A stretch of DNA of 64,000 nucleotides from Branchinecta lynchi. Taxonomy: Eukaryota > Arthropoda > Branchiopoda > Anostraca > Branchinectidae. Positions 1-64,000 of this stretch are shown in pieces. The stretch spans positions 16,797,998-16,861,997 of the forward strand of contig JAKZAP010000020.1 in NCBI GenBank assembly GCA_023053575.1, read 5' to 3'. Each line of letters opens with the position of its first letter. The stretch's first letter is position 1. Position numbers and translations under genes: made by a program. Below the pieces are notes generated by a model, which was given only the letters and a program-made list of their open reading frames with translations, made no database searches and was not told the origin of the DNA.

Positions 1-84
1 TTGCACTGTTTTGCTTTTTTTTTTTTTTTTTTTTTTTGCTTATCCACCCATCTACTTACTACTCGTTTCTTAAAGAAGGTAAAC

Positions 85-235
85 GGTACCTACAATAGTT
101 GCGCTTTTGCTGATACCATGGTAGCTGGACAGAAACTTCTTTCCCACCAATTTCACAAAATTCTAGGCACCTGTGTTGGGGATGATGAAAGTAAGATGAC
201 TTTTCAGATACCACGGTAACTGGCCAGACACCAGG
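85..235. repeat. Fragment of CCATGGTATC-type palindromic repeat (family I)
   Basis: GATACCATGGTAGCTGGACAG and CAGATACCACGGTAACTGG match the half-sites of the repeat found better preserved at 29815-30105 and 59905-60265. Preceded by a poly-T run at about 17-38. Confidence 0.5.
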
Positions 236-245
236 AAAACTGCAA

Positions 246-2120
246 ACAAGAGCTACGAGCTCATATGGCACTTGTTACGAGTAAGCACGGCTCGGTTATG
301 TCAATGATATATCTAGTGTTTGCTAGGTGTCTTCCCACCAAGTTTCATCTCGATCCATCCACTCTTAGCGTTTTCCAATATTTCCGGTTCTCCCCTCCAG
401 CTCCGCCCAAAAGTCACCGGATCCGGTCCGGATTTTAAGTGGATCGTCTGAGGCATGAGGTCTTTCCAAATATCAAGTTTCATCGAGATCCGGTCACCCG
501 TTCAAAAGTTATAAATACCTCAAGATTCCGGATTCCCCCTCCCTCCACTCCCCCGACAGTGCCCGAATCGGCTCGGTCATGTCAATGATGTATCTAGTGT
601 TTGCTAGGTGTCTTCCCACCAAGTTTCATAATCATAGCGTTTCCCAAGATTTCCGGTTGCCCCCTCCAGCTCCCCCAAAAGTCACCGGATCCGGTCCGGA
701 TTTTAAGTGGGTCGTCTGAGGCATGAGGCCTTTCCAAATATCAAGTTCCATCGAGATCCGATCACCCGTTCAAAAGTTATAAATACCTCAAGATTCCGGA
801 TTCCCCCTCCTTCCACTCCCCCACAGTGCCCGAATTGGCTCGGTTATGTCAATGATGTATCTAGTATTTGCTAGGTGTCTGCACACCAAGTTTCATCTCG
901 ATCCCTCCACTCATAGCGGTTCCCAAGATTTCCGGTTGCCCCATCCAGCTCCCCCCAAAAGTCACCGGATCCGGTCCGAATTTTAAGTGGGTCGTCTGAG
1001 GCATGAGGTCGTTCCAAATATCAAGTTTCATCGAGATCCGGTCACCCGTTCAAAAGTTATAAATACCTCAAGATTCCGGATTCCCCTCCCTCCACTCCCC
1101 CGACAGTGCCCGAATCGGTTCGGTCATGTCAATGATGTATCTAGTGTTTGCTAGGTGTCTTCCCACCAAGTTTCATCTCGACCCCTCCACTCATAGCATT
1201 TCCCAAGATTTCCGGTTGCCTCCTCCAGCTCCCCCCAAAAGTCACCGGATCCGGTCCAGATTATAAGTGGGTCGTCTGAGGTATGAGGTCTTTCCAAATA
1301 TCAAGTTCCATCGAGATCCGATCACCCGTTCAAAAGTTATAAATACCTCGAGATTCCGGATTCCCCCTCCCTCCACTCCCCCAAAGTACCCGAATCGGCT
1401 CGGTTATGTCAATGATATATCTAGTGTTTGCTAGGTGTCTTCCCACCAAGTTTCATCTCGATCCCTCCACTCATAGCGTTTCCCAAGATTTCCGGTTGCC
1501 CCCTCCAGCTCCCCCCAAAAGTCACCGGATCCGGTCCGGATTTTAAGTAGGTCGTCTGAGGCATGAAGTCTTTCCAAATATCAAGTTCCAACGAGATCCG
1601 ATCACCCGTTCAAAAGTTATAAATACCTCAAGATTCCGGATTCCCCCTCCCTCCACAGTGCCCGAATCGGCTCGGTTATGTCAATGATGTATCTAGTGTT
1701 TGCTAGGTGTCTTCCCACCAAGTTTCATCTCGATCCCTCCACTCATAGCGTTTCCCAAGATTTCCGGTTGCCCCCTCCAGCTCCCCCCAAAAGTCACCGG
1801 ATCCGGTCCGGATTTTAAGTGGGTCGTCTGAGGCATGAGGTCGTTCCGAATATCAAGTTTCATCGAGATCCGATCACCCGTTCAAAAGTTAAAAATACCT
1901 CAAGATTCCGGATTCCCCCTCCCTCCACTCCCCCCACGGTGCTCGGATCGGGGAAGTGACTATTTCCAACTTAATCATTTGGGGTCCCTGATACGCCTGC
2001 CAAGTTTTATCGTTCTAGCTTATGTGGAAGTGCCCGAACTAGCAAAACCTGGACAGACCGACGGACGGACAGAAATTGCGATCGCTATATGGCACTTGGC
2101 CGAAGGGCAAGTGCCATAAA
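246..2120 (+). mobile_element. Helentron/HINE-like element with long internal tandem array
   Basis: It begins ACAAGAGCT...CATATGGCACTTG and ends in a terminal hairpin in which ATGGCACTTG pairs with CAAGTGCCAT. A short GACCGACGGACGGACAG microsatellite lies about 60 bases before the end. These are traits of Helentron-associated elements (DINE-1/pearl type): terminal subTIRs, a central tandem array, a microsatellite and a 3' hairpin. No Rep/helicase ORF is present, so it is non-autonomous. The same ends occur at 12149, 40284, 56416 and 63224. Confidence 0.75.
291..1945 (+). repeat. Tandem satellite, ~267-281 bp period, about six units
   Basis: The phrase CTCGGTYATGTCAATGAT recurs at about 291, 572, 839, 1119, 1399 and 1671. 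Each unit carries a TTTCATC...ATCC(C)TCCACTC segment, a GTCACCGGATCCGGTCC segment and a pyrimidine-rich CCCCCTCC stretch. Units differ by small indels and point changes. The array is internal to the Helentron-like element. Confidence 0.9.
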
Positions 2121-2149
2121 AAGCCTTTGACCTACGTCTGACGTTTTGA

Positions 2150-2206
2150 CTGCGAAAACAACTTTAGACCGTGGTATCAGATACCATAGTATCTGCAATC
2201 CAACTA
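2150..2206 (-). repeat. Family I end fragment beside the exon N donor
   Basis: GACCGTGGTATCAGATACCA followed by TAGTATCTGCAA is the reverse complement of the family I end at 29815-29870. It lies about 18 bp inside the intron that follows exon N. Confidence 0.55.
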
Positions 2207-2223
2207 ATAAATTTTGTTCTTAC

Positions 2224-2387
2224 CATAGTCCACGTCCCTCCGAGACTCCGTGCCATCTTGCGAGTCTCTATCCGAAGCAACACTAGGCTGCGATTGGCTG
2301 AGAATGTCTGCAGAGGAGGCGCGGCGGAGCCAGTTGACACCCCAGCTGCTCCCCACTGAGTCGTTCAGCTCGTCGACTGAATTTATA
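2224..2387 (-). CDS. Crag: Crag exon N: last exon in window
   Basis: 164 nt: two bases, then 54 codons and one base. It encodes INSVDELNDSVGSSWGVNWL, then RRASSADILSQSQPSVASD and SQDGTESRRDVDYG. The pattern of Trp residues followed by LRRxSSxDxL resembles the DENND4 tail linker. The donor ATG|GTAAGA is strong. The acceptor TTTTGTAG lies only about 8 bp from the tip of a Helentron-like fragment that supplies the upstream intron sequence. Using the alternative AG nine bases in would shift the frame and hit a stop. Confidence 0.8.
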
Positions 2388-2394
2388 CTACAAA

Positions 2395-2480
2395 AGAACA
2401 AGAGCTGGAAGCTAATATGGCACTTGCAAGGCTGGGTCAGAAGAAAGTACAGCTGCTGCTTTTCGCAAGTCCTTCTGCTT
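2395..2480 (+). mobile_element. Helentron-like 5' tip abutting the exon N acceptor
   Basis: ACAAGAGCTGGAAGCTAATA then TGGCACTTGCAAGGCTGGGT match the 5' ends at 12149 and 50278. In transcript orientation this fragment lies immediately before the TTCTTTTGTAG acceptor of exon N. Confidence 0.7.
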
Positions 2481-2629
2481 TTTCCTGGCATGTACAGTAG
2501 AGGTAGGCTTATGTGAACAGTTACTTTAATGTGAACAGTGCAGTTTTGGGGTAAATGGTAAAATGATACCTACACAGTTGTTTTCAGATGCCCTTAATTA
2601 CTTACTTTGGCTAACTGGAACTTGGCTTT

Positions 2630-2850
2630 AGACACAGCAAGTGCATGAAAATGGCAAAGTCCACTGTCAACAGACGTTCACATAAGCATACCTCTACCGT
2701 AGAATAATGTAAGAACAGTGTTACCAGAATATGTAGAATCGAGAAGACTGCCACTTGCGACCAAGCCCTTTGGGGCTTTCTTAGCAGGTGCTGCAAAATA
2801 TTTTGTACACATGTGTAGAATAAAATTTAATCTAATCTAATCTAATATCG
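2630..2850 (+). mobile_element. Non-LTR retrotransposon 3' end with (TAATC)n tail
   Basis: A sequence without coding potential ends GAATAAAATT followed by four TAATC/TAATA-type pentamers at 2829-2850. Pentamer 3' tails are typical of CR1/Jockey-type LINEs, and other LINE ends here also finish in short tandem tails. Confidence 0.5.
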
Positions 2851-3191
2851 TTTCCGACCATCAAGAGGACAGAGCGATGCGTTAGTGGTAGTGGTTAACT
2901 TCGAACAGTGCCATTGTCATCTACTTGCTGCGGCAAAGGTCAACTAGCAGTCAGTCAAAGTAGCTAATCAAATTTTCTACGAGCTACGGTATTATTTTTT
3001 TCCTATTTTTTTTTCATTGATGTAGTTTTTTCATGAAACTGATTATTTTATTTAGAAGTTTTAATGTTATCAGATAAGTAATACTGACCTGTCGAGTTGA
3101 TAGGTAGTATAACATTTTTGTTATACTTATACCTATACCTCATACTTTCGAATTATAGCTATATGCTGTTTCACTTGACACTGCAACTGAC

Positions 3192-3317
3192 CTTGAGTTC
3201 GTCCGAGAGGGAGATCCAGTATTGATGACAGAGCCACGTAATTCGTCAATCCTCTTCGTTACTGTTTTGGCGACGTTCTTCAGACTCCCAGGACTAGAAA
3301 CATTAACAGATAAGTAA
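3192..3317 (-). CDS. Crag: Crag exon M: Ser/Lys-rich linker
   Basis: 126 nt: one base, then 41 codons and two bases. It reads YLSVNVSSPGSLKNVAKTVT, then KRIDELRGSVINTGSPSRTN. The SLKNVAKTVTKRIDELR stretch looks like an amphipathic helix and resembles the GSLKxVAxKVxxRIxEIK element of DENND4 linkers. The acceptor lies after a T-rich tract ending AAAGCAG. The donor I chose is AG|GTCAGT. The reading frame stays open a further 17 codons, so a downstream donor cannot be excluded. Confidence 0.75.
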
Positions 3318-3429
3318 CTGCTTTGAAAAAAAAGAAAAAAAAAGTGCTTCACAGAGCTGACTTAGAGAATTGCTGGCGTCTTGGTTCTTTGAAACACATA
3401 CGTTGGGAATGGATTAAAGAAATTCTTGC

Positions 3430-3532
3430 GATCAGTCATGGAAAGCTCAGTATATGTTTTCCTTTTCTTTGTCTGTACTGCACTATTTTCCTCTTCTTAA
3501 GTGCGTACATTAAATTTCATCATCATCAGGGC
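3430..3532 (+). mobile_element. LINE 3' end, same family as 43766-45600
   Basis: GAAAGCTCAGT, the CTGTACTGCACTATTTTCCTC block, TTAAGTGCG and a TCATCATCA tail match the 3' UTR of the large LINE at 45500-45600 on the same strand. Confidence 0.7.
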
Positions 3533-4759
3533 TGATGTGTCGAATAAAACTGACGATGAGCAAAAGTTCACTTCAGACCATAAGCTTCGTAGTTCATACC
3601 TAATTGTGTAAAAACGAAGTCTGGCAGACAAATGTTCGAATTCGTGCGTTCTCGTGTTTTCTCATCCCAAGAAAGTCAAAACCTATTTTCATGGCCCCCG
3701 TCGACTTTCCAAGGAATCCCCACATAGCTGCGACAGTACAAATGTCAGAAGCTTCACATGATTTTGCAAACTTTACTTTACGCATAAAACATTATGCATA
3801 CAAAAAGAGTGTCGTGCATTAAATTCAATGTATAGCTATTCCCCCAGCTCAAGCTGACTGCGAAACTCTCGAATATCAATGAATAACGTTTGCAAAATTA
3901 TGACAGATAACATCCAAGTGTTATCTATTGAACTGCGCATCCTTGTGGTAACTGTTATGAAAGTTTTGACAGTGTAGAGCATACTGTAAGCGTTGGCCTA
4001 CATTCATTTATGTACTGACATTCATGTAATCAGAGTGCGGGATGTTCGACCTGCTCTAGTCAATGTACAAAAGAGCCGTATTTAGGGGTACGCACAAAGG
4101 ATGCATTATTCTTGTACATCAAATCCTGTTCCTTTTTTACAAAAAAAAAAGTGCCCTGATATGTTTATTTTTTCGTTCTTTGTTTCCGATTGCAAAATAA
4201 GTAGGCTAATACATTTGTGGGCAAGGCCAGTTACTTTTATTTGTAAACTGACTGGTGTCGTCGGTGTCAAGCGGAAACCACGTATCTGGTAAAATTTGCG
4301 ATTTCCACTTTTTGACACAGTTCTACTCGCCAAAAATTTTTGCGTCGAACGGTGCGTATCTTGATTGCCTCCGACTCACAGTTCGCGAGATACAACCAAG
4401 ATGGAAACCACGTACCTCGGATTAACATAGGGGCTGTACTACTAACGAGAAAAAGTTATTATGTTTTTCTCACCTCCTGAAAAGTTTTGTAAAAGGGAGA
4501 TACATGGTTTACGCTTGACATCGACGATGAATTGTTGTTTAAAATTGTATATTCACTCTTCATATTTTAAGGAATCAAGTAAACAATAATAATGACACTT
4601 AATACATTCTTTGCTTACTTAACGGATCGAGCGACTATGGAATATGAGTGAACGAGTACTAAAACTACTAAATCCATAGACGAATAAACGAGGAGACAAA
4701 CATAGCCTAGCCAATGACTAGAAGCATTCCACTCCTTGAGGGCCGACCTGCATCCTTAA

Positions 4760-5199
4760 AGGACACCTGAACAATGAAACCACACTTGAACACACCATCG
4801 AGAATGCATTTACAGACACGGCCACGGAGAGCATTCTTCTCCTGAGCGTGACGTTTTCAAAATAGGGATGTTCGTTTCTGGAGGTTTGCAAATGCAGGCT
4901 CCAAGACAAAAAGCACAATTCATTCAAATCTTGTACAGCGCTGGCCGGATCGTATTGGAATTTCTTCTAGATATACGTTTGGGCTTAACTGGTAAAAAAA
5001 TATTCCAGAAGAAGGGTTGATTGGAGACATTTGTTCATTTCTGAAATTGTTCGGTACTGAAACAAAGACAGATGCAAAATGGAGCAAAAATCATAGCTTG
5101 GAAACACTATTTCGTATTTGGATTGGGTTTTCTGCAGGCAATGTTAACGGAAGTCATACAGATAGGGATGATACTTGGTACTCTTCATTCAGGTGTCCT
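4760..5199 (+). mobile_element. TTAA-flanked MITE, family G (~440 bp)
   Basis: Terminal inverted repeats AGGACACCTGAA and TTCAGGTGTCCT are flanked by TTAA at 4756-4759 and 5200-5203. TTAA duplications are the mark of piggyBac-type transposition. No transposase. Other copies are at 21513-21944 (inverted) and 47796-48234. Confidence 0.85.
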
Positions 5200-5203
5200 T
5201 TAA

Positions 5204-5655
5204 AGGACCCCTATCGCTTATTCTGCATTTTAAAATATAACTAGCTCCCATACAAAATGATAAGCTTCTAAAATCACCACCTTGCTCCACTGTCTCATTT
5301 TGGTCCTTCGAATTTTTAGCGCTTTTCTGGCCTTGCCGAGTTTTGCCCGTCAGACAACGAAACTTTTGTCGGAATCTTGAATGCCTGCTGACAAGTCTTT
5401 CTCATATAAGGATCTTAGAAGCTTCTGTTTATTACTTATGTTATTTGCTTAGTTTTCCACTTTTTAACCACGGCGCTTTCAGTTTTCAAATGTTTTGCGC
5501 CCAGCCGCCGCGTCGGAGAGCAGGAAGGCTGGATATAATCGACAAGCGCTAACAAGGAAATCGCAGGTTTCAGGTGGAAAGTAATAGTGTTTTCGAAAAT
5601 GTTTTTTTCTGATCTATGTCATAGGGAAAGGATAATTTTTAGTAAGAGTTTTGCT
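5204..5655 (+). mobile_element. TTAA-flanked repeat, family K, abutting family G
   Basis: It begins AGGACCCCTATCGC directly after the right TTAA of the family G MITE and ends AGAGTTTTGCT before a second TTAA (5656-5659). The recognisable core is the CAGCCGCCGCGTCGGAG block. Copies at 11349, 16109 and 26326 share ends and core. Confidence 0.7.
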
Positions 5656-6158
5656 TTAAACTGAGAGGAATACTGGAAAAGTTCTAAATCCAGAAGAGCA
5701 CGACAACAAGTTTGTTTACAGTTTGTCTACATCAATATTGTCTACAGATCGATGGTTCGCCAATCATTGTAGCTTAGAGGAATGAGACAATAGGCCTGAG
5801 GTTCGATCAACATATGGTCTACTCCCCAAATAATCAATAATAATAATACTTCATGTTCTTCAATATAAAACAACACTGAACGTACCTTAAGGACTGTAGA
5901 GCGGATGTCGGATCCAGGCCTCTAATTTTTCGCAAACTAAAGCGAATGGGCGTGCTGCGGCTATAAAGCAAAAACCAACATAACTAATTAAATAACTTGC
6001 CCAAACCATGCATACAGGACATGCTTTGAAACTAAAATAACAAGCTGTCAAACTAGCTGCCTACTGCTAGAAGGGTTGGGATGGGGTGGGGGGAGATAAA
6101 GGCAGGCAAAAAGTGGCTCAGAAGTAGAGGAAAATAATAAAATAAGGATGTAAAAGAA

Positions 6159-7160
6159 GAACAAGAGCTGTGGGCTCATATGGCACTCGTCACGAGTAGG
6201 TGGTGTGAGAAAGAAATGGGTACCCCATTTCTTTCAGTAATTCACAGTTGGTTTCCAGTTTTAAAGTAAAAGACCCAGCTTTAATTTTGAGGGAAAAGAT
6301 TACCAACTTTTATAAAAAAGGCTTCGGTACCCCTCCAAACCCAAAACCTGTACCCATTTTTTAACAAGTGATAATATAGTGCGTAAATAAGTGTAACGTA
6401 GTTGTCAAAATTGTGTGTATTTTTTATAATATTTGTGTGTCACTGAATTGACCAGATGGTTTATACATTATTTTGTACTCCTCAGTTCTGAGGGAAATAA
6501 ATGAATAGGCTATATAAATAAATATAAATAAATAAATAAACGAGAAAGTAAATCTGAGCATGTTTCGGAAGTTCCAGTACTCCTCCCCACCGTGCTCGGA
6601 TTCAATGCGGACCCCAAAGTATGTCATCTAAGGCACACAATGTCTCTACTCTCCAAGTTTCATTCAAATCACTCTGCTCGCTCAATCCCTATGCAAGCCA
6701 CAACATTTCCAGGACTCCCCCTCCATCTCCCCCACTGTGGCCGAAAACGACCTGGACATTTAAAATTTCGCGTCTCTGACGTCTTCTCTTCCCTTTAACT
6801 CGAATCGGAGCATATCTGCAAATTTCCGGTACCCGCTTCATCCTCATCCTACCTTTTTCAGATCCGGTTCGGACACCAAATGACAAATCTAGGCCGCATA
6901 AAGTTGGTACTGTCCGCCTTGCATCCCCTTAGGCCAATCCGTTTGGTTTTGAGCATGTCACAAAGTTTCCGGACCCCCCCCCCCCCTCCACAAACCATGG
7001 CCGAATGGGTTCGGACACATGTTTTGTGTATCTCGATCATCAGTTCTTACCACCCATAAAGTTTCCCTTGAATCGAACCATTTGTACGCAACCTACGGAA
7101 GTCGGTAATTTCCGGATTCCCCCTCCCTAAACTCCCCAAAAGTTGTCGGCTCCAGGTACG
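6159..7160 (+). mobile_element. Truncated, diverged Helentron-like element
   Basis: It starts with ACAAGAGCTGTGGGCTCATA then TGGCACT and continues through diverged copies of the internal CCGGATTC...CCCCCTCC units. No terminal hairpin or microsatellite was found before the hAT-like repeat at 7171. Confidence 0.6.
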
Positions 7161-7170
7161 GAAGTCTTCC

Positions 7171-7545
7171 TAGGGCAGTGGTTCCCGACCTTTTCCGTAC
7201 CGCGTACCCCTAATCAAAGTTCAAAAAGATTGCGCATCCCCTTTTTCAGAACGTGAAAAAGACGATATTTATTACCATACATGATAATGCATACATGTGT
7301 AGAAATATATACAAAATCAATAAGGCAATCACACGAGGCTGCCTTGTCGTCAAAATTTTGTCGGATTTCGGATCGGCGTCATTAACGGCAATCTTTTTTA
7401 CTGTCAGCCTGTTTCTGTGTATGGTTTTTATGTTCTCCGTGCTTTCATCAAGCTGAATCGTAAACTTTTTCGTTGACTCAATTTGCAACCTGAATGACAA
7501 TATCACTTGCAATGTCTTCGATTCTTTTTGAAACAATATTGTTTG
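7171..7545 (-). mobile_element. hAT transposon remnant with transposase fragment
   Basis: The left boundary reads GCAGTGGTTCCCGACCTTTT, a hAT-type terminus (CAGTGGTTCYCAACC). The minus strand encodes a fragment with ESTKKFTIQLDESTENIK, which matches the F(S/T)xQLDEST motif of ZBED-like hAT transposases. It is short and interrupted, so inactive. Confidence 0.75.
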
Positions 7546-7768
7546 ACACAGGCACAGATTTTATGGCAGTAGGCTAGTCTGTTTTGGAATCAACATCATT
7601 TCACTGACTTTCACTCGGGCTTGTAATCAGAGGCGTCACGCAAAGGTTGAAAACACCCGTCCCCAAAAAAGTCAGAGAGACGATTAAAAAGAAAGTCGCG
7701 ATTTTTCGTAAAAGCAGTTATTTAAAAAGAAAAAAAAAACAATCGGCAAAAATGACCTGTCGGTCAGT

Positions 7769-8826
7769 AACAAGACCAAAGGTTTCGATGGGATCCCACA
7801 AATTTAATACTTGATCCAAACAATTGCGAAAGAACTACCATACCATAAAAAAAGAAAAAAGTTCAGAAGCGAATTCAGCGTATCTCCTCATCCGTATAAA
7901 CGACATCTAATCATCTTCAAGTAAAACTTCTTATAAAAAAATCCGGTTTCAACCGGATTCCGAACAAGCTATATGTCCCGGTAAAGAAAAGGTATACAGA
8001 TTCAGTGTGTCTTCTTACCCCTAAATATGTAATCTAATCAACTTCAAATAAAACTTCTGATTTCAACAAATTTCCCGGTTTCGGCCTGATTCCGGGCGAA
8101 CAAGTTGTCCGGGCAGAAAATACTTTTCAAATAAGTGTTCAGCATGTCTTCTTACCTCTAAATCGAACATCTAATCAACTTCAGATAAAACTTATACTTT
8201 GAACAAACTTTCCGGTTTTGGCCCAATTCCGGGCGAACTTCTTGCCCTGTGAAAAAATGGTTTTCACATCGTTTTCAGCATGTCTTTCTACCCCTAAATC
8301 GAACATCTAGTCAACTTCAAATAAAACTTTTACTTTTAAAAGACTTTCCGGTTTTGGCCGGATTCCCGGCTAACTACTTGTCCGGCGAAAAAATGGATTT
8401 CACCATCGTGTTCAGCATGCCTTCTTACCTCTGTATCAAACATCTAATCAGCTTCAAATAAAACTGTTACTTCTAACAAAATTTTCCGGTTTTGGCCGGA
8501 TTCCGAGGGAACTACTTGTCCGATGACAAAATGGCCACCGTGTTCAGCATGTCTTCTTACTCCATAATCGACTATCACATCATTTATTTAAAAATATTTC
8601 ATTTGCCCCTTAATTTAAACCCCCTCCACCAACCCAAAATGTAGAGCTACAAAGCCCATCTACGAAAACGACCTTACTCTTGACCCAAAGAGTCCTCACA
8701 CCAAGTTTCATCAAAATATCTCATTCCCTTCGAGAGTTATTTTGCACACAGACGGACGGACTGACGGACGGACGGACAGACGGACAACTTTTGCGATGTC
8801 ATAGGTATCCCTCCACTTACGTTTTG
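7769..8826 (+). mobile_element. Non-autonomous GGGATCCC-ended element, family B
   Basis: It starts CAAGACCAAAGGTTTCGATG GGATCCCA and ends after (GACG)n, a block ACTTTTGCGATGTCATAGGT and ACGTTTTG. Internally, units of about 120-130 bp repeat (AACATCTAATCAACTTC, TTTCCGGTTTTGGCC, ACTTGTCCGG). There is no ORF of note. The layout resembles the Helentron-associated elements but the ends differ. Confidence 0.65.
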
Positions 8827-9369
8827 TACTACAACAATGTACTCTCCAGCCCCCAAAAAAATGAAAAATGCTTCAGTCCGTGATAGGGTACACAAATTAC
8901 ACAAGCTACAGAGATGATTAAAACTCCCAGACATAGTCAACTACAGATTCGGACGCAGTGCTACCTACGTACAGCGTCAATTACCAAAACAGTGCCCAAT
9001 GAAAGTCTTAGATAGACATCGCTTTTATTCTCCTCGAAGCATCATGGTAAAATCTAAATTTTTCGAAGTCGTCAATATATACACATGTGAACACTTAATA
9101 AAGAATAAAATTTTTACGAAAGATGGTAAAATAGTCTTTTCATACCGCACATGGTCTGTTGCACATTTGTCTGCATTATTTGTTGGAGTTTTGGGTGTCG
9201 GAGTTAATGTTATGCTTCATTTTCGGAACAAGATACACATCAAACAACCGAACCATGATAGAGTCACAACCTCGTTTCCGATCTTTCTCGCGTAGATGGC
9301 GCCTTTCCTATCATGTCAAAACCACGTCGAATTCACTATCTCTTCCCGATGAAAAGTTTGTAGCCTCCG

Positions 9370-9595
9370 TAAGAGTATGGTAGAAGTACGAAAAAGTTGC
9401 ATGTAATACTATGTAATAGCAAAGAATACTATCGTTTAATGAGCATCAGACTGGTCGAATCTTATGTAGTAGTATCCAGTAGCATCCATTCTTGTCATAG
9501 TAGCATGCAGTAACACGGCAGCCTTGAAGTAGAAGCATGTAGTGGCCTCGTTAGTACTGCATGCTACTTTTTCGTACTACTTCATAATACTATTT
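9370..9595. repeat. Palindromic MITE-like repeat rich in TACTAC/GCATG
   Basis: GTAGAAGTACGAAAAAGTTG followed by CATG is mirrored by GCATGCTACTTTTTCGTACT, giving inverted ends around a spacer with several ATGTAGTAG-type pieces. Confidence 0.5.
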
Positions 9596-9712
9596 TGAGA
9601 TAAATTTTTCATCCGGTTTAGAAGCCGAAAAACCATGCCGAAGAATACCTACTCATATGATGGTAAAACCATGCAAAGCTAGCCTACCAAAGCAAAACCA
9701 CGAGTGGCTTAC

Positions 9713-9994
9713 CTAAATGGGAGTTTGAACGACGTCAAGCTCGACATGAGCGATCCTGGGGTCATCTTGAGTCGATCGGACCCTTCGAAGCTCAAATCCG
9801 AAGTTTCCGACTCGGCTTTTCCATCCCAGTTTTGGAACATAGACCTTTCAGACGTTGGACTGTGAATTTCTGCGGTAGGGGGAGAAATCACAGTGGTGAC
9901 CATAGGAGAGAAGGCTCCAAGGGGGTCGTTTTCAGTGACAGCGACGCGGAGGGGTGTAGAGGGGGCGGTGCGGTCCCTGGCGGGGCTAGAATCC
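9713..9994 (-). CDS. Crag: Crag exon L: conserved DPLG / MTPGS linker motifs
   Basis: 282 nt: one base, then 93 codons and two bases. It contains ENDPLGAFSPM, then SERSMFQNWDGKAESE and KMTPGSLMSSLTSFKLPF. Short motifs of the DPLG and TPGSLxSSLxSxKLPF type recur in DENND4 linkers. Acceptor TTTTTCAG, donor GTAAGC. An intron of 6.4 kb separates it from the next exon that I could find. The phases are compatible, but a small exon could be missing in that gap. Confidence 0.85.
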
Positions 9995-10824
9995 CTGAAA
10001 AACAAAAAAAAATGTTTTTGCTTAAATGAGTTAAACACAGTTTTTAGGTAAGTAATCTCGGGGAGAAAGAATGAAACTGAGAGCGGGTGGGGCATAGGGA
10101 TTGAAAGGGGGGAGGGAGGGACAAATAAAGGTTTTTGCAACTGGGTATGAATGAGTACAAAAGACTGAACTTAATAGCTTCTTAGTTAGATTATAAAAAA
10201 AAAATCCAGGTCCTAACTTCTATATTCCTCCGGGCGGGGCCTGGAAATATGAAATCAGAGGCTTTCGAGGGTCTAGATCCCAGACATATTGCCAGAAATA
10301 TGACACAAATCCATTTATGCGATAGAAACCAGAAATCCGGCAGGGTCAATTTATTCTGGAAGCTTATTTTTGTGTCATGGCGCGTGTTACTACTCCACTT
10401 CCATTATTTGCTTGAACTCACTGCTGAACCGACTTACCCAACGAGACACTCAAATTTACTCAAGCCGTTTCCAGCACGTCGGCTCCCCTCATTCTCCCCC
10501 CTTGTTACTAATTACTTTAATAACCAATACAATTCACGTTTGTTGTTCATTTGTGCCTGTTCGGTTCTTGATTTGTTTCTGTATTTTGTCTTAAGTTTTG
10601 TTGTTGATGGTATATTATTTACATGTCGTTAGTTATTAATGTGTGTTTATTTATTTTCTCTTCGTTGCTTATTATTTAGCTTTTGCTATTGTGGCAATTT
10701 TACCATTAAACCTAAACCTAATCAAAACCGACACTTCCTTCGCTGATGAGCTCTAACAGACTACTGCCAGCAGACCTCGCAGACCTCCTATACCTCACAG
10801 ATAGGAACAGGGGCTAATCCTTAC

Positions 10825-11068
10825 CTGCTGGCACTGCCATCTCGCTCCTCGCTTGAATATCGCTGCTGCGTATCAAAAACAACCTTCTGCGGAGACCTCT
10901 CGTTAGATGGCATCCCCTCGACTTTCCTCAGCTCTCCAAAACTGGCACTCGGATCTTCAGGTGAAGTTGGAGAGTCAAAAAGTGCCGGCGCACTGGCACT
11001 AGTGTGGATGATAGTTTCCGTCAGGTCCTGCGCCGCTGAAGTGCCGTTGGTAAGGTTACAATCGGGCT
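10825..11068 (-). CDS. Crag: Crag exon K: Ser-rich linker
   Basis: 244 nt: two bases, then 80 codons and two bases. It is low in hydrophobic residues and rich in Ser/Thr/Pro/Glu (for example SAPALFDSPTSPEDPSASF and NERSPQKVVFDTQQRY). The acceptor TTTTTTCAG, the donor GTAAGG and exact phase continuity with both neighbouring exons support it more than sequence similarity does. This region is poorly conserved in DENND4 proteins. Several SP/TP sites could be phosphorylation sites (inference). Confidence 0.85.
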
Positions 11069-11348
11069 CTGAAAAAATTACGTTTTTATTGGAATCCTGC
11101 GAACTTGGCCTGTACTCTGGCCCATTGGATCCTAATACCAAGTATGTTAAAAAAAAAATCTGAAACTCTTCGAGATTTCTGGCTGTCCTTCTGGCGCCAA
11201 CAGAAGGACAGAACGAATGATTTATTAATCCACTTCTATAAAATAGAAATAGTGAAGTACATAAAGAAAAGAAAGACAAACTTAAATTAGAATACAAATT
11301 TACACTTCGAACAAACGGACAGATTCCCATGCAGCTCGTCAAGTTCAA

Positions 11349-11735
11349 AGGACCCCTCTTGCCTATTATGCCTTTTATAATATACCTGCTCCCTTAGGGA
11401 ATTCTAAGCTTTTAAATTCCCATCTTTCTCCACTGTTACGTTTTGTGCCTACGAATGTTTAGTGCCTTTTCGGCCGTGCCGAGTTTTCCCCCTTACAGAA
11501 CACAAAGTTTGCCAGAATCTTCAACGTCCGCTGACAACTCTCTTACACACAAGGGTATGAGAATCTTCTGTTTTTGACTAATTTTATTTGCTTGGTTTTC
11601 TTACTTTTTATCCACGCGGCGCGATCAGTTTTCAAATGTTTTGCACTCAGCCGCCGCGTCGGAGTGCTAGAAGGCTGTGCAGAGTCGTCAAGCGCTAACA
11701 AGAAAATCGCTAAATTAATTTGGAAAGTAATATTT
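11349..11735 (+). mobile_element. Family K repeat (5'-TTAA mutated)
   Basis: It begins AGGACCCCTCTTGCC after TTCA and shares the CCGCCGCGTCGGAG core with 5204-5655. The far end has diverged. Confidence 0.6.
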
Positions 11736-11807
11736 ACTTTTTATTCATATATCCAATACGATTGTTATATTTGGAGTAGTTAGTTTCAGTATAAAATAAA
11801 AAAAATG

Positions 11808-12148
11808 CAAATTATCCCAAACAGGGGAAATGGAAAATATACAACGGCAACGGAGTCTTATGTGAAATCTAACCTTCTTAATATTATGCAAATACCTAAA
11901 GCACAGATAGGAAAATTTATGTACAAATATCTCAATTCACTTTCACCTCCTGGAATTCTAGAGCTGTATCTTTTTAAGGAATCGTCATCATATCATGGTT
12001 TTTCCGACATCTTCAGCATCAAATAGTATATTGTCTCACAAAGAAGGCATACTTCAAGAGGGGCGTTTTCAATAAGACATGCAGGAGTAGCGATATGGAA
12101 TGAAATACCTCTGTATATTAGGAATGCAATAACCCTACAGTCTTTTAA
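11808..12148 (+). mobile_element. LINE fragment, C-terminal end of ORF2
   Basis: The open stretch encodes IGKFMYKYLNSLSPPGI and, after a break, SIRHAGVAIWNEIP and LQSFKQEL. These are the weakly conserved ORF2 tail motifs of many CR1/Jockey LINEs (xGKFMYKYxNxxLPxxF ... RHxGxxIWNxLPxxIR ... SFKxxLK). A Helentron-like element inserted at 12149 cuts it off. Confidence 0.7.
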
Positions 12149-12585
12149 ACAAGAGCTGGAAGCTAATATGGCACTTGCAAGGCTGGGTCAGAGGATGAAA
12201 GTAGGAATTCTTCAGTTCGTGGGTTTGTTGTGGTGGTTTGTAAGCAAAACCCTTGAGATAATGGGTCCTTGGAAATCACAAGAACGTATCGTTTGGTAAT
12301 GCATTTGGCTGTGATCATACACACTTTAGAGGCGCTAGAAATTCGTCTGTAATCAAAACTCTTGAAGCAAAAAATATGATGAGCTCATCGGGAGAATGAA
12401 ATGTATAGTTTACTCAAAAGTATCATTTGTAATTAAGTTTCGCGGTCCTAGCACATCTGGAACTACCTTAACTCGTGATCACCGGAATTCCGGACCCCCC
12501 CCCCCCACCTATCTCCCCCCACAGTGCTCGAATCCGATCCAGTTCTGTCTATTCAAACAATGTTTACAACGGATACGTCAGCTAT

Positions 12586-12645
12586 GATTTTTCATCAGCG
12601 ATATTTCGGCCCTTCTTGGCAAGGGTCCTCGTCAGGCTGTCAATC
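12586..12645 (-). ncRNA. Type I hammerhead ribozyme, left arm of copy 1
   Basis: Reading the minus strand: GATTGACAGC, core CTGACGA, stem II GGACCCTT/AAGGGCC with a GCCAAG loop and a bulged A, core GAAA, TATC, then GCTGATGAAAAATC. Stem I pairs CAGC with GCTG and, after an internal loop, GATT with AATC. Predicted cleavage lies after the C at 12600. Stem III is only A-U over two bases, but ATAT is self-complementary, so a dimer could form a 4-bp stem III. All catalytic core bases are present. Confidence 0.85.
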
Positions 12646-12845
12646 TTCTTGTTCAACTTCGGGGAGGAAACAAACCTGTAATAATCAGATTATTACAGGT
12701 TTGTTTCCTTCCCCGAAGTTTGTTTCCTTCTTGGCAAGGGTCCTCGTCAGGCTGTCAATCTTCTTGTTCAACTTCGGGGAAGGAAACAAACCTGTAATAA
12801 TCAGATTATTACAGGTTTGTTTCCTTCCCCGAAGTTGAACAAGAA

Positions 12846-12905
12846 GATTGACAGCCTGACGAGGACCCTTGCCAAGAAGGGCCGAAATATCGCTGATGAA
12901 AAATC
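12846..12905 (+). ncRNA. Type I hammerhead ribozyme, right arm of copy 1
   Basis: Same 60-nt fold as the left arm on the opposite strand: CTGACGA, stem II with GCCAAG loop, GAAATATC. Predicted cleavage is between 12891 and 12892. Core intact. Confidence 0.85.
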
Positions 12906-14686
12906 ATAGCTGACGTATCCGTTGTAAACATTGTTTGAATAAATGTTTCAAAGTCAGCTTGGGCTCAAAGAATATTTACCAGTTCTGTCACTAATGAATC
13001 TAGGCTTGTGCTTGTTCTTCCCACCAAGTTCCATCCCAATTGCTCCACTCTAAGCGTGTCACAAAATTTACGGCTCCCCCCTCTGACTCCCCCCCCCCCC
13101 CCATACAAATATCGGATCCGGTTCGGACTTCACATAGGACATCCGAGACACGAGGTCTTCGACCTCGAGAAGATCCGACCACCCCTTCCAAAGGTATACG
13201 TTACTATAGATTCCGAATTCCCCTTCCCTCCACTGCCCTCACGGTGGTCGGATGGGAGAAGTGACTATTTCCAAGTTAGTTTGGTTGGGTCCCTGGTATG
13301 CTTGCCAAGTTTCACTGTCCTAACCCACCTGGAAGTAACTTAGCTCCGTATCACCGGAATTCCGGACCCCCCCCCCCCCTCCAAAGTGCACGAATCCCGT
13401 CCGGTTCTGTCAATGATGTACCTAGGGCTTGTGCTTGTTCCTCTCACCAAGTTTCATCCCGATCCCTCCACTCTAAGCGTGTCACATGATTTCCGGTCCC
13501 CCCCCCCCGGCCACCTTCCCCCACCCACAATCGGATTCGGTCCGGACTTGAAATGGACATCTGAGACATGACGTCTTTCCAAATATCTTTCATTAAGATC
13601 CACCCGTTCGAGAGTATGCATGACACTAAATTCCGGATTCCGGCTCCCCTCCCTCCCCCCACGATGTTTGAATCGGGCAAGTGACTATTTCCAACTTATT
13701 TTGGTCGGGTCCCTAATACGCCTGCCAAGTTTCATCATCCTAGCTTATCTGGAAGTACCCTAACTCGTAAAACACCGGACTAACCGACCGACCGACCGAG
13801 AGACAGACCGACGGAAAAGTGATCGGTATATGGCACTTGGCCGTAAGGCAAGTGCCATAAAAACAACTAAAAGAGTCATTTTCAAGTAGTTGAGGAGTTG
13901 GTATGTGTAAATGTATTTAAAGTTTAACTGAACAGGCAACTTATTTTTACATCTTAGATTCAAATACATTGAATTATTACAACACCTATTGGGGATTTTC
14001 ATTCTGTCCACAGTAGTCTTCAGTAAGGACGTTGGGAATGTGGACGCTTTCCCCTGGTGAATCCGTCTACAATTCGCCCGCGAAAATCACTAAACTATCA
14101 CTACACAAGACACCTCACTAGCTAGCACTAGTTTTTGGCACTGCAGACTGCAGACACTTCTTTGTTCATTTAATACACAATTTATTTACTCGTTTGCTGC
14201 TGGTGTTGTTGCCAAATGTTCCAGGCACCATAGAGATATCACAAAAACGGGAAGAGCGGCAAGCACAATGGGATAACCGATTATTTGGAAATATCAGAAA
14301 AACAAACTAACGCTTTTTCATCGGGTTTTCAAGATTATTTAAGCGAACAAGTGATGGGTAACTAGACTGTCGTATCCTAGCCCTTTTCGGTTAAACTTTA
14401 AGCAATAACGTGTGTGGCCCTTTTTTAGGCGGACATGCAGTTTGTTCCAGGAAGCGTATTATTTTCTTGTGTTAATAAATAATCTGAAAATAATCTAGTA
14501 TTTTCAAGAAGTTTTTTTCTGATCCTTTTCATAGTGAAAAGATCATTTCTAGTAAGACTTTAACAGTTATATTTGTTACTGAAAATTTCTTATTTTTCGG
14601 ACGGAAGGGCGGAGAAGCTTCACACATTCTCAGGTATGCGTCATTAACATATTGGGACCCCAAGAAGGGCAGTCAGAACCACGTAC

Positions 14687-14972
14687 CTAAAGTTTCGACA
14701 GTCAGGGTCTGCTCCTCATTAAAGCTTTCCTCCTGTTTCCTCTTAGCCGCTCTCTGTCTTCCAGCGGCTTTAAAAAGCGCCACTCCCAGCAAGACGTTCC
14801 TCAGTTTTGTCCAGAGGACGCTGGCAGTCGTATCCGCTTCGAGAGGCCATTCAGCTTCCAAAACCGTCCGGTGATACACACCGTACGTTACAGCATTTGG
14901 TTGGAATCCCCGTTTCCGAAGCTCAAAGAGCACGCGAACGGCAAGAGCCGGCTGAGCAAACTCGCCACACAG
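14687..14972 (-). CDS. Crag: Crag exon J: PPR repeat ([13 protein letters not shown])
   Basis: 286 nt: 95 codons plus one base. It begins [18 protein letters not shown], continues [25 protein letters not shown] and [17 protein letters not shown], then becomes a Lys/Gln/Glu-rich tail. DENND4 has [43 protein letters not shown] and LWTKxRNVxxGxxxF, so every block is present. Acceptor TTTTTTCAG, donor GTACGT. Conservation fades towards the exon end, where the disordered linker begins. Confidence 0.95.
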
Positions 14973-15118
14973 CTGAAAAAATTGTAAGTTAAGAGCCTAC
15001 TTCCGAATCTGTACACCAGGGACGAATGAAACAAATAGTACAAGCTTTTTTTTTCAACTTCCAAAGAATCTCTGGTCTGAATATAAGGTTTAAAGCCAAG
15101 CTGACCATTCATTACGAA

Positions 15119-15268
15119 AGAAATATAAAACCGTGATTTTCGGGGTTTTTTTTTGCCGGAAGTGCAACCGAAATATCCGAATTTATATTTATCCCTCGCA
15201 CATCATCCTAGAGGGATAATTAGCTGATCAAGAAAAAACCCCGAAAAATCACGGTTTTCTATTTCTTT
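15119..15268. repeat. Short MITE with ~35-bp inverted repeats
   Basis: AAATATAAAACCGTGATTTT CGGGG is mirrored by CCCCGAAAAATCACGGTTTT around about 70 bp. A single-arm fragment recurs at 51758-51800. Confidence 0.7.
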
Positions 15269-15549
15269 AGCTCTGGTCTGATAACTGGTCCTTGCATATC
15301 TTGAACCTGTCTTTAAACCATATCGGTTGGATAGCAGCCAGATTCGTAGCCAGCTAATCCCTGTCCTCGATGCATAGCCACCTGACTCATGGGCTAGATC
15401 CGCAGCCTTCTAATACCTAAGTTAGATCCTAAGATTATACGTACGATTAAAATACAAAAAACTCTGCATAAATCGTAAAAAAATATTATGTAAATTAAGA
15501 AAAATATTATTTACTCGCATTTCAGTGTATTTCTATTAACATTTCCGAT

Positions 15550-16100
15550 GGTAATCAATCAATCACCTTTATTCCAGTAAAAAAATACCATATCACAAAG
15601 AAAACAGGGAAAAAAGAAGAAGACAAAAAAAGAACGAACGCGGCAACAAGTGCAAATATCACATGGACAAGAAAGCAAAAATACCTAACCAGGCTCATAC
15701 AACTTCTGCCAAATTGGCAGAGACAGGCGGAGCCATGGAAAACAAAGCACAAGGATGTATTCATTATCAGATTCAACTAAACGCTGTTTAAGCGAATTTT
15801 TACACGATAGGTGGAGTTGGGAGAAATTGAGTACACGGAACCATCGAAAACCTCAGTCGCGCTTGCTGATCGAGGTATCTTGTGAAGATATCGAAAAATA
15901 TCATTATAAGCCACACGCACCTCACTTATCCCTTGTTTACTGTAGGAGCAAACCAACGAAAGACCAAAAATACTCGTACAGTATGAACGGAAAAAGGAAA
16001 GTTTTCACTTCTGAAGAGCAAAAAGAAAACTTTCTAAGGAGTAGGTTACCACGTGCATACACTGACCTCAGAGTATGCCTAATATGTAGAGTATGCCTAA
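15550..16100 (-). mobile_element. LINE 3' end, Rex1-like family C
   Basis: In minus orientation this is the C-terminal ORF2 and 3' UTR region of the element at 20031-21103, with a (TGATT)n tail (AATCAATCAATCACC on the plus strand). The ORF is broken. The plus-strand open frame at 15755-16108 is its antisense shadow. Confidence 0.65.
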
Positions 16101-16160
16101 TAGGCTAAAGGACAACTCTTGGTTTATTCAAACAATGTTTACAACGGATACATCAGCTAT

Positions 16161-16220
16161 GATTCTTCATCAGCGATATTTCGGCCCTTCTTGGCAAGGG
16201 TCCTCGTCAGGCTGTCGATC
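16161..16220 (-). ncRNA. Type I hammerhead ribozyme, left arm of copy 2
   Basis: Core CTGACGA ... GAAATATC intact, stem I CAGC/GCTG. The outer stem I pair is GATC against AATC, one mismatch. Cleavage after the C at 16175. Confidence 0.83.
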
Positions 16221-16330
16221 CTCTGGTTCAACTCCGGGGAAGGAAACAAACCTGTAATAATGCCAAGAAGGGCCGAAATATCGCTGAAGATTATTACAGG
16301 TTTGTTTCTTTCCCCGAAGCTGAACCAGAG

Positions 16331-16390
16331 GATCGACAGCCTGACGAGGACCCTTGCCAAGAAGGGCCGAAATATTGCTGATGAAGAATC
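16331..16390 (+). ncRNA. Type I hammerhead ribozyme, right arm of copy 2
   Basis: As the left arm but with GAAATATT, so the cleavage nucleotide is U (16376). U is permitted at position 17 (H = A, C or U). Confidence 0.82.
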
Positions 16391-17149
16391 ATAGCTGACG
16401 TATCCGTTGTAAACATTGTTTGAATAAATGTTTCAAAGTCAGCTTGGGCTCAAAGAATATTTAACTCTTGGTTATTCTATATTATGCTCAACTCCCTTAT
16501 GGAATGATAAGCTTCCAAAATCCCCCTTTTCCTCAACGTTTCATTTTTTACCTACAGCTTTTTTGCGCTTTTTCGAGCTATACCAGTCATGCACAACAAA
16601 ATTCATCAAAGCCTCAAAGTCAACCGACTGCTTTTCCACACATACGGATATGAGAAGGTTCGAAGTATTGTTTCTCATCTTGGAAGACGTAGTAGAGCAT
16701 CACGCATATCTTCTGTCGTTGACTTCTTCTGTTTTGCTTGATTTTTCATTTTTAACCACGGCGCATTCAGTTTTCAAACATCTTGCGTCCAGCCGCCGCG
16801 TCGAAGAGAGTGAAGGCTGGATAGAATCGACAAGCGCTAACTAGAAAATCACTAATTTCACGTGGAAGGTGATGGCATTTTCGGGAAACGATATCTCTTG
16901 AGACATTTCATCGTGGAAAGATCGTTTCTAGTAAAAGTTGTGCTGTAACGAAGAATATTGGAAAAATAAAGTGAATTAAAAAAATAATCAGGCATCGGAA
17001 AACTGCTGAGACTCTCATTCCACTGAAAGCAAGCAAAGGCAAACGTAACGAGGAATTTCACAGGTAATTCGGGCTCTCATGCAGTCAAAGTTAATGTTCG
17101 CATAACTATGATACATTAATTGTTTAGTATAAATTTATATTTAGTATAG

Positions 17150-17342
17150 TATAACTAAACTTTACTCTTCTCTAGTTTGACTCTTCTCAAGACGCCATCT
17201 GCATTACAGTGCGTTTGTATAGTCATTTCGTTCAGTTTCGTCGGATCATTTTCTTTCCTTTATTGTTTTTCATATACTCCGTACGCGGCACGTTCTGTGC
17301 CATTTTTACATGGATTAATAAAATTATTGATTGATTGATAGC
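17150..17342 (+). mobile_element. LINE 3' end with (ATTG)n tail
   Basis: A non-coding sequence ends GGATTAATAAAATTATTGAT TGATTGATAG. The polyA-like signal followed by tetramers resembles other LINE ends in this window. Confidence 0.5.
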
Positions 17343-17447
17343 AAATTACTCAACTTGATATGAAAAAAAAAAAAAAAAAAAAACATAACGAAGGGAAAAG
17401 TCGGGGCAGGTTGCGGGGTAGCAGCGATAAGAGGCTAAGATCCGTAC

Positions 17448-17592
17448 CTGAATCATAACTCGGTAGCAAGTTTCATCAGGTGGATTTGACTTGAGCGCAG
17501 AGAGCCTCTGTAGTACGGCAAAGCCTTTTCGCAAGGTGCTATTCGGCGACTTCGACTGCGTTACGTACGCTGGCAGTTGAGCAAACCATAAG
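17448..17592 (-). CDS. Crag: Crag exon I: PPR-like helices (LWFAQLPAYV)
   Basis: 145 nt: one base, then 48 codons ending in phase 0. It encodes LWFAQLPAYVTQSKSP, RKGFAVLQRLSALKSN and PPDETCYRVMIQ. DENND4 proteins have YSLWFICLPAYVRVSHPK, a helix, then DxxDEVCYRVVMQLCG, so this is the first PPR-like repeat. Acceptor ATTTCTAG, donor GTACGG. A plus-strand poly-A run (17360-17382) in the upstream intron is read as T-rich sequence in the transcript. Confidence 0.94.
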
Positions 17593-17733
17593 CTAGAAAT
17601 GAGAATAAAATACAATAATAAACAAATCAACACAATCACAGCACCCGCTTAACTCCAAGCAATTTGTAGGAAAGAAATTCACAAAATCACATATTTAAGA
17701 AAGAATCTTTCATTTTAGTTCATTTTCAAGACT

Positions 17734-17776
17734 GAGCCTCAAGAGACCCTTGTCAAGAAGGGCCGAAATATAGCTC
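17734..17776 (+). ncRNA. Decayed hammerhead (subfamily 2)
   Basis: GAGC, CTCAAGA, stem II with GTCAAG loop, GAAATATA, GCTC. The invariant G of CUGANGA is now C, so it should be inactive. The arm continues to about 17860 (GTCAGCTTGGGCTGAAGG). Confidence 0.65.
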
Positions 17777-18141
17777 TAATAAAATATAGTTGACGTATAC
17801 GTTTTAATTTGTCAAATATGATTCGTAGTCAGCTTGGGCTGAAGGAATATCCATCACCGAAGTACAGAACTTCAAATCGCCCAGGCATGCCGACGACAAG
17901 TATCCATCTTAGCTGTAAAGAAGAAGAGACATGTGACTCCAAAACGAAAATGCAGACAGATCTCAACGCTTTCAACGACCCAGCCCAGCAGCCAAAACAG
18001 CAGCCGTGTCCAAAATGAAATCGCAGCACCAGCTTTAACTCCAAGCAATTTTCAGGGAAGAAATTCACAAAATCAGTTATTTAAGAAAGAATCTTTGATT
18101 GTTTTTTTTCCACAAGTTCATTTTCCAGCTTGAGTGGCTTG

Positions 18142-18184
18142 AGCACGAAGAGGACAATTGCCAGAAGGGCCGAAATATAGCTCT
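18142..18184 (+). ncRNA. Decayed hammerhead (subfamily 2)
   Basis: GAGC/GCTC stem I and GAAATATA remain, but the first core box reads ACGAAGA and stem II is changed (GGACAATT). Inactive by the usual rules. Confidence 0.6.
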
Positions 18185-18240
18185 GATAAAATGTAGCTGA
18201 CGTATTCGTTTTGCATTGTCAAAAAATCAATATAATCATA

Positions 18241-18587
18241 AGCCGCGTTCGATTCATCTACGGTTATCCGACTATATTATCCCGAAATTGTCTTTAGTCG
18301 TTTTATTCACGAATAATGACGTCATTCTCAACGCAAATTTCCATTTACGTAGTGTGAATTGAACGACAACAGACGAAAGATTTTCATCATCGCTAGAATT
18401 TCGACGGAGATCATAGAACGAAAAAAAAACTTCCGTCGGGAATTTCGGATATTATCCGACGGATTCGTAGAACTACGACTACACTTTTAAATAAAACAAC
18501 AAAAGCTCTACGCCGTAGTTGAATAAAATGGCATCTAGGGCTGGTCGTCGACAATAATAGAAAACTGTTGATGAATCGAACGCGGCT
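18241..18587. mobile_element. MITE with perfect 18-bp terminal inverted repeats
   Basis: AGCCGCGTTCGATTCATC at the left is exactly inverted as GATGAATCGAACGCGGCT at the right. ATA flanks both sides, possibly a 3-bp duplication. No ORF. Confidence 0.75.
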
Positions 18588-19468
18588 ATATACACGAATG
18601 TTGCTTTGTATTTGGAGTACAGCCGGGTTACAGGTTGACCTGAAATGAACAGCTAGAAGTCCATCAAACACACAAGGTTATATAGACGCTTTGTAGTCAA
18701 TTATTCTCCCGTAGCAAAGTCTCGCGAGTTCAAACACGGAGTCAGTGCGACCGTGGAATCATCTAGTGGAGCAATTAGGAAACACGCTTATAGGCATGCT
18801 TAAGACTGATCTTGGCAAGAAAATCAGAGAAAATGAAAAAAGTGTCGCTATGGAGGTTGCAAAAAGTAAAAAAAAAAAAAAAAAAAAGAGCAAAATATTT
18901 GGACAGCGAGCTAAACACAGCCCCAACAGCCCAAAAAACTTGTAAAGCTTATGACCTTCTTATTGCACTGAATTATATGTTTTGTAGAAGCATTCTAGGT
19001 AAAGTGTATAATGCGTTTGTTATTCACCGCATCCTTGCATTAGCACCGTTTTGGTATATTATTATATTTACTGAGTCAGATGTTAAAGCATTATGAAAGT
19101 GTTTCTATAAGTCTGCGAAATATCTGCTGAGACGCCTTGCTCAAGTAATAGCAGCGTATCAAGGAAGTATGGAGTAGCTCATCCCGTAATTGCTGTGCAG
19201 AAGCGTTAACTGCGGTATAGTCAAGACTCCGACCCAACAAGTTATGTATACAGATTACTGAAAAAGTCGAAGATAATTTGTTGTAGTTACGTTTCGTTTC
19301 CCCTTATTTTTCCTACTCCATTTAGTGTACTTGTATGTTATGATGGGTAATAAAGTGATAATAATACAAAAGTATAAACTTTTGGAGGGTTTTTTAGTTC
19401 CTAGTATTTTTTTCCAATAAACCACATATATAATCTAACAAAGCGAAAAGCCGGAAAAAATCGATTAC

Positions 19469-19575
19469 CTGAAACATGTCGCTAGGATATGGTGTGCCGA
19501 TAGCATCGGGGTATCCGAATGCTTCTTAGCAGCATTACCGAGTATCCGAAGCTCCTGTTGTGTCCTTTTCGAAAG
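19469..19575 (-). pseudogene. Decayed partial duplicate of Crag exon H
   Basis: The minus strand repeats the 3' half of exon H (21268-~21374), including its donor (CAG|GTAATCG). The translated piece is still open and reads LSKRTQQELRILGNAAKK then HSDTPMLSAHHILATCF. Against exon H it has Arg>Asn, Ile>Thr, Trp>Ser and Arg>His changes, so it has drifted at conserved positions. It has no matching acceptor because similarity stops near 19575. It lies 1.7 kb downstream of the real exon inside the same intron. Confidence 0.8.
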
Positions 19576-20030
19576 CGGTAGTGGTGATTACTGTTTTCGT
19601 TTTCCCTATTTTGTGTACTAATAATAAAAATAATAATAATGCAAAGAAAGCGAAAAGCCAGACAAAATCGATTACCTAAAACATCTCGCTTTTCCCTTAT
19701 TTTTCCTACTCTATTTTGTGTACTTGTACATTATAATGGGTAATAAATTAATAAAACTAATAATAATGCAAACAAAGCGAAAAGTCAGACAAAATCGATT
19801 ACCTAAAACATACTGCTTTTCCCTTATTTTTCCGACTCCATTTTGTGTACTTGTACGTTATAAGGGGTAGTAAAATAATAAAAATAATAATAATGCAAAC
19901 AAAGCGAAAAGCCAGACAAAATCGATTACCTAAAACATGTCGCTTTTTCCTTATTTTTCCCTACTCCATTTTGTGTACTTGTACGTTATAATGGGTAATA
20001 AAATACTAAAAATAATAATAATTCAATTCA

Positions 20031-21103
20031 ATTCAATTCAATACATTTTATTCCGGTAACTAAGACCATAATTTGAGAACACACATAACGACACTAATAA
20101 AATGAAAAACAAAACAAAACCAAGACCATATTACCCTCTATCAATAGGCTCATATAACTGTTTCCATACTGGAAGTGAAAGCCGTAGGAGCGAAGTACTC
20201 AATTGACAAATAAGGGTATTGTCGCTTGCAAGAAGCCGTTTTCTCAGAGACTCACGACACAGCCAATGCAGCTCATAAAAATTCGGGACATTATGATCAG
20301 AAAACACTTCACTAGCACTTGTAAAACGAGGGAGTTTATGAAGAAATCGAAAAATATCATTGTACGCAATACGCAGCTCGCTTATTCCTTTCTTCGTAAA
20401 AGAACAAACAAGAGAGAGACCAAAAATACTTGTACAATACGACCGAAAAAGAAACGTCTTAACGTCGGGAGTACAATGGTGGAAATTCCGCAACAGCATA
20501 TTTCCACGTGTATAAACCGATTTCAACGAATGACGAATGTGGGTATCATCAACAAGATGCTCATTAAACACAAACCCGAGGTATCGAAATTGTGAAACAA
20601 ATGAAAGCACACTACCATTCAGAAGAATAGGCGGAATAAACGGGGCGACAGAACCCTTAGGCCTAAAACCAACACATTCAGTTTTTGCTGAGTTAAAAAT
20701 GATATCATTTTCATCTGCAAACGATTGGCAAATTCGCAGTAATTTATTCAGGGCATTAGGGCATGTTGCTAGCAAAACTAGATCATCGGCATAACTAATA
20801 TTATTTATGCAACAACACCCGACGTGGCAACCAATGCCACTAGCACTTAAACGTTTGTTTAGATCGTCGCAATAAACCGTAAACAAAAACGCGGAAAGCA
20901 CGCCCCCTTGCCGTACTCCGTTAATAACAGAGAAAGGGGAACTTAGCTCAGACCCCCATCGTACCAAAAATCGCTGGTGCTGGAACCAATACGCAAGAAC
21001 ACGCAGGTAAGGTAGAGGAACACATCTTTTTCGAAGGATTAGAAGGAGCTTTCGCTGATTCACTCGATCAAATGCTTTCTTAACATCCACGAAGCAAGCA
21101 ATA
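20031..21103 (-). mobile_element. 5'-truncated LINE with reverse transcriptase, family C
   Basis: A minus-strand open frame of 319 codons (20131-21090) runs from MDVKKAFDRV through NGVRQGGVLSAFLFTVYCDD and the catalytic SYADDLVLLA to a long C-terminal region. These are RT motifs of CR1/Rex1-like non-LTR elements. The 3' end (lower coordinates) finishes in (ATTGA)n, seen as AATTCAATTCAATTCAATT. The insertion splits one 127-bp unit of the exon-end array, and AATAAT flanks both sides. EN and the N-terminal RT are missing, so it is dead on arrival. Confidence 0.85.
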
Positions 21104-21267
21104 ATGCAAACAAAGCGAAAAGCCAGACAAAATCGATTACCTAAAACATGTCGCTTTTCTCTTATTTTTCCTACTCTATTTTGTGTACTTGTACGTTATA
21201 ATGGGTAATAAAATAATAAAAATAATAATAATGCAAACAAAGCGAAAAGCCAGACAAAATCGATTAC

Positions 21268-21479
21268 CTAAAACATGTCGCTAGGATATGGCGTGCCCAT
21301 AGCATCGGGATATCCGAATGCTTCTTAGCAGCTCTACCGAGTATCCGAAGCTCCTGTTGTGTCCTTTTCGAAAGGGGAGACTTCGGCCGACTGTACTTCT
21401 GCTCAAACCCTTCCTGCGTCAGCGAGGGAGGGGCCTCTCCCCCCGGACGCACAATGGACATGTTGAGGGTGGGAAATTT
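21268..21479 (-). CDS. Crag: Crag exon H: start of the PPR-like region
   Basis: 212 nt: 70 codons plus two bases. It encodes KFPTLNMSIVRPGG, then SPLSKRTQQELRILGRAAKK and MLWARHILATCF. DENND4 equivalents are the FPxLxxxLF linker, xxKRTKQEIKTAxKLAKRC and QWAKCLxxHCYS. The acceptor CTTTCCAG lies 33 bp from a TTAA-flanked MITE (21513-21944). The donor is GTAATC. The last ~20 bases of this exon and its donor recur several times in the following intron (19440-21300), together with a mutated copy of about half of the exon. Confidence 0.92.
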
Positions 21480-21512
21480 CTGGAAAGGAGAAACATAAAC
21501 ACAGTTTTTTAA

Positions 21513-21944
21513 AGAACACCTGAATGAAGAGTACCAAGTATCATCCCTATCAGTATAACTTCCGTTAACGTTGCCTGCAGAAAACTCAATCCGAATACGA
21601 AATAGTGTTTCCGAGCTATGATTTTTGCTCCATTTTGCATCTGTCCTTATTTCAGTAACGAGCAATTTTAGAAATTAACAAATGTCTCCAATCAACCCTT
21701 CTTCTGGAATATTCTTTAACCAGTTAAGCCCAAACGTATATCTAGAAGAAATTCCAATACGATCCGGCCAGCGCTGTACAAGATTTGAATGAATTGCGCT
21801 TTTTGTCTTGGAGTCTGCATGTGCAAACCTCCAGAAACGAACATTCCTATTTTTAAAACGTCAAGAAGAATGCTCTCCGTGGCCATGTCTGTAAATGCGT
21901 TCTCCGTGATGTGTTCAAGTATGGTTTCATTGTTCAGGTGTCCT
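21513..21944 (-). mobile_element. TTAA-flanked MITE, family G, inverted copy
   Basis: Ends AGAACACCTGAATG and CATTGTTCAGGTGTCCT, with TTAA at 21509-21512 and 21945-21948. It sits 33 bp upstream of the exon H acceptor. Confidence 0.85.
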
Positions 21945-22299
21945 TTAACTGTTTTTTCCCTAACCATGTTTTTTTTTTGTTCCCTTATTTTTACTTCGTC
22001 TTCGTGCCTTGTGCTATGTTGATGGGCGTAAAACAAAATCATCTTCTTCACCATCATTTTTCGACAAGGGGTTTATGATGAGGTGGTTTTCTCTGAAGAT
22101 ATCAAGTGAGAAAACTTTATTGGCACAATTACGAAGCACTTAGCTGTGCAAGACGCCACCAGAAATAATGAGCATGTTCCACGACGCATGACGTCACGAA
22201 AGCCGTCAAGGCTGGAACGATTTTTCTTCTTCCAGCAAAATATAATGTCACGGGCGAATCCGACCAATCACGTTACAGAGATGCGTAGTTACCACGCTT

Positions 22300-22440
22300 A
22301 CTACACTCCCGAGCTGGTAAGCAAATAGTTACTATTTCAAGAAGGTTGGAACGGCCAGCGAAGTAACTTTTCGTGAGGTTGGAGCGGAAATAGTAATTAA
22401 TAGTTACTATTGTTAGAAGGGTGGAACACGCTCTTGGAGA
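22300..22440. repeat. GTTACTAT / GGTTGGAACG repeat, family L
   Basis: AGTTACTATTTCAAGAAGGT, TGGAACG and a mirrored AGTTACTATTGTTAGAAGGG resemble 33080-33340 and parts of 51110-51440. Likely a MITE; ends not resolved. Confidence 0.4.
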
Positions 22441-22449
22441 CAATGCAGC

Positions 22450-23060
22450 TGGAACTGAAAGTATACAGACGCTTTCACATTGACGCGCTATACCGATGCA
22501 CTGCGCTTATCTTGCGCTGCGTACAGGTAGCGTCGCGTATCTTCCACACCTGCGCGACAAGCTTTCACGCTGGATGTGTATTTAAGTAATAAACATGTTT
22601 CAGGTTTGTTTCCTTCCCCGATGCTGACCCAGAAGATTGACAGCCTGACGAGGACCCTTGCCAAGAAGGGCCGAAATATCGCTGATGAAGAATCGTAGCT
22701 AACGTATCCGGTGTAAACACTGTTTGAATACATGTTTCAAAGTCAGCTTGGGATCATGTATTTACGTTTTCCTTTCCCGGTATCTTATGCGAGTTCTCGT
22801 TTATTACATCATTACTAAGTTTTTCTTCATCCTTAATATAGGGTTTTCTCCAGTTTGTCTTTAAAAACTTCAATTTTTCACTGAAAAATCCGATGCGTAT
22901 GCGTCGAGGCAACACAAAAATAGAACTTGGTTCTAATCTTGCGTTGCGTGTATTCTTGCGTTGCGTTTTATTTGTCTACGTAAGCTCTGCGTTGCGTCAC
23001 CGCAAGCGCGACGCAGAGGTTGCGTAGCTTAGTGTTAAAGCCTCAAAGCGTCAGTTTGAA
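22450..23060. repeat. GCGTTGCG-rich repeat, probably a MITE, with a nested hammerhead arm
   Basis: CAGACGCTTTCACATTGACG near the left and CGACGCAGAGG...AAAGCCTCAAAGCGTC near the right are roughly inverted, with GCGCTGCGT/GCGTTGCGT pieces in both halves. The hammerhead arm at about 22585-22752 interrupts it. Confidence 0.4.
22635..22694 (+). ncRNA. Type I hammerhead ribozyme in a solo arm
   Basis: GATTGACAGC, CTGACGA, stem II with GCCAAG loop, GAAATATC, GCTGATGAAGAATC. All core bases and both stem I segments are intact. Cleavage between 22680 and 22681. Only one arm is present here, flanked by TGTATTTA-like repeats at about 22577 and 22757. Confidence 0.85.
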
Positions 23061-23848
23061 GCTGCTTAAGGGAGAGATTGGAATAACAGTGGAGACCCCA
23101 CTGTCAGACGTGTGGTAATATCCAATGCATGGATGCGCACCCATGTGTTAAATGAAATGACGCATGCCGAAATTTTGTCGTAACCCTTTCAAGTGTCACA
23201 GCGAAAACTAACACACAGAAACGGTCAAAACAAAACCTCCGTCAAAACATTTAAGGCATGAATGACTGATCAGCAACCCATCATAAATAGCAACATACTA
23301 TATGCTTATTTTGTGACTGCAATAGGCTGTATATCTACGATGTATCGAAAGATTTGATTACAGTATAGATATGTTTGTTTGAACGTTTGTTGAACTATAG
23401 ACTACAGTGCCATTTTCATGCACTTGCTTTGACAAAATTTGTCAACTACCATTAGACAGAGTAGCTAATTCAGTGCCTCTGAGAACATACGAAGGTGTTA
23501 GGGACTTTTATTCTTTCAAGCCCAAAACTGCACTGTCAAAATCTAAGTACTATTAGGAACAGGAAGAGTGAACTGTTATACTACCCCCTGGTCTACACAT
23601 ACCCTATCAGACAGGCTGGGTCTGTCGACAGGACGGTGGGGGTTAGACCAGTGCGACACAAATTCTCAATTTCAGGGCACAGTGCTCCAACTTAACGGCA
23701 TGCACTCTCATACGTTGTTGACGTGTCATAATGCATGGACACAAAAACAAATCATTTCAGATTTTCAATTAAACAGATTTGTATGGGGGAAGGGGTAGTG
23801 TGCCTTTATTCCATGGAATAGTTGAAGGTAAAAAACTGAAGGTCAATC

Positions 23849-25105
23849 GGCGGATCAAACAATCATAATGCCACATACCACCCCCCTAGAATACAATGTT
23901 ACATCGGAACCACCCTCTACAACCGAAGAACAGAACTGATATTAAACTTTGGAAAAAAACTGTTGGCAAACGAGAACAACCGATCATTTCTCCCTCCCCC
24001 CCCCCCCCTCCTGATGCTCCGAAAAATAGCAGGACAAGACAGCAAAACAAACTAGCGCCTGCCAGAGAACGAACTTCAAGGTTCATGAACTCATGTCTGC
24101 CCTTTTTTACAGAGACTTTTAACAAAGTGAATAATTACTGTAATACATTTATTTTAATACTGTATGACCAGCGTAACTTAACCTCTTCTAACGAAGAAAG
24201 CTAAGAAGTTGGTTTGTCAATAAACGATTTGATTGATTGATTGATTGAAATCAGCAGATTCATAGATAACTTATTTTCGCTAATACATCGTTACGGCGTT
24301 TTTTGCTGACTGCCATACTCCCACTTACTAGCTTAGACAAATATAAGCGGAGCAGAGTATCTATTTTCTTACCAATTCGTTGTTATTATATAGGCTACTC
24401 CGGATTATTTGTATTGTTGACTAATATTCATATTAACGGTCTTAACTGAGGATTCCTTGTAAGCTCTGGAATCAGCTGCAAGTAGGTCGGTTATACCTGT
24501 ATATTTTTGGCAGTTTTGTAACTTTACACCCTGAAAATAAAAAATTTCTTCAGTACTACAAACAACAGAAAGTTTCATCAGATAAAACTATAGAGAAATC
24601 TGCCAGCTAGAGAGACGGTTTATTGTAGCGGTCATCGCATCATCACTCAGCTCTACAAACTGATCGATTTTCGTACATGGCCGAGATTTTTTGAATTTCC
24701 GCGCCTTGCAACACCATGCTTTAAAATCGTCTCCGCCGATACGCCGAAGAGTCAATAGCTGGGGAAGTTGCGTATTACTCTTCTAGCTTTTAGCTATTCG
24801 GATTAAACTTGATTGAAAAAAAAAAAGGAAAAAAAAAAGAAGTTTGGCACTTAGTGATTTGATTGAATATCACTTTATCTTTTGGGATGACTTCGAAAAG
24901 CGCAATTTCGGCAATTGTCGTTTTTTGCAGAGCAATCGTATATCCGGTACCACGATAGCTGCGAAAACGACTAATTGCAGATCCAGTTACCGTGGTAACA
25001 GATACCATGGTATATGCAAAAACTAATGACAAGCGATAACAAGAAAACGGCTATTTTTAAAGCGCTCTCTAGTGGAAGGCAGAAGTGTGAAGCATTTTAT
25101 ACAAA
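23849..25105 (+). repeat. Family M repeat copy, split by two or three later insertions
   Basis: GCGGATCAAACAATCATAAT at the left and AAAGCATAGTTAGTGCCCG at the right match 30298-30963. Between them lie a LINE 3' end (about 23925-24250, with TTTGATTGATTGATTGATTG), a second LINE tail (about 24775-24835, TTAGCTATTCGGATTAAACT) and a family I repeat (24836-25025). Confidence 0.65.
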
Positions 25106-25192
25106 TTAAAGCATAGTTAGTGCCCGTTGTGGTTTGAGGATTTGTGTATTACTACGACGGACGGCAGTAGAACCAGAAAAATAAGGGCTTAC

Positions 25193-25328
25193 AGTGTATG
25201 TGTATTCTGCTTCCGGTGGTAGTCCAGTTCTGTCGGGAGGGGTGAGAAAGAGAGTCCTCTCACTGGCTGGGCCATGCGAGTCCAAATCAAGAAACCGCTC
25301 CACCGATTCGGCGTCACCACAGGCTAAT
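25193..25328 (-). CDS. Crag: Crag exon G: linker after the DENN module
   Basis: 136 nt: one base, then 45 codons ending in phase 0. It reads LACGDAESVERFLDLDSHGP, then ASERTLFLTPPDRTGLPPEA and EYTYT. In DENND4A the matching stretch runs from the acidic linker to a short (T/E)xxVFIMPPE-type motif and a KYSYK-like end, so the match is partial but collinear. Two AGs lie near the 5' end. The upstream one at 25329-25330 keeps the frame (LACGD...); the next AG six bases in would give a stop after two codons. Donor GTAAGC. Confidence 0.85.
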
Positions 25329-25444
25329 CTAAGAAACAAAGAATTTTAAAGATTCTACAGCGGACAGTTTACTACCAACTCTATTCCTATGGAGTGATTA
25401 CAACTACTAGGACAATAACAGCCTTGAACTTCAGGCAGAGCTGG

Positions 25445-25605
25445 TGGCCTCGGACTGTGGACTCGTCTCGAGACGCCTTTTTTAAGGACTCGGACTCGTC
25501 TTTCACGGAGCTCTCCGTCTGCCAGAGCTATGGACTCGGACTCTGGACTCATCTCGAGACGCCTTTCTCATGGACTCGGACTTGTCTCGGACTCGGGTTG
25601 CAGGA
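25445..25605 (+). repeat. GGACTCGGACTC minisatellite
   Basis: GGACTCGGACTCGTCT, CTCGAGACGCCTTT and variants repeat about three times with interruptions. The stretch lies in the intron after exon G's acceptor side. Confidence 0.65.
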
Positions 25606-25649
25606 CTCGCAGCAGTTCTGACTTCAAGGCTCCATCTCCAAAATCGACG

Positions 25650-26110
25650 AAAGTTTGCTTTTCTAGACCGGCTATATTTGCGCTCAATCGCAGGACAGTT
25701 TTGCTTCCACTGTTTCCATCCATTCTCAATTTTGCAAATGTATTTTAGTAGCCCACAACACTTGACATAGTCAAAAAAGCAAAACGGAGTAGAAAAAGGA
25801 AAAGCGAGAACACAAACAGAAACAAAAGTAAGAAGAGAAGGAGAACAATACTATAAAAAGAACTAAAAAGAAGACGACTGTAGCACTATCGCACCATACA
25901 GGGAGTGCATGGATGATAACAGCCCTCAACGGCTCACACCCCAACATCAACTTACGTTGCCCCTTTCTAGACTGGCAATATCTGCGCTCAATCGCAGGAC
26001 AGATTTGCTTCTATTATTTCCATCCTTTCCAGTTCTAATTCTGTACGCAATGACATTAAGAGCACTCCCAAATACTTTTGATGACCATCTCTCCTTGCCG
26101 ACGTAAAATC
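25650..26110. repeat. Two diverged direct copies of a ~100-bp segment
   Basis: CTAGACCGGCTATATTTGCG CTCAATCGCAGGACAG (25667) recurs as CTAGACTGGCAATATCTGCG CTCAATCGCAGGACAG (25967), separated by an A-rich stretch. Nature unknown. Confidence 0.5.
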
Positions 26111-26325
26111 TCCGGCCTCTCCGGACATCTAGCGGAAGAAAGGCAGAAGCGGTGTCACACCTGCTGCCAAAGATCGCAGTGATAGATTGACACAGGATTT
26201 GAGTCGTTGAGTTTAAGTCGCACATACACGCTTACTCCTTCTTCCTGAGGATCGCTGGCGTGTTTTGAAGTATTAGAACCCAGGCGTACGATGGGGGCAG
26301 GAGGCAATGCCGTCTTTACCCTTAA

Positions 26326-26772
26326 AGCAGAACTTTTACTAGAAATGATCGTTTCACAATGAAATGGATCAGAAAAACTTTTTTCGAAAATACCATTACT
26401 TTCCAGCTGAATTTAGCAATTTTCTTGTTAGCACCTGTCGACTCTCTCCAGCATTCCTGCTCTCTGACGCGGCGGCTGGATGCAAAACATTTGAAAACTG
26501 AACGCGCCGTGGTTAAAAAGACAGGCAACTAAGCAAATAAAAAAAAGTAAAACACAGAAGATTCTCATATCCTTATACGTGAAAGAGTTGTCAGTGGACG
26601 CTGAAGATTCCTACAACTTTACGTTGTTTGACAGGCAAAATTTGGTAATGCCGAAAAAGAGCTAAAAAATCGTACTCACGATACGAAACAATGGAGAAAA
26701 ACAGGGATTTGAAAAGCTTATAATTTTATAAGGGAGCTAGGTATATTACAAAAGGCTGAATAAGCAAGAGAA
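26326..26772 (-). mobile_element. Family K repeat, inverted copy
   Basis: AGCAGAACTTTTACTAG after TTAA, with the core GACGCGGCGGCTGG, is the reverse complement of 5204-5655. TTAA also lies at 26773-26776. Confidence 0.65.
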
Positions 26773-26808
26773 TTAACTAAACGCACGTCCTTCTGATAAC
26801 CGTCATAA

Positions 26809-27222
26809 GGCGTATTCTCGCCGTTCCCCCAGGACTCCTCGGGGAATCGAAGGGAACGGCGAGAATAGAGGGAGTCACTCCACGCGGACTCCCCGTACAG
26901 AAACAGCGAGAACACAGGGAATGCTTCCAAAATGGATTTTGTTTGAAAAAAAAATATGCAGTTGACGAAATTAGTCTAGATCCACTTTATTTTTGGTTTT
27001 GTTTATTCTAATTGTTTTTAATTAATTTTACATTGCACCAACACAAGCAAAAAATTGATTCCCCTCCGAATCTCAAAGGGAGTCCTTTTTGATGATGGTG
27101 ATGATAGTCGGAGCATTCCCCGTCCGTGGGGACTCGCGAGAATACGGGGAGTGAGTCCCCGGGACAAACAAAAACGCGGGGAATCCTCAAGTGGAGTCCT
27201 CGGGGAACGGCGAGAATACGCC
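26809..27222. mobile_element. MITE with ~20-bp GGCGTATTCTCGCCGTTCCCC ends, family H
   Basis: Left GGCGTATTCTCGCCGTTCCC is mirrored by right GGGGAACGGCGAGAATACGC. Internal sub-palindromes also contain GGGAACGGCGAGAATA. Copies are at 33682-34094 and, decayed, 46085-46493. Confidence 0.75.
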
Positions 27223-27678
27223 TATACAACTTCACCCGGTTTGGTGGGGAAAACGCGGGCAGTTATCGGCCACTTCCGTAAGCTCAATGGAGCCGCAGAA
27301 CAAGGGTCCAAATGAGCGTCCTTGTTCTTCCGTTGAAGTTCACCGTTTGCTTAATTAGTGTTTTTACAACTCCGGCGACCTTGCCCGGTCGACGTTTCTT
27401 CGACGCAAACTTCGAACTTGCTAGCTGACGAAGTTCGACGTCGAGAGTATGAACGACAGAAACCGTGACCGGCGACCAAAAACGGTAGTTAAACAAAGAC
27501 CTTTGAGGTTGAAGATAACTTCAAACTTAGATAAAAAAAACGCAACTAATGTAAATAAATATAAAGCTAAAACAAGGCTGTTCGCCTCTTACTTCACTAG
27601 AAACTAACAACACGTCTTGTGACCAAATGCGACGACCTACTCTTTCTGGCCTGGGTACCAGAAATATAACTAACTTAA

Positions 27679-29013
27679 AGGACCTGTCTTACCTACAATA
27701 CTAACGCAAACTAATTCCATAATCTCTCCATATATTTCTAAGCCCAGAGACCCCAATTTCGTACGGTACATTCTAACCCCTCTAACAGAAGCACGCTGAT
27801 TTTTCAGAAAAACGCTTATGTAAATTGTTTCCCTGTTTTTGCTATAAGTCAACGGGTCTCGGTAACCTGTGGGTGCAAGTCAATTTTCCCAGTGTATGAT
27901 TGCCAGTTTTCTCTCAGACCGGAGCCAAGTTGTTAAACTGAATGGTTCCGTCTCCGCAGTTGAAACAATAACTTGCGGTACCCCCCAAAGTACTAAGTTG
28001 GGTCCTCTGATTTTTCTTTGTTCTGTAAATAATGTTGCTAAAGATTTCCTTCATAGGTACAAATTTGCAGATGATCTCTCACTTCTCGTTATTTCTAAGC
28101 TTTCTTTCACACTTCCGAACAGTTCAAATCCGGTACAAGACTCCATCACTTCCCTTAAAACTCAACTGTTAAGCAAGAAAATGCAGATTAATGACAGTAA
28201 GTCTTCGGTTATGCGGTTTAGCAGACTAAGAAGAGAAACTGCTGAATATCCATCGTCATTCAGGCAGCTTGAATCCGTTAAATTGCTTGGGGTAATAATT
28301 GATGATGATCTGAAATGGTATTCTCATGTTGACAATATTATAACTTTTTAATTAAATCCCTTTCTACCCTTAAATCTTTCGGTTTGGATACTAAATTCCT
28401 CCTCTGTTATTTTAAAACTTATATCCGTCCTAATTTAGAATATGCTTCACCGGTTTGGCATTCTTCTCTTTCTGCAGAGCTCTCTGATCGCCTGGAAAAT
28501 GTCCAAAAGAGAGCCATGAGAATCATTCTGGGTGATCATAACATTACATACGAAGAGGCTCTCACTAAACTTGCCATTCCTAAATTATCTGTACGTAGAA
28601 ATACTCTTTCAAACAAATTTGGAGCTAAGATAACGTATTGTCCCCAGATGACCCATCTATTCCCCCCTCCCCTCCCGTCTTCCGTGCGTCGGTCCGAGAG
28701 GAATACTGGCAATAAGTTTTCCCCATATCCCGCTAATTCTTCTACCCAATTTTTACGTAGTTTCATTCCATCATTTATTTCTGGTAATTTCTTGTAAGTG
28801 TATTAGTTAAATTGTTTCTTGTGTGTCTGTGTATTTTGTAAATTTGTATTGCTTTTCTAGCTTTTAGCTATTCGGATTAAACTTGATCGATTGATTGTAA
28901 AAGCTTAAAACAGCCCAAACCATGGGTTATTTGGTGAAACCAGAGCCTAGATTTAAGGTATTCAAATATTTCAAAATACTTTAAGTTGAAGAGTAATTAG
29001 TGCGAGGGGTCCT
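27679..29013 (+). mobile_element. TTAA-flanked MITE, family J, split by a LINE
   Basis: TTAA (27675-27678), AGGACCTGTC start; ends GCGAGGGGTCCT, TTAA (29014-29017). Compared with the uninterrupted copy at 53864-54232, the sequence breaks after GGGTCTCG at 27861 and resumes at 28898. Confidence 0.8.
27862..28897 (+). mobile_element. L2/CR1-like LINE fragment, family D
   Basis: A 5'-truncated ORF2 in two frames. 27869-28351 encodes RT remains (CGTPQSTKLGPLIF, FADDLSLLV in place of YxDD, LLGVIIDDDLKW). 28384-28797 encodes the C-terminal part (YIRPNLEYASPVWHSSL, RAMRIILG). The two join only across a frame break near 28350. The 3' end is TTAGCTATTCGGATTAAACT TGATCGATTGATTG. Confidence 0.8.
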
Positions 29014-29164
29014 TTAAGCTGCCTGAGAAGTTTTAAAAATATTTTGTATAGATAAGGCTTCTTTTAATCCGTAGACCGTCTCCCGCGGGACGGTCACTCG
29101 GTTCCCAAATAACAAGTTTATATAAGAGCAATTTTAAAACGACGGCACTCGCCTGCTTATGTTT

Positions 29165-29365
29165 TTGATAGCGCAAACCGTATACATCAGCTGAACTTTA
29201 TTGGAGCAATATTTCGGCCCCCTCTTCAGGCTCAAAATCGCTCAAGTAAGAAAGACGAACTTGTGGGAAAAAATCTAGTATAAATAACTCCAATAAAATT
29301 CAACTGACGTCTCCGTTTTGCAATATCAAATATGATTCGCAGTCAGCTTGGGCTCAAGTATTATT
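29165..29365 (-). mobile_element. Hammerhead arm, subfamily 2, with stem II deleted
   Basis: The minus strand keeps TTTTGAGC, CTGAAGA, GAAATATT and GCTC, but stem II has shrunk to GGGGGCC, with the CCCTTGCCAAGAA hairpin lost (29201-29236). A second arm piece ends GTCAGCTTGGGCTCAAG at 29342-29358. Confidence 0.65.
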
Positions 29366-29569
29366 TTTCTGTTTACGTTTATTGAACGCAGCAAAGTTCT
29401 CAGTTGGAATGTTACCGTCGACGCCGCGACGTAACCTGTATACCCTGACCAGACATTGAAGGTAGAAAACTTTTTTCGAATTATATTTTTTGGCGATTAT
29501 TATTACTAACATTAATACAGTTCGAGCGGCAACCCTGCCCATCTGAGATCCACCCGGTTATAAACTTAC

Positions 29570-29714
29570 TTATCACAGACTTCATCGAAAAATGCAAGAC
29601 TAGAATCCATGTCGGACACGAAACTTCGCTCCTCAATGAACCGACTGAAAATCTGGGTTTTGACTAGATAACTGTAGAATTTGACACAGGACTTGTCCCG
29701 CGACCGAAGAAAAC
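29570..29714 (-). CDS. Crag: Crag exon F: end of dDENN
   Basis: 145 nt: two bases complete Gly, then 47 codons and two bases. It encodes [34 protein letters not shown] and [11 protein letters not shown]. Family equivalents are FLKSRDRxxxKFY, KTQIFxRFIEExSFVSD and LAFFDxCxEK, giving a near-complete match to the dDENN end. Acceptor TTTTCAG, donor GTAAGT. It is followed downstream (lower coordinates) by a LINE-split MITE at 27679-29013. Confidence 0.95.
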
Positions 29715-29814
29715 CTGAAAACAAAAGAGTCATCTTCAAACGCTTGGAAATACGACACGGGCTGTTGTGTACAGTACAAATTTTGTATTTCTTGTGATTC
29801 GCAGAAAGCATTAG

Positions 29815-30105
29815 TTGCGTTTTTGCAGATACCATGGTATCTGATACCACGGTCTAAAGTCGTTTTCGCAGTTACCGTGGTATCCATACCACGGTCAAAA
29901 GGCGTCAAAAGGTTAGCACTCAGTGATGTAACTGGATATCAGGTTTTTGTTTTTTTTTGGGGGGGGATGACTTCGGAAAGTGCAATTTCGGCAATAGTCG
30001 TTTTTCCAGAGCGACCGTGTATCAGATACCACGGTACCTAGAAAAACGACTAACTACAGATTCATTTACCGTGGTAACAGATACTATGGTATCTGCAAAA
30101 ACACA
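29815..30105. repeat. Family I repeat: ACCGTGGTATCTGATACCACGGT palindromes
   Basis: Half-sites of CCGTGGTATC occur several times in both orientations, separated by TCGTTTTCGCAG and TGCAAAAAC-type spacers. Related copies are at 24836-25025 and 59905-60265. Confidence 0.65.
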
Positions 30106-30284
30106 ACTATTAATACACGTACTCGCCGTCTTGGCTCACAGTTGTCATGTCGAGCTCGGTTGACAAGTCAGTATAATCCATTTCAGTTTGTCTGTACACT
30201 GTCAGAAGTTTCATACAGGTAACACAAGGATGCGCAGTTTCAACAGACAACACTTGGGATGTAATCTGTTGTGATTTTTAATAC

Positions 30285-30965
30285 GTTAAAGTTCAATGGG
30301 CGGATCAAACAATCATGATACCACATTACCACCCCCTAGAAGACAATGTTATATCAGAAACCAGCAAATTCTTCGACAACTTATTTTCGCTAATATATCG
30401 TTACGCAGTTTTTATCTGACTGCCATACTCCGATTTACTGACTTTAACAAGTATAAGTGGAGTTTCTTTTTTCTTCTCTATTCGTTGTAATTATATACTC
30501 CGAATTTGTATTACTGACTAATACTCATATAAACGGTCTTAACCGAGAATTCCTTGTAAGTTCTGGAATCAGCTGCAAGTAGGTCGGTTTTATTTGTACA
30601 TTTGCGGTGTTATAACTTTGCATCCAGAAAGCAAAACTTTTCTTCTGTACTAGACAAGAGAAAGTTTCATCAGATAATATAACACTGGAGCAATCTGCCA
30701 GCTACGGAGGCGGTTTGTTTTAGCAGCCATGGCACCCTCATCACTCAGCTCTAGAAAATGATTGATTTTCGTACATGGCCAAGAGGTTTTGAATTTCCGC
30801 GCCTTGCTATGCCATTCTCTGAAATCGTCTCTGAGGAGACGACGAAGAGTCAATGACAAGCGATAACAAGAAAACGGCTTATTTTTGAAGCGCTATCTAG
30901 TCGAAGTCAGAAATTTGTATGTGTGAAGCATTTTATAAAATTAAAGCATAGTTAGTGTCCACTGT
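30285..30965 (+). repeat. Family M repeat, best uninterrupted copy
   Basis: Runs from ATGGGCGGATCAAACAATCA to AAAGCATAGTTAGTGTCC with no ORF. Split copies at 23849-25105 and 56050-57570 show its extent. Superfamily not recognised. Confidence 0.65.
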
Positions 30966-31029
30966 GCTTAAGCATCAGATGCTCTGCATAACAAGTTGCA
31001 TAACGCACACCAGGTTTTTCTGATTCACG

Positions 31030-31200
31030 AAATCAAATATTTAATAGTAAGCGAGAACCTTCAGTTTGTGTTTCCCACAAGTTCGTTTTTCCAACTTGAG
31101 CGGCTTTGAGCCTGAAGAGGACCCTTGCCAAGAAGGGCCGAAATATAGCTCAAATAAAAGTCAGCTGACGTATCCGTTTTGCACTATCAAATACAACATG
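31030..31200 (+). mobile_element. Hammerhead arm, subfamily 2
   Basis: Begins near TTCCCACAAGTTCG and ends TATCCGTTTTGCACTATCAA, the arm shared with 33435-33665. It contains the intact ribozyme at 31105-31154. Confidence 0.75.
31105..31154 (+). ncRNA. Type I hammerhead ribozyme, subfamily 2
   Basis: TTTGAGC pairs with GCTCAAA (7-bp stem I). Core CTGAAGA, stem II GGACCCTT/AAGGGCC with GCCAAG loop, GAAATATA. Predicted cleavage after A at 31147. Compared with subfamily 1 both sides of stem I changed together (CAGC/GCTG to GAGC/GCTC). Confidence 0.85.
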
Positions 31201-31310
31201 TTTACAGGATCTAGCAAGACAGGAAATCTACAAGACCCGATTGACTGGATCAAGAAGTCCAATAAATACAGCTTTTTAGGACCCCGTCAAACCTTTGGTC
31301 TTCTTCCTAT
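31200..31310 (-). mobile_element. Family B 5'-end fragment
   Basis: Contains the reverse of GATCCAGTCAATCGGGTC and the CAAACCTTTGGTCTTC end, matching 62650-62745 and 38830-38935. Confidence 0.55.
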
Positions 31311-31427
31311 AGTGTTTCTCCATATCGCGTTGTAGTTTAGCTTGACCTATCTTCCCCTTCTAGGCCAGCAAATCCCCTGTTACCGTATTTGTAGTATCTA
31401 TACAAAAAAATCAAACTTGATCTATAC

Positions 31428-31569
31428 CTTCCATGTCAAACAGTGACCTCGAGTCCGTGGCTCCTATGTCCGGTGCTCTGGTGAGTGGCAGTAAAAAATT
31501 CCTATAACTCGTTAGCAGGCTTCCCATGAATCTCAAAAAAGCTTCCTGGATTTCCAACTCCGTCGTCAG
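31428..31569 (-). CDS. Crag: Crag exon E: dDENN helix (IQEAFLRFM)
   Basis: 142 nt: 47 codons plus one base. It encodes [34 protein letters not shown] and SRSLFDMEG. The family block is [25 protein letters not shown] followed by SLFDxxGF, which matches across the whole exon and into the next one. dDENN helps hold cDENN in the exchange-competent fold. Acceptor CGTTTACAG. The donor GTATAG is weaker than others in the gene but is the only one that keeps both frame and family match. Confidence 0.93.
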
Positions 31570-31649
31570 CTGTAAACGAAGAACAAGAATAAAGTTTGAA
31601 TTGGCTACATCCAGAAAGTATCGCAGGAATTGGGGCACTCATAATCAGC

Positions 31650-31750
31650 GTTGGGAAGTACTTCGAGTTATCCTGAAGTACAAAGTAGAGGTACTTGGGT
31701 TTTACTAAGTACAAATTTCCTGGAGTACTTAATACATAGTACTTGTTACA
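31650..31750. repeat. AAGTACTT-rich inverted repeat
   Basis: GAAGTACTTCGAGTTATCC, GAAGTACAAAGTAG, GGAGTACTTAATACATAGTA: repeated AAGTACTT half-sites in both orientations just upstream of exon E. Confidence 0.5.
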
Positions 31751-32214
31751 ACCCATGCCCAACGAAAACGAACCCGAGTCAATAGGCCTACTGCCAGTGC
31801 TGGCAATTAAGAAGCCAGCTTTTACCCGAAGGTACAGAAGCCGACTTATTTCAGTCGTAAAAATTTAAAATCTTCAAGAACTCATTTCTGATTAAACTTT
31901 GCTCCAATACTGTGAATAAATAATCAAAAAAAGGGTCAGAAAAATAATAAAAAAAGGTTCATCATAAAAAGGTTTACAACAACTTACAGATTCAGAATTG
32001 TTACCAAATGCCGAACGATTCAGAGTCGTTCATTTAATTGTGTTGACATAGCCTATTATTTATTTTATTTATTTAATTCAGCCGTAGATATATACACAGA
32101 GGCCTAAAAATCGCGCATAACCACATATGTATAAAAAAAAATCAACGACAAGTTCATCGCTCCATTTTTTTCCAACAAAACTGGAGCGGTAAGATTTTGG
32201 ATCAGGTTGTTATC

Positions 32215-32790
32215 TCACCTCAAAAGGCGGCATTTTAGCGATGAAACTGCTTTACGTTTCAGTTCGTAAAACGAAGATGTACGATTATTGGCGAACATCC
32301 CCGAGGCGCTACACCGGTGTGGGAGTCGGTGAAGTTTTCTGTAGCAGTTATTGTAAGTGACGAGGGTCACATTTATCGCACCAGCAGTGAAATTTGTACA
32401 AAGAGCGAAACAGTAAAACTGAAAACAAAAAGTACGAAACAGCCTATCACGGATAATCGCAGAACAAAACTGAAATTTTCTGGCAGCTACATTTCCTCGC
32501 ACACACAGACTTTTTGTTAAATGACGCAAATGAGTAAGATCCCGCAGATCAGGCGTAAACCAGAAGCCAAGGTATTTAAACTCTGCAACAAATTTCAGGC
32601 GTGATGAACACAGCAGCACAGGAGGGACTATTTCGATTTTCAACTCTGGTGGTATAGCCAAGCATTCGGTTTTTTTGTGTTAAAAACAATATCTCTCTCC
32701 AGTGCAAATTTCTCACACACTCGAAGTAGTATACTGTCCAGCACTGTTTTTTTAGTAAAAGATAGCATGGATCAATAGACCGAGTTGTAA
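32215..32790 (-). mobile_element. LINE fragment, family C (C-terminal ORF2)
   Basis: The minus frame reads FVAEFKYLGFWFTPDLRD, LTHLRHLTKSLCVRGNVAAR and LHRLPHRCSASGMFANN, parallel to FRYLGFVFNEHLVDDTHIRH and LHKLPRFTSASEVFSDHN of the 20031-21103 element. Upstream part frameshifted. Confidence 0.75.
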
Positions 32791-33079
32791 CTGTAATAAC
32801 TGTAAACATTTCTCCAAAATCTTATATATGTATCACAATGTATAGTTATTCTGTTTAGATGATGGTGTAGAAATATCCATTTTCGTCAAATTCAAAGTTC
32901 AAGTTTTTTAATTTTATACAAAAATACAAATACATATACAAGCACTGTGGAGAACAAAAATTCGAACATGCAGTGCTTGTTAAAAATGTTACTTTAATAA
33001 CAACACCTACGTACCCTATAAATCTAACAAAAATAATATAAGGTAAGCTGAAAACTATGAGCGTGATCCACCCTCCTAA

Positions 33080-33340
33080 CAATAGTAGCCTAACTGTTAG
33101 TTATTATTTTCGTCACAACCTTGTGAAAAGTTACTAGGTTCTAGCCTTCTCGAAATATTGACCAATAGTAACTATTTGCTAACCACGCACGGGAGCGTAG
33201 TAAACGTGGTAACTACGATCTCAGTGACGTGATTGGCCCGATCAGCCTCAGCTCAGGAAATGGACGCAAAAAGCCAGGGTTCGTGACGGCATGCCAAGTA
33301 ACTACGGTAAAAAGGGTGGAACACGATGTCACCTGGTTGA
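33080..33340. repeat. Family L repeat
   Basis: GTTAGTTATTATTTTCGTCA, TAGTAACTATTTGCTAACCA and GGGTGGAACACG resemble 22300-22440. Possible MITE. Confidence 0.4.
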
Positions 33341-33434
33341 GTTCAATTTAGTGTACATAGTGTCTAGAGAAATTTATACAGGCGACAGTCTTTTTTGCTG
33401 CAGTTATGTTATTATATAATTATTATTGATATTC

Positions 33435-33665
33435 CTTCAGCCCAAGCTGACTGTGAATCATATTCGACAATGCAAAATGGATACGTCAGCTACATTTTAT
33501 TAGAACTATATTTTCGCCCTTCTTGGCAAGGGTCCTCTTCAGGCTCAAAACCGCTCAAGTTGGAAAAACGAACTTGTGGAAAGGAAGGACCCTTGCCAAG
33601 AAGGGCCGACATATAGCTCTAATATAATATATTTGACGTATCCGTTTTGCATTGTCAAATATTCG
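33435..33665. mobile_element. Hammerhead foldback element, subfamily 2, partly decayed
   Basis: Left arm starts CAGCCCAAGCTGACTG; right arm ends GTATCCGTTTTGCATTGTCA. The minus-strand ribozyme (33511-33550) keeps TTTTGAGC, CTGAAGA and stem II but reads GGGCGAAAATATAGTTC, with one stem II base lost and an extra A. The plus-strand partner has lost CUGANGA and reads GACATATA. Confidence 0.7.
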
Positions 33666-33681
33666 TATTAATATTACTATA

Positions 33682-34094
33682 GGTGTATTCTCGCCGTTCC
33701 CCAAGGACTCCTCGTGGACTCGAAGGGAACGGCGAGAATAGAGGGAGTCACTCCACGAGGACTCCGCCTAGGAAAACAACGAGAACACAGGGAATGCTTC
33801 TAAAATGGATTTAGTTTGAAAAAAAAAATATGCAGTTGACGAAACTGGTCTGGATCCACTTTATTTTTGGTTTTGTTTATTCTGATTATTTTTAATTAAT
33901 CTTACATTGCACCAACACCAACAAAAATTCATTCTCCTCCGAATCTGAAAGGGAGTCCTTTTTGATGATGGTGATGATAATCGGAGCATTCCCCGTCTGT
34001 GGGGACTCGCGAGAATACGGGAGTGAATCCCCGGAACAAACGAAAACGCAGGGACTCCGCAAGTGGAGTCCTCGGGGAACGGCGAGAATACGCC
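33682..34094. mobile_element. Family H MITE beside exon D
   Basis: GGTGTATTCTCGCCGTTCCC and GGGGAACGGCGAGAATACGC form the ends. It closely matches 26809-27222 and stops 24 bp from the exon D donor. Confidence 0.75.
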
Positions 34095-34117
34095 TTATGT
34101 ATTAAAACATGACGTAC

Positions 34118-34295
34118 CTCTTTCTTCCTTCTTGTGAAATCCGAATCAAGTGCAACGTCTTCGGGCAGAGGGGTGTAGTTGTAACTCCATCCGGCTTCAT
34201 ATATTCTCTTTCCGATATCTCCAAGGGTGTGCCTTAATTGTCGCGTAACCCTCTTTGGAAGAAGCTTTGACGCGTTGTACTTTTTCTCGTCACAC
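34118..34295 (-). CDS. Crag: Crag exon D: cDENN/dDENN junction
   Basis: 178 nt: one base completes Met, followed by 59 codons in phase 0. It reads CDEKKYNASKLLPKRVTRQL, later TPLPEDVALDSDF and ends RRKKE. DENND4 proteins have xDEKKxxxxKxLPKKPxxxL and, before the next exon, TPxExDFxxxKK, so order and spacing fit. Acceptor CTCTCAG, donor GTACGT. A 413-bp MITE (33682-34094) ends 24 bp from the exon boundary, just inside the following intron. Confidence 0.92.
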
Positions 34296-34465
34296 CTGAG
34301 AGACAAAACATATTAAAATGGATCCCGTAATGTTTCACACACTGTGAATGTAGCTTAGAGAATAGAGAGGTCACTTTAACCATAAGCTGCATTAAATATT
34401 CTTTGAGCCCAAGCTGACTTTGAAACATTTATTCAAACAATGTTTACAACGGATAAGTCAGCTAT

Positions 34466-34525
34466 GATTCTTCATCAGCGATATTTCGGCCCTTCTTGGC
34501 AAGGGTCCTCGTCAGGCTGTCAATC
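34466..34525 (-). ncRNA. Type I hammerhead ribozyme, left arm of copy 3
   Basis: Minus strand: GATTGACAGC, CTGACGA, stem II with GCCAAG loop, GAAATATC, GCTGATGAAGAATC. Complete core. Cleavage after the C at 34480. Confidence 0.86.
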
Positions 34526-34689
34526 CTCTGGTTCAACTTCGGAGAAGGAAACAAACCTGTAATCAAATTGCTGTAATCATTTGCTGTAGATAACCCTACG
34601 CTAACCCGATTTTTTACTTTTCAATTTATTCTTCCATTTATTCTAGCTGGTATTACAGGTTTGTTTCCTTCCCCGAAGTTGAACCAGAG

Positions 34690-34749
34690 GATTGACAGCC
34701 TGACGAGGACGCTTGCCAAGAAGGGCCGAAATATCGCTGATGAAGAATC
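34690..34749 (+). ncRNA. Type I hammerhead ribozyme, right arm of copy 3 (stem II mismatch)
   Basis: Core intact, but stem II reads GGACGCTT instead of GGACCCTT (G at 34711), leaving one unpaired position. Activity may be lower. Confidence 0.8.
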
Positions 34750-34811
34750 ATAGTTGACGTATCCGTTGTAAACATTGTTTGAATAAATAAGCTGCATTCC
34801 CAAGCAATACG

Positions 34812-35030
34812 GATAAGGTATGAATGAATGAATTTATTACATGCTTATTTCTCTTCTGCTCTTGTTGTAGATTTTGTGCACACTTTGTATTTCTTGTTAA
34901 GCGTTCATTTACCTTTTTTTCTGTTTCTACTGTGCAGAGAGGCCAGAGAGAGTACACAAAATCTACAACAAGAGCAAAAGATAATTAAACATGTAATAAA
35001 TTCACTCATTCATAACTTATCCGTATTGCT
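34812..35030. repeat. Foldback repeat with ~60-bp arms (TCTACAACAAGAGCA)
   Basis: GAATGAATTTATTACATGCT ... GCTCTTGTTGTAGATTTTGT on the left is inverted as ACAAAATCTACAACAAGAGC ... AACATGTAATAAATTCACTC on the right. It abuts the right TSD of hammerhead copy 3. Confidence 0.65.
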
Positions 35031-35354
35031 TGATAATGTATCCCGATGAGTGGCTTGCTGTTGAACCCGAAGTCTTTTTCCTGGATACAGCTTCAGGGGT
35101 GTTCCAGTCCTCTCTCCACTTCTACACTCTTAAAGTCCTAATCAAGGCCAGTTTTTGAATGCCTGTGATGCTACGCCGGCCGGGCCGTATCCAGGAATTT
35201 ATTCCGGGGAGGGGGGTCTCTGCGGGTAGAAGCTAGCCCATACAGAACAGTAAAACAAGATTGATCAGAGATTAAAGCCTATAAAAAAGACGAGTATATG
35301 TGTAAGTTTTGGGGGCGGGGGGAGGAAGGCCCACTTGGATATGGCCATGTTCGC

Positions 35355-35690
35355 TAGCGACAGGATTTCCGGCCTGACCGTTGCCCAAGGAAACGCACAA
35401 GACCTGATTGAAACATTCAAATTAATCAATGGGAGTCATGGCAATTTTGAAGTGACTGATTTAGTAAGTGTCAGCGTTTACCGCCGCCATCGGAGGCACG
35501 CGTACAAGCTTGCAAAATCAAGATTCCACAAGGATGTTTTTAAGTGGGGTTTTGGTAACAGAATTGTTGATCCTTTGAACAGCCTTACCGAAGATGCGGT
35601 TAATGCTGAATCGATCAATAATTTCAAGTGCATTGTTGACGGGATTTTTATCAGTTCGACTACTCAAATTTTTTTTAGAGTTATTTAGAG
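35355..35690 (+). mobile_element. CR1-like LINE fragment, ORF2 C-terminus
   Basis: The open frame contains AQDLIETFKLINGSHGNF, then RRHRRHAYKLAKSRFHKDVF, KWGFGNRIVDPLNSLTEDAV and NAESINNFKCIVD. This is the CR1 ORF2 tail pattern RGDLIExFKILNG ... RRHxxKLxKxRxxxxxRxxFFxxRVxxxWNSLPxxVV ... SVNxFKxxLD. Truncated at both ends. Confidence 0.8.
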
Positions 35691-35691
35691 G

Positions 35692-35930
35692 CGAAAGCCT
35701 TTTCTCTTGCTTTGTATAATACAACATTAATAATGAGACCTCAACTCATATCATCAAAAGCTTTATCGAAGGTGAAGCGGAGGGGGGGGGGGGGGAGTCA
35801 GAACATGCATGTGCAGCTACCAAGCATCCGGGCGTTTCCATTGGCAGTGACAGAACTTTATGGGAGAAGAGCAACTCGGGAAATACGATGATTTCGAACA
35901 TAATACAAAGCAAGAGAAAAGGCTTTCGAA
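35692..35930. repeat. 28-bp inverted repeat pair
   Basis: CGAAAGCCTTTTCTCTTGCT TTGTAT at 35692 is inverted at 35900-35929 (ATACAAAGCAAGAGAAAAGG CTTTCG). Directly follows the CR1 fragment. Confidence 0.6.
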
Positions 35931-37752
35931 ACTACATTTTCAGAAGTCTCACAAGATTCAACACAGGGGTTTTAACGACAACAGAACAATGCAAAACCTG
36001 TAGTTAATATCAAGAAGAAATAATTTGATAGAACCTCCATCGTTGGTCTCATGAAACGACTATGGATACCCCGACAAAAGTGAGCTGAGCTAGAAGTACT
36101 TGCTCCAGCTTTGAGTTGATACCTGTCTACTTTCGTCTTCGCCATTGCTCATAGCAGAGGAATAAATGCAGGAGGCACGCTGACCGGCTCTGGAGCGCGT
36201 CCAGGGAACCAATCGGCTTTGTTACGGTGGTACCATCTGCACCCCGCACTGCTCACTTGTGCCGCCGTTATGCAGCGCTAGTCCCTTTCTGTTCGGTATA
36301 TCTTTTATACTGTCGTAACTCTTTGCTACTTTATTAACTCATGTTCATGACTCATGCTTGTCATCTTCTTCTTCACTTCTTTTTCGGGTCTCGACCGGGC
36401 AACAAGCCTTTTTACATAAAGGTTGTTTTTATTTTGTAAGTACAGCTCATACCAGAGAATAAAACCTTTTGTTTATTTACGGACCTTAGGTCATTGTCAT
36501 GAGTCTTGTTCAAGGCTCCTTAGAGTGGGCTGGCCTGTAGGGCCTAGTGTATGATGGGTGGTTTATAGCCTATTGTGATTCGGTACGCAAACCTTAGTGT
36601 GAATCGATCGGGGGAATCCACAATGAACCCGTGAAGTCTGCACGTGAAGTAGGCCACCAGACGCCCTAGGCTGTCCTGACTCCGATGACTGTATATATGG
36701 ACATTTACCGTCTATGTCCGGCCTACTACACCCCTCGCCATAACATCAGGTTGAGAGTGCTTCTTCACATACAAATACAGTCGTCGTAATAGCTTTTACT
36801 TTGAAAGTTTCTACTACTCGGCTTCACAGCGGTATAGTATATGAGGTAACGAAACGTTATGTGCTGCGTAGACGACCTGCGCTCGCTTGCAGCGGGCAGG
36901 GTATGGGGAAATATTCGACTCCGCATGGTCGTATTACAGAGATAGGAAGATTTTATCTATCAGATTATTAGTTCTTGTTAACATCCAAAGTGCTGTCTCT
37001 TGAAACTGCGCATCCCTGTATCAAATCTTGAACTTCAGACAGTGTAGGCTTAGGTTTCTATCGGGCAAGCTTCTACTGATTGTTCACTCGTCACCTCCAC
37101 TATGCTATCTTTTCCGCCTCACACCCACCTCACCCCACCCCGCCCCACCTAGTACGGAGTCGCAAGTCAAATCCAAGCAAGTTCAACTAATAGGCATCTG
37201 GCAATATAACCAAGTTTTCGAGAACCTAGATAGCAAGTCTACTAAGAAACATTCGCTTTACGGTTTGGACATGGGAGTTAGGATGTACAATGAACAATTT
37301 TCCAAAAGTAGAAAAGATGGGATCGTAGAGGAGGATTGAGAGAACAGAAATGCGGCGATCCTATCAGAATATTCCAATATTCGTCACGAAACAACGATTT
37401 CTGTGGTGCTGAGCAAATTCTTAGACAGCTGAAATTTTCAGTCGATGATTTCGGCCCAAGGCCCATGGCCAGACGGTATAACTCATAATCACAGGATTAT
37501 AGCGAGATACGACTAAGCCGCAGGAAACCTACTCCGGAAATTCCCCACTTCTATTTTCCACGAAAACATAGGCGAAATCTTATAGAAGTTTCCAAGGGTT
37601 TCTGATTAAGGAATTACGCAAGCTGGTTTCTATTTGAATTCTCCCAATTATCCTGTTCCAACGGAGATCCTCTTATCCTCAACTACGATTTGTGTGGTGC
37701 TGAATAAATTCGGTGAGAATTCCGCCCAAGGCCCCTCGCTAGGCCGTTTAGT
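35931..37752. other. Intron segment with no recognised feature
   Basis: No coding exon, RNA gene or dated repeat recognised. The phrase TGAAACTGCGCATCCCTGTA (37002) has relatives at 3935 and 30230 and so is repeat-derived. Confidence 0.5.
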
Positions 37753-37754
37753 TA

Positions 37755-37880
37755 AAGGATCCCTCGCACTATTTACTCTTGAACTTCTACTATTTTGAAG
37801 TATTTGAATATTAATTAGACTCTGCTTTCAACAAATAACCCGCGGTTTTAGCTATTTTAAGCCATTTTCGAGACCCGTTG
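37755..37880 (-). mobile_element. Family J MITE fragment
   Basis: TTAA then AGGATCCCTCGCACTATTTA CTCTTGAACTT, ending GAGACCCGTTGAGG: the inverted end of the TTAA MITE at 53864-54232. Confidence 0.65.
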
Positions 37881-38239
37881 AGGATCCTTACTTTTGCCCA
37901 ATGTGTGGACTATTGGATGAAAATATTTCCACTTAATGTGCGTATGCCCCGAGCTTTCAGATCTTCCTGGGGAAATGTTTGGTGTTTGTCATTGGGGGGA
38001 GGATTGGTTCGTAAAAGTAATGGGAAGGAAATTATTTGGTGATATTAAAAAGTTGGGAAAATTCCTTTCGGTTTCGATGAACCACAGAGAAAGGTTCCTG
38101 TAAAGGAATATGTAAAATAGTTATCATTTATTTGGTTTTTGTTTTCTATCTTTGTTTGTGTATATTTTTTCCCATGACCTCTGTGCTTTCAGTGGAATAA
38201 ATCTTATCCTATTGTATCTGTAGAGAAATCAGGGAAACA

Positions 38240-38470
38240 ATGAGCCGGTGCCAGGTACTCGTGAATCAATCCCTGGTGCACGCGAGGGGTTAGGAATTGG
38301 GTGTACCCGTTAAATCAGTACTCGAGGAGTTAGACACTTGGGAGAGCCAATCTCAGGTGCTAGGTGTATGAGCCAGTCCTAGGTGCTTGTTGAACCAATC
38401 CCAGGTATACGCGAGGGGTTACTCACTTACAAACAAAAAATCAGGGGTTAGGAACTGGGTCTTGAGGGGG
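38240..38470 (+). repeat. Imperfect minisatellite (AATC..CCAGGTRC..CGAGGGGTTA)
   Basis: GAGCCGGTGCCAGGTACTCG, GAATCAATCCCTGGTGCACG, CGAGGGGTTAGGAATTGGGT and variants recur four to five times with spacing of 40-70 bp. Confidence 0.55.
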
Positions 38471-38829
38471 ATTCTCTGCGGGAATTATCGAATTTTGAAC
38501 TTTATTTCCTTGACGGATAAGCTGGCAAAATTTGCAAGGTTCGGCTCCAGCGCCACCAGATCTTTTGCTCTGCATGCTGTTCGCTGGGAATGCTGCTAAA
38601 ATACGAGGAATTTGGTAGAAAAACAACACCACAATTCTAAAATCCCTTTTTGGGGTCGATTAGATATGATATGTTGGAGTAGCTTACTGAGTCCTTATCT
38701 GAACTTGGTTTCCTCATTTGATTAGTTGTTTCTCCATAAGGAAAAAACTTCAAAATGGTAAATTTGTGTTGTAGGCTACATATTCAAGCGGTTGATTATG
38801 GATAAATAGCAAAAATGTTAAAGGGGTCT

Positions 38830-38935
38830 AGAAAAGACTTGGAAATGTACAAGATCCGATTGCCTGGATCAAGAAGTCTGATAAACATTACAATTTTTGG
38901 GATCCCATCGAAACCTTCGGTCTTGTCAGTTTTAA
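38830..38935 (-). mobile_element. Family B 5'-end fragment
   Basis: TTTTTGGGATCCCATCGAAA CCTTCGGTCTTGT on the plus strand is the inverted start of family B (compare 60270 and 62720). Confidence 0.65.
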
Positions 38936-39183
38936 CGGAGTAAAAGAAAAAAAAGTAAACGACGCAAATGCCAATCTGCTTTATTCCAGACTGCACGATT
39001 TCCCATGTTGGCCGCTATGGGTCTATGGATGGTCTCACGCAAATTGTCTTTTCCGCTCTCTATGGTAGAAACGAGCCAAGTAAATTGAACTGAGTGAAAC
39101 ATTTCCAAACTGCTTCATGTCCTTGTGGTAAAGTAGAACTCAGGCCACGCTGCTTAGGTCACGTAATTTTTCTGAATACTTAC

Positions 39184-39359
39184 ATGTAAATCTGGTTGGT
39201 GTCCAAATCCACACAGCACACGTCTGACGGGGGGTCGTAAAGATCGAAAAACCGGGAGTCTACGCCGATCAAGAAGGGTACCGGCGAGTTCAGAACATCA
39301 CACAGGGCCAAGGGACACAGTGGCACGTAAGGACAGATCCACTTAAGTGGAAATATACT
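39184..39359 (-). CDS. Crag: Crag exon C: cDENN signature ([13 protein letters not shown])
   Basis: 176 nt, starting in phase 0 and ending two bases into a codon. It encodes [17 protein letters not shown], then [20 protein letters not shown], then [13 protein letters not shown]. This is the best diagnostic block for DENND4: FPFxWxCPYIPLCP, the APxPFIxGVDSRxFDLxDPP motif and CVDLDTN. The acceptor is ATTTACAG. The donor is AT|GTAAGT; splicing one base later would not use a GT. A LINE- and MITE-filled intron of about 4.9 kb follows. Confidence 0.96.
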
Positions 39360-41183
39360 CTGTAAATAAAAAAGAGTGCTTAGAAACGAGGCCGCACTGA
39401 GCGAAAACACTACACAAAATCCTGTCGGCTGCTGACTTTGGTATTCAAGTATTTACTTCTGTACTAAAATCATACAACATGGAAAACTTGGTCTATTGGC
39501 CTAGAAGGAAAAGGACCTCGTGGGCCTAGCTACACTACAACTTAAAGATTAAACAGAACAGAACAAAAGAAAAAGGCAAAAAGAAAAAGAGATTTATTGA
39601 GAGAAGTGTGTACGGGTATTTTTGAAAAAAGTTTTGAAATCTGTTGATTGGTGAGGATGTTTGGGTGACTGAATGACTGGACAAATTAGGAGCCAATCAG
39701 CAGTTCAACATAGATGTACATAATTAAAATAATACAATTTAAATCACTTGATAGGTCATTTTATTTACGTCCAGTTTTTTTTAGTTTTTTTTTTAATGAC
39801 GCCAAAGAGTGATGAAGCTCTACCCTAACAAATATCTATCCTCAGTAACGCAGTCAATGACTTAAGTCAAATAAAGTCAAATTCAAGCCACACAGTGTAG
39901 CTATATTTTGTTCGGTTGCTTTTGCGCACTCTAACGGCAAAACTACGTCGTCCAAGCAAGGTATTGCAACAGTTTGGCAGTACTTCCATACTTTCAAACT
40001 TGTCCATCCGATTTACCAAATTGCTAAATATCTCCTGCATTCGCCCCCATGGACCATAACTCTTTTTTGGTCCAAATATCCAGCTGGTTCTTCTAATACT
40101 AACATTCTCAATAAAAGAGTGGAGAATGTTATATCTTCCGTGAGTGAACTTAATCGCGACTGGTCTTCTATATTCCTGTGATTACGTCGATTATTTTTTT
40201 TTTCACTGTTCAATTTTCTTTTTATTTTGTCATTTTCTTTTCTTCCTTTGGTGTACTCTGTCATGAGCGCGCCCTCTCCTGTGTTTATGGCACTTACAGC
40301 CTCTGGCTCAAATGCCATAATACTGATAGCCATTCCGTCTGTCGGTCTGTCCGTTTTTTTTGTCACACTTTTACAAGTTAGGGTACTTCCAGATGTGCTT
40401 AGACACTGAAACTTGGCAGGCATATCACGGACCCGACCAAACTAACCTGGAAATAATCGGTTTCCCGATCCGACCATATGCGGGGGAGTGGAGGGCGCTG
40501 GAAACTGGAAAATTGAGGGCAGTTTGTCACACTTTTTCGAGTTAGGGTACTTCCAGATGTGCTAGGACCCTGAAACTTGGCAGGTATATCAGGGACCCGA
40601 CCAAACAATATTAGAAATAATCAGTTTTCCGATCCAACCATCTCGGGGGGAGTCGAGGGCGGGGGAATGGGAAATTGAGTAGTGTGTAACTTTCGAACGG
40701 GTGATCGGATTGGAATGATACTTAATAACTGAATAGACTATATATCTCTGATGTCCCTTTTAAAGTCTTCAAGACCGGTTTCGATAGCTAGGGGGGAGTT
40801 GGGGGGGGAGTTTTAAGAAACAGTTAGAATGGAGGGATCGGAGTGAAACTTGCTGGGAAGAACAAGCATCTGCTCTAGATAAATCGTTTAGACAATTGTA
40901 CTGGATCCGGACACTTGGGTGGGGGGGAGGGGGTTTCCCGGAATTCCGGTGATGGCGGTTTGGGGGATTTTCACGACGAAACTTCGCAGACATGTCAGGG
41001 ACCCGATCAAACTGACTTGAAAATAAAAATTTCGTCGATCTGATAATCGTTGGGAGAGTGCAGGGAGGGGAATCCGGAATGCTGAGTCATGCGTAACTTT
41101 GGAACGAGTGATCGGATTCGAGTGAAATTCAATAACTGAACAGAGGACATTGTTCAAAATAAAACGTCTGGGCGTCTTCCCCA

Positions 41184-41770
41184 ATAAAAATTATATATTT
41201 GGTTTTCACCATGAGACCCCGTATTGTGGGCCCTGCTTTGTCTACGTGGCTCCGACAAGGGAGTCCTAGACTTCTAAATTATATTCGAAAAACTGTTTAT
41301 GGTATTGGTCACGGTACAAGTCCCTTGTAAAGCCCCATCTATATTATTAATTTCCGTGACATGGGGATGTGAACTGGTTAGATGAATTTGCCTTCGGGCG
41401 GGATCACTGTTCCTATGGCCGGCTTCTACCAGACTACTGTAGTGGTTTGAGAACTCTGTTCACAAGCCCCTCGGTAGCTCAGTGGTAGAGTTACTGCCTT
41501 GTAAGCAGAGGGTCCTGGGTTCAAATCCCGGCTGAGGAGCATTTTTGTCTATCAGTTCACTATTTACAAATGTTTCGATCTCAAGGACGCCTTCCCGATT
41601 AAAAATTATATATTTGGTTTTATTTGGTTTTCACCATGAGACCCCGTCTTGTGGGTCCTGGTTTGTCTACGTGGCTCCGACAAGGGAGTCCTAGACTTCT
41701 AAATTATACTCGAAACATTGTTTATGGTATTAGTCACGGTATAAGTCCCTTGTGTAAAGCGCCATCTATA
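41184..41770 (+). repeat. Direct duplication of ~155 bp flanking the tRNA-like gene
   Basis: AAAAATTATATATTTGGTTT TCACCATGAGACCCCGT ... GGCTCCGACAAGGGAGTCCT AGACTTCTAAATTATA appears at 41184-41344 and again at 41598-41770, with a few substitutions. Confidence 0.85.
41468..41539 (+). tRNA. tRNA-Thr(TGT) or tRNA-like pseudogene
   Basis: A 72-nt cloverleaf: acceptor CCCTCGG/CTGAGGA, D arm TAGCTCAGTGGTAGAG, anticodon loop CTTGTAA (anticodon TGT, Thr), 5-nt variable loop GGGTC, T arm CTGGG-TTCAAAT-CCCGG. Boxes A and B are good. Two flaws: a C1-A72 mismatch and an A27-A43 mismatch, so it may be a decayed or captured copy. A T-run (ATTTTTG) follows at 41541. Confidence 0.7.
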
Positions 41771-42550
41771 CGATGAAACTTCGCTGGAATATTAGAGATT
41801 CAACAAGATTTGCTTAGAAATTGCTACTTCCCAAATCCGATTATTCCTTAAAGTACCAATCTTGACCGCAAAGTAAGAAAAACACTTTTAAGCAAAATAT
41901 TAATTCTCATGATACCCATCAGCCCATTATCATTTCTGCCTCAAGGGTTTTGCTTACAAATGAAGCTCTAGCTCCCTAAGGATGCGCATCTTAACTGCAA
42001 AGTCGAAACTTACTTTTGATCAAACAAGACATCTCAACCCATGCAAGTGCCATATGAGCTTACAGCTCTTGTTTCACAGGTTATAAATATAACTGCAATG
42101 AATTGACTAAGCTTATTTTGACGATAGTAATTAAAACGTGCAATGAAAATGTTCCACCTTTATAGTCGGCTACACATTCATCCACTTGTTATAATGAAAG
42201 TAAATTTGTTGGTTGATCAAAATTCTGGGTCATCTGGGGTTCTATTTTACATCTACCGAAAAAGTTCCAAGTAGCATACCTCTAGCCTACTATTTCCTGA
42301 AAACTGTAAAACTCCACTGGCATAGAAGCCTCAGACATACCAGTGGTCGCTTTGTTACTTAACTAACTAACAGCACGAAATAGAAAAAAACCCTAGCCTA
42401 TGGTATTAACAATTAAAACAAACATAAACAAAAGCACGAAAATTCTATGATAAAAGTTTATGAGAAAATAAAACCTAAAGTTCACATTACAAGGTCTGGG
42501 ATTTTAGCTTTATTTGGATGAAGATAAACGTATCAAGTATCGTTCCTTAA

Positions 42551-42866
42551 AGGACCGCTCGCAGTATTTACTCTTCAACTCACAGTATTTTGGAATATTT
42601 TAATACTTTAAAACTAGGCTGTGCTTTCAACCAGTTTTGGCTGTTTTAAGCCTTTTCTGAGACCCGTTAACTTAGAGCGAAAACAGGGAAACAATCTAAA
42701 TATCCGGTTTTTCTGATGGAAAAACCACTCGCAGACAGCCTGATACACATCGAAGGTAGCAAAACACGGCAACTGAGAAAATCAGCGTGGTTTTATTAGA
42801 GGGTACCGTACGGCCAGAGATATGGAGTGACTATGGAAGTATAATTGCGTTAGTATTATAGGTCCT
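42551..42866 (-). mobile_element. TTAA-flanked MITE, family J, inverted copy
   Basis: TTAA (42547-42550) AGGACCGCTCGCAG start and TATTATAGGTCCT, TTAA (42867-42870) end; internal GAGACCCGTTAACTTAG and AACAGGGAAACAAT match 53864-54232. Confidence 0.8.
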
Positions 42867-43361
42867 TTAAGTATATCTCGAGCAGGGCAGTTTTTTTTTT
42901 TTTTATCTAAGGATTCAGATCCATTAGCCTTCGGTTTCCGGTTTCGTCGGCACCTCAATTCCTATGACAAAAGACCCCCTCCCCCTCCCGAAAAGCCTGG
43001 CCAAGGAAAGGACTTCTTTACATAATCAGTCCATTAGCTTCCAGTTTCCGGTTGCAGATTGGCACCTAAATTCCTATGACGAAGACCCCTCCCCATCCCC
43101 CTCCCAAAAGCCTGGCAAAGAAAAGGAGTTAGGGTGGTGCTTAGTCAGTTTGATCAATACATTCAGATATGATGAACCAAAACGGAAACTCACATTGACT
43201 AAAAGGACGTGGAAACTTAGAATCGTTCTTCTCGAAAATCCCCTAACGAACTCTACGGCATATAACGTGACAAATGACAGCGGATAATCGATTTGTATTC
43301 GTGGATTCGTGTCAGACGGAATAACCAAACTAGCTAGACTAGCTTGTGCCAGAAAATCAAT

Positions 43362-43765
43362 CAATCAATCAAGTTTAATCCAAATAGCTAAAGGCTAGAG
43401 AGGTAGAAAAAATTACGAAATACACAGATTAACTAATACACTTACAATATATCACTAGAAATAAATGATGGGATGAAACTACGTAAAAACTGGGCAGTAG
43501 AATTAGCTGGATATGGAGAAAACTGATTGCCAGTATTCATCTCCAACCGACGCACGGCAGATGGGAGGGGAGGGGGGAATAGACCCCTGGAACTTAAATC
43601 CCTACTGAGGACTGGAACAACACATTATCTTACCTCCAAATTTGTTTGAAAGAGTATTTCTGTGCTCAATTAATTTAGGAACGTCAAGTTTAATGAGAGC
43701 CCCTTCATATGAAATATTATGATCACCTAGAAAAGCTCGAAGCGTTCTCCAAGGCGCCTGCAAAT
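43362..43765 (-). mobile_element. LINE 3' end, family D
   Basis: AATCAATCAATCAATCAAGT TTAATCCAAATAGCTAAA is the inverted 3' end of 27862-28897. The minus strand retains parts of the C-terminal ORF with several breaks. Confidence 0.75.
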
Positions 43766-45600
43766 TACCCTAGATCCCTACTGAGTCCATTAGTAAAGTT
43801 CTAGACTTCCCCCACAACGCAAAGTTCCCTATGCATGGGACTGTCTTTGACCTGAAGCAAAAAACCAAGCGCAATTTCAAAAAGGCCCTTAGGTCAATAC
43901 GCATTAAGGGTTTGGATTTCCCGACTAATAAGAAGGATTGGGCATCGGTTTTGCGTTCTGACAAAACCACTCCTCCACTTCCGTCGCCACTTCAGATGAA
44001 GGATTGGTTGCACCACTATTCTTCTGTTTTCAGCTCTAGTGATGGCCTACTTTTACGTTTTTTTGGCGAGCGCCTTTCAAAACTTCTTCCGAACAAAATG
44101 AATCAGTCAAAAGTCTACACCGTCACCAGAGACGGAGTCATAAAAGCTATACGCCGATTGAAAATCACCTCCATTGACAGCGACGGTCTCTGCTCTAGCC
44201 ACTTCAAGTTCAGCTCTCCCGAACTCATCTTCCACATACAGCTGCTATTTCAGATGATTTTGGCAACGTCTATAGTTCCAGACAGTTTTCTTTCTGGAAC
44301 TATTACGTCAATTATAAAAAAAGGAAAAAATCCAAACCAGTGCAGCTCTTTCCGACCAATTACAATGTCTTGCATCTTTAGCAAAATTTTTGAATATCTT
44401 TTAGTGCCAGAAATTACGTCGAAGTGCCAGTTCGGCGACTTCGAATTTGGTTTCCAAAAAAGACTCAGTTGCAGCCATGCTCATAGAGTTCTGTCTACAA
44501 TTCTCAAGGAGGCGACTGTTGGAAAATTTGCCGTTCATCTGTGTGCAATCGACATTTCTGGAGCTTTCGATAATGTAGTACATTCACAGGCTCTACTTTC
44601 TTTGTTGCGTCAGGGTGTTAATGCTTCTATTGTTTCTGTTTTAAGGTTTTGGTACCGTAACGCGATTGTTCGGGCGAAATGGTCAGGGGCGGTTTCGGAA
44701 TCCATTCCTGTGAGCAAGGGGGTACCACAGGGTAGAGTCCTATCTCCCTTTGTTTTTAAAAGTGCCATTTATGGATGCCTCTCAGGTTTATTGCCAACAT
44801 TTTTTCTTGGAGACCTAAGTATTAATTACATAGCTTATGCAGACGACATTCTATTAATCAGTCGAACTAAAAGTGGGTTAGAATCTAACATAAAAACGAT
44901 TTGTCAGGGTCTTTCTCAAATTGGCCTTTCGGTTAACATTTCTAAATGTCAGTATCTTAAATTCAACAGCCCAAAAGATTCCGGTATTTCTTTTCAAAAT
45001 GAAAAACTCCCCAATTCCCCTACCGTAAAATGGCTTGGCATGTTCATAGCACAATCTCTAAAAAAAAATTGCGATAACGCTGTTTCGGCTGTTCACGATT
45101 CCATTCATGTCGGATATGGAAAAATAGTTCCAAATAGAGGAAGGTATAACAGAAAAGCGCTTGGTAGTTTATATAATAGTTTCTGTTCTCCCTCTGTCTG
45201 CAACCTTTCCGGAATTTTTGGTATTCTGAGGCTAAAAGATTTAAAACGCATCAGAACTTATTATTTCAAGTATTGTAAATTTCTCTTGTACCTTCCTCGA
45301 CGTTATAGGAATTCCCGTATAAGTGCAACTTTTTTGCCCTCTGACCCTTGTGCAAAATTATCTTCAATTGTCCAGGACCTTCAGGTTTCTGCCCTTGACC
45401 ATTTCTCCGCACTCCATCTAGGAAGAAGATTTTTTAGACCCGATTAGTCCCTTTTTTTTCTTCTTTTAAATGTTTATTTTTTTATCTTGTGCATTTACTA
45501 CATTATTGAAAGCTCAGTGTACTTTTTCCTCTTTTTTTTTTGTTCATACTGCACTATTTCCTCGCCTTAAGTGCGTTAATAAAATCATCATCATCATTTG
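43766..45600 (+). mobile_element. Young LINE with long open ORF2 (RT), family E
   Basis: An uninterrupted frame of at least 538 codons (first Met 43831, open upstream to about 43771; stop at 45447). Domains in order: EN-RT linker (RNFKKALRSIRIKGLDFP), RT motifs IIKKGKNPNQCSSFRPITMS, CAIDISGAFDNV, SKGVPQGRVLSPFVF, catalytic IAYADDILLISR, then VKWLGMF and a C-terminal domain. The endonuclease is missing through 5' truncation. The 3' UTR ends CGTTAATAAAATCATCATCA TCATTTG. The intact ORF suggests recent insertion. CR1/Rex1-like by motif style; clade not certain. Confidence 0.85.
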
Positions 45601-46084
45601 AACCAGAAGACAAACGCGGCTTTTCAATGATCAGTGGTGAGGCTGGTGAACACTTTGGCTCAAACATATATGTACGAAAGAATGCCAAGCACTTCATTAT
45701 CACTTTCGTCTGTCTCCCAATCGATTTCATCTGTCGCTTTATTTTTATTTTGCGCAAACCGTTTTCGTCAAGCAAAGAACACAGGCACAAGAGCATAGAG
45801 GAACTACAAATCCGACAGGGAAAGTTCACTATATGAAAACCGATTATTCGTGAATAGTGGAGCAAGGAAGTATTGCATTTTCATCGGTCCTTCAAGCCTA
45901 TTTAAGTGAACTATTAGATTGTTCTAAGAAGGCCTTTTTTGGTCAAACATTAAATTACGTCATGTGCATTTCCAGTGTGTGTAGTGTTCGCAATTTCCAA
46001 GCAGTTCTTGCAGTGTAATTTCTTCTTCTTTTCTTTATTATACTCCGCCTTCACTTAGACAGAGGACAAATAAATGAATTAAGG

Positions 46085-46493
46085 CGTTTGGAGTCACTCC
46101 GCGCGGACTCCGCGGGCGGAAAACAACTAGAACACGGGGGTGCGTCTAAAAGAGCTTTTGTTCGAAACAAAAAAGGTAAAGTGACGGAATTAGTTTGTAA
46201 CCACCTGGTCCGCTTTATTTTTCCTTCTGTTTATTCTGAGTGCTTTTACTTAATTTTACATTTTTATTATTTTTTATTAGTTTGTCACTGTCATCTGACT
46301 CACTGTCAGTTTTATCCCATAACTCAACTCAATATTATCTCAGATATTCTTATTAACCACCCCTAAGATATGTTAAAAAAAGAGGGGGTCCTTTTTTTTA
46401 CAATGGTCGGACCATTTTCCGCCCGTGGGGACTCGCGGGAATACGGGGTGGGGATAAACAAAAAAGCCCTCGGCGAACGGCGAGAGAACGCCT
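46085..46493. mobile_element. Family H MITE, decayed copy
   Basis: GGCGTTTGGAGTCACTCCGC at the left and GGCGAACGGCGAGAGAACGC C at the right; internal GTGGGGACTCGCGGGAATAC matches 26809-27222. It lies just downstream of exon B in the intron. Confidence 0.6.
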
Positions 46494-46514
46494 TTGGTTT
46501 AGCTGTTATCTTAC

Positions 46515-46644
46515 CATGGCGACAGCTTCAGCAACGCTTGTAAGGACATCTGGTCGGAGGGAGTGAAGAAGGACTTTCTGTTCCATAAGGACCAAGACCA
46601 TCAACTGTAGACAATTATCAGGACCTAGGTTCATCAATAACTGC
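46515..46644 (-). CDS. Crag: Crag exon B: cDENN core helix
   Basis: 130 nt; the first base completes an Arg codon, followed by 43 codons ending in phase 0. It contains [13 protein letters not shown] and [18 protein letters not shown], which match the strongest block of DENND4 cDENN domains (LLxNLGPxNC, KxLLHSLRPxxLTxVAEAV). This segment forms part of the Rab-contacting face in DENN structures (family knowledge). Acceptor TTTTTCAG, donor GTAAGA. The exon is flanked by a decayed MITE at 46085-46493 in the following intron and by a Helentron-like fragment from 46703 upstream. Confidence 0.95.
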
Positions 46645-46702
46645 CTGAAAAAGGAAAAAAACGAAGATGACCTTGATGAAATTTGTGTTCCTGAACAAAC
46701 AA

Positions 46703-47520
46703 AACAAGAGCTGTAAGCTCATATGGCACTTGCATGGGTTAAGATGCTTTGATTGATCTAAAGTAAGTTTCGACTTTGCGGTTGAGATGCGCACTCTAAC
46801 GGATCTAGAACTTTATTTGTAAGCAATACCCTTGAGGCAAAAATGCTAATGGGCTGATGGGCATCATGAAAATGAATATATTGCTTTAAAGTATTTTTTT
46901 TTACTTTGCGGTCAAGATTGGTACTTTAAGGAATAATCGGATTTGGGAAGTAGCAATTTCTAAGCAAATGTTGTTGAATCTCCAATATTCCAGCAAATTT
47001 TCATCGTCCTAGCACATCTGGAAGTACCTGAACTCACGATCACCGGAATCAAAGACCCCCCCCCCCTCTCCAACTCCACTCACAATACCCGGAGCCAATC
47101 CGGTTCTGTAAATGATTAATCCAGAGGATATATTTGTCATTCTCAGGAAGTTCGATCCAGATCACACCAGTCTAAGCGGGTCAAGTATTTTCCCCCCAGT
47201 AATTGCCGGATTCGGTCCGGAAATGAAAAAGATCACCAGAGAAAAATGTCATCTATTCAATTATTAAATTTCACTCGAATCCGATCACCCGTTCTGAAGT
47301 TACGCACGAGTCAATATTCCAGATTCCCCTCCCTCAACTCCGCCCCCCCCCCCCAATTATCATATCGAGGATTTTTTTTTTGTTATTCCAAGTCAGTTTA
47401 ACCGGGTTCCTGATATGCCTGCCAAGTTTCGTCGTGAAAATCTCCAAAAACCGGAATTCCGGGAAACCACCTCCCCCCCTCAAGTGTCCGGATCCAGTCA
47501 AATTGTGTAAAAGATTTGAC
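46703..47520 (+). mobile_element. Helentron-like element, 3'-truncated
   Basis: Starts ACAAGAGCTGTAAGCTCATA TGGCACTTGCATGG and shows internal units with poly-C tracts (47055, 47345, 47475). No microsatellite or hairpin at the end. Confidence 0.6.
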
Positions 47521-47795
47521 GTTCTTTAATTCACCCTTTAATCAATTCACCCGCTGCTTTTGGCGGTCTAACTTTCGGATGACTACACAAAATTCTCTGC
47601 CTCGCAGTTTCGTATTCGTAAGCCTCTTTAGACATGGCTTTGCTCTTAATTACTTCTTTTGTCGCTAAAACGAGTTTTCGGGATCTTTGTTCTGAAACAA
47701 CCTAAAGAAAATTTAGAGAGTGACGATGTAAGCTAAGAAAGTCGGAGTTGATCTTTGATTTCCCAAAAATTTCGACGACTTTCTTCTCTCCTTGA

Positions 47796-48234
47796 AGGAC
47801 ACCTGAGCAATGAAACCATACTTGAACACACCACGGATAATACATTTACAGACATGGCCACGGAGAGTATCTTCTCCTGAGCCTGACGTTTTCAAAAAAG
47901 GGATGTTCGTTTCTGGAGGTTTGCACATGCAGAATCCAAGGCAAAAAGCGCAATTCATTCAAATCTTGTACAGCGCTGGCCAGATCGTATTGGAATTTCT
48001 TCTAGATATACGTTTGGGCTTAACTGGTTAAAAAATATTCCAGAAGAAGGGTTGATTGGAGACATTTGTTCATTTCTAAAATTGTTCGGTACTGAAATAA
48101 GGACAGATGCAAAGCGGAGCAAAAATCATAGCTTGGAAACACTATTTCGTATTTGGATTGGGTTTTCTGCAGGCCATTTTAACGGAAGTCATACAGATAG
48201 GGATGGTACTTGGTACTCTTCATTCAGGTGTCCT
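47796..48234 (+). mobile_element. TTAA-flanked MITE, family G
   Basis: AGGACACCTGAGCAATG after TTGA (mutated TTAA) and CATTCAGGTGTCCT before TTAA (48235-48238). Close to the copy at 4760-5199. Confidence 0.8.
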
Positions 48235-48764
48235 TTAAGCATAGATTCCGGATTCCGTAACTTTTTCTTCCTAAGTCATGGTTTACCGTATGAAAAACGA
48301 CGGATCCAACAGTTCGCGGGTTAATTTTTGAGTAGCTTTGTCCGTTCCCAAGTTTTCCGACAAATGGTGTCAATTTCAGTCACTGATTGCGATGACGACA
48401 TAACGTTACTTTCTGTATCATTATCATTTAAGATTAAGTATCAATGGGATGCTTAGCATCCCAGCATCCGGGAGCATTCTTCTGCAATAGGATAGTTTTG
48501 TAGATAGGATAATGTTGTCGTAGTCTCTATGTTTGTCTGGTCTCCTTTTGTTATAGTGTTTCCTTCTTATTCTCTTTCTTTATTCCTACTCCGTCTCTAC
48601 CATGTGCTTTTTGATGGGTGAAAAATAAAATTATTATTATCATTATTGATTAAACTGGTCAGTCATTGTGTATCCGAAGAAACCTCTTTTTTTAAATGTA
48701 TTAGACGACTACTTTGTTTTAAATTAATTCGAAGTGCTGACAACAAATTGTATAAATACTCCCT

Positions 48765-49130
48765 GATCACAAGCTGACTGGGAAACATATACTGAAACAA
48801 TGCATAAAACGGTTACGTCAGCTACGACGCTTTGGCAGCGACTTTTCGGCCCTTCTTGGCAATGAACTTTCCTGTCACCGCCCAAATCGAGCAGCAAAAA
48901 CAGCAGCCGTATCAAAAATTAAATCTCGGCACTAGTTTTTCCCTAAAGTGGTATTTAAAAGTAATTTCTCCGAATAACTTATTGATAGTCAGTAGAAGCT
49001 TCAGTTGTTTATTGCAGGTTCGGTCCTTCCCAAACGTTTTCCCTGAAGTTCGACAGCCTGATGAGGACCCTTGCCAAGTTGTCGCTATTAAAGCATCGTA
49101 GCTGACTTGTGCATTGTTTGAAAGTAAATT
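48765..49130. mobile_element. Decayed hammerhead foldback element
   Basis: Left arm ATCACAAGCTGACTGGGAAA; minus-strand piece with GGGCCGAAAAGTCGCTG near 48837-48860. Right arm (49051-49090) keeps CGACAGC, CTGATGA and GGACCCTTGCCAAG but lacks GGGCCGAAA. Neither ribozyme is complete. Confidence 0.65.
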
Positions 49131-49702
49131 ATATATATATTTATTAACGACGGAACTAATATTCGGCATGTCCGCTTCCCGTTTTAAAAATAGATTGAAC
49201 TGAATTGAACTTGAATCAAAAGTCAGTTCGGAGAATAATTTTTGAATAACTTTTATGCCGAACTTTCGGATGGGCGGGAGACTGTCACGGTGCCAAGTTC
49301 AGCCACTGATTCTCTTAGAGTCAGTTTGTTATCAGGCGACGTAGTTGGTAAAGGACCGTCGTCCGTCATTGTTGATTCCTAACCGCTTCATCGGTCCTCA
49401 CATGCGAGATCTGAACTTCCTACGCCATTTAAATCCAAACTAATCGGCATGTGCCGTATTGGCTCTTATCTAGGCGGGTCAGGCTTTCGATTGCGGTTTC
49501 CGAGGATCTCAATTTTCACGTATTTCTTCGTCCCAAATAGAAAGGCCTATTTGTTACCACGACGAAGGCAGAACCTGTTACGACGACTGTATTCGTATGT
49601 GAAGATGCATTTTCAATATGACGTCATGGCAAGGGGTGTAGTAGGACGGACAGAAGATGGTAAATATCCAAGTATATAGTCATTGAAGTCAGGATCAGTC
49701 AG

Positions 49703-50012
49703 CAGAGTTGCCACATGTCGCACGATAGTGTGAATTGCCACTCTCTTTTATTTTTGTCACTCTTGTCCTACGTAGGACATAAAAATCCCTCTATTTCAGA
49801 AAATGACCAAATGTGTCATTTTTGCAGCAGGGATTCCGACCAGAAGTGACTATTTGAAATTTTGTTCATGAAAGTAAAATTAAGCTGTGTCGTTTTTACA
49901 CAGGCGATTCCGACCAAAAGTGAACAATTCATGAAAATGAATATCACTCCCAATTCACTCTCTGTTTTGGGCCAAAAGTCACTCTCTAAATATGTTTGAT
50001 GTGGCAACCCTG
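49703..50012. mobile_element. hAT-type MITE with 8-bp target duplication
   Basis: CAGAGTTGCCACAT at the left and ATGTGGCAACCCTG at the right are inverted. TCAGTCAG (49695-49702) and TTAGTCAG (50013-50020) form an 8-bp duplication with one change. Length and termini fit hAT-derived MITEs. Internal palindromes around GACCAAAAGTGA. Confidence 0.8.
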
Positions 50013-50277
50013 TTAGTCAGCCACAAGACCCTGATTTTTGGATACCCTATGCCGAACGTCGAGTATATCTAGCGTTTGGCATACGTTATTCCTAACACTG
50101 GGCACACTATGTCAAACGCTGTATAGTCTAACCCAATAAAATATTGATGATTTGCATGAAGCTCAGAAATCAACCAAGATCAGATCAGAACAGGTCAGGA
50201 TTAGGTTACCAATAAGTATCCAGCATTTGGCATAGTCTATAAGGCGTTGAGCATGGGGTATGCCAAACGCTATCCAA

Positions 50278-50952
50278 ACAAGAGCTGGAAGCTCATATGG
50301 CCCTTGCAAGGTTGGGTCAGATGGAAGTGACGGTCAAAAGTATTTTTTTCCCCTTTTCCGTTAAGATGCGCCAAACTTGCTAGGCTGGGTCAGAGGATGG
50401 AATTTTTTTTTTACTTTTCGTTTGAGATGCGCACTTTAAGGGTGCTAAAAATTAATTACTAAGCAAAACCCTTGAGGCAAAAACGATCATGTGCTCATGG
50501 CAATCGTGAAAAAGTAAATTTTGCTTAAAAGTGTTTTTTTGCACTTTGCGGTTAAGATGAGTTCGTTAAGGGATGGTCGGATCCTAGCCCACCTTGAAGT
50601 ACATTAACTACGGATCGTCGGAATTCCGGAACCCCCTGCAACTCCCCCCCCCCCCCCCCCCCCCAGATTCATCGGATCCTGTCTGGACTTGAAATGAGAC
50701 ATCTGAGACACGAGATCTTTCCAGATATTAAGTTTCAATATGATCCGATCACCCGTTCGAAAGTTATGCATGTCCCTATTTTCCGGATTCCACCACCTCC
50801 CTCTCCCCCCACGATGGTCGGATCGGGCAAGTGACTATTTCCAAGTTAGTTTGGTCGGGTCCCTTATACGCCTGCCAAGTTTCATTGTCCTAGCGTATCT
50901 GGAAGTACCCTAACTCGCAAACACCGGACTAACCGACCGACCGATCGATCGT
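50278..50952 (+). mobile_element. Helentron-like element truncated at its microsatellite
   Basis: Starts ACAAGAGCTGGAAGCTCATA TGGCCCTTGCAAGG, contains a long poly-C tract (50645-50664) and CCGATCACCCGTTCGAAAGT, and stops in GACCGACCGATCGATCG without the hairpin. Confidence 0.65.
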
Positions 50953-51089
50953 GTGTTCGCACTTTAAAGCTAAAAACAGCCGGGTTTCAAAACCCAGGGT
51001 AGTTTCAAGGAGGCTCTGATGTTAGAATGTACAAGAACTGATTGTTTATTATTTGTACGTTTATATGGCACTCGGGCCTTTTTCAAATA

Positions 51090-51470
51090 CAATTATTATT
51101 ATTATTGTAGTATTAGGATATGCTTTACAGGACAGCTCGCACTACATAGTTAGCGTTCCAGCGACTTATTATTAGTTACGATCGTTACTATTCTTGTTAT
51201 TATTGCCGTTCCAGAGCCGGCCGTAATAAGTAAATTGGCTCCTCCCACTTATTATTTTCGTTCAACGACTGTTACAATCGTTACAATTTACTTATGATGG
51301 TCGCGAGCATCGTAAGTGATAATAACTATCGGTCCTGCAAGAACTCCCGTAATAGTGATGACGTATGTTCTCGTTGTTATTATTTTCGTTCCAGAGAGCG
51401 TGATAACTACGACAATACGGCGTAATCCTCTTATCATCGTAACTTGTAATAACTTCACTGGGACGCTACC
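51090..51470. repeat. Palindrome-rich segment with GTTCCAG/GTTATTATT motifs
   Basis: GCGTTCCAGCGACTTATTAT, GCCGTTCCAGAGCCGG and TTCGTTCCAGAGAGCG alternate with ACGATCGTTAC and GATAATAACT pieces. Possibly MITE-derived (family L-like); boundaries not resolved. Confidence 0.35.
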
Positions 51471-52072
51471 ATTGTGTCTCTGCTAAGACGTTCCGAGATA
51501 GTTGACTACTTTAAAACTTAGCTACGCTTACAGCAAATTACACAAGAATTCGGCATTTTTTACCCTCTTTGTTAGGTAAAAACGCGGAAAAACTGGTGTA
51601 ACCGGTCTCTTTGACCAATAAGCTTTTGGGCAAGAATGACCCGGAGCCTGACACGTCATGCGAAGCGGGAAGGGATCAAACGTGGCAAGTGTGATAATCA
51701 GTGTAATGCCAATTAAAGAAATATTACACAATTATGAAGTCTAGAATCCTGAGAAAGAAATAGAAAACCGTGATTTTCGGGTTTTTTTTTTTTTTTTTTT
51801 TTTTTACTTATATTTTTTTTTTCCAAACCTTATATTAGAATCCTGAGAACAAGAATGGATAGAAATACTACTGAAGAAGAACGAATTACTATCAAAGTAC
51901 GACGTGTAGTAGTGATCTCACGAGCAATATCAGCGTTTTGACTGGTTGATAATCGAAGCATTTTTGTTGAACCAACTGTTAAAGTTTCAAATGTAACTGC
52001 AGCTCCGGATAGCAACAAATCTCTTTCTCGACAGATCGAGTACCAATTTCACAACTTTGTCCCACAGCTTAC

Positions 52073-52213
52073 CTGAAACTGGCTCCTCTCCTTGGAACTG
52101 GTAAGTCTTCTGGTTGTGAAAGAGACAGTCTGACGTCGGCGTTTAGCTGTACTAGGACGCGGGGTTGGGTGGGTGACGGGAAGGGTATCTCACATAGTAC
52201 ATAGCCGATAAAT
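52073..52213 (-). CDS. Crag: Crag exon A: entry into cDENN domain
   Basis: This is the first exon of the gene in this window. It begins with one base completing a codon, then 46 codons and two bases (phase 2 out). The protein reads FIGYVLCEIPFPSPTQPR then VLVQLNADVRLSLSQPED. The family signature is IPFPSPxxPRxLVQL followed by LSQP, which leads from uDENN into the central DENN domain. The acceptor is TACTTCCAG and the donor is GTAAGC. The exon carrying the preceding uDENN end (a family motif near GPHPxPIE) was not found upstream within the window, so the 5' intron exceeds 11.7 kb. Confidence 0.9.
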
Positions 52214-52769
52214 CTGGAAGTAAAAAAGGTAAGAAAGCTGACTAAGCCGCCAATTTGGTGCAGGGTACGGGAGGATGTTCGACGCGTCCTGCAAACAGCC
52301 TCTATCAATCGAGAGAATACAAAAGACTGTCAAAAGATGTTAATTTTAGGAAACGATAAAACCAAAAACCTGTTATCAATAAATAATAGGCAATTTTTTT
52401 GTATTGATAGTAGATCTAATTTGCAGGATAATTTGTTGTTAGGCTTTGTCAGCTGTTTATATTTTATAGCTGTGTAAGTGTGTGAGTTTGACTGATATGT
52501 TTTTGTTTGAAGTTTCATGCTTCACTCTTCAGTTTTGAAGGAACCAAATAGATAATAATAATAAGCCATTACTCAAAATAAAAGTACCCGTTCTCTCTCC
52601 CAACTAATAGGCGTCCAAATGTTGGTTTACTCTGTATTCGCTTTATCCAGTAGGCTATTCAGCGAAAATTCAGAAATTCAACCAAAGAACCTGATAACTT
52701 CGCATACAATTCCGGAACCCAAGTCGCATAAGAAGGTGATTTCTAGTGACCTGACAAATTTCGTCTGGG

Positions 52770-53018
52770 ATACCGTATATTCAAACAATGCATAAAACAG
52801 ATATGTCACTACGGTGCTTTTGCAGCGACATTTCGACCCTCTTCGCAAGGGTCCTTGCCAGGCTTCGAAGGAACTTCGTTCCCTCCCCAGCGTTGACCCT
52901 GAAGTTCGAAAGCCTAACGAGGACCCTTGCAAAGAAGGGCCGAAATATCGCTGCCAAAACATCGTAGCTGATATATCCATTTTATGCGTTTTATGCCAGT
53001 CAGCTTGGGCTCAAGGAG
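52770..53018. mobile_element. Hammerhead foldback element, core-mutated
   Basis: Right-arm ribozyme (52908-52955) reads AAGC, CTAACGA, stem II with GCAAAG loop, GAAATATC, GCTG: the invariant G of CUGANGA is A. The left-arm copy (minus, 52822-52866) reads CTGGCAA. The right end keeps the tail GTCAGCTTGGGCTCAAGG. Both ribozymes should be inactive. Confidence 0.7.
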
Positions 53019-53469
53019 TATTTAGATACTCTACCGACCGTATTCACCGTCAGACGTTTTATAGCATTTAACACACGGATACTTTATTTTGCGTCAACTG
53101 TTTTATTTTTTGTTATTCTTTCTTTTTTTATTTCTTCAAACTGTTAAACGTTAACTGTTACGACAGATGCCGTGAATGTCCATGTTACGACTCTTTTAAA
53201 GACGGTCTCAAAATACGCTGTCTGTGCCTAAACCCAATATTACTCTCTATTTGTCGACACCTCCGACTTCTCCTTGCAGCAACTTGTCACCGAGGGGTTA
53301 ACCAATCCCCGGCACCGACCAAATTCAGCTGTGCCGACACTGATGCCGTCCATAGGGTGCTCTCGTTTCTAAACATGCTGATTTTAGCGTTCTAACATGT
53401 GACAACCAGCTGGGCACCGCGGCACCGGGCACTTGATGTACACTAAAATCGAGAGTGGACAACCCAGAG

Positions 53470-53792
53470 TAAAAGGTAAGAGTAAAGGTAAACGTATCGG
53501 CACTAGCCTTGACAGGTCAAGCTGGAGGTGCTGATCTCCGACTCTCGGCCCTCAGCCAGGAAGTGCAATGTGGGGTTGGGGGCCAGCCATCATGTGCTTT
53601 CACACACCCTTCCTGTCACCTTCCCCGGATTTCTCCAGGTACCCATTTGAAGCTGGGTGGACTTTGGCTTGTCTTACAGGGTTACGCCACTAACCCCCGT
53701 CCCAAACCAAACAGTAGGCACTACCGAAACTCGAACAAGCGACCCTTCACTTGCGAGTCCGGCGCGCTAACCACTCGGCCACGGACGGATGA
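53470..53792 (-). mobile_element. SINE with tRNA-derived head
   Basis: On the minus strand the head reads GTGGCCGAGTGGTTAGCGCG (box A, 53771-53781) and TTGTTCGAGTTTCGG (box B, 53728-53738), like a Ser/Leu-type tRNA. The body contains GTCCACCCAGCTTCAAATGG GTACCTGGAG and CCGGGGAAGGTGAC; the 3' tail is TTTACCTTTACTCTTACC. No ORF. SINEs of this plan are mobilised by partner LINEs. Confidence 0.75.
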
Positions 53793-53863
53793 GAGACGGA
53801 CCAGAGTGGGCAACCCCTTGTCACAATATTATGACAAAATTGCGAGTACATTAGCTTACTGAA

Positions 53864-54232
53864 AGGACCTGTCTTGAGTATAATGCTAATGCAACCTACT
53901 TCCATAGTCACTCTAAATATTTCTAAGCCCGGAGACCCCAATCTCGTACGCTGCATTCCAACGCCTCTAACAAAACCACGTTGATTTTCTCACTTGCTGT
54001 GTTTTGCTACCTTCATGTGTGTCACGCTGTCGACGGTTGTCTGCGAGACGTTTTTCCATCAGAAAAACCGGTTATGTAAATTGTTCCCTGTTTTTGCTAC
54101 AAGTCAATGGGTCTCGAAAAAGGCATAAAACAGCCAAAACCGTGGGTTGTTTGTTGAAAGCACAGCATAGTTTTAAAGTATTCAAATATTCTAAAATACC
54201 TAAGTTGAAGAGTAAATAGTGCGAGGGGTCCT
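53864..54232 (+). mobile_element. Family J MITE, uninterrupted copy
   Basis: AGGACCTGTCTTGAG start (after TGAA, mutated TTAA) and GCGAGGGGTCCT end. Serves as the reference for the split copy at 27679-29013. Confidence 0.75.
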
Positions 54233-54457
54233 TTCCGTTGTCAGTTGCACAGTCTCTACCCTTCCTAGTCGCTTGTCATTCCTTTTTTGAACGAATACCA
54301 TATCGGGATACCTAAATCTCGTCCATGAGTAGTAAGAATAAAATCTCGGACAAAATGTGAATAACTAGCACACACATCACATACGTGTGATGTGACCTGT
54401 TATACATGAACCTGTAAACAAGTAATCCTTGCTTAACGATTAACTGAAAAGGCAGCT

Positions 54458-55412
54458 TGTTTTGGGGATCCCAAAATGTAAGAGGAGGGATACATATGAC
54501 ATCGCAAAAGTTGTCCGTCCGTCCGTCTGAAAGCACGATAACTCTCGAAGGGAATGAGATATTTTGACGAAACTTGGTGTGAGGATTCTTTGGGTCAAGG
54601 GAAAGGTTGAATTCGTAGGCGGGCTATGTAGCCCTACATTTCTGGGGTGGGGAAGGGGTTTCAAATTAAGGGGCAAACAAAATATTTTTAAACAGCCAAT
54701 AAGATAGTGGATTGAGGGGTAAGAAGACATGCTGAAGACGATTATGAAAACCATTTTCTCGACGGACAAATAGTTCGCTCAGAATCCGGCTAAAACCGGA
54801 AAGTCTGTTAAAAGTAAAGTTTTATTTGATGTTGATTAGATTTTGGTTTTAAGGGTAAGAAAACATGCTAGACACTTCCGTGAAAATCATTTTCTACCCG
54901 GGCAAGTAGTTCGCCCGGAATCCGGCCAAAACCGGAAAATGTGTTAAAAGCAAAAGTTTTCTTTATAGTTGGTTAAATTTCCGATTTAGGGGTAAGAAGA
55001 GATTGTGAATCCGCATATGACAATACTTTTTTACCCGGACATATAGTTCACCCGGGATCGGTCTGAAACCGGAAAATTTATTATAAGTTACAATTTTATC
55101 GGAAGTTGATTAGATGTTCGATGTAGGGGTAAGGAAATGCGCTGAATTCGTTTTTTAGCTGTATTTTTTCGCGGGAGAAGTAGTTCCGGAATTCGGCCGA
55201 AACCGGAAAATTGGCAGACGTAAGGCAGGAAGTTTCGATCTGTCCCAAATGTTGGATCCATATCAGAACTTGGTTTTCTCAGATGATCAGATATTTGCCC
55301 TTAATCTGTTTCTGAATTGTAACAGTAAAAACCTTCAAGGAGTCTGGCGAAGACTGGATCTGCCGAAGACAAGACCCAATTGTCTGGATCGAATACTAAA
55401 TTTTGCCTTGTT
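54458..55412 (-). mobile_element. Family B element, inverted
   Basis: TTTTGGGGATCCCAAAATGT, ATGACATCGCAAAAGTTGTC CGTCCGTCCGTCTG, then ~120-130 bp units with GTAGTTCGCCCGGAATCCGG and CCGGAAA, ending at CAAGACCCAATTGTCTGGAT. Confidence 0.65.
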
Positions 55413-55449
55413 ACATCTGATATTTGGATACACTGAAACATTTTGACCT

Positions 55450-56045
55450 ATCTAAGAGATTCTGGATTTTTCTACCCAAGGCTCTAGTAAAGACGTTCAG
55501 AATGAACGCTGCTTGCACGACCGTCCAAAAGTACTCCAGACTTGAAAGATTTTGAATTTGAAAACAAGCCTGCATAGACGCTAAGCGCAAGGCAATGGCT
55601 TACCTTTGTTGGCAAATATTTCAAGCGTAGGGGGACAAGCACATTGTGGTATCACAAATCCAACAGGGTAAGCTCATTTGATGAACGACTATCTGTGGAT
55701 AACGGACAAACGAAGCGACTCATTTTTACTGGATTTTCAGGCCTATTTAAGTGAATAAGTGATGTGTTACTAGACTCTTGGGTCTTAGCCCTTTTCGGGT
55801 AAACTTTAAAGTGTGGATGTTTTCTTTTATTTTTGTTTTCTGTTTCAATCGAAATGGGTTGCTATTCGGGACAGGAACGCTTGTCGCTTGATGGTGACGC
55901 ATAACAGAGGGCGGACTTAAGTAGGCCTAAAGCAAAAGCTGATGACTAGGGAACTAAGTCCATGTTTGTATCCGGACCTTTCGCGAAACTTAACTCAGAA
56001 GGGTCATAAATAAGATTAATAAAACGTCGAGATTTCACTTGTTAT
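55450..56045. other. Intron segment with no recognised feature
   Basis: No exon, RNA gene or bounded repeat recognised. CTATTTAAGTGAATAAGTGA and TTTTCGGGTAAACTTTAA recur near 14337-14400, so part is repeat-derived. Confidence 0.45.
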
Positions 56046-56049
56046 TAAA

Positions 56050-57570
56050 GTACAAAGAGCGGACCAAACTAAAATGATGTCAAATTATCGCCCTCTAGAA
56101 CATCATATTACGTAGAAATCAGCCGATCCCTAGACAATTTATTTTCGTCAGTATGTAGTTTACTGCCTTCCGTCCTCCAACTTACTAGGTTTGACAGATA
56201 TAAGCAAAAGTATCTGTATTATTGGCAAATACGTATATTGATAGCATCGTGCCTTCTATTACTTCACATCCAAAAATAGAAAAAATTATTTGGTCTACAA
56301 ACTATAGAAGTTTATTCAGATGGAATTTTAGCAGGTTTATTTTAGCAGCCAAAACACTCTTTATCACTCAGCTACATGGAATGCCTGTTTCTTATACGAT
56401 GCGTGGCCTATAGTTTTTATGGCACTTGCCTTCCGGCCAAGTGCCATATACCGATGACATTTCCGTCAGTCGGTCGGTAGGTCGTTCGGTTACTCCGGTG
56501 TTTGTGAGTTAGGGTACTTCCAGATATGCTAGGACGATGAAACTTGGCAGGCATATCAGGGACCCGACCAAACTAGCTTGGAAATAGTCACTGCCTGATC
56601 CGACCATCGTGGGGGGAAGGACAGGTGGTGGAATCCGGAAAATAGGGACATTCATAACTTTCGAACGGGTGATGGGATCATAATGAAACTTAATATCTGG
56701 AAAGATCTCGTGTCTCAGATGTCTCATTTCGAGTCCGGACCGGATCCGATGAATCTTGGGGGGAGTAGGAGGGGGTGGGGTCCAGAATTCCGGCAATCCG
56801 TAGTTAATATACTTCCAGGTTGGCTAGGACGATATAACTTGGCAGGCATCTCAGGGACACGACCAAATTAACTTGGAAAAAGTCATTTGCCCGATCTGAC
56901 TATCATGGGGGGAGGGGGAGACGGCAGAATCTGAAAATTAGTAGCATGCATAACTTTCGAATGGGTTATCAGATCTTAGCGAAACTTGATATCTTGAAAG
57001 ACCTCATGTCTGAGCATGTTCCATTTCAAGTCCGGACCGGATCCGACGAACTGGGAGGGGGGGGGGGGGGGGTCGGAGGGGAGAACCAGACATCTTGTGA
57101 CACGCATAGAGTGGAGCGATCAGCATGAAACTTTTTAGCATCACTTCCATCTGACCCATCCTTGCAAGTGCCATATGAGCTTCCAGCTCTTGTTAAATTT
57201 CCGCGCCTTGCCAGTGCAATCTCCGAAATCGTCTCCACAGAGACGCCTAAGGGGTAGTGACAAGAGACAACAAGAAAACGCCTTATTTTCGAAGCACCTT
57301 TTCGAGAAGTCAATATCTTTTATATTATGTTTTATTTATTTTTTCTTTTTTTTTTTAAATATATTAGATGTAGTTTTTATGTCATTATTTATTGAATAAT
57401 TTCAAGTTAAAAGGTGGTCAGAAGATACAGCCACCCACAGGATTTTTGTCTTTTATGTGGTTGTTTTTTTGAATAATGTAGTTGTGTTTTTTTGGTGAAG
57501 TAAAAAAATATCTGAAAAAAATAAAAATATCTGTGAAGCATTTTATGAAAAACAAAGCATAATCTGTGTC
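56050..57570 (+). repeat. Family M repeat copy split by a Helentron-like element
   Basis: GAGCGGACCAAACTAAAATG and later TTTCCGCGCCTTGCCAGTGC, TGTGAAGCATTTTATGAAAA match 30285-30965; the break falls between GGCCTATAG and AAATTTCCGCGCC. Confidence 0.65.
56416..57194 (-). mobile_element. Complete short Helentron-like element (~780 bp)
   Basis: 3' hairpin TTATGGCACTTGCCTTCCGG CCAAGTGCCATA at the left, CAGTCGGTCGGTAGG microsatellite, diverged internal units with poly-G tracts, and the 5' tip GCAAGTGCCATATGAGCTTC CAGCTCTTGTT at the right. Inserted in a family M repeat, so both ends are well defined. Confidence 0.8.
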
Positions 57571-57574
57571 CATT

Positions 57575-59375
57575 GCACTTTCAGGTAGGCGCATAGCCTT
57601 TCTATCTGTTCCTTCATAGCTCGTCATTTCGGCAAAAATAAAAGTATTCAATATTATTATAAATAAATATTATCGGCATCCATCATAAAATGTTACACAA
57701 GGGTGCGCATGCGTTTGTTGGATGTTATGAAACTTCCGGCAACAGTAATATATCAGCATCTGTATATGATACCATAAATGTAGACTGTCATTCGTCCTTT
57801 CTTTGGGGTTGAATCACCACCATAGTCTGTCACTGTGAGTCACCTGCCCAAACAAACAAAGGTTGCTACGGGTATACAGTTGCTACGGGTACATAGGACA
57901 AATATCAGGTATAACATAGTACCGATCACTGTGGACAACAAACAAAATACGTAACACCTGCCACGGAAACCGTAGCTTGTCGGAAGCAGGTGAACTGCTG
58001 TGTTACTAATCGGTCAGACTAATCTCTCAGGACCATGCGAGTACTAGTGTAAAGAAACAAAATACAAGTAAATATTCCGTGACGCAGGTCAGGTAACACA
58101 AAACTGTCAGAAGTTGGAAAACAGGTCAGATATAGACAAAATTCCATTGAGAATTCGTAGAACTTCTTCGAAGGACCGGTCTTGCGTTTCACTATTTTCA
58201 CACATCAAGTGGCTGCTTATGTCGTCTACTGATCTCTGAAATATTCCCCTTTACAAAAATCCTTGTGAATCAGTTTGTTTGTATGTTTCGGTTTTCAGCG
58301 CTAGCCGAGATTATCCAGGTTTGCCAGACAATAACTATGTATTTGTGTTGCGATAGCAGCACTTTGGTTTTGTCGTGTTTTTTTCCTAGTACACCGATTT
58401 GCGCTTATTCTTAGAAATTGGTAAGGGTCTAACCTGTGTGGTTTTTACGGAAGTGTGGACCTTAGGCCCGATTGATGAATAAGACATTTTGGAAAGCTCC
58501 GTAGAACTCCTGCCTGGGGCCAAAAAGGGTGAGAGAGAGAGAGAGAAATTTATTGAATAAATAATAAAGCACTTCCGTGTACCCCCCCCCCCCCCAAGAA
58601 GTAACCTAGTCCTAGAGGGCGGCAAAAAAATAAAAACTGCATTAATGTAGAACAACTACTGAAGAAAGAGTCAACTTCAATTGTCCAAATTGAGACCACA
58701 AACCAAATCACAAAAAATATGTAACGGAAATACGTAATTGAACCAGAGCCTACAGTGTGTGAAGAAAAGTGGAGCTGTATAGCCTATGTCAGAGAGGACT
58801 ATCTGAAGTTATGCAGCCAGGTTTTCCTTTCATCAACCATTTTTCTACTTTCGAGTGGAAAGCTCCGTTCTAGCAGGCAAGCAGACAGGCACCAGTTTTA
58901 AACTGAAGGTGGAGTAAAATCTATAAGTTGCGAAATATGTGCGGCAGTTCCCCGGTCCCAGAGCCAATATATCTTCTTTGGGTGATAAATATAAAAATTT
59001 ACAGAATAAAAAAAGTGTAATTTTCCCACGGGTCCGAAAGTGCTGCCATCTATTGTTTCTACCTATATCTGTTCGTGGTTTCAGCTGAGTTTATCATTCC
59101 ATTTGTTACACTTGGGAGTGAAGAACAGAAATGCTATCAGATGGGCCTCTTAAACTTTAAAAGTTCTCTCACTGCTAAAAAAATTAGAACCCATCCTTTG
59201 CTCCTTTCTACGTGGTGATATTAGTAAGTTGGACTACGGCAAGAAAGTCAACTTTTGAACTAATACAGATAGAATTTTTGTTTTCAACGGCATTCGATAG
59301 ACTTTGATGAGCTGATCAAAGTGTATGTCATCTGTTTTTTGGTACAAAAAGTCCTTCATGAGATACAGTACAACA
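57575..59375. other. Intron segment, mostly featureless
   Basis: No Crag exon recognised here. It contains a (GA)n tract at 58529-58546 followed by AAATTTATTGAATAAATAAT, a poly-C run at 58581-58594 and the direct repeat GTTGCTACGGGTA (57867, 57887). Confidence 0.45.
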
Positions 59376-59379
59376 GTTC

Positions 59380-59890
59380 TAAAGTTTGCAGGGGTTGACA
59401 ACTTCAGTAGTGAGGTACACACTGAAACCATAAATAGACCGATCCCAATCGTGATACTTGTAAGCAACAATCGGCTGTTAGACCATACATCTTAGGCGAT
59501 GAGGGTTAGCAACGTTGGTAGTTGGTGTACCTATCAATCCTATTATTTCTTTCTGGTGTATTTTATCGTGGTAACAATTTGGTACCATGTCTATCACGGG
59601 GAGATGGACTTGTAAGTAAGAATAGGTTGCTAGAAGGGGCCCAAAAGGGGCTAGAAACTTGTGAAAATTGGTGCACAATTTCTGTATCTATATAAATCAG
59701 AGGGTGACAAAACTAGTCTCCTTGGTCTATCGCTGTAACATGAAATTAAGTCTTTGAGGGATTGACAACTTTAGTGGTACAGTACAAACTCAAACAAAGA
59801 ACACGCGGAACCCAATTGTGAGACATGTCAGGGACTTGTAAAGTAACAATCGGCTCTTATCCCATAATCATCTTCGGCGGTGAGAGGTTT
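59380..59890 (+). repeat. Tandem pair of a ~370-bp unit; related copy at 62750
   Basis: GGGGTTGACAACTTCAGTAG ... CTTGTAAGCAACAATCGGCT is echoed by GGGATTGACAACTTTAGTGG ... CTTGTAAAGTAACAATCGGC. The segment CTATCACGGGGAGATGG ... GGGGCTAGAAACT recurs at 62887-62952. Confidence 0.65.
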
Positions 59891-59904
59891 CCGACCGTGT
59901 TAAC

Positions 59905-61595
59905 GCAACGGATAATAGTTGTGTTTTCGCAGAGACCATGGTATCTGATACCACGGTCTAAAGTCGTTTTTTCAGTTATCGTGGTATCTGATACCCCGGT
60001 CAAAAGGCGTTGTTGCAGTTATCGTGGTATCTGGCTAGTTATCGTGGTATCAGATATTCAGATACTACGGTCCGACCGTGGTAACTGGTCGTGGTATCTG
60101 AAAAGTCATCTCATTTACGTCAAATTTCGTCAGATTGGTAAGAAAGTAGTTTAGCACTTACTGATGTAACTGGATATCTGTTTTTCTTTTGGGATGACTT
60201 CGAAAAGTGCAATTTCGGTAATAGTCGTTTTTGCAAAGCACCGTGTACCAGATACCACGATAACTGCAACAAGACCGAAGGTTTCGATGGGATCCCAAAA
60301 ATTCAGTATCTGATCCAGACAACTGGGTCTTGTCTTAGCCAGATCCAGTCATCGCCAGACTCCTTGAACATTTTTAAAATTAAAATTCAGAAACAGATTA
60401 AGGCCAAATAGCTAGTCATCCGAGAAAACCAAGTTCAGATATGGATTCAGCATGTGTGTTTACCCCTATATGTCATATCTGTTTTGACGAAAACTTCCTG
60501 CCACTTCTGCCAATTTCCTGGCTTCGGCCGAACTCCAGAACTACTTGTCCGGCGAAAATAGAAAGCTCAAAAACGAACTCAGGGTATCTTCTTTCCCCAA
60601 TAATGAACATCTAATCAACTTCAAATAAAAATTTAACTTATAACAAATTTTCCGACTCCAGCCCGATTCCGGTCGAACTAAATTTCCGGGTAAAATATGA
60701 TTGTCTAACACGGATTCAGCATCTCTCCTTACCCTTAAATCGGTTATCTAATCAACTAGAAATAATACTTAAGCTTCTAACAATTTAGAAACTACATGTC
60801 CAGGTAGAAAATTTGTTCACATAAGTGTTTGGCATGTCTTCTTGCCCTAAATCGAACATCTAATCAACTCCAAATAAAACTTTTACTTTAACAAACTTTC
60901 CGGTTTGGGCCCGATTCCGGGCGAACTACTTGTCCGTCGAGAAAATGGTTTTCACCATCGTCCTCAGCATGTCTTCCTAACCCTAAATCGAACATTTAAT
61001 CAACTTCAAATAAAACTTTTACTTTTAACAAACTTTCCGGTTTTGGCCGGATTCCGGGCGAACTTGACCGATGACAAAATGTTTTTCACCATCGTGTTCA
61101 GCATGTCTTCTTACCCCATAGTCGACTATCAAATTAGCTGTTTCAAAATATTTTGTTTGCCCCTAAATCTAAACCCCCTCCCCCACCCCTAAATGTAGGG
61201 CTACAAAGCCCATCTACGAACTTGACTGGTCTGACGACCCAACGAATCCTCACACCAAGTTTCATCAAAATATCTCATTCCCTTCGAGAGTTACTGTGCT
61301 TACAGACGGACAGACGGACGGACGGACAACTTTTGCGATGTCATAGGTATCCCTCCACTAACGTTTTGGGATCCCAAAAACTGCCTTATTGGTGCATAAC
61401 TTATCGCTCAGAGTGTTTGACTTCTTCCAGGATCGAAACTGCGCATCGCGAAATGTCCAAGAGTCCAAGACGGACACCTTTTGCGATGTCATAGGTATCC
61501 CTCCACTTACGTTTTGGGATCCCAAAAACGACTTATTGCAAATCCAATTACCGTGGTAACAGATACCATGGTATCAGCAAAAACACGACTAATGT
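59905..61595. repeat. Family I repeat interrupted by a family B element
   Basis: Multiple CGTGGTATC/GATACCACG half-sites to 60265, then family B (60270-61527), then AACGACTTATTGCAAATCCA ATTACCGTGGTAACAGATAC. In the uninterrupted copy at 24950-25015 the two sides are adjacent. Confidence 0.65.
60270..61527 (+). mobile_element. Family B element, longest copy, with a doubled 3' end
   Basis: Begins CAAGACCGAAGGTTTCGATG GGATCCCA, has about six ~120-bp units, an ACAGACGGACGGACGG microsatellite and ends ACGTTTTGGGATCCCAAAAA at 61380. A second copy of the 3' end follows at 61467-61527. Confidence 0.7.
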
Positions 61596-61800
61596 AAAAC
61601 AACTACATAGTTTCGAAATAATTAGCAGAGTGGCATCTATGGTAATTTGATCCTGAATAGTTACGGATAGCTTTATAATACGAACTAGATTTTATAAGAT
61701 ACCGTTCCAAGTTTTCACGAGTCACGATGTCTACGATTGAAAAGGATAAAGTTCAACTGGCTGCAATGACAATTTAGTCCCTACTTAGGATTTCCTGCTG

Positions 61801-62745
61801 TTTTTGGGATCCCAAACGTAAGTTGAGGGATACCTATGACATCGCAAAGTTGTCAGTCTGTCCGTCTGTTAGCACGATAACTCTCGAAGGGGTTGAGATA
61901 TTTGGTTCAAATTGGCACGATGACTCTTTGGGTCAGAGTACAGGTCAAGTTCGAAGATGGGCTCAGTAGCTCTATATTTAGGGGTGGGGGAGGGGTTTCA
62001 AATTAAGGGGCGAACAAAAATATTTTTAATAGCTATTAAGATAATTGATTTGGGGTAAGGAGACATGCTGAACCCGAATATGAAAGTTATTTTCTTGCCG
62101 GACAAGTAGTTCACCCAGAATCCGGTGAAACCGGACACATAATTTGTCGACCAGTTTTCGGCTATAGCAGTCCTATCCCATTTATTACCAAACTAGTATA
62201 GCTCTAAGCCTGGATGCCGGCATTCATTTGTTTATCCTGTGTGATGTCGGAGAGATCTGGCGTAATCGAAGGTCGAACGGATTGATATAGCGAGGATATT
62301 CAAGCGAGGATGTTGTTCAATAAGGATTGACTGGTAAAGTACAGGTCAAGTTCATAGATGGGTCCTTTGGTACTATCTTTAGAGGCAGAGGAGGGGTTTG
62401 GAATTTACGGTAAAACATGGATGTTTTATAAGCTAATAAGATATTAACTGAGGGGGTAAGGAGGTCCGCTGAATCCATACCTGAACTTAGTTTTCTTGCT
62501 GGACAAATGGTTCATCACGAATTCGGCTGATACTGGAAATTTGGTTGAAGCTCAAAGTTGTTTCTGAAGCCGATTATAAGAGATTCGGTATCAAGGCAAG
62601 GAGACATGCTGAATACATTTTAGAACTGTATTTTAACAGTAAAAATATTCAAGGAACCTGACAAAGACTGAATGGCGAAGACACGACCCAATCGTTTGAA
62701 TCAAATGTTAGATTTTTGGGATCCCATCGAAACCATTGGTCTTGT
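61801..62745 (-). mobile_element. Family B element, inverted
   Basis: TTTTTGGGATCCCAAACGTA ... GTCCGTCTGTTAGCACG at the left and TTTTTGGGATCCCATCGAAA CCATTGGTCTTG at the right; internal units more diverged than in 60270-61380. Confidence 0.7.
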
Positions 62746-62749
62746 TTTT

Positions 62750-63185
62750 ACTTGTAAGCAAAAATCGACTGTTAGACCAGAATCATTTTCGGCGATGAAG
62801 GGCTTGTAACTTTTGCTAGTTGGTGTACCTATTAATCCTATTATTTGTTTCTGGTGTCATTAAACTGAAAACAATTTAGTACTATGTCTATCACGGGGAG
62901 ATGGATTTGTAGGAATCGGTTGCTAGAAGGGGTTCATAAGGGGCTAGAAACTAGTGCAAATTGGTGCACATTTGTATGATCTCTATAAATCTGAGGGTAA
63001 GAAAATTAGTCTCCATGGTCTATCACTGTAACTTTGAATTAAGTCTTTGAGGGGTTGACAACTTTAGTGGTAGGGTAAACACTCAAACAAAGAATAAACG
63101 GAACCAAACTGTGAGAAAAGTCAGGGACTTGTAACCAACGGCGATTACACCATAATCATCTTCCGGGCTAATCATCTTCCAGGAC
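62750..63185 (+). repeat. Second copy of the 59.4-kb repeat unit
   Basis: CTTGTAAGCAAAAATCGACT through GGGGTTGACAACTTTAGTGG and CCATAATCATCTTCCGGG match 59450-59880. Confidence 0.65.
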
Positions 63186-63223
63186 TTTTCCTAGTACGTG
63201 TACCTTTTTTGTTTCCGGTGTTT

Positions 63224-64000
63224 TTTATGGCACTTGCCCTTCGGCCAAGTGCCATATAGCGATCGCAATTTCTGTCCGTCCGTCGGTCTGTCGGTCTGTC
63301 GGTCTGTCGGTCTGTCGGTCTGTCGGTCTGTCGGTCTGTCGGTCTGTCCAGGTTTTGCTAGTTCGGGCACTTCCACATAAGCTAGGATGATAAAACTTGG
63401 CAGGCATATCAGGGACCCCAAATGATTAAGTTGGAAATAGTCACTTCCCCGATCCGAGCACCGTGGGGGGAGTGGAGGGAGGGGGAATCCGGAATCTTGA
63501 GGTATTTTTAACTTTTGAACGGGTGATCGGATCTCGATGAAACTTGATATTTGGAACGACCTCATGTCTCAGACGACCCACTTAAAATCCGGACCGGATC
63601 CGGTGACTTTTGGGGGGAGCTGGAGGGGGCAACCGGAAATCTTGGGAAACGCTATGAGTGGAGGGATCGAGATGAAACTTGGTGGGAAGACACCTAGCAA
63701 ACACTAGATACATCGTTGACATAACCGAGCCGATTCGGGCACTGTGGGGGGGAGTGGAGGGAGGGGGAATCCGGAATCTTGAGGTATTTATAACTTTTGG
63801 ACGGGTGATCGGATCTCGATGGAACTTGATATTTGGAAAGACCTCATGCCTCAGACGACCTACTTAAAATCCGGACCGGATCCGGTGACTTTTGGGGGGA
63901 GCTGGAGGGGGCAACCGGAAATCTTGGGAAACGCTATGAGTGGAGGGATCGAGATGAAACTTGGTGGGAAGACACCTAGCAAACACTAGATACATCACTG
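63224..64000 (-). mobile_element. Helentron-like element running off the right edge
   Basis: Terminal hairpin TTTTATGGCACTTGCCCTTC GGCCAAGTGCCATA, then (GGTCTGTC)n, then inverted copies of the same ~275-bp units as 246-2120 (CACCGTGGGGGGAGTGG, GACCGGATCCGGTGAC). At least two units before 64000. Confidence 0.8.
63272..63350 (+). repeat. (CGGTCTGT)n microsatellite
   Basis: An octamer CGGTCTGT is repeated about eight times next to the Helentron-like hairpin. Confidence 0.9.

Follow-up and report, generated by a model that had tools for sequence, protein, structure and literature searches.

The window analyzed here, a 64-kb stretch of Branchinecta lynchi DNA, carries seven copies of a 60-nt block in which the core of a type I hammerhead ribozyme is intact in six, with helix III almost absent; three foldbacks account for six of the seven copies. 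Reading of the window sequence verified the positions and strands that an initial annotation had given for all seven blocks, each of the parts it had described (core, hairpin, CAGC/GCUG, and distal GAUU/AAUC), and the outward orientation of the arms in all three foldbacks. The arms of foldbacks 1, 2, and 3 are 121, 139, and 137 nt long, with complementarities of 98, 96, and 97%, respectively. Judging from their sequence organization, the foldbacks are head-to-head pairs of pseudo-LTRs (pLTRs) of a resident Penelope-like element (PLE), inserted as units with target-site duplications (TSDs). These TSDs were absent from the initial annotation, as were diverged copies at 17754, 18161, 29164-29369, 31129, 33425-33662, 48752-49117, and 52778-53029, four of which are foldbacks too. 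The features are as follows, with a strand where one was assigned and with the diverged family denoted as B.

12539..12549 and 12979-12989: TSD CCAGTTCTGTC of foldback 1 (left and right), read in the sequence
12550..12978: foldback 1, head-to-head PLE pLTR pair; left arm tailless, right arm tailed
12586..12649 (-): hammerhead block, foldback 1 left arm, found by descriptor
12690-12800: two additional partial arm copies, central in foldback 1
12842..12905 (+): hammerhead block, foldback 1 right arm, found by descriptor; predicted cleavage 12891/12892
12943..12978 (+): tail of foldback 1, PLE ORF codons 1-12 (MFQSQLGLKEYL)
16115..16122 and 16464-16471: TSD ACTCTTGG of foldback 2 (left and right), read in the sequence
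16123..16463: foldback 2; right arm tailed, left tailless, partial arm at 16261-16290 in the centre
16161..16224 (-): hammerhead block, foldback 2 left arm, found by descriptor
16327..16390 (+): hammerhead block, foldback 2 right arm, found by descriptor; cleavage position is U
17639..18223 (+): family B direct tandem of two pLTR copies, period 407, cores degraded
22598..22756 (+): lone pLTR with intact hammerhead (22631-22694), by descriptor and fold
29164..29369: older family B foldback, its right arm beginning near the cleavage site
31023..31193 (+): family B lone copy, hammerhead intact (CUGAAGA, stem I UUUGAGC/GCUCAAA, cleavage position A)
33425..33662: family B foldback, tail on left arm
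34383..34392 and 34788-34797: TSD TAAGCTGCAT of foldback 3 (left and right), read in the sequence
34393..34787: foldback 3; left arm tailed, right tailless, centre of 77 nt, unrelated
34466..34529 (-): hammerhead block, foldback 3 left arm, found by descriptor
34686..34749 (+): hammerhead block, foldback 3 right arm; C>G breaks stem II
48752..49117: head-to-head pair, older and degraded
52778..53029: head-to-head pair, older and degraded

The proposed type I hammerhead identity and very short helix III were upheld by comparing descriptor matches with shuffles and by the MFE fold. More specifically, a descriptor consisting of stem I, CUGANGA, stem II, GAAA, UH, and stem I matched seven places in the window versus a mean of 0.03 in 100 dinucleotide shuffles, with the core order and stems I and II of a type I hammerhead. 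Six of the annotated seven are among these places, the other being a diverged copy at 31112; the annotated copy at 34690 (+) is missed because the C>G change disrupts its stem II. Likewise, CAAGAAGGGCCGAAATAT occurs 15 times in the window at <=3 mismatches versus 0.04 expected from shuffles. The MFE fold of the block at 22631-22694 is exactly the hammerhead pairing, with a 7-pair stem II interrupted by a bulged A and capped by a 6-nt loop, and with AUAU as helix III. Cleavage of the monomer may be slow, given its loopless helix III of two A-U pairs and the bulged A in stem II; AUAU would pair best between two copies. Helix III is absent from minimal PLE hammerheads according to the pertinent parts of two reviews (PMC6155905, PMC7761336), and the minimal dimer-type motifs described there (Cervera and de la Pena 2014; Lunse et al. 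2017) share the type I order, intact core, and scant helix III, a likeness drawn from the review descriptions. An Rfam covariance-model search, suggested as a check, matched no hammerhead family, either with the whole window at the gathering threshold, which gave one tRNA only, or with three window pieces at E<=10; sub-threshold microRNA matches appeared because the foldback is a near-perfect hairpin. The exact core did not occur in the viral contigs searched.

The consensus sequences of families A and B are identical at 34 of 35 block positions, the sole change being at N7, versus 7 of 14 positions directly 3' of the block. Among 18 sequences, the outer stem I pair is C-G in 8 and G-C in 6. 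Compensatory change in the helices is sparse: two pairs are changed on both sides (one stem I C-G/G-C between families and one in distal stem I), and the 10 doubly changed cells exceed all 500 shuffles, although the number of doubly changed pairs only equals the shuffle mean of 2.0; stem II shows no double change among the aligned copies.

In the 576-Mb genome, two loci contain an open 863-aa ORF with the exact core CTGACGAGGACCCTTGCCAAGAAGGGCCGAAATATCGCTG before it and again behind it, which upholds the proposed link of these hammerheads to PLEs; the same loci also hold an inverted partial unit. The 863-aa ORF itself had no Pfam match, not even with the cutoff relaxed to E<=10, and a PDB sequence search gave no match. 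It has 30 homologs, with precomputed RVT_1 in 24 and GIY-YIG in 2, and both domains matched in all three relatives that were scanned. Across 16 aligned rows, D403, M469-G470, D505-D506, Y710, Y720, G722, R731, and E789 of the RT and GIY-YIG regions are invariant, and we take these to be catalytic residues. From its homologs and invariant residues, the ORF is identified as a single frame with a PLE reverse transcriptase and a GIY-YIG endonuclease, and the loci, as read from their sequence, have the direct and inverted pLTRs, TSD, and tail on one inverted pLTR that mark PLEs. Both composites of this parent element carry one tail each, with TSDs TCTAATAAAATG and CTTCCACTCT, and ORF-bearing insertions are bounded by the same ends as the foldbacks. 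As far as the relevant sections of PMC3846280 and PMC11167929 describe them, GIY-YIG PLEs (rotifer Pen2a_Av and Anolis PAc, respectively) likewise have direct and inverted head-to-head pLTRs, a tail of 30-40 nt that may be present where the ORF starts, and a hammerhead near the pLTR-ORF border. The RT and GIY-YIG ORF of Pen2a_Av has 842 aa versus 863 aa here, and its TSDs are 8-10 bp versus about 8-13 bp here; the cleavage site of PAc is placed 26 bp into the ORF, and that of the present element 50 nt before the ATG (locus L078). Compared with these descriptions, this genome is distinguished by frequent ORF-less pLTR pairs, many of them with joints exactly at the cleavage site.

The tail corresponds to the start of the PLE ORF, i.e., its first 12 codons, and is present on exactly one arm in all seven window pairs and in 24 of 25 further pairs with determinable ends; the 25th is truncated by the locus end and had one tail when examined further. 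Arm 3' ends are fixed at two positions separated by ~35 nt, depending on whether the tail is present, and each foldback has one arm of either type. Relative to the cleavage site, family A arms end at +52/53 in 22 cases and at +86 to +88 in 39, and 31 further arms reach the query end at +129, inside the ORF. The proposed retro-insertion is supported by insertion as one unit with a target duplication: flanking sequence of >=7 nt is common to both ends in 13 of 20 own pairs versus about 3 of 380 crossed pairs, and 7 of the 20 have no common ends of 7 nt. Foldback DNA transposons carry terminal inverted repeats that are symmetric between their two outer ends; we rejected this identity, as a ~35-nt tail is present at one outer end here and missing from the other. 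Nor do the foldbacks form a new element type, as had been suggested, being paired pLTRs of a PLE with an open ORF in this genome; inverted pLTRs with a TSD and one tail are already described for PLEs.

We then compared arm starts with the predicted cleavage site. In a first sample of 90 paired arms, 48 begin at -95 to -78, indicating that uncleaved templates are common, and 5 of the 31 non-main arms begin <=2 nt from the cleavage site. The stem II loop forms a second cluster of arm starts in this sample (11/31). As the signal at the cleavage site was merely suggestive, a joint pattern was run genome-wide, giving 73 palindromic places versus 1 for the reversed pattern. Among the matches listed, which comprise 80 arm starts at 40 distinct places, 35 starts in foldbacks joined near the ribozyme lie exactly at the predicted cleavage phosphate (position 0), 5 at -1, 5 at +1, 7 at +2, 14 at +3 (the pattern edge), and 14 at -3 to -25. 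After partial inspection, with five places dropped, 30 of 70 starts are at 0; positions -1, +1, and +2 hold 3-7 each across the two counts. All 10 places with both arms at 0 were inspected: five are each flanked by a separate TSD of 10-13 nt, L084 and L085 showed no TSD (in L084, the tail pattern matched neither arm), L086 and L091 extend into the ORF, and L094 is not a clean foldback, as is the case for L095 and L096, each with a single arm at 0. The genome-wide pattern was that of family A; family B has one joint at the same cleavage site (locus L036). The arm joints suggest that the ribozyme cuts PLE RNA inside the organism. We consider it fairly likely that head-to-head joints record such cleavage, with the cleaved RNA (5' GCUGAUG...) serving as reverse transcription template and two run-off cDNAs being fused across a 2-nt GC overlap. 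This putative genomic footprint of PLE ribozyme cleavage at foldback joints appears to be new: a literature search, covering the main hammerhead-PLE literature incompletely, found no report of PLE insertion joints peaking at the hammerhead site.

Taken as a whole, the foldbacks are very probably PLE pLTR pairs in which two cDNAs from neighbouring start sites were joined at the template 5' end. The PLE protein would cut both target strands ~10 nt apart, and reverse transcription would begin at internal positions of the RNA, with one of two neighbouring start sites serving each target strand. Both cDNAs would extend to the template 5' end, either the uncleaved end ~85 nt upstream or the hammerhead-cleaved end, where some form of joining would yield the inverted pair.

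With the same PLE origin, the second arm could instead arise by self-priming, the 3' end of the first cDNA folding back or being copied at a palindrome and the tail being omitted while still covered by protein or RNA. Self-priming has been proposed for rotifer Penelope elements (in the relevant part of PMC3846280), and the joints contain palindromes. At diagnostic subfamily sites, 13 of 95 comparisons within a foldback show a difference versus 500 of 1235 between crossed arms (14 pairs), so that two independent RNAs fit no better than one template or self-priming; the gap in overall arm identity is small (own 93.5% versus crossed 91.4%, with two pairs badly aligned). However, joints in which both arms stop at one run-off end, overlapping by GC only and leaving no loop, are unlike a looped hairpin primer product, and the Anolis enzyme, as described in part of PMC11167929, cuts and extends both target strands and has a second start site to which the fixed tailless end corresponds. 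We regard self-priming as possible but somewhat doubtful.

Three further readings were considered. Metazoan retrozymes, defined in the relevant section of PMC7229834 by circular RNA and by direct tandem repeats of small size, are non-autonomous elements that carry type I hammerheads and are mobilised by PLEs; the hammerheads in small repeats, some of them tandem, are similar here, with direct units of 224 bp with three hammerheads (L047) and of 407 bp (window). Yet 21 of 30 neighbouring arm pairs (<450 nt apart) are head-to-head and 7 direct, the repeats include the start of the PLE ORF, and an ORF-bearing parent resides in the genome, making this reading improbable. The view of the initial annotation, a new non-autonomous class mobile in foldback form and excised by its own two ribozymes, draws on intact cores and on a layout and TSDs common to several foldbacks, but is very improbable: centres vary from element to element, ORF-bearing PLE insertions have the same ends, the sense ribozyme is predicted to be sequestered by the opposite arm, and a single sense copy per foldback transcript leaves no dimer. 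That the block is conserved for coding a peptide (13 residues and a stop) is likewise very improbable. By our own reading, an open frame spans the block in family A and in the family B consensus, but the element ORF starts downstream of it, the only core change between the consensuses is N7, the cleavage phosphate is where arm starts are most frequent, and the best family B copy, at 31129, retains an intact hammerhead with the frame broken by a one-base shift, as judged by eye.

Tandem parental PLE RNA is a more likely substrate of cleavage than foldback RNA. The proposal that foldbacks are processed by self-cleavage was not borne out: every foldback transcript includes a single sense copy opposed by an antisense copy, and for the three foldback RNAs the predicted energy penalty of freeing the ribozyme is about 78-80 kcal/mol, so foldbacks, with their ribozymes locked in the hairpin, probably do not self-cleave. 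As an inserted foldback yields only hairpin RNA in which the ribozyme is hard to fold, such a copy probably represents a dead end and may give rise to double-stranded RNA.

The role of the hammerhead kept by PLEs is called a mystery in a passage of PMC7761336; for PAc, the relevant part of PMC11167929 states that cleavage is not required for in vitro insertion and that no reads ending at the hammerhead site were found. If the joint peak is true, PLE-rich genomes would be readable for in vivo ribozyme cleavage, the one-tail rule would quantitatively constrain PLE insertion at both target strands, and the PLE ribozyme would gain an observable place in the transposition cycle.

All seven 60-nt hammerhead blocks of the initial annotation were found at the positions and on the strands it gave, as were the outward-pointing arms of the foldbacks (i.e., head-to-head pseudo-LTR [pLTR] pairs) at 12550-12978, 16123-16463, and 34393-34787, whose complementarity is 96-98%; the block at 22635 is a single copy outside any of these three foldbacks. 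The core string occurs 15 times in the window at ≤3 mismatches (0.04 expected), and a hammerhead descriptor gave 7 matches versus 0.03 expected per shuffle (100 shuffles), missing the copy at 34690 because C>G breaks its stem II. The minimum-energy fold of block 22631-22694 is the hammerhead pairing; that of a copy from a diverged second family found in the window (family B, 31098-31161) contains stem II, with the 5' strand of stem I paired otherwise. An Rfam search, one of the checks proposed in that annotation, returned no hammerhead. Further features of the window are as follows:

31112, + strand: best family-B copy, UUUGAGC CUGAAGA (same stem II) GAAAUAUA GCUCAAA
17639-18223: two family-B pLTRs in direct tandem, with a period of 407
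20131-21195, - strand: other reverse-transcriptase (RT) ORF remains (RVT_1)
27866-28351, + strand: other RT ORF remains (RVT_1)
43774-45447, + strand: other RT ORF remains (RVT_1)
41468-41539, + strand: tRNA gene match, 57.2 bits

An ORF-like stretch, MIRSQLGLKEYPSPKYRTS..., lies between the two tandem pLTRs. For the 557-aa one of these RT ORFs, the nine best relatives are 43-48% identical, except at falling coverage; the nearest named relative is from Artemia (44%). Elsewhere in the genome, locus L047 (1563-2028) carries three near-identical hammerhead units in direct tandem with a period of 224 bp, resembling a retrozyme array in this arrangement.

Between the consensuses of family A (that of the seven blocks) and family B, identity is 34/35 in the hammerhead block (sole change at N7), 44/54 in the tail (the ~35-nt 3' extension of an arm) plus ORF start, 27/41 upstream (a forced alignment), and 7/14 in the stem I 3' side and loop. 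A second block, GTAGCTGACGTATCCGTT (e.g., 12907-12923, + strand), is the same at 18/18 positions; it sits between the ribozyme and the RT start sites, could form a stem with GTCAGCT of the tail, and is possibly the protein-binding site. In 18 sequences drawn from families A and B, 89.2% of helix cells pair (shuffles, 84.4%). The outer pair of stem I is C-G in 8 of them, G-C in 6, and G-U in 1, and does not form in the other 3; pairs with both sides changed number 2 (the shuffle mean), and stem II has no double changes. Covariation support is weak for stem I and nil for stem II, so the case for a hammerhead rests on the intact core, the location of the changes, and the cleavage-site footprint.

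The tail translates as M(F/S)QSQLGLKEYL. Searching the genome with a tail-plus-extension query (546 candidates, 40 scored) yielded two loci, L078 and L079 (refetched), each with an open 863-aa ORF, an exact ribozyme core before and again after it, and an inverted partial unit on the far side. In each composite there is a single tail, plus a target-site duplication (TSD; TCTAATAAAATG and CTTCCACTCT, respectively), and the first is inserted in a family-B pLTR. The ORF has 30 homologs (25-37% identity across the aligned part), with precomputed domains PF28514 in 30, PF00078 in 24, PF26215 in 24, and PF01541 in 2; a direct Pfam scan of the ORF gave no match, and scans of three relatives gave RVT_1 and GIY-YIG in all three. 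Residues conserved across a 16-row alignment (D403, M469-G470, D505-D506, Y710, Y720, G722, R731, and E789), together with the homologs and the layout, identify it as a Penelope-like element (PLE). The family, not named here, belongs to a known kind of element, and the earlier suggestion that the foldback is a new element type does not stand, since foldback layout and minimal hammerhead are already known for PLEs.

The window foldbacks are flanked by TSDs read from the sequence (CCAGTTCTGTC, ACTCTTGG, and TAAGCTGCAT). Among 21 pairs taken (n = 20, L024 having no left boundary), end sequence of at least 7 nt is shared in 13/20, compared with a proportion of 0.0079 among 380 crossed combinations; L023 and L039 resemble duplicates of a single insertion, and without L039 the count is 12/19. 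Relative to the predicted cleavage phosphate, the 3' ends of family-A arms lie at +52/53 (22) or +86 to +88 (39), and 31 more reach the query end at +129. In 45 same-family head-to-head pairs (L039 omitted), exactly one arm is tailed in 7/7 within the window and in 24/25 with determinable ends elsewhere, and in a further 13 one arm continues into the ORF; the queries behind the genome loci contain much or all of the tail, so tailless pairs would be under-represented there, the window pairs being unaffected. The lone exception, L019, is truncated at the locus end; when refetched, it has one tail and AAAGCTTATC in both flanks. PMC3846280 describes inverted pLTRs with TSD, a single optional tail, and palindromic joints in PLEs; in the portions of the literature surveyed, we found no report that the one-tail rule holds strictly across a larger sample.

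Both arms begin at the predicted cleavage phosphate in L036 (family B) and in L019 and L072 (family A; a few additional bases at the joints). Genome-wide, the family-A joint pattern occurs at 73 places versus 1 for the backward-read pattern. From 50 of these listed, 40 remain once 5 longer overlapping matches are dropped along with 5 near-identical neighbors; among these listed matches, 35 of 80 arm starts fall at 0, with 5 at -1, 5 at +1, 7 at +2, 14 at -3 to -25, and 14 at +3, the edge of the pattern. Fourteen of the 40 were fetched, and these include every one of the ten double-zero places (both arms at 0). Among those ten, distinct TSDs of 10-13 nt flank five (L083 and L087-L090), L084 and L085 have none, and L086 and L091 extend into the ORF; L094 (also double-zero), L095, and L096 do not form clean foldbacks, and L092 and L093, which have a TSD in common, were treated as a single insertion. 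One of two arms is tailed in L083, L087-L090, and L092/L093, and neither in L084 by the tail pattern used. In a stricter set, with L093, L094, and three centre-AGC places (two inspected, one not fetched) removed, 70 arms among the listed matches start at 0 (30), -1 (3), +1 (5), +2 (7), or +3 (11), among other offsets. A uniform spread is excluded for the 57 arms at -12 to +2 (binomial p ~1e-20, same-place arms being non-independent and 14/40 places inspected). A real RNA 5' end would be the simplest cause of the peak at 0, since a stop imposed by structure should precede the copying of stem I rather than follow it; the literature portions surveyed contained no report of such a joint peak in PLEs. 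In the first sample, the main arm start is at -95 to -78 (48/90 arms), and thus uncleaved templates are used too. A second cluster lies in the stem II loop (-31 to -20; 11/31 non-main starts; e.g., window 33586 and 48862, L016, L031, L045, and L071), possibly from template switching at the hairpin. The foldback at L014 (1336-2136) has far longer arms that converge on a TTTCCGGAAA palindrome, which places the 5' end further upstream.

PMC11167929 reports that a PLE protein cleaves both strands and extends them, with reverse transcription initiating internally from two neighboring sites whose intervening stretch is the tail; one start site for each target strand would fit the one-tail rule. Self-priming, proposed in PMC3846280, would instead generate the second arm. 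Same-foldback arms differ in 13/95 diagnostic-site comparisons versus 500/1235 for crossed arms (14 pairs), so both arms mostly derive from a single RNA or source copy, an agreement in sequence that would fit both routes and does not decide between them. We consider two-sided priming the probable route to paired arms, and self-priming a less likely one.

Within foldback RNAs, 34-35/35 block positions are predicted to pair with the other arm, and forcing the ribozyme fold has a predicted cost of 78-80 kcal/mol; by this modeling, the ribozyme is sequestered. Foldbacks or a whole PLE lie within or next to family-B pLTRs at L013, L016, and L078/L081; the data suggest that PLE and foldback insertions prefer pLTR targets.
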